A stretch of DNA of 64,000 nt. Source: Lepidurus packardi. Its lineage: Eukaryota; Arthropoda; Branchiopoda; Notostraca; Triopsidae. A model generated the notes under the pieces. That model worked only from the letters and a program-made list of their open reading frames with translations. It was not told the DNA's origin and did not search any database. The stretch spans positions 12,892,790-12,956,789 of the forward strand of contig JAKZAN010000002.1 in NCBI GenBank assembly GCA_023053545.1, in the 5' to 3' direction. Positions 1 to 64,000 of this stretch are shown here, one piece after another (positions within the stretch are counted from its first letter, which is position 1; each line of letters starts with the position of its first letter). A program made the translations under genes and the position numbers.

Positions 1-792
1 GGTTAGTTTTCTCTTTTTTTTCATATAGCTCTATTTCTTTGTTTCTGATCAATTTAATACTCGGCAAGTTTCCAACTACACTTTCGAATTGTAATAATTT
101 TATAGCAGTTTTTAATGTTAATTAAATCTAATATTTTTCTTTAATTCACTTTGACTCGTGATGAAGCTTAGACAGTTGTGCAATATTTTATTTTCTAATA
201 TCCATTAAAGCTAATATTTTCTTTAGTTTTTACTTTTTAAACTTTAGAAGTTTAGGTTGTACTGCAAAAATCATGTAGGGTGGGTTAGAATGTGCAAGAA
301 TCCCCTCTCATATGTGGTTCTTTTTTTTAACATAACTTGATCTGGTAGAGCGGAAGACTTGCCAAAGTATTGGTCTTAATTTTAGTGTCCTGGTTCTATT
401 TATTTTTTTCAGATCGATCTAACACTCGAGAAGATTCCAATTACAAATTGTAGGTATAATAATTCTGTAGCAATTTTTAATGCTAACTAGATCAACAATT
501 TCATTCGTTTTTACTTTTGAAGCTTCGGAAGTTTTGTACAATGCTTCGTTTCGTTCTTTTGATTGATTAAATAAGTAAAATTAAAGTAAGGGTGCAGTAG
601 AGAGTGAAAAACAAATAGTGTATTTAAAATCCGTACAGCACAGGTATTTGCAGTCAGACAGAAAAGCAACCCCGTCGAATCCTGGGAATGCTGCGGACAG
701 TAGAAATGACCAGTTGAGGACTGCCTGGACGAATGATTTCGTTAAGCTCCATTTCTGTAGGCATTGTTGCTTTCTTGGGATTCCAAAGATTC

Positions 793-1029
793 TTAGCTTC
801 GTGCGTGCATATTGAGAACAAGTTGCGGAAAATAGTCAGAAATCCTATCATAATTATCCCGCGGAGGGCACGGAGGATTGTCACGACCCCCACAGTTACG
901 ATTACGATCACTGTCCGAATTACTTGCGGAAGCTACGGCTACCAACAATAGCACCAAGAGGAGGACCTATAGAACAAAATTAGATTCCAAGCTTTCGCTT
1001 CAAGCTTGAAAGTACTTCGTTACCTTCAT
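793..1029 (-). CDS. Family II short secreted peptide, truncated copy
   Basis: Exons are 1029-1024 (ATGAAG, Met-Lys) and 966-793, giving 59 aa. The signal core is VLLLVLLLVAVASA, followed by a S/D/R/N-rich stretch with C-G-G and P-P-C-P-P around residues 26-36. Compared with the intact copy at 10608-10892, a TTA to TAA change ends the reading frame before the family's L-E-P-Q-E-S-N tail, which is still visible downstream at about 792-740. The first mature Cys is Ser here. It is either a shortened active peptide or a recent pseudogene. No function is known; the signal peptide predicts secretion. It sits in the left inverted arm and pairs with the damaged copy at 9317-9589. Confidence 0.6.
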
Positions 1030-1120
1030 TGTTCAAGGAATAGGTGGGCTTCTTGTGTTTGAGGTTTACATGGATGGAAGTTGGAAAATGTTGTGTGATT
1101 CTTAGTTGGATGTGTTGGAG

Positions 1121-1162
1121 CTTTTATACGGGATGGTTCGGTTCGAATGGTCAAAAATCCCC
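1121..1162 (-). promoter_or_regulatory. TATA box plus kB-like site of the 793-1029 gene
   Basis: On the minus strand, TATAAAAG lies at 1128-1121. GGGGATTTTTGACC (1162-1149) starts about 20 bp upstream of it. GGGGATTTTT fits the GGGGATTYYT form I recall as a Relish-type kB motif in flies. The same pair at the same spacing precedes the copies at 9317 and 10608. Confidence 0.55.
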
Positions 1163-2254
1163 GCTCGTATTTAGTTTTTTTTAGTCTGGTAAAGTGGAAA
1201 ACCTTGATTTTTCCTTCTGGTTAATTGTACCAGTCCATTGTTAGTTGTTCTGGTTAATTGTTCCACATCGATCTAATACTCGACAATATTATAATTATAT
1301 TTTATTGTTATACTATTTCTATAGTTATTTCTGACATTTTTCTAATATTTTCTTTCATTCATTTGTACTTTCGAAGCTTCGAAAGTTTGGTACATTTTTT
1401 CACCTAACTAAATCCAATGTTTTTCTTTAATTCTCCTTTAGTTTTGAAGACTCGGAGTTTTGGTAAGTTTTATAGTTGAATTACAATGCTTTGTGTTTAA
1501 TGCTTCATTTTTTAGATTAATTAAATAAGTACAATTAGAGGAACGGTGCAGTAGATAATGATGCAAAAATCTTGTATTTCCGAATCCATATAGCACAGGA
1601 ATTTACAGTCAGAGATGCAAAACATTGTTCAAGTTTTCAACATAAGTTGATCTGGAAGAGTGGAAGACCTTGGATGCCAAGGAAGTCAAGTAGTATGAGC
1701 TAATGAGGTACTATATGAAATTGAATGAAAGTACTGGATGTATTGGGGTAATCCAACTTAGGGCACAGGTAGTACATTTCTGAATTCAACCCATATCTAA
1801 TAGAACAAACATTTGCAGTAAATCTTATAAAGTGTATATAAGATTAAAATTTCAATATTCTACACCTTTATTTTTTTTGCTCGAAATCTTAAGAAAATCT
1901 AGTAAATTCGTCGTTGCCAAGATTGAATGACAGAAGTTTTATTGTAAATAATTGTGGAATGGGAAAATTGGGATGAAATTTCACTTTACAAAATAGTAGC
2001 AATACTTAGAGCTTGTGAATAGTGTATTGCGGTTTTTTGATACTATACAATGTGTTAGTGGAACAGATCAAAGGAAGCAGAATTACGAAGCATACTTTGC
2101 AGACAGAAGAGACGTACTAGAGTTAGGAAAACCTAAGAAACAGGAAAGTTTGGAAATTATAATTAGTTCTTCGTCTAATAGATGGCGCTATAGCTTCTTA
2201 CTTGAGAATCCCTTATTGTTGGATCCGCGGTTCATTATTGGTTGAAAGTTCACT
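1163..2254. other. Stretch without a supported gene
   Basis: AT-rich intergenic sequence within the left inverted arm. Around 1555-1640 lies the shared 3' block (aatccatatagcacagg and neighbours) found near the ends of cuticle and peptide genes elsewhere in the cluster. I see no coding signal. Confidence 0.5.
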
Positions 2255-2508
2255 TTACTTCGGACGACAACACCAAGGGTATTGGCAGGGACAAGCGATC
2301 TCTGAGTCATGGTCCCCTTGGTTGAAGAAGCTGTCCACTCCTTGGAATTCATTGTTGACGTCCCTGGCTTCTCTGTTCAACAAGTCCATTGCGGAAGCAG
2401 CGGCTACCAATACGAAAACCAAGAAGAGTAGGACCTATACAATAACGTATTAAACGTTGTATTAAGCGTTGCTTAAGTTTAAAAGCAAATAGAAACGCTT
2501 ACCTTCAT
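2255..2508 (-). CDS. Family I cysteine-rich short secreted peptide
   Basis: Exons are 2508-2503 (Met-Lys) and 2434-2255, giving 61 aa. Residues 3-17 are the signal core VLLFLVFVLVAAASA. An N-R-E-A-R-D ... F-Q-G-V-D linker follows, then a C-terminal Cys cluster C50-x-C52-x4-C57-C58 just before the stop. The linker is acidic and could be a propeptide (inference). The exon 2 protein is identical to that at 7907-8086 and nearly so to 25970-26152, so this form is kept while intergenic DNA has drifted. The promoter has a palindromic kB-like site. Function is unknown; an antimicrobial or other host-defence role is a guess from the architecture. Confidence 0.75.
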
Positions 2509-2609
2509 TGTTGAGGAAGTGGGGATATTTCGGCCTTTCGCTGAGTGCTGTAGAGGAAGCAGGAAGAAGCTGTTGTGTGTTGTGATGGTTTGGGACCGAG
2601 ATGCGAGGG

Positions 2610-2654
2610 TATTTATACGGGCTGGTTGGATGGGTTGATTTGGGGAAATTCCCC
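2610..2654 (-). promoter_or_regulatory. TATA box and palindromic kB-like site of 2255-2508
   Basis: On the minus strand, TATAAATA is at 2617-2610 and the perfect palindrome GGGGAATTTCCCC at 2654-2642, 24 bp further upstream. The sequence between them (AAATCAACCC and the CCCGTATAAAT context) is also conserved in the other family I genes. Confidence 0.65.
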
Positions 2655-3103
2655 GCACGTCTAACAAGTAACTGCTTACAATACCAGGCTAAAATAATCT
2701 TGGGTTTCCCTAGAATAATTGTTTGTTCATGGAACTGTTTCTAACGTACGTTTCTTAGATTTGCATTGGGCTTTTTGTGTTATGTACATGAAGGCTATCT
2801 AAAATTTCGTTGTTGCCTGGGGTACGCTTCGGTTCATGGGGTACGCTTCCTTCCAATCGGAATGGCGCGTCAACGCAATAATGAAATACGAAGAGTTAGC
2901 CTGTACGGAAGGATTCCACTATACCCGGCAACTCGGATCACAATTGCCGTCTTAGTCTTTAATTTGAACTCGGTGCTTTTTGTTACTGAATGGGATAGTA
3001 CTTTTGTTTTAGCCTATAAAGATATTGTACATTTACAAGAAAATGGTAATAATAACTATAAAACAGAATTCGAAGGCAATTCATTGTTAAATGTTTAAGG
3101 TGT

Positions 3104-4370
3104 TTACAAATAAAACATGATACACGGCATTAGAATTAGAAAGTCACAGTACTACGTTTCAGTATATTTTCTGTAAATCTAAAATTTTTTGGTTTGGCAA
3201 AATTCAGTTTTTATAAGCTGAGTAAAAGTTGAAGGCCTAGATTTCATATTAATTAATTCATGACATGAACGGATTCCAAAAAGAAAAAAAGGATACAAGT
3301 TCCAAGAAAGCAATTGTTCCTGTAGCATTTTGACGTAAGGATCTGGAACATACGTTTCGGGGCAAAAACTGGATCTTACAACCGAACTGTCCCTCTTGGG
3401 GTTTTTCCGATCATACGTTCTTCTCATCATAATAAAACAATATTCGTCCTAACTGCATTAGGTGGGAAAAATAGTGTCCGATTATAAACCGGTTTGGTCT
3501 AATCCAGTATCCTGTTTTGGGCGCTTTGAAGTGGGTGAGGAGGAAGGATTTAGAAATATTTGTCAATTCGAAAATCTGTTGATTTATTGACGAGATTTTC
3601 AAGTATTTCATTTTGGAGTCAAAGACAATTTTGCCGTACATAGATTGTTATAAACCAATCCCGGGCCTTGTGTAAGAATGTAGAAAAGGAAAAGTTTCTG
3701 AAAAGTGCAAGTTGTCACCACAGTCTTGCTGTAGTAAAACCCAATCAAGTCGTCAAACATTCGGAACAAGTTTTCTCGAAAAGTTTGGCAAAAACTTGTT
3801 ACGTCAGATTTGAAAGCAATCTAAATCAAAAGTTTTATTTTTTTAGCAGCTAGTGCACAAGGAAAGGACGTATTTTTTAGGCAGCGTATTTCACATCGTT
3901 GCAAACTTCATTTAGTAGTGTCCTGTTAGTAATGTATTATTCATGTAAAATGTATTATTCATGTATTATTCATGTAGTAAAACTATTCATGGTCCTGCAC
4001 TAGCTGTTAGTATGCTCGAGCTTACGGCCAAAGAAGTATTTCACGGAAATGTGCTGGTTCTAAGAAAAAGTTGTTCAGGAATTCCCCATGCAATCCAAAT
4101 CTTAAGATATGAAAAAAATCTAAGTAGATTTTTTAGTTAATAAGATGGTAAACTGCGGAATAGGAAAATTGAGATGAAATTTCACTTGTAAAACATAAAA
4201 GCAATATGTGAAACTTGTGAATGATACAATTGTATTGCGATTTTTCTATACGACACAATGTGTAATGGAACAGATCAAAGGAAGCGAGAGTGCAAAGCAC
4301 TTTACAGCTAGAATTGCCATAAGATAATTAGGAAATGATGTGATTGTAAGAAAACACGAAACTTTTCAAA
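3104..4370. other. Inverted-repeat spacer, no supported gene
   Basis: 3180-3420 resembles 26880-27070, so it belongs to an older duplicated block. Open frames here (for example 3179-3641 minus) lack homology or splice context. 3950-3985 has a short direct repeat (gtattattcatgta). Confidence 0.45.
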
Positions 4371-4657
4371 TTATTCGGCTATAGTGTGGCATGGTCGCAT
4401 ATTCTTACGGTCGCATATTGGCACAGGCCCAGTTGTATATTTGCAACAAAAATATGGATTGATGCCGCAGCTACAAGGTTTGCCTTGTAACGCCCCTGGG
4501 AATTCATCCTTGAGGTCTTTGGATTGTCCCAAGCTCATTGTGGAAGCAGCGGCTACCAGTACGAAAACCAGGAAGAGTAGGACCTATACCATAACGTACT
4601 AAACATTGTATTAAGTGTTGCTTAAGTTTGTTAGCAAATAGAAACGCTTACCTTCAT
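4371..4657 (-). CDS. Family I six-cysteine secreted peptide
   Basis: Exons are 4657-4652 (Met-Lys) and 4583-4371, giving 72 aa. The signal core is VLLFLVFVLVAAAST. The mature part has six Cys at residues 39, 41, 48, 49, 59 and 67, spaced C-x1-C-x6-C-C-x9-C-x7-C, with the family core C-G-I-N-P-Y-F-C-C. The central adjacent C-C and six-Cys layout look like compact disulfide-rich peptides such as cystine knots or defensin-like folds. That is a pattern comparison, not a homology claim. The promoter has a TATA box and a kB-like site. The relative at 5104-5393 shares all six Cys positions but is broken. Confidence 0.75.
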
Positions 4658-4755
4658 TGTTGAGGAAATAGGAATATTTCTACCTTTTGCTGACTGCTGT
4701 AGAGGAAGCAGGAAGAAACTGTGGTTTGTGATGGTTAGGGAACGAGAGGCGAGGG

Positions 4756-4800
4756 TATTTATACGGGCTGGTTGGATGGGTTGATTTGGGAAAATTCCCC
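4756..4800 (-). promoter_or_regulatory. TATA box and kB-like site of 4371-4657
   Basis: On the minus strand, TATAAATA is at 4763-4756 and GGGGAATTTTCCC at 4800-4788. Order and spacing match the other family I promoters. Confidence 0.6.
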
Positions 4801-5103
4801 GCGTTAGAGCAGTTTCTACTGGTTAAAGTAAAATAAAGAAAAAACTTGACCTCCACCTATACCGCGAACTAAGGTATACGGGAAACTTTTTGAACTTTTA
4901 ACTACATGATGGTCAAAAATCTCATAAATTTGTGGTTGCCAAGATGTAATTTTATAAACTTCATTGTAAATAATTGCAGAATCGGAAAATTGGAATGGAA
5001 TTTCACTGCTAAAACATAATTGCAATATGTGAAACTTGTGAATGATACAATAAGATAATTAGGAAATGATGTGATGGTAAAAAAATACACGAAACTTTTC
5101 AAA

Positions 5104-5393
5104 TTAATCGGCTCTATTGTTGCACGGTCGCTTAGTCATAAAGTCGCATAATTTGAAAGGCCCAGGTTTATAGCTGCAACAATAATAGGGATTGGTGCCG
5201 CAATTACAAGTTTTTTCAAGGTTCTCCCCTTGGAATTCATCATTGAGGTCTCTGGCTTGTCTATTCAAGTTCATTGCGGAAGCAGCGGCTCACAGTACGA
5301 AAACCAAGAAGAGTAGGACCTATACCATAACGTGTTAAACGTTGTATTAAGCGTTGCTTAAGTTTAAAAGCAAATAGAAACCCTTACCTTCAT
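5104..5393 (-). pseudogene. Family I six-cysteine peptide with a stop in the signal peptide
   Basis: Exon 1 is 5393-5388 and exon 2 is 5319-5104. The mature region is open and well kept: six Cys in the same C-x1-C-x6-C-C-x9-C-x7-C spacing as 4371-4657 with core C-G-T-N-P-Y-Y-C-C. Within the signal core, CTG-GTA of the relatives reads CTG-TGA, putting a stop at the tenth codon of exon 2. Splice sites, TATA and kB-like site are intact, so inactivation looks recent, or this is a sequencing error or allele. Downstream in-frame ATGs would lack a signal peptide. Confidence 0.7.
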
Positions 5394-5492
5394 TGTTGAG
5401 GAAATAGAAATTTTCTACCTTTTGCTGACTGCTGTAAAGGAAGCAGGAAGAAGCTGTTGTGTTGTGATGGTTTGGGAACCGAGATGTGACTG

Positions 5493-5537
5493 TATTTATA
5501 CGGGCTAGTTGGATGGATTGATTTGGGAAAATTCCCC
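5493..5537 (-). promoter_or_regulatory. TATA box and kB-like site of 5104-5393
   Basis: On the minus strand, TATAAATA is at 5500-5493 and GGGGAATTTTCCC at 5537-5525. The promoter is kept although the coding exon has a stop. Confidence 0.6.
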
Positions 5538-5826
5538 GCTCTTGTTGCAGTTTCTACTGTTTAAAGTAAATTAAAGGAAAACTTGACTTTCACCTATACC
5601 GCCAACTAAGGTATAAGGGAAAGTTGTTGAACAGTTTGTTGTAGTCTACTAAAGCGACTGCATTAAAAAGGATTCTGCACGAACTGCACGTAAAAAAAAG
5701 AAATAACGGATCGGGTTTTCATAGAGGAATTGCAAGCGGTTATTATTAATAAATAGTGGATTTAAAATTCTTACAGTTCAAGTATTTCCAGTCAGGGAGA
5801 GGTAAGGCATTGTTCAAGTTGTTCTT

Positions 5827-6617
5827 TTAATATTGGGGGGACTTGTAGGAGGGTTGGTAGGCGGGCTTGGCGTAGGTACTGGGAGCATACGCTTGCTTGG
5901 ATTCGCCGGAGTGTTGAACTTCAACAACATAGCCACTGTAGCCATCAACGTAGTACAGTGGAACCTCTCATAACGAGTAATTCGCATAACGAGCAAAAAA
6001 ACATGTGAAAAAATTGCTCCCTTAACGAGCTACATTTCGCATAACGAGTGACGCAGAAAGGGAAGTCACGTAACGTATGAGTCACTTGTGAGCCGGGACT
6101 CATCAGTTTCACATAACAAGCAAGATTCTGGAACGAATTATGCTCGTTAAGAGAGGTTCCACTGTAGTTGACGACCTAAACAGATGACAGATGGATTTAG
6201 TTACTAAATAAAATCAAAGAGGTCGAAGTTGGGGTAAGATAAGTGTCTTAACTGGCGACGACCATCAGGAAGTACGACGTTGTAAGATCCCTTGGTGTTG
6301 TCACCGTTGCGTGTCTTTTGGTGGCCCATGTCTACGTAGTAGTCATCCTTGACTTGCCAGTCGAAGTGGTAGATGGCGGGAGCGTAGGATTCTTTGTAGC
6401 CTTGGCTGGAATACGAGGGCGTGTTGTATTGCTTGTTGTTGTTGTACTGGACGTTGACTGCGGAGGCTGCGGCGACCAAGGTACCTTTTACAAGGGTACC
6501 AAGCGAACCAAGCGACCAAGGTACCAAGAGAACGTTTTCAGGACGCAAAAGCGAAAGTGTTAGTTTACATTTTGTTCCGGTTTCTTTTAATTTAGTCGAT
6601 GGATGGCGTACCTTCAT
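5827..6617 (-). pseudogene. RR-2 cuticle protein pseudogene, interrupted by a MITE
   Basis: Pieces of a cuticle protein of the CPR-A type are visible. The Met-Lys exon is at 6617-6612. The chitin-binding exon (about 6520-6253) contains F-D-W-Q-V-K-D-D and L-P-D-G-R-R-Q. The C-terminal exon holds V-D-G-Y-S-G-Y-V (about 5955-5932) and ends Q-Y-stop at 5829-5827. Faults: the exon 2 acceptor AG reads AC near 6535; the signal region is swollen by repeats of a GGTACCTTGG unit; the donor after R-R-Q reads TT instead of GT; and the last exon is cut by the 209-bp MITE at 5956. Non-functional as a cuticle gene. A long open frame through 6204-6881 is read-through of these parts. Confidence 0.8.
5956..6164. 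mobile_element. MITE, Tc1/mariner or pogo-like, TA target site
   Basis: A 209-bp element with terminal inverted repeats starting CAGTGGAACCTCTC. The two 22-bp ends agree at 21 positions and are flanked by TA at 5954-5955 and 6165-6166. The empty site is preserved in CPR-A2 (cgtagTAgttgac near 21429-21441), so the insertion point in the cuticle exon is certain. Short internal repeats of ataacgag follow each end. There is no coding capacity. Assignment to pogo/Tigger-like elements rests on the TIR style and TA duplication. Confidence 0.85.
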
Positions 6618-6984
6618 GTTTGATAGAGAGCAGTTTGCTCTGCTTTCAGTGCTTACTGGATGAAGCTTAGAAGCTGTTGTGTGATTACTAGGGATCACAC
6701 GTTTAGTATTTATAGTCTGAGTGCCGGATTGATTTGCTGTAGAGTTCAGTAAAGAGAGAAGGGTTTTGGGCGCTGTGTTACTTGTAATTGAGGTACTACT
6801 TTTCAACCGGTAGTTTGTCAACTTTGACACTACACCCATTTCTGTATGAAGTTGTGTCTTTCGCCTACCTGACAGCACCAATGCCCCTGATTACATCACA
6901 TTCCAGTTTAGGAGCTGTTATAAAATCGTTGTACTAAAAAGCTAGTTTTTCTTCATAAATGCTACTGATTGTCTGACAACATCA

Positions 6985-7137
6985 AGGGATCTAACAATGT
7001 TGTACTTCCTGACGGTCGTCGTCAGGTAAAACACTTATCTTACCCCAACTTCGACCTCTTTGATTGTATTTAGTAACTAACTCCATCTGGCATCTGTTTA
7101 GGTCCTCTTGCAATTCCTCCCAATATTAAAAGACAAC
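6985..7137 (+). pseudogene. Cuticle protein exon fragment
   Basis: About 6988-7026 encodes a piece like D-N-I-K-G-S-N-N-V-V-L-P-D-G-R-R-Q followed by a GT donor at 7027. The continuation matches, in inverse orientation, the end of the pseudogene at 6170-6310. A C-terminal scrap with Q-Y-stop follows at 7110-7126. No start or signal exon is present. Confidence 0.6.
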
Positions 7138-7686
7138 TTGAACAATGTTTTGCATCTCTCTGACTGTAAATCCCTGTGCTATATGGTTTCGGAAATACAA
7201 GATTTATTTGATACAAGATTTTATAAAGTTTTATTTCTAAATACCTTAAACATTTAAACAACGAATTGCCTGAATTCTGTTTTATAGTTATTATTACCAT
7301 TTTATGGTAAATGTAAACATCTTTATAGGCTAAAAAAGGTACTATCCCATTCAGTAACAAAAAGCACCGAGTTCAAATTAAAGACTAAGACGGCAATTGT
7401 AATCCGAGTTGCCGAGTGTAGTGGAATCCTCCCGTACAGGCTAACTCTTCGTTTTTTCATTATTGCGTTGACGCGCCATTCCGTTAGGAAGAAAGCGTAC
7501 CCCGTGAACCGAAGCGTACCCCAGGCAACAACGAAATTTTAGATAGCCTTCATGTACATAACACAAAAAGCCCAATGAAAATCTAAGAAACGTACGTTAG
7601 AAACAGTTCCAAGAACAAACAATTATTCTAGGGAAACCCAAGATTATTTTAGCCTGGTATTGTAAGCAGTTACTTGTTAGACGTGC

Positions 7687-7731
7687 GGGGAATTTCCCCA
7701 AATCAACCCATCCAACCAGCCCGTATAAATA
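7687..7731 (+). promoter_or_regulatory. Palindromic kB-like site and TATA box of 7833-8086
   Basis: GGGGAATTTCCCC at 7687-7699 is a perfect palindrome; TATAAATA follows at 7724-7731. Start of transcription is expected about 25-30 bp later, near the conserved CTAACCATCA. Confidence 0.65.
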
Positions 7732-7832
7732 CCCTCGCATCTCGGTCCCTAACCATCATAACACACAATAGCTTCTTCCTGCTTCCTCTACAGCACTCAG
7801 CAAAAGGCCGAAATATCCCTACTTCCTCAACA

Positions 7833-8086
7833 ATGAAGGTAAGCGTTTCTATTTGCTTTTAAACTTAAGCAACGCTTAATACAACGTTTAATACGTTATG
7901 ATATAGGTCCTACTCTTCTTGGTTTTCGTATTGGTAGCCGCTGCTTCCGCAATGGACTTGTTGAACAGAGAAGCCAGGGACGTCAACAATGAATTCCAAG
8001 GAGTGGACAGCTTCTTCAACCAAGGGGACCATGACTCAGAGATCGCTTGTCCCTGCCAATACCCTTGGTGTTGTCGTCCGAAGTAA
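7833..8086 (+). CDS. Family I cysteine-rich short secreted peptide
   Basis: Exons are 7833-7838 (Met-Lys) and 7907-8086, giving 61 aa. The start is the only ATG after the TATA box and before the GTAAGC donor. The protein is identical to that of the minus-strand copy at 2255-2508, ending C-P-C-x4-C-C-R-P-K. Identity across two arms whose non-coding parts differ points to purifying selection or recent arm-to-arm conversion. Predicted secreted; function unknown. Confidence 0.75.
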
Positions 8087-9183
8087 AGTGAACTTTCAAC
8101 CAATAATGAACCGCGGATCCAACGATAAGGGATTCCCAAGTAAGAAGCTATAGACGAATCTATTAGACGAAGAACTCATTATAATTTCCAAACTTTCCTG
8201 TTTCTTAGGTTTTCCTAACTCTAGTACGTCTCTTCTGTCTGCAAAGTATGCTTCGTAATTCTGCTTCCTTTGATCTGTTCCACTAACACATTGAATAGTA
8301 TCAAAAAACCGCAATACGCTATTCACAAGCTCTAAGTATTGCTACTATTTTGTAAAGTGAAATTTCATCCCAATTTTCCCATTCCGCAACTATTTACAAT
8401 AAAACTTCTGTCATTCTATCTTGGCAACGACGAATTTACTAGATTTTCTTAAGATTTCGAAAAAAATAAATAAAAGTGTAGAAGATTGAAATTTTAATCT
8501 TCTATACACTTTATAGGATTTACTGCAAATGTTTGTTCTATTAGATATGGGTTGAATTCAGAAATGTACTACCTGTGCCCTCAGTTGGATTACCCCAATA
8601 CATCCAGTACTTTCATTCAATTTCATATAGTACCTCATTAGCTCATACTACTTGACTTCCTTGGCATCCAAGGTCTTCCACTCTTCCAGATCAACTTATG
8701 TTGAAAACTTGAACAATGTTTTGCATCTCTGACTGTAAATTCCTGTGCTATATGGATTCGGAAATACAAGATTTATTTATCATTATCTACTGCACCGTTC
8801 CTCCAATTTTACTTATTTAATTAATCTAAAAAATGAGGTATTAAACACAAAGCATTGCAATTCAACTATAAAACTTACCAAACCTCCGAAGCTTCAAAAG
8901 TAAAGGAGAATTAAAGAAAAACATTGGATTTAATTACTATTCGGTGAAAAAATGTACCAAACTTTCGAAGCTTCGAAAGTACGAATGAATGAAAGAAAAT
9001 ATTAGAAAAATGTCAGAAATAGCAATAGAAATAGTCTAACAATAAAGTATAATTGTAATATTGTCGAGTATTAGATCGATGTGGAACAATTAACCAGAAC
9101 AACTAACAATGGGCTGGTACAATTAACCAGAAGGAAAAATCAAGATTTTCCACTTTACCAGACTAAAAAAGCTAAATACGAGC
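8087..9183. other. Stretch without a supported gene (right inverted arm)
   Basis: Mirror of 1163-2254. It contains the shared 3' block near 8715-8800 and AT-rich DNA; no coding signal. Confidence 0.5.
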
Positions 9184-9225
9184 GGGGATTTTTGACCATT
9201 CGAACCCAACCATCCTGTATAAAAG
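9184..9225 (+). promoter_or_regulatory. kB-like site and TATA box upstream of 9317-9589
   Basis: GGGGATTTTTGACC at 9184-9197 and TATAAAAG at 9218-9225, the family II promoter arrangement. Confidence 0.55.
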
Positions 9226-9316
9226 TTCCAACACATCCAACTAAGAATCACACAACATTTTCCAACTTCCATCCAAGTAAACCTCAAACCACAGAAGCTC
9301 ACCTATTCCTTGAAAA

Positions 9317-9589
9317 ATGAAGCTAAAGAATTACTTTCAAGCTTGAAGCGAAAGCTTGGAATCTAATTTTGTTTTATAGGTCCTCCTCTTGGTGCTATTG
9401 TTCGTAGCCGTAACTTCCGCGTGTAATTCGGATAGTGATCGTAATCGTAACTGTGGGGGTCGTGACAATCCTCCGTGCCCTCCGCGGGATAATGATAATT
9501 ATCCACGACGTGAACCCCCGTTCTATAAACGAAGCTTAGAATCTTTGGAACCCCAAGAAAGCAACAATGCCTACAGAAATGGAGCTTAA
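9317..9589 (+). pseudogene. Family II peptide gene with lost splice donor
   Basis: Exon 1 ATGAAG is at 9317-9322 and exon 2 at 9380-9589; the acceptor is good and the frame is open to N-A-Y-R-N-G-A-stop. The donor reads CT at 9323-9324 where every relative has GT, so normal splicing of the Met-Lys exon should fail. Unspliced reading stops after nine codons. The exon 2 product would have the signal core, C-N-S-D, P-P-C-P-P, a K-R pair and the S-L-E-P-Q-E-S-N tail. It is probably a pseudogene, unless another donor or an exon 2 start is used. Confidence 0.65.
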
Positions 9590-9787
9590 CGAAATCATTC
9601 GTCCTGGTACTCATCAACTGGTCATTACTAGTGTCCGCAGCATTCCCAGGATTCGACGGGGTTGCTTTTCTCTCTGACTGCAAATACCTGTGCTGTATGG
9701 ATTTTAAATACACTATTTATTTTCACTATCTACTGCACCCTTCGTTTAATTTTACTTATTTAATCAATGAAAAGAACGAAGCGAAGC

Positions 9788-9925
9788 ATTGTACTTCAAA
9801 ACGTACAAACAAAACAAAAACGTACAAACAAACAAACAAAACAAACAAACAAAACAAACAAACAAAACGTACAAACAAACGTACAAAACGTATATTGTAC
9901 TTGTACTTCAAAACGTACAAACTTC
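9788..9925. repeat. Low-complexity AAAC / ACGTACAAAC repeat
   Basis: Runs of acaaac and aacgtacaaac units fill this stretch. They generate several overlapping open frames rich in K, T, Q and N that are artefacts of the repeat. Confidence 0.85.
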
Positions 9926-10475
9926 CGAAGCTTCAAAAGTAAAAACGAATGAAATGGTTGATCTAGTTAACATTAAAAATTGCTACAGAATTATTATAAC
10001 TACGATTTGTAATTGTAATCTTCTCGACTGTTTGATCAATCAGAAAAAATAAATAGAATTAGGACACTGAAAATCAGGCCGATACTTTCACAAATAGCGA
10101 CGAATTTCCCTCTTCCAGATCAACTTATGTTACAAATAACTACAAATGATCCGTGATTTTTGCACATTCTAACCCAACGAACATGATTTTTGCAGAACAA
10201 CCTAAACTTCCAAAGTTTCCAAAGTAAAAACTAAAGAAAATATTAGCTTAATGGATATTAGAAAATTAAAAATTGGACAACTGTCTAAGCTTCATCACGA
10301 ATAAAAGTGAATTAAAGAAAAATATTGGATTTAATTAACAGTAAAAATTGCTATAGAATTATTAAAATGTGTAGTTGGAAACTTGCCAGGTACTAGATCG
10401 ATCTGAAACAAAGAAACAGAGCTATACTAAAAAAAAAGAGAAAACTAACCAAACGTGCTAACCTAAATTCGAGCG

Positions 10476-10516
10476 GGGATTTCTGACCATTTAAACGCAA
10501 CGATCCTGTATAAAAG
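10476..10516 (+). promoter_or_regulatory. kB-like site and TATA box of 10608-10892
   Basis: GGGGATTTCTGACC at 10476-10489 and TATAAAAG at 10509-10516. GGGGATTTCT fits GGGGATTYYT exactly. Confidence 0.6.
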
Positions 10517-10607
10517 CTCCATCTCATACAACTAAAGATCACACAACAGCTTCCAACTTGCATCCAAGTAAACTTGAAAACACAGAAGCTCACCTATTCC
10601 TTAAACC

Positions 10608-10892
10608 ATGAAGGTAAAGAATTACTTTCAAGTTTGAAACGAATGCTAGGAATCTAATTTTGTTTTGTAGGTCTTCATCTTGGTGCTATTGTTCGTAGCC
10701 GTAGCTTCCGCATGTAATTCGGATAGTGACCGTAAGTGTGGGGGTCGTGACAATCCTCCGTGCCCTCCGCGGGATAATAATGATAGGATTGCTGACTATT
10801 ATGCACGACGTGATCACCCTCTCCGAGCACGAAGCGTAGAATCTTTGGAACCCCAAGAAAGCAATAACAATGCCTACAGAAATGGAGCTTAA
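10608..10892 (+). CDS. Family II short secreted peptide, intact
   Basis: Exons are 10608-10613 (Met-Lys) and 10671-10892, giving 75 aa. Signal core VFILVLLFVAVASA is followed by C-N-S-D-S-D, a C-G-G and a P-P-C-P-P stretch, a central Y-A-R-R-D-H segment with dibasic residues, and the family tail S-L-E-P-Q-E-S-N-N-N-A-Y. The R-R and R-A-R sites could be processed (inference). The best-preserved member of its type in the window, with TATA, kB-like site, donor and acceptor all in order. A leftover cuticle protein exon lies just downstream (10958-11077). Function unknown. Confidence 0.7.
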
Positions 10893-10957
10893 CGAAATCA
10901 TTCGTCCAGGCAGTCCTCCACTAGTCATTACTACTGTCCGCAGCATTCCCAGGATTC

Positions 10958-11077
10958 AACAGCTACAGCGGCTATGTTGCTGAGGTTCAGCACTCTGGTG
11001 AATACAAGCAGGCCGATGTTCCCAACACGTACGCCAAGGCTGCCTACCAACCCTCTAACAAGTCCTCCCAATATTAA
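10958..11077 (+). pseudogene. Orphan cuticle protein C-terminal exon
   Basis: The frame reads Y-S-G-Y-V-A-E-V-Q-H-S-G-E-Y and ends S-S-Q-Y-stop at 11077, matching the last exon of CPR-A proteins. No chitin-binding exon precedes it; the sequence upstream is the 3' part of the family II gene. It therefore lies where a cuticle gene's last exon would be if its middle had been replaced by the peptide exon. Confidence 0.75.
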
Positions 11078-11717
11078 AAGAAAAACGTGAACACTGTTTT
11101 ACCTCTCTCTGACTGCAAATACTTGTGCTGTATGTGGCGTATGGATTATTGTAGCTGTATGGATTTCCTAAATACACTATTTATGTATCCTTACTTACTG
11201 CATCCTTCCTATAATTTTACTTATTTACTTACTATAATAATCTTGATCAATATGTCTTTAAATACAGCTTGTATTAATATTGTAATTATTATAATTTAGT
11301 ATAAAAAAATCTAATTTGACTTGTTTAATAAAGCTAAAGAACCAAGAATTACATACAAAGTATGAATCTTTAACGGTAAAATCTAAAAAAATTGCAAAGC
11401 TTCAAAAGTAAAATCAATGAAAGAAAAAATACTTTTTAATTAATATTAGGGGAAAAAACATACGAAACTTTCCAAGATTCATAAGGAAGAATGAACAAAA
11501 AAAAAACACGATTTAATTAACATTAAAAATTGCTATAGAATTATGATAACTACAATTCATAATTGTAATCTTCTCGAGTGTTAGATCGATCTGAAAGAAT
11601 TAAATTGAACTAGGAAACTGAAAATCAACCCGATACTTTCACAAAAAGCAAGGAATTTCACTCTACCCGGATCTAGTTCTGTGAAAAAAAAACTCGCTAC
11701 GAACTCTCTCTACAAAC

Positions 11718-11861
11718 GGGAAATTTTGACCATCCGAACGCAATAACCAACCTATATAAAAAAGCGCCAGCTCAAACAAGTAAGAACCACACAACAGCTT
11801 CCAACTCCCATCAAAGTAAACTTGTAAACAAAGAAGACGACATATTCCTTTAACAATGAAG
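11718..11861 (+). pseudogene. Family II promoter and Met-Lys exon without body
   Basis: GGGAAATTTTGACC (11718-11731), a TATATAAA box (11753-11760) and ATGAAG with GT donor (11856-11863) are present. From about 11890 the sequence becomes the upstream region of family I genes, like 7530-7620. This is a deletion or recombination joint that removed exon 2. Confidence 0.6.
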
Positions 11862-12044
11862 GTAAAGAAATACTTTCAAAATGGAAGCAACTTGACAAAT
11901 TTGACAGAACTTGTTGGTCTCTTTGGAAGAGCTTCTAGGGGCAACAATGAAATCTTCGATTGCGTCGTCCAAGTACGTAACTTTAAAAGAAAGTGAAACC
12001 TTTGGAGAAAACACTTAGAAAACAGTTCGAAGAACAACACACGC

Positions 12045-12089
12045 GGGGAAACTTCCCAAATCAACCCTACCCACCAACCCGTATAAATA
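12045..12089 (+). promoter_or_regulatory. kB-like site and TATA box of 12187-12440
   Basis: GGGGAAACTTCCC at 12045-12057 and TATAAATA at 12082-12089, spaced as in the other family I promoters. The palindrome has drifted at one position but both G and C blocks remain. Confidence 0.55.
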
Positions 12090-12186
12090 CGCGCGTAGCT
12101 TCTGTTCCTAACCATTACAAACCACAGCTTCTTCTGCTTCCTTGGCAGCATTCAACCACCAGCAGAACTGTCCTATTTCCTCAACA

Positions 12187-12440
12187 ATGAAGGTAAGCGT
12201 TTGTTTCAAAGTTTAAGCCAGTCCTTAATACAAGGTTTAATAACGATGGTACAGGTCGTACTCTTCTTGGTTGTCGTGCTGGTAGTCGCTGCTTCTGCCT
12301 GGCCCACGTTGCACAGACCAGCCAGGGACGTCAACAATGATTTCCAAGGAGTGGACGCCTTCTTTGACAAAGGCGAGCCTAAATTCGAGACCTTTGGAAG
12401 GATTCGCGACATAATTGAATGGTTTTATAACTTGGGTTAA
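12187..12440 (+). CDS. Family I secreted peptide without cysteines
   Basis: Exons are 12187-12192 (Met-Lys) and 12255-12440, giving 63 aa. Signal core VVLFLVVVLVVAASA and the linker R-D-V-N-N-D-F-Q-G-V-D place it in family I. The C-terminal half has no Cys and instead reads G-R-I-R-D-I-I-E-W-F-Y-N-L-G, a likely amphipathic helix. So the promoter, signal and linker are kept while the mature end has been replaced or rewritten, as expected of a diversifying effector family (inference). Function unknown. Confidence 0.7.
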
Positions 12441-13348
12441 ATTGACTTGAAACCAGTAAGCAACAGCTATAGCCTACAACAAGGGATTCCCCGTAAGAAG
12501 CTCCATCGCATCCACTCTAATGAGAAACTTGTTGCAAATGCTAAAGTTTCCTGCTTTTTTAAGTTTTTTTTGACAGAATCATTCACAGGGCTGCCAAGTG
12601 CTTCGTACGCATGCTTCCTTCGACCACCAAAGAAAAACTGGAACATAATTGTATGATTCACAAGCTGTAAATATTGCTGTTATATTTTGAGTGAAATTTC
12701 TTCCCAATTTTCTTGTATCGCAATTAAATACAACACAATTGACGAAATTATATCTTTGCCACTACAAATTTCTTAGAATTTCTTAAAGTTTTCGAATTAT
12801 GTAAACGTAATGGTAGAAAATTAGAATACTAACCTTCTATACACTTTCTAGAATTCTTTGCAAACGTTGGATTTCTACATGGGCTGGAATGGAAATGGAC
12901 TAACTGCAGTATATATAGGATTATCCCGGTCAGACCGATCATTTCATTCAGTTTCATCTAATTCCGTAAGCAGCTCATATTACTGGACTACCTTGTCCTG
13001 TCTTTGTATCATGAGTATTGTCAGGGATGGCTTGGATTTCTGTTTGGTATTCAAGTCTGTGCTCAACTACCCCCTTAACTGGGAACATCGGTGTTTTATA
13101 CCCTTCCCCGAGTAGTCGTTTGCCCAACGTTAAGACAACCCTTACATTTCTCAGTAAACAATTAACAAAACAACCCACAGCAAGGTCAGTGTTCGTTCCC
13201 CTATCGTTCCCTACAGGCCCCCTAACCTTGGCCTTGGTCTGTAACAGTATCACTCACTTAGAATACAGGATCTAATTCCATAATCCACCAGTTTCTTGTT
13301 GAAATTCTTGGTTATCCAACATTAAACCGGTTTCTTGCTATACGCCGT
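12441..13348. other. Stretch without a supported gene
   Basis: 3' flank of the 12187 gene, similar to the flanks of other family I genes up to about 12850, then unique sequence. Overlapping open frames at 12858-13275 on both strands have no recognizable product. Confidence 0.4.
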
Positions 13349-13392
13349 GGGAATTTTCCCAAATCAACCCATCCAACCAGCCCGTATAAATA
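13349..13392 (+). promoter_or_regulatory. kB-like site and TATA box of 13484-13764
   Basis: GGGAATTTTCCC at 13349-13360 and TATAAATA at 13385-13392, in the standard family I arrangement. Confidence 0.6.
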
Positions 13393-13483
13393 CCCTCGCA
13401 TCTCGGTCCCTAACCATCATAAACCACAGCTTCTTCCTCTACAGCAGTCAGCAAAAGGCCGAAATATTCCCACTTCCTCAACA

Positions 13484-13764
13484 ATGAAGGTAAGCGTTTC
13501 TATTTGTTATCAAACTTAAGCAACACTTAATACAATGTTTAATACGTTATGGTATAGGTCCTACTCTTCCTGGTTTTCGTACTGGTAGCCGCTGCTTCCG
13601 CAATGAACTTGTTGAATAGACACGCCAGAGACGGCAACTTTAGATGCCATGGAGTGTACCAATGCGGCGTCAATCCATATTATTGCTGCGACTATATGTG
13701 TGTGGAAGGTGAGGCAACACCCGACTACACAACTATGCGACTCTGTGACGATTATGCGGCATAA
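13484..13764 (+). CDS. Family I six-cysteine secreted peptide, knottin-like spacing
   Basis: Exons are 13484-13489 (Met-Lys) and 13558-13764, giving 70 aa. Signal core VLLFLVFVLVAAASA, linker N-R-H-A-R-D, then six Cys at residues 32, 38, 45, 46, 50 and 65: C-x5-C-x6-C-C-x3-C-x14-C, with core C-G-V-N-P-Y-Y-C-C. That order (C...C...CC...C...C) resembles inhibitor-cystine-knot peptides, though the last loop is long. It shares the N-P-Y core with 4371-4657 but spaces the other Cys differently. Could be antimicrobial, inhibitory or structural; no assignment is possible from sequence alone. Confidence 0.75.
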
Positions 13765-16116
13765 TATGGAAAGTATCGTGACTTTAGGTTTTCCTAACTA
13801 TCTTACGGCAATTATAGCTGTCGGCAATTATGGCAGTTACAACTGTAAAGTGCTTTGTACTCCCGCTTCTTTTGACCTGTTCCGTTACACATTGTGTCGT
13901 ATAGAAAAACCGCAATACAATTGTATCATTCCCAAGTTTCCCACATTCCTTTTTTGTCTTACAAGTTGAAATTCATCCCCAATTCCCGTTCCGCAGTTTA
14001 CCATCTTAGCAACGAAAATTATATTTGGATTCCTTCAACATCTTCAGATCTCTAACAAAAGGACTAGAAGTCTAAAATTCTAATTTTTAGTACACTTTCT
14101 AGAATCCACTGCCAATGTTTGTTCTATAAATGGGTTGAATTCAGAAATTTACTAATTGCATCTTATAGTGGAGAACTCCAAGTCCAATAATATGGTTTAA
14201 TTTCTACTAATTCCGTTTTAGTGCAAATATTACTTGACTTCCTTGTTCTTACTTTCCTTTCTAAAGTAGAAAAATTTTTAAAAAATGGAATCTACCACAA
14301 CATTACTGTTCTGAAAGAGCTCCCAAACAGGAATAGGTGTCCAAATGATGACAGACTCTTGTCAAATGTAACGAATGTAATACCAAGCCAAGTCTGCCTA
14401 TACCAACCCTCTAACAAGTCTTTCCAATATTCAAAGCAAAGCTTGAACAATTTCTACATCTCTCTGATGGCATATAGTGCTCCGTGAATTTTTTTAATAC
14501 ACTATTTATGATCATTACTTACTCCACCCTTCCTATAAGTTTTCTTACTTAATTACTATACTTATCCTAATTATTTTTAATACGACTTCTATCCTTATTG
14601 TAACTATTCCAATTTATTATAAATAAAATCCTTATTTTCCTTTCGAACTCTGAAGTATTTACCTCACTAATGAAAGTCAGCGTGCTTGCTTCCAAACTTA
14701 ACGGTAGCGTATTTACCACCACCACAATAAAAGCTACAAGCCATAATAGTACCACCACGCTAGCAATGGGGACCCAATAGTAGCAATGCAAAACTCGTGG
14801 CTCCTCCTTCCACCGTGTCACTTAGACCTGAGGCAATCCCGTCCTGTGGAATCCAAAGTCTTTAGGAAGTCAACCATGCGTTTCAACCTCCATTTACCGG
14901 GAGAGTAGCAGTACTCCGCGTTGATTGACCTGAGCCCACTCGTACTGGCATTGTTGTGCTCTTGCTGGGGATCTGACGAGTCGTTCCTTAAGGGTCAAAT
15001 CACATCTGGTACTGAAACAAAATGCGAACTCAAATTATGGCTTCTTAGCGTTTTGAAAAGGTTATCTTGATGGGTACAATTACAATCCAATCACGACTGA
15101 ATTCATATCCATTATAGACCTTCAACTTTCAGGCAGCTGATAAAACAATCTATATATAAAAGTTCCCTAAATTTACAGAAAATATAAATTAAATCTAGTG
15201 TTGCGGCTTTGTAATGGGAACGCCGTGTCTCATGTTTTATTTGTAAATTTTCTAGTTATTATTAAAATTTGACTGTCAGTTTAACATTTCTTTATTCAGC
15301 CAAAAAAGGTACGATCCATTTCAATCACAAAAACCCCTGAATTTCAATTAAAGGCCACGCCGGCAATTGTGATACGAGTTGCCAAGTGCCTCGCCACATG
15401 GTATAAACTTCGTTTTCCATTACTGTGTCACAGCGCTATTCCCTAATCACCAACAGCATTCCGTTTGGAAGGAACAGGTTACAAGGAATACAACTTGTTT
15501 GCCCTGGGAAGAACTTCAAGGGGAACGAAGAACGAAATATTCAATTGCATCCGAAGTACATAACAAAAAAGCAAAATGAAAACCTGAGAAACAATCTTAA
15601 GGAAGAGTGAAAATAATAAAGCAATATTCTAACCTGTTTCTTGTTATATGTGCGGGGAATACCCGCGTATCTTCTGTTCCTAACCATCAGAATAGAATAT
15701 GTATATCTCATCTTCTCATCACGACCAGGATATTCTCAACCCATTTATTGGCTTTTACGACTAAGTACAACCAGTTTTTTAAGCTCACCAACCCGTTCTT
15801 TTAAAAAGTTTTGAAGGGTAAAGGTGTAAGGGTGTACTGACTCCAATTTTTCGTTAAAAACCAAATTGTGTTATCAATTTATTGCGGAGCATAGTAATGC
15901 AATTCATTAAATAACTAACTTTTTGTAGTAAATTATAATAAGGATACCAGCCGTATTTAAAAACAACATAACAAAAGATCATTACAATAGTTAAATAAGT
16001 AAAATTAGAGGAAGGGTGCAGCAGATAATGACAAATTAATAAGTGTATTTAAAAATCCATATAGCGCAGGTATTTGCAGTCATTAGAGAGGTAAAAACAT
16101 TGTTCAAGTTTTTCTT
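13765..16116. other. Decayed intergenic stretch
   Basis: 14385-14440 carries a scrap of a cuticle C-terminal exon. 15160-15640 is a degraded copy of the segment seen at 7245-7620, followed by a ruined family I promoter (GGGGAATACCC near 15654) with no exon. No intact gene seen. Confidence 0.45.
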
Positions 16117-16448
16117 TTAATATCGGAAGGATTTGCAAGAGGCTTGGCGGGGGTGGTAGCATCCGCTAACTTGTATTCACGAGTATTGAACCTCAGCATT
16201 GACGACCTTCAAACGCCCTTGACGGCCCACTTGAAGGGGTAGTTGTCAGGAGCAAAGTATTCATATTAGCCCTGGCTGGAATAGGGCGCAGTGTTGTATT
16301 GCTTGGTATTGCTTTATCAGATGTTGACTGCAGAAGCTCTGGCGAGCACGGGGAGAACTAAGAGAACCTTTCAGGACCCCAAAAATAAACCATTTTGAGT
16401 TTCGATTTCTTCACTTTAAGCTTCTGGAAATAGTATTCTTACCTTCGT
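16117..16448 (-). pseudogene. Cuticle protein pseudogene with lost start and internal deletion
   Basis: The first exon position reads ACGAAG (16448-16443) instead of ATGAAG, although a GT donor follows. Exon 2 shows a damaged signal (about 16360-16320) and tyrosine-rich N-terminus. Most of the chitin-binding region is deleted before a last-exon remnant ending in a stop at 16119-16117. Related to CPR-A genes. Confidence 0.7.
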
Positions 16449-16844
16449 GGTTGATGTAGAGTTTGTTAACCTTTCAAGGCTTACTGGATGAAGCTTAGAA
16501 GCTGTTGTAATTACTGTGTATCATACTTTTGGGTATTTAGAGTGGGTGCCTAATGGATTGCTATTGGAAGTTTAGTATGGAGGGAAAGGTTTGGGCGCTG
16601 GGTACTTGCTTTTGCGGTACAGAGGTCAACTTTTTGGTCCACTATTACGCCATACCCATTTTTTTATGAAGATGTGTCTTTTGGTACATTTGACAGCACC
16701 AACATGCCTAATAAATCCCATTCCAGTTTAGGAGCTGTTATAGAATCATTGTATTAAAAAAAGGTCTTAAACCGGTTTATACGTGGGTAATTTAGAATGT
16801 AATGGCATTGTACAGCTAATACCACATTATCCAGATGTTTAGGG

Positions 16845-17040
16845 ATCATATTGAATCTTTAATGGCGACAAAGCAGGTTAGTAATTCCCTTTGGTAGGCC
16901 AGGTTTTGACTAGGCTCGTGATCCGTATCCGCCAAGCCGTTGTTGGCGCCATCCAATGCATAGAATGGAAGCACCAGAATTTCTGACTGGTACTTTGGCT
17001 AGTACGAAGATAAGAACTAATACGAAGTACGAAGATAAGA
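16845..17040 (-). pseudogene. Degenerate family II peptide relic
   Basis: On the minus strand, a hydrophobic V-L-I-F-V-L-A segment near 17000 is followed, after a frame slip, by L-D-G-A-N-N and E-P-S-Q-N-L-A-Y. These recall F-D-G-A-A-N-N and L-E-P-Q-E-S-N-N-N-A-Y of the gene at 17711. I see no Met-Lys exon. A weak call. Confidence 0.4.
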
Positions 17041-17219
17041 ACCTAAATAGTAAATCTACACAATAATTTCCACTTTTCCTTCGTTTTGGGATCCGCTTTT
17101 CCTTCGTTTTCAACCAGTATCTACTGCCACCTATGAATAAGCTCAGAAAGGAGTTAGTAAGTAAGGCACGCGTTTCAGGATCAGGAGCTAAAGGCCCCAC
17201 AATCCACGCCCCTTACGCT

Positions 17220-18960
17220 CAGAAATTTTCAATGATTGGTAAGAAAGAACAAACTGTAAATCAATTACCTTAGTCTGACTGAAATAAATTTGGATTGCGA
17301 ATAAAAACGCTTCGCACCGTGTTCGTTTCCAGGAGCACTTGATACAGTTTTTCCTTAATTGTACCAGCTTTTTACCCTATTTCATTGGCCTGCATTTTAC
17401 AAGTTTCAATCTTAAATTTACTTGCAAGTTTATTCATTTCTTTCATTTATTATTTGATAATCTTACAATTTGGGTTAAACTTGAAGTCCTTCTGGGTATA
17501 CTATACACGTATAGTACATATTAGAAGGTTGGAAGTACCACCCGACAAAAGATTACGATTGTTTTCAAATTTAATTTCGAATCTTTCTATAGTAAAGTAT
17601 TGTCTACAGTCTTGCTGCCATCGACATCATAGTTTTTAAAGAATGGCCCTACCGAAATGAGACATATTAATTTAGATTAATTTCTAGATAAGTTTGAACT
17701 AGTTTATACTTTAGTGTTTGTCGCTGGGAAGGGTAGTAATGGACGGTTGAGGACTGTCCGGGCGAAAGGTTCCAGAAGATCCCTTTCCGTAGGCATTGTT
17801 ATTGCTTTCTTGGGGTTCTAAAGCGTCTAAAAAAGCATTGTTGGCGGCCCCGTCAAATTGGTAGTGTACAACGTCGGATTCGAAGATTCTGGCAGGCTTG
17901 GTAGGCTTGCTCACGACATTTCCTGCGGAAGCGGCGGCTACCAACACTAGAACCAAGATGAGCACCTATATACATATATAAAAAAGTTAGATTACCAAGT
18001 TTTGCTTCAAGTTTGAAAGTACTTCGTTACCTTCATTGTTCAAGGAATAGGTGGGCTTCTGTGTTTTCAAGTTTACTTGGATGGAAGTTGGAAGCTGTTG
18101 TGTGATCTTTAGTTGGATGTGGTGGGGCTTTTATACAGGACGGTTGGGTTCAGTTGGTACAAAAACGCCGGCTCGTATTTAGTTTTTGTTTATGTTTTTT
18201 TTTTGTGTTTTCTAGCTCGGTCTGGTAGAGTGCTGGAAGGTCTGGGTTTTCTCCAGCTTCTTCGAATCAGGAACGGGCCTGGGTTTTCTCCAGGGTTCTT
18301 CGAATCAGGAATGGGATTCTCGATCCACATATTTATCTTTGAGTTCAGCCAATTTTTTAAGCTAATACTGTATCAACCAGTTCTGGAAAAGTTTTGAAGG
18401 GGGGATGAGATCCAATACAGCTTAAAACTTCAGTAACAATCTAGCACAGAGCCTAGAAATGCAACTAGTTAAGTAAAATGAGAGAAAAGTGAAGTTTACT
18501 GTCAATTACTAGTAATGTAATGGATTAAGTAAATACAATTAGAAGATGGTCGCAGTTAGGTAATGATAAATAAATTTTGTATTTAGAATCCAGATAGCAC
18601 AGATATTTGCAGTCAGGGAGAGGTAATTATTGTTCAAGTTTTTCTTTGAGTATTCGGAGAATTTGTAAGTGGGTTGGTAGGCGGGCTTGGCGTACCTGGT
18701 GATAGTTAGCTCTGCAGAAGTGCAAGCATTAATTCAAATTTTCTAGAAAAGAAAGAGATCTCGGAAATATGGCAAATAAATAGTGTATTTAATTTCAACG
18801 ACGCACAAGTCACATTCAGTCCGTAAGCATTCCTTTTAAGACACGCGGTATTTAATATACGGCGGGTTTGTAAGCGGGTTGGTAGGCGGGTTTGTAGGCG
18901 GGCTTGGCATAGGTAGCGGGAGCGTACGCCTTGTAATCACCGGAGTACTGGACATCAGCA
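17220..18960. repeat. Tandem-duplicated block, copy 1
   Basis: Matches 22555-24150 in the same orientation. 18060-18960 versus 23240-24140 is nearly identical, while 17220-17720 versus 22555-22990 has diverged. Each copy holds a family II gene and cuticle exon remnants. Confidence 0.8.
17711..18036 (-). CDS. Family II secreted peptide, long form
   Basis: Exons are 18036-18031 (Met-Lys) and 17965-17711, giving 86 aa. Signal core VLILVLVLVAAASA; no Cys; mature part has K-P-T-K-P-A-R, F-D-G-A-A-N-N, then D-A-L-E-P-Q-E-S-N-N-N-A-Y and an extended tail with S-P-Q-P-S-I-T-T. The 793 and 10608 genes keep the nucleotide equivalent of this tail behind a TAA, so the long form is probably ancestral. 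TATAAAAG lies at 18135-18128; the kB-like site has drifted to GGCGTTTTTGTACC. Function unknown. Confidence 0.7.
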
Positions 18961-19509
18961 ACATAGCCGCTGTAGCCATCGACAACGTAGTTGACAGTCT
19001 ACGAAAAGGAGAACCATAGTTCATAAAAGTAGTTCAAATCAAGCCGAAATATGTTACCTGGCGACGACCGTCGGGAAGATCGACGAAGTAGGATCCCTTG
19101 GTGTTGTCACCGCTGCGGGCTTCTTGCTGGCCCATGTTCACGTAGGTGTAGTCATCCTTAACGGCCCAGTCGAAGTTGTAGTAAGCGGGTGCGTACGACT
19201 CCTTGTAGGTGGCGCCAGCATAGGCGGGAGCGCTGTAAGAGGGTTTGTTGTACACATTGACTGCAGAGGCAGCGGCGGCCAAAGCGAGTACCAAAAGGAC
19301 CTTTAAAGATTCCATTGATATTAAGCTTATTCCCTTAACTAAATTGTATATTGGATTTATTTACATTTTAAATCAGTTTTATTAGACTGTAGAGTATACA
19401 GTATGTAAGTAATTTAATTCTTTGTTCTTTGCAATTTTTTTAATAATTTCTAAATAATACAGACTAATGTAATTATTGTAGTAACATAAAGACACTTTTT
19501 TACCTTCAT
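18852..19509 (-). CDS. RR-2 cuticle protein (CPR-A1)
   Basis: Exons are 19509-19504 (Met-Lys), 19300-19058 and 18998-18852, giving 131 aa. A structural cuticle protein that binds chitin outside epidermal cells. Signal core VLLVLALAAAASA; the extended Rebers-Riddiford consensus runs from Y-N-F-D-W-A-V-K-D-D through L-P-D-G-R-R-Q and V-D-G-Y-S-G-Y-V-A-D-V-Q-Y, the RR-2 form. The tail is A-Y-K-P / A-Y-Q-P repeats ending A-V-Y. TATAAATA lies at 19595-19588. An alternative in-frame ATG at 19315 would give an extra M-E-S-L-K start if intron 1 were skipped. No kB-like site is seen. Confidence 0.93.
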
Positions 19510-19599
19510 GATTGTTGTGGGAGTTGGGTTGCTTGCTTGCTTGTTGAAGCTAGGAAGTTGTGTGATTTTCTGGAGTTGGACTTTCGCTATTTATAGTAA

Positions 19600-21234
19600 A
19601 GCGAAACTGAATCTTGCCGAGGCATTCGCTCTCCAATCACATGGTAACTTTATAAAAACCACACCCTTTTCTTGACGTGCCCCATAAGCGTATCGAAATT
19701 ACTTGTTATATGTCTTTTGGACTTGACCCTTAAAAAATGGAGCAAAAAGGACCGGTTATGGTACTGAATGACGGTAGATACCCTTTTGAAAAAGGAAAAA
19801 AGTGTAACAGAGAAACCGAGAGTACATTATTCTTAGCGAAAGTGGTTTTCTTTCTCAGTTTATTGGCTATGAAGGTGTAGTACCCGTTTTCTCACAGTCT
19901 CCGAAAGCCAGTCTACCGTGGTTCGCTTACACCTTTTATGTAAGATATTAGTACCTTTCTGGGTTGTAGTTTTTAAAAAATTCTGACGGAATTTTGGGTT
20001 AGGAAAGTGATTGCAGCCATCGGTCTTAGTGGGTTTGTGTGTTTTTGCTCTACAACTGGATTTATAGCACTCAGGAGGCGTGACATAAGTCGAGTTGGTC
20101 ACTTTCAATGTGTAGATATGAGTAAGTGATTCGAAAAGAGAAATCAAATGTCCTTGTCAATCACAGACCATTTTGGGGAAGGTTTAAAGCGTGGGAAGTG
20201 TTTGTTCTGCTTGCGTGCGTAGCGGATTAACGGTGCAGTAGAACAAAAAAGGTCTAGGTTGTAAATGATCCGGAAAGTTATTTCGCCTTGGTACAACGTG
20301 ACCAAGTACCAAGGTGCTGTTTGTAGTTCAGTGCGATTCTTGATCGATAAAGAGGCTAGTGAGGATAATGAGATAATGATTGATAACTTTATATTTGCCT
20401 TCTGATTAAATAACTTTCTAACAGGGGTGGACAGCTTGGAGGACATTAACACATTTGATTGATATTGATATGATTCATTTAGAACCTATTTTTTATGAAC
20501 CTAGTATTGTTGTCGTGAAAGCAAAGCTTTGTATGGCACGATAGCACAGGGAAGGCAGATGTAGTCTTACATAAAAATAAACGAAATTATTTTCGAAAGC
20601 TTATTGACAGAAATGTAGGTAATATCAATGCGGAGAGTATAAAAATTTTTCCTTGTATCATTTTACCTTCAGTCACTTTAAAAAGGCTATTTAATGTCTT
20701 ACCTACACGAACTTAAGAAAAAATTGCGAATTTGGAAACGGTCATAACCAAGATATTATTGTAGTGTATTTTTTAAGGAAAACTTCATTCAAATCGAGTA
20801 CCCGGTTATGAAGTTATCTTACTTTGCCAATTTCATGCGCAGAAACCATGCGCGTTCATATACAGCCATGCAAAGCACTGAGCGCCACCTCTCGGAAGCT
20901 TGGGTGTACCGAGCTAAGCTGTATATGCGTATAAGAGATCCGTTTTGTGTGTTTCGTTTGTTCTTTTACTTGATCATTTCATTGTTAGGTGAAAGAGATA
21001 TTAAATATCCTTTAAGCAGAATCTAAGATGTTCTTTTAAGTAGTTAAATCGCTCAAATTAAGAAAAAATCAGCAAATCGAGGCTTCACGCAGTAAAGCAG
21101 TGTGTATTAATGTACCGTCTGATCGGAACAATCTTCTTTTCCAGCTTAAGCGTTATGCGGAGGAATAATAGACATTTGTTGTAAGAATTTGTTCTTGTAT
21201 TATAAAATAAGTTTAGCGTAATAGAGTTTTCTCT
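19600..21234. other. Stretch without a supported gene
   Basis: Unique AT-rich sequence between CPR-A1 and CPR-A2. Frames at 19860-20452 (minus) and 20808-21026 (plus) have no family I recognize and no splice or promoter context. Confidence 0.4.
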
Positions 21235-21822
21235 TTAATATTGAGCAGCGGCAACATAGGCGGGTTGGTAAGCTGGTTTGTAAGCGGGCTGTGCGTACAC
21301 AGCAGGGGCGACGTACGCAGCGGGTTTATAGGCGGGTTGGTAGGCGGGCTTGGCATAGGTAGCGGGAGCGTACGCCTTGTAGTCACCGGAGTACTGGACA
21401 TCAGCAACATAGCCGCTGTAGCCATCGACGTAGTAGTTGACAGTCTACGAAAAGAGCCCGATTATTAATAAAAATAGTTCAAATCAAGCCGAAAAAATGT
21501 TACCTGGCGACGACCGTCGGGGAGATCGACGAAGTAAGATCCCTTGGTGTTGTCACCGTTGCGGGCTTCTTGCTGGCCCATGTTTACGTAGCTGTAGTCA
21601 TCCTTGACGGCCCAGTCGTAGTTGTAGTATGCTGGGGCATAGGCCTCTTTGTAGGAAGGACCGTAGGCCGGGGCGGCATAGGTTTGCTTGTTGTACACAT
21701 CAACGGCGGAGGCTGCTGCGACAAAAGCGAGGACCAAGAAGACCTTTTTAGGATGAAATACAACATTTAGCCTTTACCTTCTTAGTCGTAGTTACTTTCT
21801 TTAAAGTCACGCTTACCTTCAT
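21235..21822 (-). CDS. RR-2 cuticle protein (CPR-A2)
   Basis: Exons are 21822-21817 (Met-Lys), 21743-21504 and 21444-21235, giving 151 aa. Signal core VFLVLAFVAAASA. The RR-2 domain has Y-N-Y-D-W-A-V-K-D-D, M-G-Q-Q-E-A-R-N-G-D-N-T-K-G-S-Y and L-P-D-G-R-R-Q. The C-terminal exon is longer than in A1 and A3, adding A-A-Y-V-A-P-A-V-Y-A-Q and ending A-A-A-Q-Y. TATA-like TATAAAAA lies at 21921-21914. This gene supplies the empty-site reference for the MITE at 5956. Confidence 0.93.
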
Positions 21823-22005
21823 GTTTGGGTTTGAAAGGATTTTCTTTGCTTGAAAGTTGCTTGCTGGGTGAAGCTAGAAGCTCAAGTGTGATAGTTTCAG
21901 ACTGGACCTTCCATTTTTATAGGAAGGGGAAAGGGTCTCGGTGACATTCGCTCCATAGCACTTAAGGTTTCACAACATAACCACACCCGGTTTTCTAATT
22001 TTTAT

Positions 22006-22188
22006 TTGGAGCGCTTAAAGGATATCGCGAATATCACGTTTTTTCTCCCCGTCCTGAGCAAGTGTGACTTCATACAACGTTCCGTTGTCATCTGGAACAA
22101 TCTACCAGCGGAAGTGATCCCCCATGTACCCTCAGTTCAATTCCTTCAAGGGGAAGTACCATCGGTTTTTGACGGCTTGAACCAGTAG
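22006..22188 (+). mobile_element. Non-LTR retrotransposon fragment (C-terminal tail)
   Basis: The open frame contains R-S-V-V-I-W-N-N-L-P-A-E-V-I followed by P-S-V-Q-F. This resembles the common end of CR1/jockey-type reverse transcriptases (R-x-x-x-x-W-N-x-L-P-x-E-V ... P-S-x-x-x-F). Only about 60 codons remain; no reverse transcriptase core is in reach. Confidence 0.5.
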
Positions 22189-22985
22189 CACTGGACATGA
22201 TGATGATTACCGGGACTATCATCCACAGCGAAGGTGCCGTGAATTTAGTTAAAAAAAAAAAAATTCCAAGAGTTGAGAATAAGATTCTGATTTGAGATGA
22301 TTTCGTTTCATCTCTTCGCATTGTTTCAGATTTTCTAAATCAATCTGTATCATTCATATGATTCGTATTATATCAGTCTCATAACCGAGCTTCCGGTTTC
22401 GTTAAGTCGAATTTCTCGAGTTTCTCTTTAATAAGTCTTAGAATCATTTCGCGGTTTAATGAATCCACATCCTTCCTTGTGTTGATAGCATATGCTTATG
22501 CGTATGCTTGTGCTTAAGCATGTAATAATTGTAAGAAAGTTCAAGACTCTAAATTAATTACAATAATCTGACTAACGTGAATTTATATAACGAATAAAAG
22601 TCTTCGCACCGTTCATTTCTGTGAGCACTTGATACAGTTTTTTATCTTCGTAAACGGCCTTTTAATTAATTTTTTTTTAATTTAAATTTCAATAGTAAAT
22701 TTCTGCCTATTTTTACTTTATTATTGGAAAATATCACAATTTTTACAATTTTGGTTTAAACCAAACAGTCCATCTTGGTATACATATGTAGATAATACAA
22801 GTTTCCAAGTTTCACCCAACATACTAATACGAATATGTTGTAAACTTAAACTCGATTGCTTTTACAGAGAAAAATCGCCTAGTCTTATTGCCATGGACGA
22901 CATTGGTTGCAAAGGGTGCCTAAAGAAATGATACAATTTTTTAGTTCAAATTTCGTTCTGAAAACGTTTCAACCGTTTATACCTT

Positions 22986-23223
22986 CTATCTGTTGCCGCG
23001 GACATTAGTAGTCGCCGGTTGAGGACTGTAGGTTCCTTCCAAGCCGTCCAAGATACTTCTAAGAAAGATCTTAGAAAATTCGAAGATCGGATTGCCGGGT
23101 GGGAAGATTGGTTTGCCCTCGGCGTTTACTGCGGAAGCAACGGCTACGATCAAAAGAACCAAGAGGAGGACCTATTAAACAAAATTAGATTTCAACCTTT
23201 TGAAAGTACTTCGTTACCTTCAT
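22986..23223 (-). CDS. Family II secreted peptide with helix-like C-terminus
   Basis: Exons are 23223-23218 (Met-Lys) and 23171-22986, giving 63 aa. Signal core VLLLVLLIVAVASA; mature part G-K-P-I-F-P-P-G-N-P then F-S-K-I-F-L-R-S-I-L-D-G-L-E-G, a likely amphipathic helix, and S-P-Q-P ending R-G-N-R. The L-D-G-L-E and S-P-Q-P pieces align with 17711-18036, whose E-P-Q-E-S-N part is missing here. It is the positional partner of that gene in the duplicated block. TATAAAAG is at 23322-23315; the kB-like site is decayed. Confidence 0.7.
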
Positions 23224-24029
23224 TGTTCAAGGAATAGGTGGGCTTCTGTGTTTTCAAGTTTACTTGGATGGAAGTTGGAAGCTGTTGTGTGATCCTTAGT
23301 TGCGTGTGGTGGAGCTTTTATACAGGACGGTTGGGTTCAGTTGGTACAAAAACGCCGGCTCGTATTTAGTTTTTGTTTATGTTTTTTCTAGCTCGGTCTG
23401 GTAGAGTGCTGGAAGGCCTGGGTTTTCTCCAGCTTCTTCGAATCAGGAACGGGACTGGGTTTTCTCCAGGGTTCTTCGAATCAGGAATGGGATTCTCGAT
23501 CCACGTATTCCCTTATCTTTGAGTTCAGCCAATTTTTTAAGCTAATACTGTATCAACCAGTTCTGGAAAAGTTTTGAAGGGGGGATGAGATCCAATACAG
23601 CTTCAAACTTCAGTAACAATCTAGCACAGAGCCTAGAAATGCAACTGGTTAAGTAAAATGGGAGAAAAGTGAAGTTTACTGTCAATTACTAGTAATGTAA
23701 TGGATTAAGTAAATACAATTAGAAGATGGTCGCAGTTAGGTAATGATAAATAAATTTTGTATTTAGAATCCACATAGCACAGATATTTGCAGTCAGGGAG
23801 AGGTAATTATTGTTCAAGTTTTTCTTTGAGTATTCGGAGAATTTGTAAGTGGGTTGGTAGGCGGGCTTGGCGTACCTGGTGATAGTTAGCTATGCAGAAG
23901 TGCCAGCATTAATTCAAATTTTCTAGAAAAGAAAGAGATCTCGGAAATATGGCAAATAAATAGTGTATTTAGTTTCAACGACGCACAAGTCACATTCAGT
24001 CCGTAAGCATTCCTTTTAAGACACGCGGT

Positions 24030-24150
24030 ATTTAATATACGGCGGGTTTGTAAGCGGGTTGGTAGGCGGGTTTGTAGGCGGGTTGGTAAGCGGGCTTGGC
24101 ATAGGTAGCGGGAGCGTACGCCTTGTAGTCACCAGAGTACTGGACATCTA
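24030..24150 (-). pseudogene. Truncated cuticle C-terminal exon
   Basis: Near-copy of the CPR-A1 last exon (tail V-Y-stop near 24035 through the D-V-Q-Y-S-G-D-Y region), cut off inside D-V-Q at the palindrome beginning 24141. The chitin-binding exon is absent. Confidence 0.75.
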
Positions 24151-24164
24151 TTTGTAGATGTCCA
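24141..24164. repeat. Fold-back palindrome at a duplication joint
   Basis: TGGACATCTA, a TTTG loop, then TAGATGTCCA: perfect 10-bp arms. The left arm is native cuticle exon sequence and the right arm is its inverted copy, immediately followed by the duplicated 22914-type sequence. Confidence 0.8.
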
Positions 24165-24228
24165 GAAGAAATGATACAATTTTTTAGTTCAAATTTCATT
24201 CTGAAAACGTTTCAACCGTTTATACCTT

Positions 24229-24466
24229 CTATCTGTTGCCGCGGACATTAGTAGTCGCCGGTTGAGGACTGTAGGTTCCTTCCAAGCCGTCCAAGATACT
24301 TCTAAGAAAGATCTTAGAAAATTCGAAAATCGGATTGCCGGGTGGGATGATTGGTTTGCCCTCGGCGTTTACTGTGGAAGCAACGGCTACGATCAAAAGA
24401 ACCAAGAGGAGGACCTATAAAACAAAATTAGATTTCAAGATTTTGAAAGTACTTCGTTACCTTCAT
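24229..24466 (-). CDS. Family II secreted peptide, near-copy of 22986-23223
   Basis: Exons are 24466-24461 (Met-Lys) and 24414-24229, giving 63 aa. It differs from the neighbour by two residues that I can see: A to T at the end of the signal core and F to I in G-K-P-I-I-P-P. The frame and both splice sites are intact. Unlike the neighbour it has a kB-like GGGGAATTTTG at 24599-24589, upstream of TATAAAAG at 24565-24558, so the promoters differ although the coding exons are recent duplicates. Confidence 0.7.
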
Positions 24467-24794
24467 TGTTCAAGGAATAGGTGGGCTTCTGTGTTTTCAA
24501 GTTTACTTGGATGGAAGCTGGAAGCTGTTGTGTGATCCTTAGTTGGATGAGCTGGCGCTTTTATACAGGATGGTTGGGTTAGAATGTGCAAAATTCCCCG
24601 CTCGCATTCATGTTAGCTGTTTCTTTGTTTCGGATCTATCTAATATTCGGCAAGTTTCCAACTACACTTTCGAATTTTAATATTTCTATAGGAATTTTCA
24701 ATGTTAATTAAATCTAATATTTTTCTTTAGTTCACTTTTACTCGTGATGAAGCTTAGACAGTTGTGCAATTTTTTATTTTCTAATATCCATTGA

Positions 24795-24845
24795 AGCTTA
24801 TTTGAGCTGGCGCTTTTATACAGGATGGTCAAAACTCCCGGCTCA
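24795..24845 (-). promoter_or_regulatory. Orphan family II promoter fragment
   Basis: TATAAAAG (about 24818-24811) with CGGGAGTTTTGACC upstream matches family II promoters but has no Met-Lys exon on its downstream side. Confidence 0.4.
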
Positions 24846-25499
24846 TGTAGTTCTTTGTATTATAGCTTGTTCCGGTAGACCTTGATTTTTGGAAGACCTT
24901 GATTTTTACTAAGCACTGGTATTATTATTCACGGTCAGATTTCTGTTTAATTATTTCAGATCGATCTAATACTCGAGAAGGTTACATAATTACACTTTAT
25001 AGTTATAATTATTCCATTGCAATTTTGAATGTTATTTAAATCTAATCTAAATTTTGTCTTTAACTGGCTTTTACTCGTGAAGCTTCGGAAGTTATCTATT
25101 TCTTTTATTTTCTAATATCGGTTAAAGCTAACATTTTTCATTAATTCATTGTTAACTTTTTCAAGCTTCGGAAGTTTTTTACGTTTTTACAGTTTATAGA
25201 TATTGAACATTACAATTTGTTGTAACGGCAAGTTAGAAGCTTAATATGTATGAGTATGACACAAACCGTCACAAATTGAAAGAAAATCTAAGAAAAATGG
25301 GAGATTTGAGAGATTGGAAGATTTAAGCAAAAAAAAACTTTCTTTAGAGATCCATAGTAACTGATATGATAGCATCTACCTTGGCGAACTTGAACTTGAC
25401 CTCCGCCTGGATTTTTCGCAAATGTTCCTCACATCATTAAATAAATTTTCAATCCACGTGTTGCCTTATATGATGAACCATAACCAGTTTCTTAAGCGT

Positions 25500-25600
25500 C
25501 AAACTACTACGTCGATGGTTCCAGCGACTATGTTGCTGAGTTTCAACGCTCCGGTGAATACATACAAGCCATCATTCACTGCGTCCTTCCGCTAATATTA
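25500..25600 (+). pseudogene. Cuticle exon relic
   Basis: The frame reads N-Y-Y-V-D-G-S-S-D-Y-V-A-E-F-Q-R-S-G-E-Y, a mutated version of the CPR-A last exon, then decays. No other exon is adjacent. Confidence 0.6.
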
Positions 25601-25969
25601 CCAAGAACTACATGATGGTAAAAAATCTAGTAAATTTATTTTTGCCAAGATGTAATTACATACATTTCCTTGTAAATAGTTGCGGAATAGGAAAATTGGG
25701 ATGAAATTTCACGTTGTACAATAGTAGCCATATTTAAAGCTAGTGGATTGTACAATTGTATTGCGGTTTTTGTATACCACGCAAGTTGTGAGTGAAACAG
25801 GTCAAAGGAAGCAGGACTACCAACTATAGTTTGTAGACAGAAGAGACATATTACAGTCAAGAAAACCTAAGAAACACAAAACTTTAGAAATTATAGTTAG
25901 TTCTTAGTCTAATAGATGGCGCTGTAGCTTCTTACTTGGGAATCCCTTATCGTTGGATCCGCGGGTTGA

Positions 25970-26226
25970 TTATAGCTTCTGACGACAACACCAAGGGTAT
26001 TGACAGGGACAAGCGACCTCCGAGTTATAGTCTCCTTGGTTGAAGAAGCCGTCCACTCCTTGGAATTCATTGTTGACGTCCCTAGCTTCTCTGTTCAACA
26101 AGTCCATTGCGGAAGCAGCGGCTACCAATACGAAAACCAAGAAGAGTAGGACCTATACCATAACGTACTAAACGTTGTATTAAGCGTTGCTTAAGTTTAA
26201 AAGAAAATACAAACGCTTACCTTCAT
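25970..26226 (-). CDS. Family I cysteine-rich short secreted peptide
   Basis: Exons are 26226-26221 (Met-Lys) and 26152-25970, giving 62 aa. Close to 2255-2508: same signal core and linker, and C-P-C-x4-C-C at the end. It has D-G for D-S, D-Y-N-S-E-V for D-H-D-S-E-I, and a different last few residues (R-Q-K-L). The Cys cluster is unchanged in three genomic copies. Confidence 0.75.
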
Positions 26227-26309
26227 TGTTGAGGAAGTGGGAATATTTCGGCTGTAAAGGAAGCAGGAAGAAGTTGTTGTGTTGTGATGGTTAAGGACCG
26301 AGATGTGAC

Positions 26310-26353
26310 TATTTATACGGGCTGGTTGGATGGGTTGATTTGGGGAAATTCCC
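26310..26353 (-). promoter_or_regulatory. TATA box and kB-like site of 25970-26226
   Basis: On the minus strand, TATAAATA is at 26317-26310 and GGGAATTTCCCC at 26353-26342. Confidence 0.6.
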
Positions 26354-27070
26354 AGCACGTCTAACAAGTAACTGGTTAGAATACCAGGCTAAAATAATCT
26401 TGGGTTTCCCTAGAATAATTGTTTGTTCTTAGAACTGTTTCTAACGTACGTTTCTTAGATTTTCATTAGGCTTTTTGTGTTATGTACATGAAGGCTATCT
26501 AAAATTTCGTTGTTGCCTGGGGTACGCTTCGGTTCATGGGGTACGCTTCCTTCCTAACGGAATGGCGCGTTCCCGCAATAATGAAAAATTAAGGTTAGCC
26601 CATATCGGAGGATCCTCCTATACCCGGCAACTCGTAGCACAATAGCTGGCTGGTCTTGAATTCGAACTCGGCGGCTTTTTTTAAAGGGATAGTACCTTTT
26701 TTACCCTACTAAAAACTTTGTAAATTTTTAATAAAATGGTAAGAATAACTCTAAAACAGAATCTGAAGGTAATTCGTTTTTTAAAAGTTTAACATATTTG
26801 TAAATAATACATGCTACACGGCATTGTAATGAGTTACAACACTATATTTAAGTATATTTTCTGTAATGTAAATTTAGTTTCTTTGTGCAATATACAGTTT
26901 TACAAGCTTGGTAAAAGTTCAATGACTGTATTCAATAGTAATTATTCATGATTTGATAGATATCGTACATGATAGGATTTAAAAAAAAAGTATTGAGAAG
27001 GATTCGAAGAAGGACAAAAGTTTCCAAGGAAGCAATCGTGTCTGTAGAATTTTGACGTAATGAAATGTAA

Positions 27071-27569
27071 AATACCTTGAAGTGCAAGAACTGGATCTTA
27101 CAAGCCAACCATCACTCTCGTGGGTTTTACGAGTTGGGAGGTGAAGTGTCGTTAATAGTGGACCTATATTTCTATACTTTAGAGGGTAGAGGCGCAAGGA
27201 ATCCATGTATTGAGGCTAACGGGTTTTCCTTAGGAAAAACCCAGCTTTTCCGGGTTTTTACGCCTTGAAATTTGCTTAAGGCGCTCCCGTATACCTTAGC
27301 TTAGGGTTGCGAAACAGTTACAGATGGCACTGCTGGTTGTTACTCTTTGGCGAAACCTTACATAAGATATACAAACCGAAATACTTTGGTTATGTAAAGT
27401 TTCATGCGAAGAGTTGCGAACGTTTTTTGCTATTAAAGGAAGCAATAATTAATCAATGAATAAAGGATCAATAGGTTACGGTAAATAAATATTGTATTTT
27501 TTTAAAATCTAGCGTAGCACACATCTTTAGAAGGTCCGGAACGTAAACATCTTAGTCACAAGTTGTTAT
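27071..27569. other. Stretch without a supported gene
   Basis: 27282-27420 resembles 29341-29440 (shared cataccttagctta-type and agatggcactg words), a short dispersed repeat of unknown nature. Otherwise nothing seen. Confidence 0.4.
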
Positions 27570-28272
27570 TTAATAGACGGCGGGTTTGTAAGCGGGTTGG
27601 TAGGCGGGTTGGTAAGCGGGCTTGGTATAGGTAGTGGGAGCGTACGCCTTGTAATCACCGGAGTACTGGACATCAGCAACGTAGCCGCTGTAACCATCGA
27701 CGACGTAGTTGACAGTCTACGAAAAGTGAGCGATTGTTAATAAAAAATAGTTCCAATCAAGCCGGAAAATGTTACCTGGCGACGACCGTCGGGAAGGTCG
27801 ACGAAGTAAGATCCCTTGGTGTTGTCACCACTGCGGCTCTCTTGTTGGCCCATGTTCACGTAGGTGTAGTCATCCTTGACGGCCCAGTCGAAGTTGTAGT
27901 AAGCGGGTGCGTAGGATTCCTTGTAGGCCGGAGCAGAGTAACCGGGAGCGCTGTATGAGGGCTTGTTGTACACGTTGACGGCAGAGGCAGCGGCGGCCAA
28001 AGCGAGAACCAAAAGGACCTGCGCGGATTGTCAACAACAAAAATGAATGCTTTTATTTAATAACGTCCTCAAATCTTCTCATAAAATAATAACACAAAAT
28101 TAATGTAAAAATGGACTTGAAATATTCACAATGAAGTACATTAAATATTACTCTTAATTTCTGTTAAATTAGTATTGAAAATACGATTCAGAAAGTGTTA
28201 CTCTTTTTGTAACTAACCAATAAAATGACGAATTAGATCATTTGTGTCTAGTTTAAGGGAATTTACCTTCAT
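27570..28272 (-). CDS. RR-2 cuticle protein (CPR-A3)
   Basis: Exons are 28272-28267 (Met-Lys), 28018-27776 and 27716-27570, giving 131 aa. It is closest to CPR-A1: same length and exon sizes, Y-N-F-D-W-A-V-K-D-D, M-G-Q-Q-E-S-R-S-G-D-N, V-V-D-G-Y-S-G-Y and tail A-Y-K-P-A-V-Y. Intron 1 is long for this window (about 250 bp). TATATAAA lies at 28350-28343. No kB-like site. Confidence 0.93.
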
Positions 28273-28351
28273 GATTGATTGGAAGTTGCTTGTGAACTGG
28301 AGCTAGAAGCTGTTGTGTGATGTTCCAAATGGAGAGCCATGATTTATATAC

Positions 28352-29875
28352 GCATTGGAGAGAATATCAAAAGTATTGACTCGTTATACCAGGTACCACA
28401 CCCATGGTATATCGTGTAATACATGCGTATTTTTTTACTTGCACTTGACCTTTTAAGGGCGGTTTGAAGTAAAAACGCTAGAAGGTGTGTTTGACCACCA
28501 AAAAAAAACTCTTTTGTTTCAGTTACTCGAGAGAAAGTAGTTTGGACGTGGAACGTCGTTACACCGTTGCCTTTCTGAAATGTAGTCTGGCGTGTCGGGA
28601 TTTGTGGTTGAGTGTACTTTTTCTGGCCTTTTCTACACAAGGCTCACCAATGAAAGCAAAAAGGTAAAGAAAGCGAAAGTGTTTTTAAACGGTTTGAAAA
28701 GCGGTTATTATTATAAAAAACAAATGAAGTCAAAATCTTGAAATCTTAAGCCACAGATTTAGCACGCCAAAACCTGTTCATAGTATACCATTATATACCA
28801 TGTAAATTAGTTATAAATTATACGATCTATGACATATGTACAGTTTTGGACATTATGTGCTCTCTTTCTTAGTATATTAGTGGCTAATTATACAATTTTG
28901 AGAATTTTAGAGAATTTTGATAACTTTAATCATTTGAATTTAATATTGAAAATTCAACTTCGCTTTAGCTCCAGAACAAACTAAACTCTCCTTCGTTTCG
29001 TTCTTTCGTTCAAATCCTTTCGTCCATCACCTTACGATGTCATTTTAACCTTTCGAACCTAGTTCAGTGACCAAACATATTCAATTGTATGTATACTACG
29101 AGTTGGAACTTTAGATACCCAGTATGTTACGTGGTATTGCTTTCAGATCAATGTTGCAGTCGGCCGCCGTAAGAAAAGCACAGATTCCAAACTTTCGATG
29201 ATCCCATCTCTTTCCGGAAGAAAGGGGCACCTTAACAGTTAACATTCTCAAATGGTCATAATGTAAACTTCTGTTGTAGTTTTCCTGTTACACAAATCTT
29301 TTCAGCACGAAAATACAGTTCAAAGAACAATGCTAGTCTTAAGGCTCCCGCATACCTTAGCTTAGTGATACGAAATAATCATAGATGGCACTGATGTTTG
29401 TTATTGCCTTGCGAAAGTCGTTACGGGTCTTTAAGTCTTGCCCTAACTTTCGGGTTCAAAAACTGATCAGCATCACGATTAGGATATACAATACATACCG
29501 TGTGAATCTGCATACAATGCAGGTCTACATACAATAGCAATTCATACATTGTAAAAACTTGTTTTGTAAAAATTAATGCCAACGCGAGAATTCGCTATAT
29601 GTCTTATGAAGCACAAGAAACCAATCCCTTTAATATTTATAATATAAGCCATAATATTATTCATCGTTAGCTTATACTAATTATTTATTGCCAATTTCTA
29701 GTAATCCCAATGTTTTAGATGCCCGTGGAATGCGCAAGCACATCTTGAATTCCGATACACCAATATGGAAGAAGAAAAGACTTTGTCTTCAGTATATCTA
29801 AGGAAACTTACCATTTGGATCGTTCCAGTCTCAAACCCGTAGTTGACGGGGACGGTCAATACATTACATCTAAAC
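28352..29875. other. Stretch without a supported gene
   Basis: Boundary between the peptide/cuticle cluster and the P450/cuticle array. AT-rich, with the dispersed repeat at 29341-29440. Some upstream P450-type sequence appears from about 29720 (a cttcagtatatctaagg promoter-like stretch near 29788). Confidence 0.45.
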
Positions 29876-31867
29876 ATGTGGGTACCAATTGCGTTAGCTT
29901 CAATACTTTCCTACATTGCTTACAAAGCAACTGCTCGTCCTGCAAACTTCCCTACTGGTAATTGTCAATCAATCTTACTTAATGGTGCTGTTCTTTTATT
30001 TAAAATTACTTTTAGGACCATGGAACTTGCCGTTAGTGGGTTATTTGCCCTTCTTGGGTAGTCGTCCGTACGTTACTTTGAAGGAATTGTCCAAGAAGTA
30101 CGGGGATATTTATAGTATCGATTTGGGAGGCTACCGATCCATAGTGTTATGTTCTTATGAATTGATTAAGGACGCCTTGAAGGAAGAAGCCTTCGCGGGT
30201 CGCCCGCTTTTCCCTTTTGTGGAATTCCGCTCTAATAACAATGGTAAAGAGGATCAAGGGATTATAATTAAAGCGCTCTGATTTAGCATTAAACCAATTT
30301 TATGAATGCAGGTATACTGTTCTCACAGGGCACTACTTGGAAAGAAGTACGTCGTTTCACTTTGAGACATTTGAGAGATTTGGGGTTAGGAAGATCGAGT
30401 CTCGAGAGGCTTATCCAAGAAGAAGTCGTGGAATTAGTGGAATCCTTCAAGTAATTATATTGAGAAGTTAGTAAATTTTGAAGTAAAGACTTATTCTCTC
30501 TTTCAGGAAGAATGTTGGGAAGACGATAAGCTTGAATAATTTGTTCAATTTGGCGGTATTGAACGCATTGTGGACCATCACGACCGGCCAAAGGTTTGAT
30601 CTAAACGATCCCAAGGGCATGTCCCTTATCAATGATCTGAACACGTAATGATCTCTCTAAAACAATGGCTTTATTAATGTGCTGAACTTTATGTTCCAGG
30701 ACTTTACAAAAAGGGGATACTACCCGAGCGTCAGATCTTATTCCTGGTGTGTACAGGGTAAGAGGATTCCCTCCTGAATTCCATGAGTTTGTTAAAAACA
30801 ACCGAAGCGCCATTAGAGTAACCTTATTTTTCACTAAAATTTGCCAAAATTAACTTTGATTTTTGTTAGGAAATAATCAACGAGCATAAGCGCGTTCATA
30901 AAGAAGGTGATACGAGTGATTTCATGCACGTGTTCTTGAACAGAATTGAAGAAGATGAAAAACAAGGCATATCTTCACCTTTTACTGGCGAAGATGGAAG
31001 TAATTTCACTTTCTTGCCTTCAGGGAGAACCAAGTTTACTAATAAAGGGTCTGAAAAGTGGCGAATTTGCTCATGAGCACCGTAGATTTGTTCATTGCTG
31101 GCTCAGAAACCACTTCCACCACCCTCTTGTGGCTTTTCTGGTTACTATCCACTCATCCGGATGTCCAAGAAAAAGTCTATCAAGAACTAGAAGCAATTGT
31201 TGGAAAGGAACGATTTCCATCTAATGACGATAAGTCTAGGTACTACATTTAAAAGAATTTCTTTGTGATCAAAAAGCATAATTTTGTTAATTAATTAAAT
31301 TGATGTGTTCGAATAGCTTGCCTTATACTGAAGCGGTGCTGATGGAATGCCAAAGATATGCTTCGCTGCTTCCTTTAAGCGTCATGCACTGTTGTACAGA
31401 AGATACAAGTATTAGCAATGTTAAATAAGTTTTAAAAGTTTTGAGACTAATCCTTCGTTTACTTGGGTAGAGTTTAAGGGGTACGATATTCCCAAGGGTA
31501 CTGTTGTGATACCCAACTTGTATCAGGTTCTACGCGACCCAAGACATTGGGAAAAACCAGATGATTTTTATCCTGAACATTTCTTGACTCCAGATGGCAA
31601 AGTTAAGCGTGTTGAACAGCTTATACCATTTTCTTCAGGTTTGCATTATTTCTTCTTAGGAAGTATTCAAATAACTTTTTTTCAGGAAAGAGATTGTGTC
31701 TCGGAGAAGGATTGGCTAAACTCGAACTATTTCTGTTCGCTACGTCTTTGTTGCAGCAATTCAAGTTCACTTTGTCTGCCGATCAACCCCAACCGTCGAT
31801 GCGTCCACCTCTTTCGGCCATTATCAGTCCTCAGCCTTACAATGTGGTTATAAAGCTCCGGACCTAA
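29876..31867 (+). CDS. Cytochrome P450, CYP2 clan (P450-1)
   Basis: Ten exons: 29876-29957, 30016-30243, 30312-30450, 30507-30644, 30700-30817, 30870-30999, 31059-31239, 31317-31408, 31471-31638, 31686-31867, giving 485 aa. A haem monooxygenase anchored in the ER by a short N-terminal helix (residues 1-18), then the P-T-G-P hinge. Motifs: helix C W113-x3-R117, I-helix A292-G-S-E-T-T297, E349-x-x-R352, Y-P-E-H-F near 403-407, haem loop F423-S-S-G-K-R-L-C430-L-G. The sixth intron has a TACTAAT branch point and joins phase-1 exons. Substrate unknown; clan assignment from G-P-W-N-L-P-L-V-G and intron style. It faces CPR-B1, 143 bp from stop to stop. Confidence 0.95.
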
Positions 31868-31939
31868 TTAAACGTATAGAAACCGTATATTACGCTTATT
31901 GTTTGAGGAATAAGAAGTACTGGACTGAGTGGCATAGAA

Positions 31940-31945
31940 AATAAA
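31940..31945 (+). terminator. Poly(A) signal of P450-1
   Basis: AATAAA, about 73 bp after the P450-1 stop. Equivalent signals follow the other P450s in the array. Confidence 0.6.
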
Positions 31946-31968
31946 GAAGAGTAATGTTTGCGAGTAGA

Positions 31969-31988
31969 ATTTCTATATTTATAGAAAT
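31969..31988. repeat. Perfect 20-bp palindrome between P450-1 and CPR-B1
   Basis: ATTTCTATA-TT-TATAGAAAT, 9-bp arms. Identical copies lie at 35959-35978, 37757-37776, 42004-42023 and at about 47627, 53169, 55547, 59536 and 61597. Each is about 20-25 bp beyond a cuticle gene stop codon, including units with no working P450. Confidence 0.85.
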
Positions 31989-32009
31989 AAATAGTACATT
32001 TGTTCAGAT

Positions 32010-32611
32010 TTAATATTGGGCAGGGGCGACGTATGCGGGGGCGACGTATGCGGGAGCGACGTACGCGGGGGCGGCATAGACGGCGGGGGCGGCATAGGTG
32101 GCGGGCTTGTAGGCGGGTTTGTATTCAGCGACATAACTGCAAACCCCAGATGTTAAACGTATTTTCTTGTTTTAAGTGAACAGTTTAGCTCGACTTACCC
32201 GTCGTATTTAACATCAGCGACCAAACCATAACCTTCATCCTTGTAAGTAACGGTCTGGGTACGGCCATCGGGCAATACAACCTGGTAGGATCCGGAGGTC
32301 ACCTTACCATCGCTGTTCTGGGAGTGAGAATAGTGGTTGTAAGATGGCTGGTCATCGACGGCGTACGAGAAGCTGTGGGGAGCAGCCTGTAAACAAAGCA
32401 ATATACTGTTACTATCACTATTATTGGATTGTCGATTAGACGTACGTAATCGTAAGTCTTGGCGGGGTACGCTTGCTGGTAAGCAGGCTTGTTGTACACC
32501 TCAACGGCGGCGGCCGCGGCGACCAAAGCAACGAGGATGATGACCTGCAATGGATTTAAGAAGAATTTGTTGACTGGGCTTTTGAGTATTTAGTCCTGTT
32601 TTTACCTTCAT
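32010..32611 (-). CDS. RR-2 cuticle protein (CPR-B1)
   Basis: Exons are 32611-32606 (Met-Lys), 32544-32446, 32386-32199 and 32136-32010, giving 139 aa. Signal core VIILVALVAAAAA. The RR-2 domain (about residues 36-98) has S-F-S-Y-A-V-D-D, H-Y-S-H-S-Q-N-S-D-G, L-P-D-G-R-T-Q-T-V-T-Y and G-L-V-A-D-V-K-Y. The tail is A-Y-V-A-P / A-Y-K-P repeats ending A-Q-Y. Exon 2 ends K-T-Y-D-Y, one codon shorter than in most siblings, a trait shared only with CPR-B3. TATAAAAC lies at 32682-32675. Chitin-binding structural role in cuticle. Confidence 0.94.
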
Positions 32612-32689
32612 GGTTGGAAGAGGATTGGTATTCAGCTGGGGATGAACTGATACTGACTTCTGCTCCAGCTTCTCGTTTTATAGTACTTG

Positions 32690-33835
32690 AGAGAGTACTA
32701 GACAAGGTCGATGGGATTGTCCTACTCCAACAACTGAAAGCCATAGGCAAGAGTCCCTGCCCTTGCTTAAGGCCATGGTCTTCCAGACTCGCCTTAGCCA
32801 CTTCACCCACATTCTACCAAAGCCAATTTCAGTCCCGTTCAGATGCTAACGAAGGTTGCATGTCTTACATTTGGGCAATTAAGCATTTAAGAAAGGGCGG
32901 AATCTTAAACAATGTGAAGGTCCGTTACACTTTCCTTTTCTTGGACAATGATTATGTCACACAAATTTAGAAATTGATGGGTAACAGGATCCTTGTTGGA
33001 TCCTTATTGAAATCTCCAAGATATCAAGTCTCTTGTTATGCAAACTTACGACCCTTTTCAGCACGAAAGCCCGGCTTGGAGTAAGAACGTCCATTGGCCA
33101 TCATTTTCAATTCAGTACTCATAGGAAAGATGCTTTGTCTTAGCTCAAGGATTGGCTCAACTCTTATTTGTTTTTGTTAATATTTTATTTCCTGGTTATA
33201 TTTATATTCCACTTTGCCATTCCTTGCCCTTTCGGTTTGTAACAATGCACTTGAATTGTATCCGTTAACCCTTTGAATGTCAAGGGTAAAAAACAGTTGC
33301 GTTGGAGTTGAAAGATCGAAAGGTCGAGCGATTTTATTCGAGGACACGAAATATATTTATCTTTATTGTAAGTATTCAGATTTCTGCAGTTTATATTAAA
33401 TTCTGCATTACCCCTTATGAAATGCGGTGACATGGAATGTCTGTGTTACCCGCCTGGCATATAATGTATTGCCTCGGCCTTCCAACTTTCAGGTAAAGTG
33501 CTTCAATGGTACCCATCTTAATAATTATCAAGGTTTTGTGTAACCATACATGTTCGTTTTTATAAATGCTTAGCTTAAGTTTCCTTGAATATTTATTCTT
33601 TAATTGTTAATGTTATTAATTATTCGCTATAGATCCATACTAATTATTTACTACTCGAATTTCAGGGTTTTACAGGTCCATGGAATGCGCATGCACATCT
33701 AGCATTCTGAAACACCGATATGGAAGTAGAAAATACTTTTCCTTCAGTATATATAAGGAATCTTACAATTTGGATGGTTCCAGTCTCGAAACCATAGTGG
33801 CTGGTATTGGACCTCCAATACCGAACAACTTACTC
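32690..33835. other. Stretch without a supported gene
   Basis: Upstream regions of CPR-B1 and P450-2. The plus-strand frame at 32614-32970 is antisense to the cuticle promoter/leader and recurs in every unit with indels, so it is not a gene. A TATATATAAGG box (33748-33758) lies about 80 bp before the P450-2 ATG. Confidence 0.5.
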
Positions 33836-35852
33836 ATGTGGGTACCCGTTGCATTAGCTGCAATACTGTGCTACATTGCTTACAAAGCAACCGTCCGTCC
33901 TCCAAACTTCCCTACTGGTAATTGTCAATCATTCTAATTTAATGGTGCTGTTCTTTTATTTAAAATCATTTTTAGGGCCATGGAACTTGCCGTTAGTGGG
34001 TTATTTGCCCTTTTTGGGTACGTGTCCGTACGTTACTTTTAAGGAATTGTCCAAGAAGTACGGCGATATTTATAGTATCGATTTGGGCGGCTACCGATCC
34101 ATAGTGTTGTGTTCTTATGAGTTGATTAAGGACGCCTTGAAGGAAGAAGCCTTCGCGGGTCGTCCGCTCTTCCCTTTTGTGAAATTCCGCTCCGATAACA
34201 AAGGTATGAGAGGCTTAAAGGATGAGAATTAAAGCACTCTGATTTAGCATTAAACTAATTTTTTGAATGCAGGTTTAGTGTTCTCGCAGGGCAATACTTG
34301 GAAAGAAGTACGCCGTTTCACTTTGAGACATTTGAGAGACTTAGGGTTAGGAAGATCGAGTCTCGAGAGGGTTGTCCAAGAGGAAGTTGTAAAATTAGTG
34401 GAATCCAACAAGTAAATATATTGAGAAGATGGTACATTTCGAAGTAAATACTTATTCCCCTTAAGGAAGAATGTTGGGAAGTCAATAACCTTGGATAATA
34501 CGTTGAATTTGGCAGTTGTGAACGCACTATGGACCATCACGACCGGCCAAAGTTTTGATCCAAGCGATCCCAAGAGCTTAGTCCTCATAAATGATCTGAA
34601 CACGTAATGATGCCAAGATTCTCTCTCTTTCGGAAATAATAATGTGCTGGGTATTGTATTACAGAATTGTACGTCGAGCGGAAGGTGCCCGATTATCATA
34701 TTTTATTCCTGGTGTGTACAGGATGAGAGGATTCCCTCCTGAAATGCATGAGTTTGCTAAAAGCAACCGAGGCGCCATTAGCGTAACCTTATTTTTCACT
34801 AAAATTTCCGGAAATAAACTATGATTCTTGTTAGGAAATTATCAACGAGCATAAGCGCGTTCATAAAGCGGGAGATACGAGTGATTTCATTCACGTGTTC
34901 TTGGACAGAATGGAAGAAGATGAAAGACAAGGCATATCTTCACCGTTCACTGGTGAAGATGGAAGTAATTTCACTTTCTTGCCTTCAGGGAGAATCAAGT
35001 TTACTAATAAAGGGTCTGAAAAGTGGCCAATTTGCTCATGAGCATCGTAGATTTGTTCCTTGCTGGCTCAGAAACCACTTCCACCACCCTCTTGTGGGTT
35101 TTCTGGTTACTATCCACTCATCCGGATGTCCAAGAAAAAGTATATCAAGAACTAGATGCAAGTGTTGGAAAGGAACGCTTACCATCCTATGACGATAAGG
35201 CTAGGTTACATTTAAACCAATTATATATAAATCGATTTCTTGGTGATGAAAAGATTAACTTTCTTGAAATTAATGTTTGAATAGCTTGCCTTACACTGAA
35301 GCGGTGCTGATGGAATGCCAAAGATATGCTTCGTTGGCTCCTTTAGGCGTCATGCACTCTTGTACAGAAGACACAAGTATTAATATTCTTAAATAAGTGG
35401 AAAGGTTTTACATGGTTAATGTAACGCTAATTTTTTATTAATATTGAGTAGAGTTTAAGGGATATGATATTCCCAAGGGTACTGTGATTATACCCAACTT
35501 GTATCAGGTCCTACACGACCCAAAAGTTTGGGAAAAGCCGGATGAATTTTATCCTGAACATTTCTTGACGCCAGAGGGCAAAGTTAAGCATGTTGAACAA
35601 TTTATACCATTTGCTTCAGGTTTACATTGATTTTTCTCAGGAAGTATTCATTTGACGGTACTTCTTTCAGGAAAGAGATTGTGTCTCGGAGAAGGATTGG
35701 CTAAACTCGAACTGTTTCTGTTCGCTACGTCTTTGTTGCAACAATTCAAGTTCACTTTGTCTGCCGATCAACCGGAACCATTGTTGTTTCAACCTCTTTC
35801 GATCATTCTCCATCCTCAGCCTTACAATGTTGTTATAAAGCTTCGGATCTAA
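33836..35852 (+). CDS. Cytochrome P450, CYP2 clan (P450-2)
   Basis: Exons: 33836-33917, 33976-34203, 34273-34411, 34466-34603, 34665-34782, 34835-34964, 35024-35204, 35285-35376, 35452-35619, 35671-35852; 485 aa. All exon lengths match P450-1. Haem loop [10 protein letters not shown]. Exon 5 is odd: the siblings' [10 protein letters not shown] is replaced by V-R-R-A-E-G-A-R-L-S with no length change, a divergent patch that may alter the F-G substrate-access region (inference). The exon 4 acceptor is a weaker ttaag. Confidence 0.93.
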
Positions 35853-35999
35853 TTAAACGTAAAGAATGCGTATGGTACTTATTGTCTCAGTAATCTTATT
35901 GTCTTAGTACTCTACTAAGTAGAATAGAAAATAAATGAGAGTAATGTTTGCGGGTAAAATTTCTATATTTATAGAAATAAATAGTACATTTGTTCAGAT

Positions 36000-36618
36000 T
36001 TAATATTGGGCGGGGGCGACGTATGCGGGGGCGGCGTATGCGGGGGCAACGTATGCGGGGGCGGCATAGACGGCGGGCTTGTAGGCGGGGGCAGCATAGG
36101 TGGCGGGCTTGTAGGCGGGTTTGTACTCGGCGGCATAACTGCAAGAACCCAGATGTTAAACGTATTTTCTTGGTATAAATGAACATTTTAGCTCCACTTA
36201 CCCGTCGTATTTAACATCGGCTACCAAACCATATCCGTTATCGCTGTAAGTGACGGTCTGGGTACGGCCATCGGGCAACAAAACCTTGTAGGATCCAGAG
36301 GTGGTCTTACCATCACTGTTCTGGGAGTGAGAATAGTGGTTGTAAGATGGCTGGTCATCGACGGCCCAGTTGAAGCTGTGGGGAGCAGCCTGTGAACAAA
36401 ACAACATATTGTTACTATTGTTATTATCGTAATGGCTTTAAAGACGTACGTAAGTTTCGTAAGTCTTGGCGGGGTACGCTTGCTGGTAAGCAGGCTTGTT
36501 GTACACCTCAACGGCGGCGGCCGCGGCGACCAAAGCAACGAGGATGATGACCTGCAATGGATTTAAGAAGAATTTGCTGACTGGGCTTTTGATTATTTAG
36601 TCCTGTTTTTACCTTCAT
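36000..36618 (-). CDS. RR-2 cuticle protein (CPR-B2)
   Basis: Exons: 36618-36613 (Met-Lys), 36551-36450, 36389-36202, 36138-36000; 144 aa. The domain starts A-P-H-S-F-N-W-A-V-D-D and has L-L-P-D-G-R-T-Q and Y-S-D-N-G-Y-G, versus the Y-K-D-E-G-Y-G version of B1 and B3. The tail mixes A-Y-K-P and A-Y-V/A-A-P repeats. The 3' end faces P450-2, 147 bp between stops. Confidence 0.94.
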
Positions 36619-36699
36619 GGTTGGAAGAGGATTGGTATTCAGCTGGGGATGAACTGATACTGACTTCTGCTCCAGCTTCTCGTTTTATAGTACTTGAGA

Positions 36700-37150
36700 G
36701 TGTACATAGAAGGTCAGTGGGATTGTTCTACTCGAACAACTGAAAGGCATAGGCAAGGGTCCCTGCCCTGGCTTAAGGCCATGGTCTTGCAGACTCCATT
36801 TTAGCCGCTTCACCCATATTCTGTAAAAAGCCAGTTTTAGTCCCGTTCAGATATGCTAAGGAAAGTTACCTGGCGCATATTTGGGCAATGAAGGCCGGAA
36901 TCTGGGGCAATGTGAAGGTCCGTTACACTTTCCTTTTCTTGTACAATGATTTGGCCATAAAGAAATTAAAAATTGATAGTAACAGCCGTACCAAATTCCA
37001 TGATGCGCAAACCTACGAAAACACAGTCTCAAACAGCATGAAGTAAGAATATACCTTGACCTTCTTTTTTGATTCAGTATTCATAGGAAAGATACGATTT
37101 TGCTATTGGATATGGGCATTCTCATTATCTGAATTTCAAGGAATTTCTTT
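36700..37150. other. Stretch without a supported gene
   Basis: Upstream region of CPR-B2, similar to 38540-38830 and 32690-32980. Nothing coding seen. Confidence 0.5.
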
Positions 37151-37610
37151 AATGTCTTTGGGCCATGGAATTTGCCTTTGGGCCATGGAATTTGCCTAGT
37201 GTTGGCTTTGCGCCTTTCCTAGGTTATCGTCCTTGTATGACTTTAAAGGAACTAAGTACGGCGAACTCTTCAGTATTAACATCGATGGACATCGGGCCAT
37301 TGTTCTAAGTTCCTATGAACTGATTATCGATGCCTTGAAAGAAGAAAATCTCTCCGGCCGCTCTAGTTTACTATTTTACGAGTTGTTATCAGACAGAAAA
37401 GGTACCAGTGATTTTCTATTGATTTAAAAATGTAAATCAAATTTTTCACATTTATGTTATAGGTTTATTAGTCTACAGCGGGTATACTTGTGTCGAGTGG
37501 CGTCGTTTTACTTTAAAACATTTGAAAGATTTAGGCTTGGGCAAGTCGAATCTCGAGATTGATTCAGGCAGAAATCCAGGAGTTGGTGCTATCCAACTAG
37601 TAAGATTTAC
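37150..37610 (+). pseudogene. Divergent P450 remnant (exons 2-3)
   Basis: Starts with a duplicated ggccatggaatttgcct (37162-37178 and 37180-37196), then an exon 2-like region with P-F-L-G-Y-R-P, K-Y-G-E-L-F-S-I-N and Y-E-L-I-I-D-A-L-K-E-E. One codon is lost near L-K-E-L. After an intron, exon 3 has W-R-R-F-T-L-K-H-L-K-D-L-G-L-G-K, with a frame break near S-N-L-E. Exons 1 and 4-10 are missing. It is clearly more distant from the seven other P450s than they are from each other, so it is an older lineage. Confidence 0.85.
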
Positions 37611-37797
37611 CTCCAATAATGTTTAGTTCAGATTGTTTTAAGCCATTTTTTTTGTTAAGGCGGAACATTGATCAACCACACAGGTCGAATAACACATTCA
37701 ACACTTTCGGGTCAACTAAACTGACTATCTAGTAATGACTAATGTTTGCGGGTAAAATTTCTATATTTATAGAAATAAATAGTACATTTGTTCAGAT

Positions 37798-38457
37798 TTA
37801 ATATTGGGCAGGGGCGACGTATGCGGGGGCGGCGTATGCGGGGGCCACGTACGCGGGGGCAACGTACGCGGGGGCAGCATAGACGGCGGGCTTGTATGCT
37901 GGTGCAGCATAGGTGGCTGGCTTGTACGCGGGGGCAGCATAGGTGGCTGGCTTGTAGGCGGGTTTGTATTCAGCGGCATAACTGCAAAACCCCAGATGTT
38001 AAACGTATTTTCTTGGTTTAAATGAACAGTTTAGCTCCACTTACCCGTCGTATTTAACATCAGCGACCAAACCATAACCTTCATCCTTGTAAGTAACGGT
38101 CTGGGTACGGCCATCGGGCAATACAACCTGGTAGGATCCGGAGGTCACCTTACCATCGCTGTTCTGGGAGTGAGAATAGTGGTTGTAAGATGGCTGGTCA
38201 TCGACGGCGTACGAGAAGCTGTGGGGAGCAGCCTGTAAACAAAGCAATATACTGTTACTATCACTATTATTGGATTGTCGATTAGACGTACGTAATCGTA
38301 AGTCTTGGCGGGGTACGCTTGCTGGTAAGCAGGCTTGTTGTACACCTCAACGGCGGCGGCCGCGGCGACCAAAGCAACGAGGATGATGACCTGCAATGGA
38401 TTTAAGAAGAATTTGTTGACTGGGCTTTTGATTATTTAGTACTGTTTTTACCTTCAT
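37798..38457 (-). CDS. RR-2 cuticle protein (CPR-B3)
   Basis: Exons: 38457-38452 (Met-Lys), 38390-38292, 38232-38045, 37981-37798; 158 aa, the longest of the group. Exons 2 and 3 are virtually identical to CPR-B1, but the tail has several more A-Y-K-P-A-T-Y-A-A-P units. It stays intact although its P450 partner is a remnant. Confidence 0.94.
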
Positions 38458-38539
38458 GGTTGGAAGAGGATTGGTATTCAGCTGGGGATGAACTGATACT
38501 CACTTCTGCTCCAGCTTCTCGTTTTATAGTACTTGAGAG

Positions 38540-39911
38540 AGTACTATACAAGGTCGATGGGATTGTCCTACTCCAAGAACTGGAAGGCATAGGCAAGAGT
38601 CCCTGCCCTTGCTTAAGGCCATGGTCTTCCAGACTCGCCTTAGCCACTTCACCCACATTCTACCAAAGCCAATTTTAGTCCCGTTCAGATGGTAACGAAG
38701 GTTGCATGTCTTACATTTGGACAATGAAGCATGTACGAAAGGGCGGAATCTTAAGCAGTGTGAAGGTCCGTTACACTTTCCTTTTCTTGGACAATGAATG
38801 ACTTGGCACACAAAAAGGTACACATTGATGGGTACGGGATTCTTTAACTAAACGTTCTCCGCCAATAGAATTCTTTAGCAAACGATCATTTTAATTTTAT
38901 TGGTGTTTCCTTTGGCTAAGAAGATGAAGTGTACTAAAGCCTTAAAGTAATTTATTTCGAGAATTAGCCGAGTCTTTCATGAAAAAAAAATCGATTTTAA
39001 CCACAACCATTTCAAATCCAATAATTTCTTACTTTTATTTTTATTCTTGCTCTTACTTTTATTTATTCTTTTATTCTATTTTTATTCCTACTTAGTATTG
39101 TCTCGGTTGACCTTTTCCAAATGCTTTATTTCTTCTCCCGTCCAAAGCTGGACTCTCTTTTCTTTACATATTTGCTTGCCTTTTTATATCTCCTGACCTT
39201 TCATTAAGAAAATTGCTCCTTTCAATGTTGGTCCTTCATTGACCAAGAATCCCCCGCTTACTACCAAATAATTCAAATTTGCTGAGGTCAACGTCTTGAA
39301 AAGGTCACTCGTAACGGTATGTTGTAACGTCCTACGGCAGTCCGGGACTAGACATGGTTACTTAGTCGAGATATTTCCATCTCGGCACGGAAGTACTCTT
39401 GCCTTGTCCAGCATAGGTTAATGAAGTATGGTCAATGTTTTCAAATCTTCCTATTACGTTTTCACTAAGATTGAAGCTATCCGTGTGTTGACTCTGTCCT
39501 TAGAGATAGAAGTTGGCAACGTTGTAAGACTTCCTAAGCAAGGTTAACTAAGTTGCATTAAGTTTGTATATTGTTCGCTTATTCAGTCATTCCTGGAAGC
39601 GTGACTAGACATTGAAATGGTATGGTGCGATGTGCACTTGGCAAAAGAATATAGATGCACCCAACACCCTATCGAATATCTGCTATAAGGTATGGCGTTA
39701 ACCATGGTACATTAACTTGAAAGACATACCTGAAGGTTACGGAACTCATCAAGTCAAAAGCCTTGCGCATGCACGAGTTGAATTTTGGCCCAGCGAAATA
39801 TAAGTGGACACTACTGTTCCTTCAGTCTATTTAAGGAAACATAATTTGGATCGTTCCAGTTTCGAAAACATAGTGGCCGGTATTGGACCTCCAATACAGA
39901 ACAACTGACTC
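38540..39911. other. Stretch without a supported gene
   Basis: Upstream DNA of CPR-B3 and P450-3, including a T-rich ttattctt/ttttatt low-complexity run (39030-39110) that recurs at 43260-43360. 39420-39910 is the conserved P450 upstream region. An in-frame TGA (39906-39908) just before ATG 39912 fixes the P450-3 start. Confidence 0.5.
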
Positions 39912-41902
39912 ATGTGGGTACCCGTTGCATTAGCTGCAATACTTTGCTACATTGCTTACAAAGCAACTGCCCGTCCTCCAAACTTCCCTACTGGTAATTG
40001 TCAATCATTCTTATTTAATGGTGCTGTTCTTTTATTTAAAATCATTTTTAGGGCCATGGAACTTGCCGTTAGTGGGTTATTTGCCCTTTTTGGGTAAGCG
40101 TCCGTACGTTACTTTGAAGGAATTGTCCAAGAAGTACGGCGACATTTATAGTATCAATTTGGGCGGCTACCGATCCATAGTGTTGTGTTCCTACGAGTTG
40201 ATTAAGGACGCCTTGAAGGAAGACGCCTTCTCGGGTCGGCCGCTTTTCCCTTTTGTGGAATTCCGCTCTAATAACAATGGTAAAGAGGATCAAGGGATCA
40301 GAATTATAGCGCTCTGATTTAGCATTATACCAATTTTATGAATGCAGGTATACTGTTCTCACAGGGCACTACTTGGAAAGAAGTACGTCGTTTCACTTTG
40401 AGACATTTGAGAGATTTAGGATTAGGAAGATCGAGTCTCGAGAGGGTTATCCAAGAGGAAGTCGTGGAATTAGTGGAATCCATCAAGTAAGTATATTGAG
40501 AAGTTAGTACACTTTGAAGTAAAGACTTATTCTCTCTTTCAGGAAGAATGTTGGGAAGACGATAAGCTTGAATAATTTGTTCAATTTGGCGGTATTGAAC
40601 GCATTGTGGACCATCACGACCGGCCAAAGGTTTGATCTAAACGATCCCAAGGGCATGTCCCTTATCAATGAAATGAACACGTAATGATCTCTCTAAAACA
40701 ATGGCTTTATTAATGTGCTGAACTTTATGTTCCAGGGCTATACAAAAAGGGGATACTACCCGAGCGTCTGATCTTATTCCAGGGGTGTACAGAGTGAGAG
40801 GATTCCCTCCTCAAGTCCACGAGTTTGTTAAAAACAACCGAAGCGCCATTAGAGTAACCTTATTTTTCACTTAAATTTCCCGAAATAAACTAAGATTTTT
40901 GTTAAGGAAATCATCAACGAACATAAGCGAGTTCATAAAGAAGGTGATACGAGTGATTTCATTCACGTGTACTTGAACAGAATGGAAGAAGATGAAAAAC
41001 AAGGCATATCTTCACCGTTTACTGGCGAAGATGGAAGTAATTTCACTTTCTTGCCTTCAGGAAGAACCAAGTTTACTAATAAAGGGTCTGAAAAGTGGCC
41101 AATTTGCTCTTGAGCACCGTAGATTTGTTCGTTGCTGGCTCAGAAACCACTTCCACTACCCTCTTGTGGCTTTTCTGGTTACTATCCAGTCATCCGGATG
41201 TCCAAGAAAAAGTCTATCAAGAACTAGAAGCAATTGTTGGAAAGGAACGATTTCCATCTAATGACGATAAGTCTAGGTACTACATTTAAAAGAATTTCTT
41301 TGTGATCAAAACATAATTTTGTTAATTAATTAAATTGATGTGTTCGAATAGCTTGCCTTATACTGAAGCGGTGCTGATGGAATGCCAAAGATATGCTTCG
41401 TTGGTTCCTTTAAGCGTCATGCACTGTTGTACAGAAGATACAAGTATTAGCAATGTTAAATAAGTTAAAAACTTTAGAGACTAATCCTTCGTTTAATTGG
41501 GTAGAGTTTAAGGGGTACGATATTCCCAAGGGTACTGTTGTGATACCCAACTTGTATCAGGTTCTACGCGACCCAAAAGTTTGGGAAAAGCCGGATGAAT
41601 TTTATCCTGAACATTTCTTGACCCCAGATGGCAAAGTTAAGCGTGTTGAACAGCTTATACCATTTTCTTCAGGTTTGCATTATTTCTTCTTAGGAAGTAT
41701 TCATATCATTTTTTTTTCAGGAAAAAGATTGTGTCTTGGAGAAGGATTGGCTAAACTCGAACTATTTCTGTTCGCTACGTCCTTGTTGCAGCAATTCAAG
41801 TTCACTTTGTCTGCCGATCAACCCCAACCGTCGATGCGTCCACCTCTTGCATTCATTATCAGTCCTAATCCTTACAATGTGGTTATAAAGCTTCGGACCT
41901 AA
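39912..41902 (+). CDS. Cytochrome P450, CYP2 clan (P450-3)
   Basis: Exons: 39912-39993, 40052-40279, 40348-40486, 40543-40680, 40736-40853, 40907-41036, 41096-41276, 41352-41443, 41505-41672, 41721-41902; 485 aa. All ten lengths match P450-1 and the protein is close to it. It differs in N-E-M-N-T at the end of exon 4, A-I-Q-K-G in exon 5, and the tail [11 protein letters not shown]. The haem loop [10 protein letters not shown] is intact. Confidence 0.95.
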
Positions 41903-42044
41903 TTAAACGTATAGAAACCGTATATTACGCTTATTGTTTGAGGAATAAGAAGTACTGGACTGAGTGGCATAGACAATAAAGAAGAGTAATGTTTGCGAGT
42001 AGAATTTCTATATTTATAGAAATAAATAGTACATTTGTTCAGAG

Positions 42045-42649
42045 TTAATATTGGGCAGGGGCGACGTATGCGGGAGCGACGTATGCTGGGGCGGCATAGA
42101 CGGCGGGTTTGTAGGCGGGGGCAGCATAGGTGGCGGGCTTGTAGGCGGGTTTGTACTCGGCAGCATAACTGCAAGAACCCAGATATTAAACGTAGTTTCT
42201 TGGTATACATTTTAAATCTTAGCTCGATTTACCTGTCGTATTTAACATCAGCTACCAAACCATATCCGTTATCGCTGTAAGTGACGGTCTGGGTACGGCC
42301 ATCGGGCAACAAAACCTTGTAGGATCCGGAGGTCACCTTACCATCGCTGTTCTGGGAGTGAGAATAGTGGTTGTAAGATGGCTGGTCATCGACGGCCCAG
42401 TTGAAGCTGTGGGGAGCAGCCTGTGAACAAAACAACATCTTGTTACTATTGTTATTATCGTAATGGCTTTAAAGACGTACGTAAGTTTCGTAAGTCTTGG
42501 CGGGGTACGCTTGCTGGTAAGCAGGCTTGTTGTACACCTCAACGGCGGCGGCCGCGGCGACCAAAGCTACGAGGATGATGACCTGCAATGGATTAAAGAA
42601 GACTTTCTTGACTGTGCTTTAAAATTATTAGTAACATTTTTACCTTCAT
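42045..42649 (-). CDS. RR-2 cuticle protein (CPR-B4)
   Basis: Exons: 42649-42644 (Met-Lys), 42582-42481, 42420-42233, 42168-42045; 139 aa. The exon 3/4 junction codon reads AG+T (Ser) where most siblings have GG+T (Gly), so the domain ends K-Y-D-S; the same change is in CPR-B7. Y-S-D-N-G-Y-G version of the domain. Confidence 0.94.
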
Positions 42650-42719
42650 GGTTGGAAGAGGATTGGTATTCAGCTGGGGATGAACTGATACTGGCTTCTG
42701 CTCCAGCTTCTCGTTTTAT

Positions 42720-43467
42720 AGTACTTGAGAGAGTTACCCACAAGGTCGGCGGGTTTGTTCTACTCTTGTGCTAACAACTGGAAGGCATAGGCAAAAGTCC
42801 CTGCCTTTGCTTAAGGCTTTGGTCTTGCAGACTCTCTTTAGTCACTTCATCCACATTTTGTAAAAACCAGTTTTAGTCCCGTTCAGATATGCTTAGAAAA
42901 GTTACCTGGTTAATAATTTTGGCAATGAAGCGTGTACACCCCGAAAGGGCGGTATCTGGTGCAGTGTGAAGGTCCGTTACACTTTCCTTTTCTTGGACAA
43001 TGAATGACTTGGCCACACACAAAAATACACATTGATGGGTAACAGGATTCTTTAACTAAACATTCTCCGCCAATAGAATTCTTTAACGAACAATCATTTT
43101 AATTTTATTGGTGTTTTCTTTTGCTAAGAAGATGAAATGTAAGATGAAGATGAAGATGAAGATGTGGCTAAAGCCTTAAAGTAATTTATTCCGGGAATTC
43201 GCCGAGTCTTTCATAAAAAAACTCGATTTTAACCACAACCATATCAAATCCCATAATTTCTTACTTATATTTTTATTCTTACTCTTACTTTCATTTTCAT
43301 TTATTCTTACTCTTACTGTTACTTTTATTCTATTTTTATTCTATTTTTATTCCTACTTGGTATTGTCGCGGTTGGCCTTTTCCAAATGCTTTATTTCTTC
43401 TCCCGTCTAAAGCTGGACTCTCTTTTCTTTACATATTGGCTTGCCTTTCTATATCTCCTAGGTTATT
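42720..43467. other. Stretch without a supported gene
   Basis: Upstream DNA of CPR-B4, with a gaagat microsatellite (about 43129-43165) and the T-rich run at 43260-43360. Equivalent to 38540-39420. Confidence 0.5.
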
Positions 43468-43481
43468 GAAGTATGGTCAGT

Positions 43482-44660
43482 ACTTAGTACACTACAGTAC
43501 AGTCAAACACGATATTCCCGAAAAAAGCAGTTAGATACCTGGACGTCATATTCGACAGTCAGTTGAAATGGACTAGCCATACAAACTTCCTAGCAGCTCA
43601 GGTAAATTCAATCCTACAACGTCTGAAAAAACTGAGCAAATCCTCAAGAACCATCACCTGCAAACAACTCAGAAATGTTGTTCAAGCCACTATACTCTCA
43701 AAACTGAGGTACGGATACGCAGCTTGGAACAACATCTCACAGACTGGTCTACTCCCATTGAATCAACTATTCCGAAGGGGACTCCTTATTATCACAGGAG
43801 CCCTATCAACGACGCCATCAGCAGCATTAGAAGTGGAAGCGGGTCTCCCTCCGCTGGACCTTATACTCCAGAAATCAATGCTAAGGAATTTCGCAAGACG
43901 GAATTGGAATAAATGGCCCACACAAGCAAACTACTCCAAGCACAAACGGTACCTGTCTTGTTCCGAGAGAGCTAGACTCCTCACGGCTAAAGCACGGAAA
44001 ACACGTCCGAAGTCCGAAAAAGAAGCCTTGGAACAAATAGACGTAATGATAATGACCCAATGGAGGGAACGATGGCAAAACTGTACAAACCCATTGAAAG
44101 ATCTCATCACTATCCCTTCTCAGGATATGGCATCCCTTCAAATAACCAGACCTATCTTAAGCAAGCTAATCCAACTAAGAACGACACACTTCCCAACTAA
44201 ATGCTACTTAAAACGAATTGCTAAAACGGACTCTGACATCTGTGCCGGCCAAGACCGGTCCAAACAAGACCTACCCCACTTATTGTTTCACTGCCGAAGA
44301 AGTAATAAGGAGAGAGCCGAACTTCTACGAGAACGGAGCAAACTTAAAGTTCATTTTAGTGTAAACTCTGTACTTACTACCTCGAAGGCTTTTCCCGCCC
44401 TTGACACCTTCATGCAGAAAGCTATTGATTCCTGTCGCTAATTTTAAGCCCTGTTTCACAAACCCTTTTACGTTATTTTTATCTCGCACCCATCAACCCT
44501 AGTCATTTCAAGCAAGTTTCCTCACTCGTGGTTTGTTCACCCAAGTTAAGAGTGGAACACAAACCCACTCATGATGTTATGGTGATTATCGAAATCCAGA
44601 TTGTAGATACTGTAAGAAAGGCAATAGGCATAAGCCTACGCTTAAATAAATAAATAAATA
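43482..44660 (+). mobile_element. 5'-truncated non-LTR retrotransposon
   Basis: An open frame (43563-44441, about 290 codons, extended upstream by Y-L-D-V-I-F-D-S-Q-L-K-W) matches the C-terminal part of reverse-transcriptase ORF2 proteins of the jockey/I/R1 kind. It includes Y-G-Y-A-A-W-N near the end of the RT thumb and a terminal H-L-L-F-H-C finger-like motif. The 3' end is a (TAAA)n run at 44643-44660. A 14-bp target duplication gaagtatggtcagt flanks it (43468-43481 and 44661-44674). The empty site is seen near 39424. The RT catalytic core is missing, so it cannot move by itself. Confidence 0.88.
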
Positions 44661-44674
44661 GAAGTATGGTCAGT

Positions 44675-45513
44675 GTTTTCAAATCTTCCTATTACGTTTT
44701 CAGTAAGATTGAAGTTATCCATGTGTTGACTCTGGCCTTAGAGATAGAAGTTGGCAACGTTGTAGGACTTCCTAAGCAATGTTACCTTAGTTGCATTAAG
44801 TTTGTATTGTGGCGTTCCGTACCCCTGTTGACCCTTGTTGCTCCCCAGGCTCCTTGGCTGCTTTCCTCAAAGCGTCATCTTTGGGGACTCGATGGGGTAT
44901 GGCAAGGTGATTGCGGAGAGGGCGACAAGCCGAGGCTATCGAGGGGGATAAAACACGCTGGCCTTGGTTAATTTGCACGTTTTGGGAGTGGGTGGCGGAT
45001 TCTTGGCGAAGGGCAAGGCCGGGTCAACGAAGGACCAACGTTGGAAGAGGGATATTCGCTAAAGAAAGGTCACCAAGTGATATAAAAGGGGGGAAGAAAT
45101 GTAAAAGAGGGGGAGTCCGGTTTGGGACAGGGAAGGAAATACAACATTCGGAAAAGGCGAACCGTGACAGTATCTTGTTCGCTTATTCAGTCATTCCTGG
45201 AAGCGTGACTAGACATTGAAATGGTATGGTGCGATTTGCACTTGACAAAAGAATATAGATGCACCCAACACCCTATCGAATATCTGCTATAAGGTAGGGT
45301 GTAAACCATGGTACATTGACTTGAAAGACATACCGAGGGTTACGGAACTCATCAGTCAAACGCCTTGCGCATGCACGAGTTGAATTTTACCCCATCGAAA
45401 TGGAAGTGGACACTACTGTTCCTTCACTATATTTAAGGAAACAGAATTAGGATCGTTCCAGTCTCTAAACCATAGTGACCGGTATTGGACCTCCAATACC
45501 GAACAACTTACTC
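44675..45513. other. Stretch with a 363-bp unexplained insertion
   Basis: Upstream region of P450-4. Relative to 39541-39580 and 53330-53360, a G-rich segment of 363 bp (44807-45169) is inserted between gta (44804-44806) and gta (45170-45172). Overlapping open frames in it have no recognized product. Confidence 0.55.
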
Positions 45514-47524
45514 ATGTGGGTACCCGTTGCATTAGCTGCAATACTTTGCTACATTGCTTACAAAGCAACTGCCCGTCCTCCAAACTTCCCTACTGGTAAT
45601 TGTCAATCATTCTTACTTAATAGTGCTTTTCTTTTATTTAAAATTACTTTTAGGACCATGGAACCTGCCGTTAGTGGGTTATTTGCCCTTTTTGGGTACG
45701 CGTCCGTACGTTACTTTTAAGGAATTGTCCAAGAAGTACGGCGATATTTATAGTATCGATTTGGGCGGCTACCGGTCGATCGTGTTGTGTTCCTACGAGT
45801 TGATTAAGGACGCCTTGAAGGAAGAAGCCTTCTCGGGTCGGCCGCTTTTCCCTTTTGTGGAATTCCGCTCTAATAACAATGGTAAAGAGGATCAAGGGAT
45901 TAGAATTAAGATTTAGCATTAAACCAATTTTATGAATACAGGCTTACTGTTCTCCCACGGCCATACCTGGAAAGAAGTACGTCGTTTCACTTTGAGACAT
46001 TTGAGAGATTTAGGATTAGGAAGATCGAGTCTCGAGAGGGTTGTCCAAGAGGAAGTCGTGGAATTAGTGGAATCCGTCAAGTAAGTATATTGAGAAGTCA
46101 GTAAATCTTGAAGTAAATACTTATTCTCTTTCAGGATGAATGTTGGGAAGACTATAAGCTTGAATAATTTGTTCAATTTGGGGGTATTGAACGCATTGTG
46201 GACCATCACGACCGGCCAAAGGTTTGATCTAAACGATCCCAAGGGCATGTCCCTTATCAATGATCTGAACACGTAATGATCTCTCTAAAACAACGGCTTT
46301 ATTAATGTGCTGAACTTTATGTTATAGGGCTATACAAAAAGGGGATGCTGCCCGAGCGTCAGATCTTATTCCTGGGGTGTACAGGGTGAGAGGATTCCCT
46401 CCTGAATTTCATGAGTTTGTTAAAAACAACCGAAGCGCCATTAGAGTAACTTTATTTTTCACTCAAATTTCCCGAAAGAAACTATGATATTTATTAGGAA
46501 GTCATCAACGAGCATAAGCGCGTTCATAAAGCTGGGGATACGAGTGATTTCATTCATGTGTTCTTGAACAGAATGGAAGAAGATGAAAAACAAGGCATAT
46601 CTTCACCGTTTACTGGCGAAGATGGAAGTAATTTCACTTTCTTGCCTTCAGGGAGAATCAAATTTTACTAATAAAGGGTCTGAAAAGTGGCCAATTTGCT
46701 CATGAGCACCGTAGATTTGTTCATTGCTGGCTCAGAAACCACTTCCACTACCCTCTTGTGGCTTTTCTGGTTACTATCCAGTCATCCGGATGTCCAAGAA
46801 AAAGTCTATCAAGAACTAGAAGCAATTGTTGGAAAGGAACGATTTCCATCTAATGACGATAAGTCGAGGTACTACATTTAAAAGAATTTCTTTGTGATCA
46901 AAAAGCATAATTTTCATAATTTAGTTAATTAATTAAATTAATATGTTTGAATAGCTTGCCTTATACTGAAGCGGTGCTGATGGAATGCCAAAGATATGCT
47001 TCGCTGCTTCCTTTAAGCATCATGCACTGTTGTACAGAAGATACAAGTATAAGCAATGTTAAATAAGTTTAAAAACTTTTCAGACTAATCCTTCGTTTAA
47101 TTGGGTAGAGTTTAAGGGGTACGATATTCCCAAGGGTACTGTTGTGATACCCAACTTGTATCAGGTTCTACGCGACCCAAAAGTTTGGGAAAAGCCGGAT
47201 GAATTTTATCCTGAACATTTCTTGACCCCAGACGGCAAAGTTAAACGTGTTGAACAGCTTATACCATTTTCTTCGGGTTTGCATTATTTCTTCTTAGGAA
47301 GTATTCAACTTACAGTAATTTTTTTTTCATTTTTTTTTTCAGGAAAGAGGCTGTGTATCGGAGAAGGATTGGCTAAACTCGAACTGTTTCTGTTCGCTAC
47401 GTCTTTGTTGCAGCAATTCAAGTTCACTTTGTCTGCCGATCAACCCCAACCGTCGGTGCGTCCACCTCTTTCGGTCATTATCAGTCCTAATCCTTACAAT
47501 GTGGTTATAAAGCTCCGGACCTAA
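45514..47524 (+). CDS. Cytochrome P450, CYP2 clan (P450-4)
   Basis: Exons: 45514-45595, 45654-45881, 45942-46080, 46135-46272, 46328-46445, 46498-46627, 46688-46868, 46955-47046, 47109-47276, 47343-47524; 485 aa. Exon 3 begins L-L-F-S-H-G-H-T-W, where siblings have S-Q-G-x-T-W, and exon 4 begins M-N-V-G. Haem loop [10 protein letters not shown]. Its cuticle partner (CPR-B5) has been split by a transposon. Confidence 0.95.
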
Positions 47525-48071
47525 TTAAACGTATAGAAACCGTATATTAAGCTTGTTGTCTGAGGAATAAGAAGTACTGGACTGACTGGCATAGAAAATA
47601 AAGAAGAGTAATGTTTGCGAGTAGAATTTCTATATTTATAGAAATAAATAGTACATTTGTTCTGAGTTAATATTGGGCAGGGGCAACGTACGCGGGGGCA
47701 GCATAGGTGGCGGGCTTGTAGGCGGGTTTGTATTCAGCGGCATAACTGCAAAACCCCAGATGTTAAGCGTATTTTCTTGCTTTAAGTGAACATTTTAGCT
47801 CGACTTACCCGTCGTATTTAACATCAGCGACCAAACCATAACCTTCATCCTTGTAAGTAACGGTCTGGGTACGGCCATCGGGCAATACAACCTGGTAGGA
47901 TCCGGAGGTCACCTTACCATCGCTGTTCTGGGAGTGAGAATAGTGGTTGTAAGATGGCTGGTCATCGACGGCCCAGTTGAAGCTGTGGGGGGCAGCCTGT
48001 GAACAAAGCAACATATTGCTAGTATTGCTATTATTGTAATGGCTTTAAAAGACATACGTAAGTTTCGTAAG

Positions 48072-49635
48072 GGTGGACTCACACTGGAGTGCCAAGCCCT
48101 TAAGGATAGACACCTCACAGACACCAACACGTCTACCTGTCGTGAGCAGGAGGTAGAGGCCGAGACTAGGTATTAGTAGGATGTGGCGAAAAGAAAGAAG
48201 GAAGGGATACATTTTGTAAACAATTGCTATTTGCCAACAGTAAAACATGTATGACGATCTTGAAGCACTCATTGCAATTCTTGGTATCGCCTATATCTTA
48301 ATTCGTCACAAAAAGAAGAGACGTGTGTGGCAAAGGTCTCATGGTGGTTACGAAAACCGTTTACGGTTTGGGCAATATCACACTTTATTATCGAACTTTC
48401 GACAGAAAGATCCCGCAATGTTTGCTTCCCACTTGAGGCAGAGCACCAATCAGTTTGATAAGTTGCTAAACAAGATTGGACCAAAAATAACGAAGCAGGA
48501 TACAAACTTTAGGAAAGCGATTTCAGCCGGTATGCAATCTCTTTCTCTTTTTGTGATTTCCTTTTTAAAAATTATAACTGTAAGTTACCATGTAATAGGA
48601 GGAAGGCTCGCGATAACATTACGATACCTTGCCACAGGAGAATCTCAAACATCTATCGCAACTTCATACGGAACCGGCGATTCTACGGTCTGTGAAATTG
48701 TTCGTGAAGTTTGCGATGCAATGTATGAAAGCTAAGCCGAAGATTACTTGCCTAGCCCGCACACATTAAACTGGAGGAAGATCGCGAAGGGTTTTGAAGA
48801 AAAAGGGAATTTTCCGAACTGTATTGGTGCTTTAGATGGCAAACACGTCGAAATCCAAGCACCACCAAATTCTGGGTCTGAGTATTTCAACTACAAAAAG
48901 GATATTAGCGTCGTACTGCTTGCAATGTGTGACGCGGATTACTGCTTCGCAATGCTAGACATTGGAGCCGTTGGAAGAGAGAGCGACGGGTGCATATTTG
49001 CAAGGTCGCGATTCTTCAAAGCTCTACAAGAAGACAAGCTCGGAATACCACCATCTAGAAAACTCAGAAAGGCTCAAATGGTTTTGCCTTATGTTTTCAT
49101 GGCCGACGAAGCCTTTCCATTGGATTAGCAAATGTTACGACCATACCCCGGAAGGGGCACAGGTCGATTGTCTCACAAAGAACTCATTTTCAACTATAGG
49201 CTTTCAAGAGCACGAAGAACAATAGAAAATGCTTTTGGAATTTTGTCAGGGCGGTTTAGAATACTTGCTCTACCGCATAATGTTGTAACACTTGTAAAAG
49301 CTTGTGTTGTACTCCATAATTTCATAACTAAATCTGAGAAAGAAGAAAACTGTATAACAAATGTTGAAGAGACTTCCGGCAAAGTTTCCCAGGAGAGAGA
49401 TACCATAACGTTAAATGACAGAAGTTTATTAGCTGCTGCTTCTGTTAGGGACCATTAGGCCGATTATTTTCTGAAAGAGGGGTCAGTTCCTTGGCAGTAT
49501 GACTATGTTACTCGAACGTCATGAAGCGTGAGAATAGTTGTATATGACGTAGTTCGGACAGTATATTATATTTCTGGTTTAAACCTTGTCCTACATGAAA
49601 GCGTCCTACATGACAAGCGTACCCCGCTTGTCCTA
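48072..49635 (+). mobile_element. PIF/Harbinger-like DNA transposon, degenerate
   Basis: Contains a HARBI1/ALP1-type transposase frame, 48247-49458 plus. Visible: C-I-G-A-L-D-G-K-H-V (first catalytic Asp), E-S-D-G-C-I-F-A-R-S (second Asp) and [11 protein letters not shown] (Glu). Two in-frame stops, TAA at 48733 and TAG at 49126, kill it. 48530-48600 looks like a short GT-AG intron within I-S-A/G-R-L-A. I could not identify clean terminal inverted repeats or a 3-bp target duplication; the right edge is a fold-back palindrome. Confidence 0.8.
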
Positions 49636-49652
49636 CAAGCGGGGTACGCTTG
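49614..49652. repeat. Fold-back palindrome at the right edge of the Harbinger insert
   Basis: Perfect 17-bp arms (49614-49630 and 49636-49652) around a tccta loop. The right arm includes native CPR-B exon 2 sequence (gcggggtacgcttg) and the left arm is its inverted copy. Confidence 0.85.
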
Positions 49653-49799
49653 CTGGTAAGCAGGCTTGTTGTACACCTCAACGGCGGCGGCCGCGGCGAC
49701 CAAAGCAACGAGGATGATGACCTGCAATGGATTTAAGAAGGATTTCTTGACTGGGCTTTTGATTATTTAATCCTATTTCTACCTTCATGGTTGGAAGAG

Positions 49800-51035
49800 G
49801 ATTGGTATTCAGCTGGGGATGAACTGATACTCACTTCCACTCCAGCTTCTCGTTTTATTGCACTTGAAATATTGCTTAGGTCAGTGGGTTTGTTCTTTTC
49901 TAACAATTGAAAGGCATAGGCAAGAATCTCTGCCCTTGCTTAAGGCTATTGTCTCGCAGACTCGGCTTTAGTCACTTATTCACCCACACTTCTTAAAAGA
50001 CAGTTTTGGTCCCGTTAAGATAATGAAAGCTACCTGGCTTAGATTTGGGAGGGAAGCATGAACAAGCGAAAGGGAGGAATCTGGAGCAATGTGAAGGTCA
50101 GTCACACTTTCTGTCTCTTCGACAACGACTTGGTCACTTTCAAGTTGACGGGTAACAGGATCCATTGACTATATATTACATTAATCCATTATTACAATAA
50201 ATTTAATTACCCAACCATAATTTTAATCTTACGGATGCTTTCTTTTACAAAGAAGATGAAGTTTCCGAGTTATTGACTTTCGAGATTTATGCATTTTCCC
50301 ACAAGGAAAACAGTGTCATGGTATCGTTGCTAAACCTTACAGCAGTGACTTACGGGATGATAACAATGGGTTTTGCAAATGCAAAATATTTGCTTTTCGA
50401 CTTCTCGTTTTGACTTCGGACTTTTCGACTTTTCATTTTGTTATATCTCAGTTATTATGTCATATGATACAAAGAAACACATCTTTGTAAACTAGATTTT
50501 TTACTTCTTTTTTAGACCAAGTTTTCTTTGGTGGCAATTGTCATTTAAAAGAAGAATTGTAATGTATTTAAAATAATCTTTGCTATTATTTATCTTCATG
50601 AAACTTCTAGATGAAGGGGATCTTAATGCGTAAGTTCAACTGCTTGAAAGGAATTGAAAAATTTCTAAGAGTTCAAAGTATTACTAACTTAGTAATATTA
50701 AATTTAGGTATGTTCCACTTAGTTTGGTTCATTGTGGGACCTGAACCCTTGTTTGGGTTTTCAATCCATAGTCAAGTGTGTGGCTAGACATCCCAAACAG
50801 TATAGATACTATCTCTTATACAACAGGGTGTTGAACATGGTACATTGAATTGAACCGAGGGTTACGGAACTCATCAGGCAAAAGACTTGCGCAGGCACGA
50901 GTTGAATTTTACCCCATCGAAATGGAAGTGGACACTACTGTTCCTTCAGTCTATTTAAGGAAACATAATTTGGATCGTTCCAGTCTCGAAAACATAGTGG
51001 CCGGTATTGGACCTCCAATACCGAACAACTTACTC
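49800..51035. other. Stretch without a supported gene
   Basis: Upstream regions of CPR-B5 and P450-5; closely matches 56180-57396. A TATTTAAG box at 50952-50959 sits about 80 bp before the P450-5 ATG. Confidence 0.5.
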
Positions 51036-53064
51036 ATGTGGGTACCCGTTGCATTAGCTGTAGTACTGTGCTACATTGCGTACAAAGCAACTGCCCGTCC
51101 TGCAAACTTCCCTACTGGTAATTGTCAATCATTCTTACTTAATGGTGCTGTTCTTTTATTTAAAATCATTTTTAGGGCCATGGAACTTGCCGTTAGTGGG
51201 TTATTTGCCCTTTCTGGGTACGCGTCCGTACGTTACTTTGAAGGAATTGTCCAAGAAGTACGGCGATATTTATAGTATCAATTTGGGCGGCTACCGATCC
51301 ATAGTGTTGTGTTCTTATGAATTGATTAAAGACGCCTTGAAGGAAGAAGCCTTCGCGGGTCGTCCGCTCTTCCCTTTTGCGAAATTCCGCTCCGATAACA
51401 AAGGTATGCGAGGCTTAAAGGAGTAAAGTACTGATTTCGGAGTCAAACAACTTTATGAATGCAGGTATACTGTTCGCGCAGGGCAACACTTGGAAAGAAA
51501 CACGCCGTTTCACTTTGAGACATTTGAGAGACTTAGGATTAGGAAGATCAAGTCTTGAGAGGCCAATCCAAGAAGAAATCCTGGAATTAGTGGAATCCTT
51601 CAAGTACATATATCGATAAATTATCATACTTTGAAGTTGGGAATAATTTGAAACTTATTTTCGTTTAGGAAGGATGTGGGAAAGTCGATAAGCTTGAATA
51701 AAACATTCAATTTGGCGGTATTGAACGCAGTGTGGACCATGGCGACGGGCCAAAGGTTTGATCTAAGCGATCCCAAGGGCTTGAACCTTGTAAATGAACT
51801 GAACAGGTATTAGTTTCAGTACCAAGAAAAGAAAAAGCCTTATCTGCCTTCACTAATGTACTAGACTTTATATTCCAGAACTTTAAGGCAAGGGGATACT
51901 GCCCGAGCATCAGATCTTATTCCTGGAATGCACAGGGTGAGAGGATACTCTCCTGAAACCCGTCAGGCTATGTCGAACAACAGGGTTGCCATTACAGTAA
52001 CCTTTTTCTTAACGTAAATCTCGAATAAACTAAGATTTTTGTTAAGGAAATCATCAATGAACATAAGCGCGTTCATAAAGAAGGGGATACGAGTGATTTC
52101 ATTCACGTGTACTTGAACAGAATGGAAGAAGATGAAAAACAAGGCATATCTTCACCGTTTACTGGTGAAGATGGAAGTAATTTCACTTTATTTCCAGCAG
52201 GGAAAAACGAATTTACTAATAGCGGGTCTGAAAAGGGACCAATTTGATCGTGAGCACCGTAGATTTGTTCATTGCTGGATCAGAAACTATTTCCACCACC
52301 CTCTTGTGGGTTTTCTGGTTACTATCCACTCATCCGGATGTCCAAGACAAAGTCCACCAAGAACTTGATGCAATTGTTGGAAAGGAACGCTTACCATCCT
52401 TTGACGATAAAGCTAGGTTACATTTAAACCAATTATATATAAATCGTTTTCTTGGTGATGTAAAAATTAACTTTCTTAAAATTAATATGTTTGAATAGCT
52501 TGCCTTACGCTGAAGCGGTGCTGATGGAATGCCAAAGATATGCTTCGTTGGTTCCTTTAAGCATCATGCACTGCTGTGCAGAAGACACAAGTATTAGCAT
52601 TGTTACATAAGTTTACAAACTTATGACCAATTCTTCGTTGACATTGGTAGAGTTTAAAGGGTACGATATTCCCAAGGGTACTGTTGTGATACCCAACTTG
52701 TATCAGGTCCTACACGACCCAAAAGTTTGGGAAAAACCAGATGAATTTTATCCTGAACATTTCTTGACCCCTGATGGCAAAGTTAAACGTGTTGAACAGC
52801 TAATACCGTTTTCTTCAGGTCAGCATTATTTCTTCTTCGGAAGTATTTATCTTACAGTAATTTTTTTTTATTTTTTTTTCAGGAAAGAGGCTGTGTATCG
52901 GAGAAGGATTGGCTAAACTCGAACTGTTTCTTTTCTTTACATCTTTGTTGCAGCAATTCAAGTTCACGTTGTCGGACGATCAGCCAAAGCCATCGTTGCG
53001 TCCACCCCTTGCGATCATTCTTACTCCTGATCCTTACAATGTTGTTATAAAGCTTCGGAACTAA
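51036..53064 (+). CDS. Cytochrome P450, CYP2 clan (P450-5)
   Basis: Exons: 51036-51117, 51176-51403, 51465-51603, 51669-51806, 51879-51996, 52047-52176, 52236-52416, 52499-52590, 52651-52818, 52883-53064; 485 aa. Belongs to a subtype with P450-7: exon 5 [11 protein letters not shown] and Y-S-P-E-T-R-Q-A-M, and S-D-D-Q-P-K-P near the end. The I-helix reads A-G-S-E-T-I297 where all siblings have T297, and residue 279 is Arg instead of Met. The haem loop is intact (L-C-I-G). Confidence 0.94.
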
Positions 53065-53207
53065 GTAAACGTAAAGAATGAGTATTGTACTTATTGTCTC
53101 AGTAATCAGAAGAAGTGCTCTACTAAGTAGAATAGAAAATAAATTAGAGTAATGTTTGCGGGTAAAATTTCTATATTTATAGAAATAAATAGTTCATTTC
53201 TTCAGAT

Positions 53208-53274
53208 TTAATATTTGGCAGGGGCGACGTACGCGTGGGCGGCATAGACGGAGGGTTTGTATTCAGAAGCGTAA
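53208..53274 (-). pseudogene. CPR-B last exon only (unit 6 of the array remnant)
   Basis: Encodes Y-A-S-E-Y-K-P-S-V-Y-A-A-H-A-Y-V-A-P-A-K and a stop, with a good acceptor. The other exons are gone; from about 53310 the sequence is P450 upstream DNA. The 20-bp palindrome is still next to it. Confidence 0.85.
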
Positions 53275-53697
53275 CTGCAAACCACAGATATTAAACGTAT
53301 TTATATTAGACTTCCTAAGCAATATTACCATAGTTGCATTAAGTTAGTATCTTGTTCGCTTAGTATGGGTCATTCCTGGAAACGTGACTAGACATTGAAA
53401 TGGTATGGTACGGTGTGTATTTGGCAAAACATTATAGATGTATATAAAATAATATAGATATTGATCTGCTATACGATAATGTGTTGACCATCACACATTG
53501 TCTTGAACGACCTACCTAAGGGACGCGGAACTCATCAGTCAAACGCTTTGTGCATGCACGAGTTGAATTTTGCTCCATCGAAATGGATTTCGAAACTACT
53601 GTTCCTTGAGTATATATAAGGAAACTTATAATTTGGATCGTTCCAGTCTCGAAACCATAGTGGCCGGTATTGGACGGTCAATACATTACATCCAAAC

Positions 53698-55443
53698 ATG
53701 TGGGTACCAATTGCATTAGCTGTAATACTTTGCTACATCGTTTACAAAGCAACTGCCCGTCCTCCAAACTTCCCTACTGGTAATTGTCAATCATTCTTAC
53801 TTAATGGCGCTTTTGTTTTATTTAAAATCAATTTTAGGGCCATGGAACTTGCCGTTAGTGGGTTATTTGCCCTTTTTGGGTACGCGTCCTTACGTTACTT
53901 TGAAGGAATTGTCCAAGAAGTACGGCGACATTTATAGTATCGATTTGGGCGGCTACCGGTCGATCGTGTTCTGCTCTTATGAGTTGATTAAGGAAGCTTT
54001 CAAGGAAGAAGCCTTCTCGGGTCGCCCGCTTTTCCCTTTTGTGGAATTCCGCTCTAATAACAATGGTAAAGAGGCTCAAGGGATTAGAATTAAAGCGCTC
54101 TGATTTAGCATTAAACCAATTTTTTGAATGCAGGTATACTGTTCGCGCAAGGCAATACTTGGAAAGAAGTACGCCGTTTCACTTTGAGATATTTGAGAGA
54201 TTTAGGATTAGGAAGATCGAGTCTCGAGAGGGTTGTCCAAGAAGAAGTCGTGGAATTAGTGGAATCCATCAAGTAAGTATATTGATAAATTAGTAAATTT
54301 TGAAGTAAAGTCTTATCCTCTTTCAGAAAGAATGTTGGGAAGACGATAAGCTTGAATAAAAGTTCCATTTGGCGGTATTGAGCGCATTTTGGACCATCAC
54401 GACCGGCCAAAGGTTTGATCTAAACGATCCCAAGGGCATGTCCTTTATCAATAATCTGAACACGTAATGATCTTTTCCATGGCCCTAAAAATCAAATTTT
54501 AATTAAAACAAAAGCACTATTAAGTAAGAGTGATTGACAATTTCCAGTAGGGAAATTTTTAGGACGTGCATTTGCTCTGTAAGCAATGTAGCAAAGTATT
54601 GCAGCTAATGCAACGGGTACCCACATGAGTAAGTTGGAGGTCCAATACCGGCCACTATGGTTTCGAGACTGGAACCATCCAAATTGTAAGATTCCTTATA
54701 TATACTAAAGGAACAGTAGTGTCCACTTCCATTTCGTTGGGTTAAAATTCAACTCGTGCATGCGCAAGGGGTTGTGACTGATAAGTTCCGTAACCCTCAG
54801 GTAGGTCGTCAAAGTCAATGTACCATGGTCAACACCCTATTGTATAGCAGATAGTATCTATATTGTTTAGAATGTCCAGCCACACACTTGACTATGGATT
54901 GAAAACCCAAACAATGGTTCAGGTCCCACAATGAACCAAACTAAGTGGAACATACTTAAATTTAATATTGCTAAGGTAGTAATGATTAGTAATGCTTAAT
55001 AATGCGAGTAAAAAATCTAGTTTACGAATATATGTTTCCTTGTATCATACGACATAATAACTCAGGTACAACAAAATGAAAAGTCGAAAAGTCAGAAGTT
55101 AAAACGAAAAGCAAATATTTTGCAAAAGCCATTGTTATCTTCCCCGTAAGTTCTACCTGACGCCAGACGGCAAAGTTAAACGTGTTGAACAGCTTATACC
55201 ATTTTCTGCAGGTTTGCATTATTTTTTCTTAGGAAGTATTCGTATAACTTTTTTTTTTCAGGAAAGAGATTGTGTCAAGGAGAAGGATTGGCTAAACTCG
55301 AACTATTTCTGTTCGCTACGTCTTTGTTGCAGCAATTCAAGTTCACTTTGTCTGCCGATCAACCCCAACCGTCGATGCGTCCACCTCTTTCATTCATTAT
55401 CAGTCCTAATCCTTACAACGTGGTTATACATTTTCGGACCTAA
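53698..55443 (+). pseudogene. Cytochrome P450 pseudogene with inverted insert (P450-6)
   Basis: Exons 1-4 are at 53698-53779, 53838-54065, 54134-54272 and 54327-54463. Exon 4 has a one-base deletion after S-L-N-K that shifts the frame to an early stop. Exons 5-8 are replaced by an inverted piece (54472 to about 55150). The gene resumes inside exon 9 (about 55159-55211, ending P-F-S-A-G) and exon 10 (55262-55443, L-C-Q-G in the haem loop). Not functional as a P450. Confidence 0.9.
54472..55150 (-). pseudogene. Inverted P450 promoter and exon 1 fragment
   Basis: On the minus strand this copies a P450 upstream region, the ATG exon (54626-54545, [13 protein letters not shown]) and the first bases of exon 2 (ggccatgg). 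The exon 1 donor reads GA instead of GT. It corresponds to the stretch 50348-51185 next to P450-5, or its equivalent near P450-7, inserted backwards into P450-6. Confidence 0.85.
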
Positions 55444-55585
55444 TTAAACGTATAGAAACCGTATATTACGCTTATTGTTTGAGGAATAAGAAGTACTGGA
55501 CTGAGTGGCATAGACAATAAAGAAGAGTAATGTTTGCGAGTAGAATTTCTATATTTATAGAAATAAATAGTACATTTGTTCAGAG

Positions 55586-56176
55586 TTAATATTGGGCAGG
55601 GGCGACGTATGCTGGGGCGGCATAGACGGCGGGTTTGTAGGCGGGGGCAGCATAGGTGGCGGGCTTGTAGGCGGGTTTGTACTCGGCAGCATAACTGCAA
55701 GAACCCAGATAGTAAACGTAGTTTCTTGGTATACATTTTAAATCTTAGCTCGATTTACCTGTCGTATTTAACATCAGCTACCAAACCATATCCGTTATCG
55801 CTGTAAGTGACGGTCTGGGTACGGCCATCGGGCAACAAAACCTTGTAGGATCCAGAGGTGGTCTTACCATCACTGTTCTGGGAGTGAGAATAGTGGTTGT
55901 AAGATGGCTGGTCATCGACGGCCCAGTTGAAGCTGTGGGGAGCAGCCTGTGAACAAAGCAACATATTGCTACTATTGCTATTATTGTAATGGCTTTAAAA
56001 GACGTACGTAAGTTTCGTAAGTCTTGGCGGGGTACGCTTGCTGGTAAGCAGGCCTGTTGTACACCTCAACGGCGGCGGCCGCGGCGACCAAAGCAACGAG
56101 GATGATGACCTGCAATGAATTTAAGAATAATTAATTGACTGGGCTTTTGATTATTGAGTCCTTTTTATACCTTCAT
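55586..56176 (-). CDS. RR-2 cuticle protein (CPR-B7)
   Basis: Exons: 56176-56171 (Met-Lys), 56109-56008, 55946-55759, 55694-55586; 134 aa. It shares the Ser junction codon and tail layout with CPR-B4. Exon 2 has one change (cagg-cctg, Lys to Arg in N-K-P). The tail is short. Intact although its P450 partner is scrambled. Confidence 0.93.
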
Positions 56177-56179
56177 GGT

Positions 56180-57396
56180 TGGAAGAGGATTGGTATTCAG
56201 CTGGGGATGAACTGATACTCACTTCTGCTCCAGCTTCTCGTTTTATAGCATTTGAAATATTGCTTAGAAGGTCAGTGGAATTGTTCTTTTCTAACAATTG
56301 AAAGGCATAGGCAAGAGTCCCTGCCCTTGCTTACGGCTATTGTCTTGCAGACTTGGCTTTAGTCACTTATTCACCCACACTTTTTAAAAGCCAGTTTTGG
56401 TCCCGTTAAGATAATGAAAGCTACCTGGCTTAGATTTGGGAGGGAAGCATGAACAAGCGAAAGGGAGGAATCTGGAGCAATGTGAAGGTCAATCACACTT
56501 TCTGTCTCTTCGACAACGACTTGGTCACTTTCAAGTTGATGGGTAACAGGATCCATTGACTATATATTACATTAATCCATTATTACAATAAATTTAATTA
56601 CCCAACGATAATTTTAATCTTACGGATGCTTCCTTTCACTAAGAAGATGAAGTTTCCGAGTTATTGACTTTCGAAATTTATGCATTTTCCCACAAGGAAA
56701 ACAGTGTCATGGTATCGTTGCTCAACCTTACAGCAGTGACTTACGGGGAAGATAACAATGGGTTTTGCAAATGCAAAATATTTGCTTTTCGACTTCTCGT
56801 TTTGAATTCTGACTTTTCAACTTTTCAGTTTGTTGTACCTCAGTTATTATGTCGTATGATGCAAAGAAACACATCTTTGTAAACTAGATTTTTTACGCCT
56901 TTTTTAGACTAAGTTTTCTTGGGTGTCTTTTGTCATTTAAAGAAGAAATCTAATGTGTTTAAAATACTTTTTGCTATTATTTGTCTTCATGAAACTTCTA
57001 GATGAATAGGATCTAAATTCGTAAGTTTTACTACCTTAGTAATATTAAATTTAGGTATGTTTCACTTTGGTTCATTATGGGACCTGAACCATTGTTTGGG
57101 TTTTCAATCCATAGTCAAGTGTGTGGCTAAACATTCAAAACAGTACAGATACTATCTCTTATACAACAGGGTGTTGACCATGGTACATTGACTTGAACGA
57201 CCTTCCGAGGGTTACGGAACTCATCAAGTCAAGCCAAGTCAAGCCTTGCACATGCACGAGTTGAATTTTACCCCAGCGAAATGGAAGTGGACACTACTGT
57301 TCCTTTAGTATATATAAGGAAACTTATAATTTGGATGGTTCCAGTCTCTAAACCATAGTGGCCGGTATTGGACCTCCAATACAGAACAACTTACTC
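56180..57396. other. Stretch without a supported gene
   Basis: Duplicate of 49800-51035, with upstream and leader DNA for CPR-B7 and P450-7. A TATATAAGG box lies near 57310-57320. Confidence 0.5.
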
Positions 57397-59431
57397 ATGT
57401 GGGTACCCGTTGCATTAGCTGCAATACTGTGCTACATTGCTTACAAAGCAACCGTCCGTCCTCGAAACTTCCCTACTGGTAATTGTCAATCATTCTTACT
57501 TAATGGTGCTTTTGTTTTATTTAAAATCATTTTTAGGGCCATGGAACTTGCCGTTGGTGGGTTATTTGCCCTTTTTGGGTACGCGTCCGTACGTTACTTT
57601 GAAGGAATTGTCCAAGAAGTACGGGGATATTTATAGTATCAATTTGGGCGGCTACCGATCCATAGTGTTGTGTTCTTATGAATTGATTAAAGACGCCTTG
57701 AAGGAAGAAGCCTTCGCGGGTCGTCCGCTCTTCCCTTTTGTGAAATTCCGATCCGATAACAAAGGTATGAGACGCTTATCGAATTGAAGTACTCTGATTT
57801 CCGAGTAAAACAATTTTATGAGTGTAGGGATACTGTTCGCCCAAGGAGATACTTGGAAAGAAGTACGTCGTTTCACTTTGAGACATTTGAGAGATTTAGG
57901 ATTAGGAAGATCAAGTCTTGAGAGGCCAATCCAAGAAGAAGTCCTGGAATTAGTGGAATCCTTCAAGTAAATATATCGATAAATTATCAAATTTTGAAGT
58001 TGGTAATAATTTGAAAGTTATTCTCGTTCAGGCAGGATGTTGGAAAGTCGATAAGCTTGAATAAGACGTTCAATTTGGCGGTACTGAACGCAGTATGGAC
58101 CATGACGACCGGCAAAAGGTTTGACCTAAGCGATCCCAAGGGCTTGATCCTTGTAAATGAACTGAACAGGTATTGGTTTCACTGTCAAGAAAAGCAAAAG
58201 CATTATATGCCTTTACTAATGTACTAGACCTTATATTCCAGAACTTTAAGTCAAGGGGATACTGCCCGAGCATCTGATCTTATTCCTGGAATACACAGGG
58301 TGATAGGATACTCTGCTGAAACCCGTCAGGCTATGTCGAACAACAAAGTCGCCATTACAGTAACCTTTTTCTTAACTTAAATCTCGAATAAACTAAGATT
58401 TGTGTTAAGGAAATCATCAATGAACATAAGCGAGTTCATAAAGAAGGTGATACGAGTGACTTCATGCACGTGTTCTTGAATAGAATGGAAGAAGATGAAA
58501 AACAAGGCATATCTTCACCGTTTACTGGCGAAGATGGAAGTAATTTTACTTTATTTCCAGCAGGGAAAAGCGAATTTACTAATAGCAGGTCTGAAAAGTG
58601 AACAATTTGATGGTGAGCACCGCAGATTTGTTCATTGCTGGATCAGAAACCACTTCCACTACCCTCTTGTGGCTTTTCTGGTTACTATCCACTCATTCCG
58701 ATGTCCAAGAAAAAGTCTATCAAGAACTAGATGCAATTGTTGGAAAGGAACGCTTACCATCCTTTGACGATAAGGCTAGGTTACATTTAAACCAATTATA
58801 TATAAATCGTTTTCTTGGTGATGTAAAGATTAACTTTCTTAAAATTAATATGTTTGAATAGCTTGCCTTACACTGAAGCGGTGCTGATGGAATGCCAAAG
58901 ATATGCTTCGTTGGTTCCTTTAAGCGTCCTGCACTGTTGTGCAGAAGATACAAGTATTAGCATCGTTACATAAGTTTAAAAACTTATAAACCAATCCTTC
59001 GTTTAATTGGGTAGAGTTTAAGGGGTACGATATTCCCAAGGGTACCGTTGTGATACCCAACTTGTATCAGGTTCTACGCGACCCAAGATATTGGGAAAAA
59101 CCAGATGAATTTTATCCTGAACATTTCTTGACCCCTGATGGCAAAGTTAAACGTGTTGAACAGCTAATACCGTTTTCTTCAGGTTAGCAATATTTCTTCT
59201 TAGGAAGTATTCATCTTACAGTAATTTTTTTTTAATTTATTTTTTTCAGGAAAGAGACTGTGTATCGGAGAAGGATTGGCTAAACTTGAACTGTTTCTTT
59301 TCACTACATCTTTGTTGCAGCAATTCAAGTTCACGTTGTCGGACGATCAGCCAAAGCCATTGTTGCGTCCACCCCTTGCGATCATTCTTACTCCTCAGCC
59401 TTACAATGTTGTTATAAAGCTTCGGATCTAA
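57397..59431 (+). CDS. Cytochrome P450, CYP2 clan (P450-7)
   Basis: Exons: 57397-57478, 57537-57764, 57828-57966, 58032-58169, 58242-58359, 58410-58539, 58599-58779, 58862-58953, 59015-59182, 59250-59431; 485 aa. Same subtype as P450-5 (exon 5 [11 protein letters not shown]) but with the usual A-G-S-E-T-T in the I-helix, M-N-N-L-M-V at the start of exon 7 and S-V-x-C as S-V-L-H-C. Haem loop [10 protein letters not shown]. Confidence 0.95.
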
Positions 59432-59574
59432 GTAAACGTAAAGAATGCGTATTGTACTTATTGTCTCAGTAATCAGAAGAAGTACTCTAATAAGTAGAAT
59501 AGAAAATAAATGAGAGTAATATTTGCGGGTAAAATTTCTATATTTATAGAAATAAATAGTACATTTGTTCAGAT

Positions 59575-60193
59575 TTAATATTGGGCGGGGGCGACGTATG
59601 CGGGGGCGACGTATGCGGGAGCGACGTATGCGGGGGCAGCATAGGTGGCGGGTTTGTATGCGGGGGCAGCATAGGTGGCGGGCTTGTAGGCGGGTTTGTA
59701 TTCGGCGGCATAACTGCAAGAACCCAGATGTTAAACGTATTTTCTTGGTTTAAATGAACATTTTAGCTCCACTTACCCGTCGTATTTAACATCAGCTACC
59801 AAACCATATCCGTTATCGCTGTAAGTAACGGTCTGGGTACGGCCATCGGGCAACAAAACCTTGTAGGATCCAGAGGTGGTCTTACCGTCACTGTTCTGGG
59901 AGTGAGAATAGTGGTTGTAAGATGGCTGGTCATCGACGGCCCAGTTGAAGCTGTGGGGAGCAGCCTGTTAACAAAGCAACATATTGTTACTATTGCTATT
60001 ATTGAAATGGCTTTAAAGACGTACGTAAGTTTCGTAAGTCTTGGCGGGGTACGCTTGCTGGTAAGCAGGCTTGTTGTACACCTCAACGGCGGCGGCCGCG
60101 GCGACCAAAGCTACGAGGATGATGACCTGCAATGGATTAAAGAAGACTTTCTTGACTGTGCTTTAAAATTATTAGTAACATTTTTACCTTCAT
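59575..60193 (-). CDS. RR-2 cuticle protein (CPR-B8)
   Basis: Exons: 60193-60188 (Met-Lys), 60126-60025, 59964-59777, 59713-59575; 144 aa. Y-S-D-N-G-Y-G version. The leader and promoter (60130-60560) are almost identical to those of CPR-B4 (42590-43020), more than the coding tails are, which suggests unit-scale duplication or conversion. Confidence 0.94.
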
Positions 60194-60655
60194 GGTTGGA
60201 AGAGGATTGGTATTCAGCTGGGGATGAACTGATACTGGCTTCTGCTCCAGCTTCTCGTTTTATAGTACTTGAGAGAGTTACCCACAAGGTCGGCGGGTTT
60301 GTTCTACTCTTGTGCTAACAACTGAAACGCATAGGCAAAAGTCCCTGCCTTTGCTTAAGGCCGTGGTCTTGCAGACTCTCTTTAGTCACTTCACCCACAT
60401 TTTGTAAAAACCAGTTTTAGTACCGTTCAGATATGCTTAGAAAAGTTACCTGGTTAATAATTTTGGCAATGAAGCGTGTACACCCCGAAAGGGCGGTATC
60501 TGGTGCAGTGTGAAGGTCCGTTACACTTTCCTTTTCTTTGGTAATGAATGAGATTTGGCCAAACACACAGATACACATTGATGGGAAACAAGATCCTTTC
60601 ACTATCGATGTTCCTATACTAAATTCTTTACCGAACGATTAGTTTAATTGAATGG

Positions 60656-61260
60656 ATGTGTTCCTTCGCCATGAAGATGTATTGTAGAATTGCCTTAAAA
60701 CTATTCAACTTTCTGTCGTTTAACCTTACAGGCAAACAAAATATCTGCGAGATCTTCACCCATTTCCCCGTTACCGAATACGTTAATATCTTCACTATTA
60801 TTGTTGGCAGTTGGGCGGTTGCTCTTAATTCGAAAGAAACAGTTAATAAAGCCTTGAACTATGAATCATTATCAGATCGACACCACTTCTGTATAGCCCA
60901 AACGAGTTATTGTACAACAAACGTGACAGTTATGTAGTTCTCAAGTTGTTACCACCTAATTTTACTGTAATATAGGGATCTTTTTCTCTAACTAAGGCCA
61001 AACTTGGAAAGACATCCGCCGTTTCATGAGCAAACATTTAGAAGATTTAGGAAGGGGCAAATTCTTAGTCAATGAGGAAATTCGGGAGTTGGTCAAGTCT
61101 TTCAAGTAATATTTCAAATTTAAACCCCAACCTTATAAAATTCTATTATTTTAAGAGGCGTTATCCTGTCAATCCGATACAGTTATTTCGTACCTTTGAC
61201 ACGCCCTAATTAACGTATTGTGGACCATCACCGCAATGCGGCAGCAATTCAGTTTTCATT
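60656..61260 (+). pseudogene. Divergent P450 remnant (exons 2-4)
   Basis: An exon 2 trace has S-W-A-V-A-L-N-S-K-E-T-V-N-K-A-L (about 60811-60858). Exon 3 (about 60997-61109) has W-K-D-I-R-R-F-M-S-K-H-L-E-D-L-G-R-G-K, with the P450 helix C W-x3-R pattern, and E-L-V-K-S-F-K at its end. A scrap of exon 4 (L-W-T-I-T) is near 61219. The rest is absent. Like 37150-37610, it is far from the array P450s. Confidence 0.8.
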
Positions 61261-61635
61261 CCTATCAAACACCTCGATTGACTCTCGATTTCGCACGATA
61301 AAAATCTTGATTGATCTTTAGCCATAATATGTAATTTGAACTTCAGTTTTTAATTATTTTTCTTATTTTAAAGTATCGCGTCCAAAAAACTATATTTTGC
61401 TAGTACACAAAATACTGCTATTAGAAATTGCTATTGAAAAATATTCGAAATAGCTTTTAATACACTATTCGTGTACTAGTGCATATCCTTAAATATCTAA
61501 TATTGCTACTGGTACCAATAGCTTTCAGCTAACTTCCCGTACTTGCAGCAATATAAATTATGCTAATAAACAACAGTCTTCTTTTGCTGGTAAAATTTCT
61601 ATATTTATAGAAATAAATAGTACATTTCTTCAGAT

Positions 61636-62240
61636 TTAATATTGGGCGGGGGCGACGTATGCGGGAGCGACGTATGCGGGGGCAGCATAGGTGGCGGGTT
61701 TGTATGCGGGGGCAGCATAGGTGGCGGGCTTGTAGGCGGGTTTGTATTCAGCGGCATAACTGCAAGAACGCCAGATATTAAACGTATTTTCTTGGTTTAA
61801 ATGAACATTTTAGCTCCACTTACCCGTCGTATTTAACATCAGCTACCAAACCATATCCGTTATCGCTGTAAGTGACGGTCTGGGTACGGCCATCGGGCAA
61901 CAAAACCTTGTATGATCCAGAGGTGGTCTTACCATCACTGTTCTGGGAGTGAGAATAGTGGTTGTAAGATGGCTGGTCATCGACGGCCCAGTTGAAGCTG
62001 TGGGGAGCAGCCTGTGAACAAAGCAACATCTTGTTACTATTGTTATTATCGTAATGGCTTTAAAGACGTACGTAAGTTTCGTAAGTCTTGGCGGGGTACG
62101 CTTGCTGGTAAGCAGGCTTGTTGTACACCTCAACGGCGGCGGCCGCGGCGACCAAAGCAACGAGGATGATGAGCTGAAATGGATTAAAGAAGAATTTGTT
62201 GACTGGGCTTTTGATTATTGAGTCCTTTTTATACCTTCAT
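61636..62240 (-). CDS. RR-2 cuticle protein (CPR-B9)
   Basis: Exons: 62240-62235 (Met-Lys), 62173-62072, 62011-61824, 61759-61636; 139 aa. The first codon of exon 2 is CTC (Leu) instead of GTC (Val), giving M-K-L-I-I-L; the acceptor AG is kept. Last cuticle gene of the array; its P450 partner is only a remnant. Confidence 0.93.
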
Positions 62241-62244
62241 GGTT

Positions 62245-62993
62245 GGAAGAGGATTGGTATTCAGCTGGGGATGAACTGATACTGACTTCTACTCCAGCTT
62301 CTCGTTTTATAGTACGTGAGAGAGTACCGCTCGATGGGATTGTCCTATTCCAACAACTGGAAGGCATAGGCAAGAGTCCCTGCCCTTGCTTAAGGCCTTT
62401 AGTCTCGCAGTTTTTCTTTAGACGATTCACCCACATTGTAAGCTGGTTTTACTCCCGTTACAATCCCTAACGAAAGTTACGTACTCTTTTTTCAGTCAAT
62501 GAAGTACCTACCCGAAAGGTCGGAATCTGGAGCAATGTGAAGGTCGCGCTACTTTCCCTTTCTAAGATAACGGTTGAAGGTATGGAAAGAAATGTCTGTT
62601 TGCTGTTTGCTCCCTTTACTTATGCTCGCACTTTTACAATTATGACATATTATGGAAGATACAAATAAAGCTGTAATTAAAGACAAACCAAGTTCAAAAG
62701 GAATGTCTTAACGTCTCTAATTCTAATATAATTTCCGAAATTAAATGGTATAGAATCTCCCAAAAATAGATTAGTTCGATACCATTATAACAAACTTCTA
62801 TAACTATATATTGTTACCTAAATAAGTATCTATTTCTTGTTCTTCTTAAAAACTAGTTATACAGGTTATACGAGCCTCCGGACCAAGCTGCGTGTCATTA
62901 GCGCTTGACCACACTTTTCAAAACGCTACTTGCGTGGCATTAGATGTAATCTGTAAACAAAATAGTGCTGGGTTATTAGTTAAATTTGCTAAA
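62245..62993. other. Stretch without a supported gene
   Basis: CPR-B9 leader and promoter up to about 62560, then unique DNA leading to mRpL23. No coding signal. Confidence 0.5.
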
Positions 62994-63658
62994 ATGTCTA
63001 CAAGACTGTAAGTAGAACGTTCTTAATTCAAGATTATATTAAAAAGCGTCGATTTTTAGTTATCCAGTCTACAAAAAGGGCAGCCAGCAGTTAAGAGTAT
63101 TTCTACCCAACTTTTTCATGAAACTAGTCAAGCCGGAAATACAAGCGCTTCCCAACCAAGCACATTTCATTGTTAGCAGCGAAATGACCAGTGCTGACAT
63201 TAAAAACTACCTCGAGAAGATCTATAAAATAGAAGTCGTTCATGTTCGCACTTATAACGCCATGGGTAAACATTAAACCTTCAGTTTTCTATTTAATTTC
63301 TCTTTTTTTAACCATTGTTTTTTTCAAATCAGTTGAATTTCTAACAGTGAATTATTCTAACAGGGAAAACAAGACTCACAGAAAAGAAGTATGTAGTAAA
63401 AGATGACGATTACAAAGTAGCGTTTGTTACAATGGTAAATCTAAATCTAAATCGTATTCCTCAAATGTTGACGTTTTTCCTTCTTATTTACAGCCCAAAC
63501 ATGTCAATTTCACATTTCCGGACTTGTTTCCCGAAGAGAAGATGAAAGAGAGCATGGAAAAGGAGCTGAAGGAGCTTAACCAAATGAAAAAGGCGTACGC
63601 AGACAAAGTGCGTGCTAATGAAAGTAGACGAGGTGTACCTTCATGGTTTGGCATTTGA
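62994..63658 (+). CDS. mRpL23: Mitochondrial ribosomal protein L23
   Basis: Exons: 62994-63007, 63060-63265, 63364-63434, 63494-63658; 151 aa. A large-subunit protein of the mitochondrial ribosome (uL23 family). Visible: Y-P-V-Y-K-K-G near the N-terminus, L-R-V-F-L-P-N-F-F, a K-N-Y-L-E-K-I-Y-K-I-E-V segment followed by V-R-T, D-Y-K-V-A-F-V, and T-F-P-D-L-F-P near residue 105, all typical of metazoan MRPL23. The charged tail ends V-P-S-W-F-G-I. AATAAA lies at 63686-63691. It is unrelated to the array and marks its flank. Confidence 0.95.
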
Positions 63659-63691
63659 GTAAAATGGGCTATTATTAATAACCAGAATAAA

Positions 63692-64000
63692 AGTTAGAGA
63701 TCTACATTTTAGATCAAGTGTCATTTTTCCTAATTTTTTTTTTCTTTTCTTTCCTTATTCTTAAATTCTTAACATTGTTCCCAACCTCATATTAGAAATT
63801 ATAACTCTTTATCCTTACATCAAGGAGAAAAAAAGGTTCACGCAACCAAGACTCGTCTTTTCTCACTGTACTTTATAAAACTTGGAGCTGAGGCGATAGG
63901 TTCATATTTAGCACGAGCTACTTTGTTCCATAACAGATGTTGCTAGCGAAATTACTGCAACATTACAATTTCAGACACAAATTTATTTCTATTGACTAAA
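63692..64000. other. Stretch without a supported gene
   Basis: AT-rich 3' flank of mRpL23; nothing recognized. Confidence 0.5.

Follow-up and report, generated by a model that had tools for sequence, protein, structure and literature searches.

The stretch of Lepidurus packardi DNA analysed here (the window, 64,000 nucleotides) carries short peptide genes intermingled with RR-type (CPR) cuticle genes, and raises the question of whether a kB-type site immediately upstream of the TATA box marks the peptide genes as infection-induced. Both kinds of gene have a TATA box, an Inr-like element (ATCACACAACAGCTTC) and a Met-Lys exon. The translations of the peptide genes, which fall into families I and II, are short and begin with what looks, in the translated sequence, like a hydrophobic leader.

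Family I has seven copies in the window. Gene a (7833-8086, + strand; Met-Lys exon 7833-7838, exon 2 7907-8086) encodes 61 aa in total with a CxCxxxxCC pattern, and its promoter carries the kB site GGGGAATTTCCCC at 7687-7699 and TATAAATA at 7724-7731. The protein of gene b (2255-2508, - strand; site 2642-2654, TATA 2610-2617) is identical to that of a. Gene c occupies 25970-26226 on the - strand (site GGGAATTTCCCC at 26342-26353, TATA 26310-26317). Gene d (12187-12440, + strand), with no Cys in its mature part, has the kB variant GGGGAAACTTCCC at 12045-12057 and TATA at 12082-12089. Six Cys are found both in gene e (13484-13764, + strand; site GGGAATTTTCCC at 13349-13360, TATA 13385-13392) and in gene f (4371-4657, - strand; site GGGGAATTTTCCC at 4788-4800, TATA 4756-4763). 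Copy g (5104-5393, - strand; site GGGGAATTTTCCC at 5525-5537, TATA 5493-5500) has a nonsense codon in the signal peptide (5290-5292).

In family II, the TATA box of genes h-k reads TATAAAAG. On the + strand are gene h (9317-9589; Relish-type site GGGGATTTTT at 9184-9193, TATA 9218-9225), possibly broken because its splice donor is CT, and gene i (10608-10892; site GGGGATTTCT at 10475-10484, TATA 10509-10516). Gene j (793-1029, - strand) has the site GGGGATTTTT at 1153-1162 and TATA at 1121-1128. Further family II-type loci were absent from the earlier list, namely gene k (24229-24466, - strand), with the site GGGGAATTTT at 24590-24599 and TATA at 24558-24565, and a gene 602 bp to the left of the window. 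Two others, gene l (22986-23223, ATG 23223) and gene m (17711-18036, ATG 18036), both on the - strand, have promoters in which the site is broken, and a weaker site GGGAAATTTT (11718-11727, + strand) precedes TATATAAA and an orphan Met-Lys exon (ATG 11856). Counting the window and the 20 kb to its left, the full site is present in only five of the eight family II-type promoters.

The earlier note had named ten kB-type promoters, seven of family I and three of family II, and all ten sites are present at its positions. These putative control sites match textbook kB sites. Those of family I are palindromes of the GGGGAATTTCCCC type; PMC8709846 uses GGGAATTTCC as a canonical kappa site, and in PMC4466673 it serves as a consensus site for NF-kB. 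The GGGGATTYYT sites of family II had been called a Relish-type motif, which agrees with the Relish consensus GGGGATTYYY given in PMC9496462. The first G of the family I sites is 36-37 bp 5′ of TATAAATA (37 bp in five of the seven copies, 36 bp in those with ATGs 13484 and 26226, where the site begins TGGGA), and 24 bp separate the 13-mer from TATA. For family II the corresponding distance, from the first G to TATAAAAG, is 34 bp. The fixed distance from TATA reported earlier was thus borne out, except that the family II gap, put at about 20 bp, measures 24 bp from the 10-mer to TATA.

Since a kB site precedes the TATA box in these genes and is missing from cuticle neighbours built to the same plan, families I and II are good candidates for infection-induced defence peptides. 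The reading that we prefer, with a probability of about 0.58, is that they form a lineage-specific, Bomanin-like cluster of NF-kB-inducible secreted effectors, in which a cuticle-type core promoter is combined with a kB site 34-37 bp upstream of TATA. Infection or barrier damage would activate Dorsal and/or Relish, a dimer of which would bind the kB site beside the TATA-bound machinery and switch on the short peptides; once secreted, these might either act on microbes or have a regulatory part in the response. Duplication or gene conversion would spread the stretch between site and signal peptide as a cassette, with the mature parts diverging. Against this reading, gene l encodes nearly the same peptide as k (mature-part DNA 99 % identical) and lacks the site, so the two constitute a natural experiment with and without it.

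The alternative that survives best, though we consider it rather unlikely, is that the site was present by chance in the founder and merely travels in a duplicated or homogenised promoter-leader cassette, with no NF-kB role. To judge from the sequence, the stretch from site to signal peptide has indeed been duplicated or converted as one cassette, and the copies therefore represent few independent events. The UTR, intron and signal exon of all family I copies except d are 0.86-1.00 identical, a level just short of that of the promoter core, and in the mature part of the pairs a-e, a-f and e-f pS is as high as pN, which points to 5′ homogenisation. A family I copy at C2:1.52 Mb, absent from the earlier list and apparently without a signal exon, likewise retains the site, as a passive element would. 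Such a passive origin fits less well with where identity ends. In 10 of the 12 cross-lineage family I pairs it stops between -36 and -41 relative to TATA, where the site has its 5′ edge, with different DNA upstream (the others at -60 and -62), and in seven pairs of site-bearing family II copies the change point falls at -39 to -52, the pairs not being independent.

Gene d also speaks against a mere hitchhiking site, as its intron and UTR are only 0.72 and 0.70 identical to those of a, yet a kB-compatible variant is still present. None of the changes seen in family I sites removes the kB match (a simple model puts this at about 0.05, suggestive only). However, d and a differ at 3 of 13 site positions and 4 of 24 spacer positions, so the site is not better conserved than its spacer. 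The earlier case from seven family I sites holds in that all are present, but for the most part they share descent in a single cassette, and they are conserved no better than the spacer. For homology between family I and family II spacers, six comparisons gave shuffle fractions of 0.012, 0.02, 0.059, 0.111, 0.437 and 0.691, so the site may have arisen once or twice.

The mature peptides of both families are hypervariable. Between family I lineages the mature region is 0.53-0.67 identical, against 0.70-0.95 for UTR and intron. The dN/dS ratio is near 1 (0.80-1.18) for a-e, a-f, a-d, e-f, h-i and h-j, and lower values suggest constraint in the pairs a-c (0.25), k-l (0.30), e-g (0.42) and i-m (0.49). 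Positive selection was rejected as a general feature of the mature parts, as only f-g among 12 pairs is clearly above 1 (1.93).

Genome-wide, the family I-type pattern ahead of TATA was matched 32 times versus 17 for the reversed control. Eight of these matches (seven places) are family I and four belong to a papain-like family; the remaining 20 are at background versus 17, as expected of a site with no function of its own. We inspected the reading frames after TATA by eye at 30 of the 32 matches (all but those on C44 and C120), and besides the two families found one secreted-looking product, the cuticle gene C2:12671849, in which the first G of the site lies 50 bp ahead of TATA. Two groups thus stand out from background with this pattern in 108.6 Mb, a peptide family and an unrelated secreted family. 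For the Relish-type 10-mer upstream of TATAAA there was no genome-wide enrichment (16 matches, three of them family II, versus 14 for the reversed control).

The papain-like family, secreted and with the catalytic Cys lost, is found on two other contigs (C3 and C4) and has a kB site 26 bp 5′ of TATAAA. Within the 50 kb examined, four of the six first exons found have an intact site and TATA, and in two decayed copies, with TATA lost or the frame broken, the site is altered. The spacer differs between C3 and C4 copies and the site is kept. The same arrangement in an unrelated family with a differing spacer argues against a passively copied site. On the other hand, the flank upstream of the site is conserved as well, and the copies amount to a single duplicated event, set among about 20 matches at background level.

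Less probable still is a non-immune role, in which small cuticle-associated peptides are expressed in the epidermis or in step with the moult under the control of Dorsal, Relish or some other protein that binds kB sites. This other protein might be of the Schnurri/HIVEP type or, where the copy reads GTGGGAA, Su(H). The core promoter, Inr-like element, Met-Lys exon and cluster shared with cuticle genes favour such a role, as does a Relish-cathepsin L pathway described for ecdysone-driven fat-body dissociation in a moth (PMC3573115). The distribution of the site does not. Across the window and the 20 kb on its left, 12 of 15 peptide-type and none of 14 cuticle-type Met-Lys promoters have a site no more than 60 bp from TATA, which upholds the earlier statement that the neighbouring cuticle genes share the exon and lack the site (the cuticle gene at C2:12671849, elsewhere, has it); the zone 60-250 bp from TATA holds a site in none of these 29 promoters. 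Moreover, the mature parts are hypervariable and partly Cys-rich, and the chitin-binding domain Chitin_bind_4, found in the one cuticle protein tested, was detected in none of the six peptides tried.

The earlier note had proposed scanning Met-Lys-exon promoters throughout the genome against controls, and such a scan was made with reversed patterns as control. TATAAAN{80,110}ATGAAGGTAA occurs 49 times versus nine for the reversed control, and GGGAWWY, a pattern picked after the window's sites had been seen, lies 17-47 bases before TATA in 13 of the 49 promoters. These are 12 of 14 peptide-type promoters versus 1 of 35 others (Fisher 1e-8; the copies are paralogous, so the counts are not independent events), and stricter site patterns gave 8 of 14 versus 1 of 35. 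Chance clustering of promoter G and C runs is hardly credible and was refuted by the controls, given that the reversed control of the GGGAWWY scan gave 0 against the 13 and that 200 dinucleotide shuffles gave means of 0.99 for GGGRAWWYYCC (18 matches observed) and 0.01 for a site 15-35 bp before TATAAA (14 observed, at 10 promoters, since overlapping frames and, for palindromes, both strands are counted). A promoter signature by which candidate effectors can be told from cuticle genes built to the same plan may offer a homology-free way to find effectors.

Rel exons of the Dorsal and Relish types are present in the genome, with the loops RFRYECEGRSAGSI and FRFRYKSEMTGTHGSI. These, the textbook kB sites and their near-restriction to peptide genes lend partial support to the earlier view of an inducible effector set; the family II Relish-type site, unenriched genome-wide and full in five of eight promoters, weighs on the other side. 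An arthropod-type PGRP exon was not detected in a search that exon-split PGRPs could escape, the sole PF01510 match being intronless on contig C344 and probably bacterial. A wider reading, which we offer tentatively and rate below even odds, is that a crustacean in which no arthropod-type PGRP exon was detected may have built its own NF-kB effector arsenal. A kB site would have been put directly ahead of the cuticle-gene core promoter and the cassette kept uniform by conversion on ever-changing mature peptides, and the TATA-proximal kB arrangement would have arisen separately in the catalytically dead papain-like family.

Fly AMP promoters are kB-driven, with a kB site in an upstream region that has a TATA box, and they have a linked GATA site. 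Shrimp penaeidin and crustin promoters are also described with an upstream kB site and a TATA box (PMC6683665). Unlike these, families I and II have one site at a fixed place adjoining TATA, mostly with no linked GATA. Of 11 promoters, 4 have a GATA site within 190 bp (chance would give 0.3 per promoter), and in just one of the 4 is it close to the kB site; the positions are -183 in three of seven family I copies and -76 in one of four family II promoters. The fly immune MEF2-TATA is reported as CTATAWAAGM (PMC3807682), and its flanks are not matched by the TATA context of family I (GTATAAATA) or family II (GTATAAAAG); five of the six family II promoters h-m fit the 3′ flank, but G, not C, precedes TATA.

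The Drosophila Bomanin genes (55C cluster) are described as clustered, short, secreted, lineage-restricted and Toll-induced (PMC4411088). Families I and II are likewise clustered duplicates, predicted to encode short, secreted, lineage-restricted peptides; unlike Bomanins, they sit among cuticle genes and use the cuticle-gene core promoter. Among six peptides (a, e, f, i, l and m), no Pfam match to a known AMP was above cut-off. The leader region gave weak matches to the nematode fungus-induced peptides (PF10917, E 0.16) and, in one peptide, to the Drosophila DIM model (PF08194, E 0.23), our stand-in for Bomanins, to which we take it to be linked. Peptides of both kinds are short like those of families I and II, but the matches are below the curated cut-offs and membership was rejected. 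Pieces of e and f had no convincing match among solved structures (best E 0.46 and 0.043).

No homologues of family I protein a or family II protein i were found among 5.8 billion proteins by an exact-word search, which may miss short diverged relatives because it needs shared exact words. As a positive control, a cuticle protein from the window recovered 106 proteins at E <= 0.001 (best 77 % identity). The named hits are a minority and nearly all crustacean (Procambarus, Artemia, Notodromas, Hyalella, Daphnia and others), the two named Daphnia hits having 57 % and 46 % identity. One adelgid insect protein and one labelled Klebsiella are also among the control's hits.

The NF-kB-like (kB) site shortly 5′ of the TATA box, which the earlier note had reported for ten promoters of short peptide genes, was found at all ten. 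In family I (genes a-g) it reads GGGGAATTTCCCC in a and b, TGGGAATTTCCCC in c, GGGGAAACTTCCC in d, TGGGAATTTTCCC in e and GGGGAATTTTCCC in f and g. The family II site is GGGGATTTTT in genes h and j, GGGGATTTCT in i and GGGGAATTTT in k and in the gene left of the window. Excerpts of two papers give GGGAATTTCC as a canonical kappa site (PMC8709846) and as an NF-kB consensus site (PMC4466673), and a figure legend gives GGGGATTYYY as the Relish consensus (PMC9496462). The gene k site fits both forms incompletely.

The short genes occupy the left 28 kb of the window (contig C2, 12892790-12956789). Each starts with a Met-Lys exon of six bases; the intron that follows measures 46-68 bases in the peptide genes, and exon 2 opens in translation with a hydrophobic leader. 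We distinguished the seven copies of family I (TATAAATA), family II with its relatives, and cuticle genes, which have the same core promoter as the peptide genes. Family II and relatives account for eight promoters, seven of them inside the window and the eighth immediately to its left, with TATAAAAG or, once, TATATAAA. The nearest named relatives of a cuticle protein of the window suggest that the animal is a crustacean. None of the six hypervariable mature parts tried had a Pfam match, and the two peptides tried had no relatives in the protein collection. Remnants of decayed promoters of families II and I were seen by eye at 305 (-) and about 15654-15690 (+). A family I promoter with part of the mature region, lacking the Met-Lys and signal exon, lies 11 Mb from the cluster at C2:1520791. 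The repeated units at 29900-62240, with AYxxP-type cuticle genes on the minus strand and P450-like exons on the plus strand (labels assigned by eye), look like a recently amplified array.

Site and TATA box together matched 14 times in the window, at 10 promoters, against 0.01 in shuffles. Across the window and 20 kb to its left, a site within 60 bp of the TATA box was present at 12 of 15 peptide-type Met-Lys promoters and at none of 14 cuticle-type ones, as the earlier note had said of the neighbouring cuticle genes. The same note had proposed scanning the promoters of all Met-Lys genes in the genome (108.6 Mb, 344 contigs), which we did using strict motifs rather than a matrix. TATAAA followed after 80-110 bases by ATGAAGGTAA gave 49 matches versus 9 in the reversed control; gene h is missing from them because its intron donor (9323-9324, +) is CT, not GT, the gene being otherwise intact. 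GGGAWWY, a pattern picked after the window's sites were known, lay 17-47 bases 5′ of TATA in 13 of the 49 promoters and in none of the reversed control. These comprised 12/14 peptide-type promoters versus 1/35 others (Fisher p 1e-8, the copies not being independent), and stricter family I-type or Relish-type patterns gave 8/14 versus 1/35 (p 5e-5). The single other promoter with GGGAWWY belongs to a cuticle gene outside the cluster, at C2:12671740-12671899, which has the kB-like GGGGATATTCC 5′ of its TATA box.

Counting from TATA, the site starts at -37/-36 in family I and at -34 in family II. Between family I copies of different lineages, identity most probably changes at -36 to -41 in 10 pairs out of 12 (c-e, -60; d-g, -62); in the seven family II pairs with sites in both partners it does so at -39 to -52, so the conserved block stops at the site or slightly above it. 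Where one partner lacks the site, the change point was at -35 (h-m) or -15 (k-l), and at -65 in l-m, where both lack it; in the four cuticle promoters compared, divergence reaches the TATA box. Gene d differs at 3/13 positions of the site versus 4/24 of the spacer, so the site is not better kept, which counts against site-specific constraint. That all family I changes retain a kB match has a probability of about 0.05 under a simple model and is only suggestive of constraint.

The seven family I sites are not seven events. From site to signal peptide, all copies except d are 0.86-1.00 identical, while further upstream, at -110 to -40, identity between lineages is 0.34-0.56. Mature parts, gaps included, are 0.53-0.67 identical between lineages, 0.77 in f-g and 0.93-1.00 among a, b and c. 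In the mature parts of a-e, a-f and e-f, synonymous differences are as frequent as non-synonymous ones, and their pS (0.33-0.48) far exceeds the divergence of intron and UTR (0.07-0.11). This pattern indicates that the 5′ cassette was homogenised by conversion, or joined to older, diverged mature parts, so that the sites represent about two lineages, d and all others. Only f-g, of 12 pairs, has pN (0.27) clearly above pS (0.16) and non-coding DNA (0.10), and its copy g carries a TGA within the signal peptide (5290-5292, -) in an otherwise open frame, either a young pseudogene or an assembly error. The twins a and b differ at 0/180 bases of exon 2 versus about 15/367 non-coding bases (Fisher 0.004; the latter count derived from rounded identities), so the coding sequence has apparently been maintained, unless conversion made the twins alike.

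Genome-wide, the family I-type pattern had 32 matches versus 17 in the reversed control, and these include, besides family I, four promoters of one unrelated family (C3:12.224, 12.229 and 12.246 Mb; C4:11.302 Mb). Its product is multi-exon, leader-bearing and papain-like (one copy, its exons joined, matches Pfam Peptidase_C1 at E 8e-7), with F, Y or S at the catalytic Cys position, placed by eye, in six exon copies. First exons lie at C3:12224346, 12229357, 12235499 and 12245776 and at C4:11302054 and 11298479, as counted within the 50 kb read around these loci; further copies may exist elsewhere. In the four intact promoters the sites (GGGGAATCTCC in two, GGGGAATCCCC and GGGGAATTTCCCC) all lie 26 bp before TATAAA. 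The spacer is unlike between C3 and C4 copies, with the site kept; across three C3 copies it is much alike, and the stretch just 5′ of the site is also conserved. The site is altered at C3:12235499, which has no TATA, and at C4:11298479, whose frame is broken. This family is one duplicated event among some 20 background matches and could be coincidental. We nevertheless regard it as the strongest independent support for the site, because it combines a real-looking TATA promoter with a secreted protein.

We put at somewhat under 60 % the probability that the peptide genes are NF-kB-inducible effectors, close to the Toll/IMD-inducible effectors that the earlier note had suggested. A Rel protein would bind the site near TATA, and binding would induce secreted peptides with a defence role. 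The closest system in kind is the Bomanin cluster of Drosophila, described in PMC4411088 as short, secreted, lineage-restricted, clustered and Toll-induced; by analogy the peptide genes may work like Bomanins, with no membership claimed. Unlike in fly AMPs, a linked GATA site is absent from most of the window's peptide promoters, and these promoters lack the MEF2-TATA flanks reported for fly AMPs. Among the best matches in the literature searched, none described this cluster or a kB site next to TATA as a mark of peptide genes in crustaceans.

Rel homology exons were found at C2:11.287 Mb (loop RFRYECEGRSAGSI) and C2:1.659 Mb (FRFRYKSEMTGTHGSI), which we take to be of Dorsal and Relish type, respectively. 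Close to the latter, C2:1651000-1660999 holds ND4 and ND5 reading frames that look mitochondrial (translation table 5), by eye a nuclear mitochondrial insert. The genome-wide search for Amidase_2 (PGRP-type) domains returned a single match, which is intronless, on contig C344 and likely bacterial, so no arthropod PGRP was detected. D. pulex also lacks PGRPs, according to excerpts of PMC2685406 and PMC4833078.

The inducible-effector reading has a built-in test in genes k and l (24229-24599 and 22986-23322, -), which encode near-identical peptides. Their mature DNA is 0.99 and their UTRs 0.93 identical, and the promoters, of which only that of k has the site, differ above -15, apparently through a swap by recombination.
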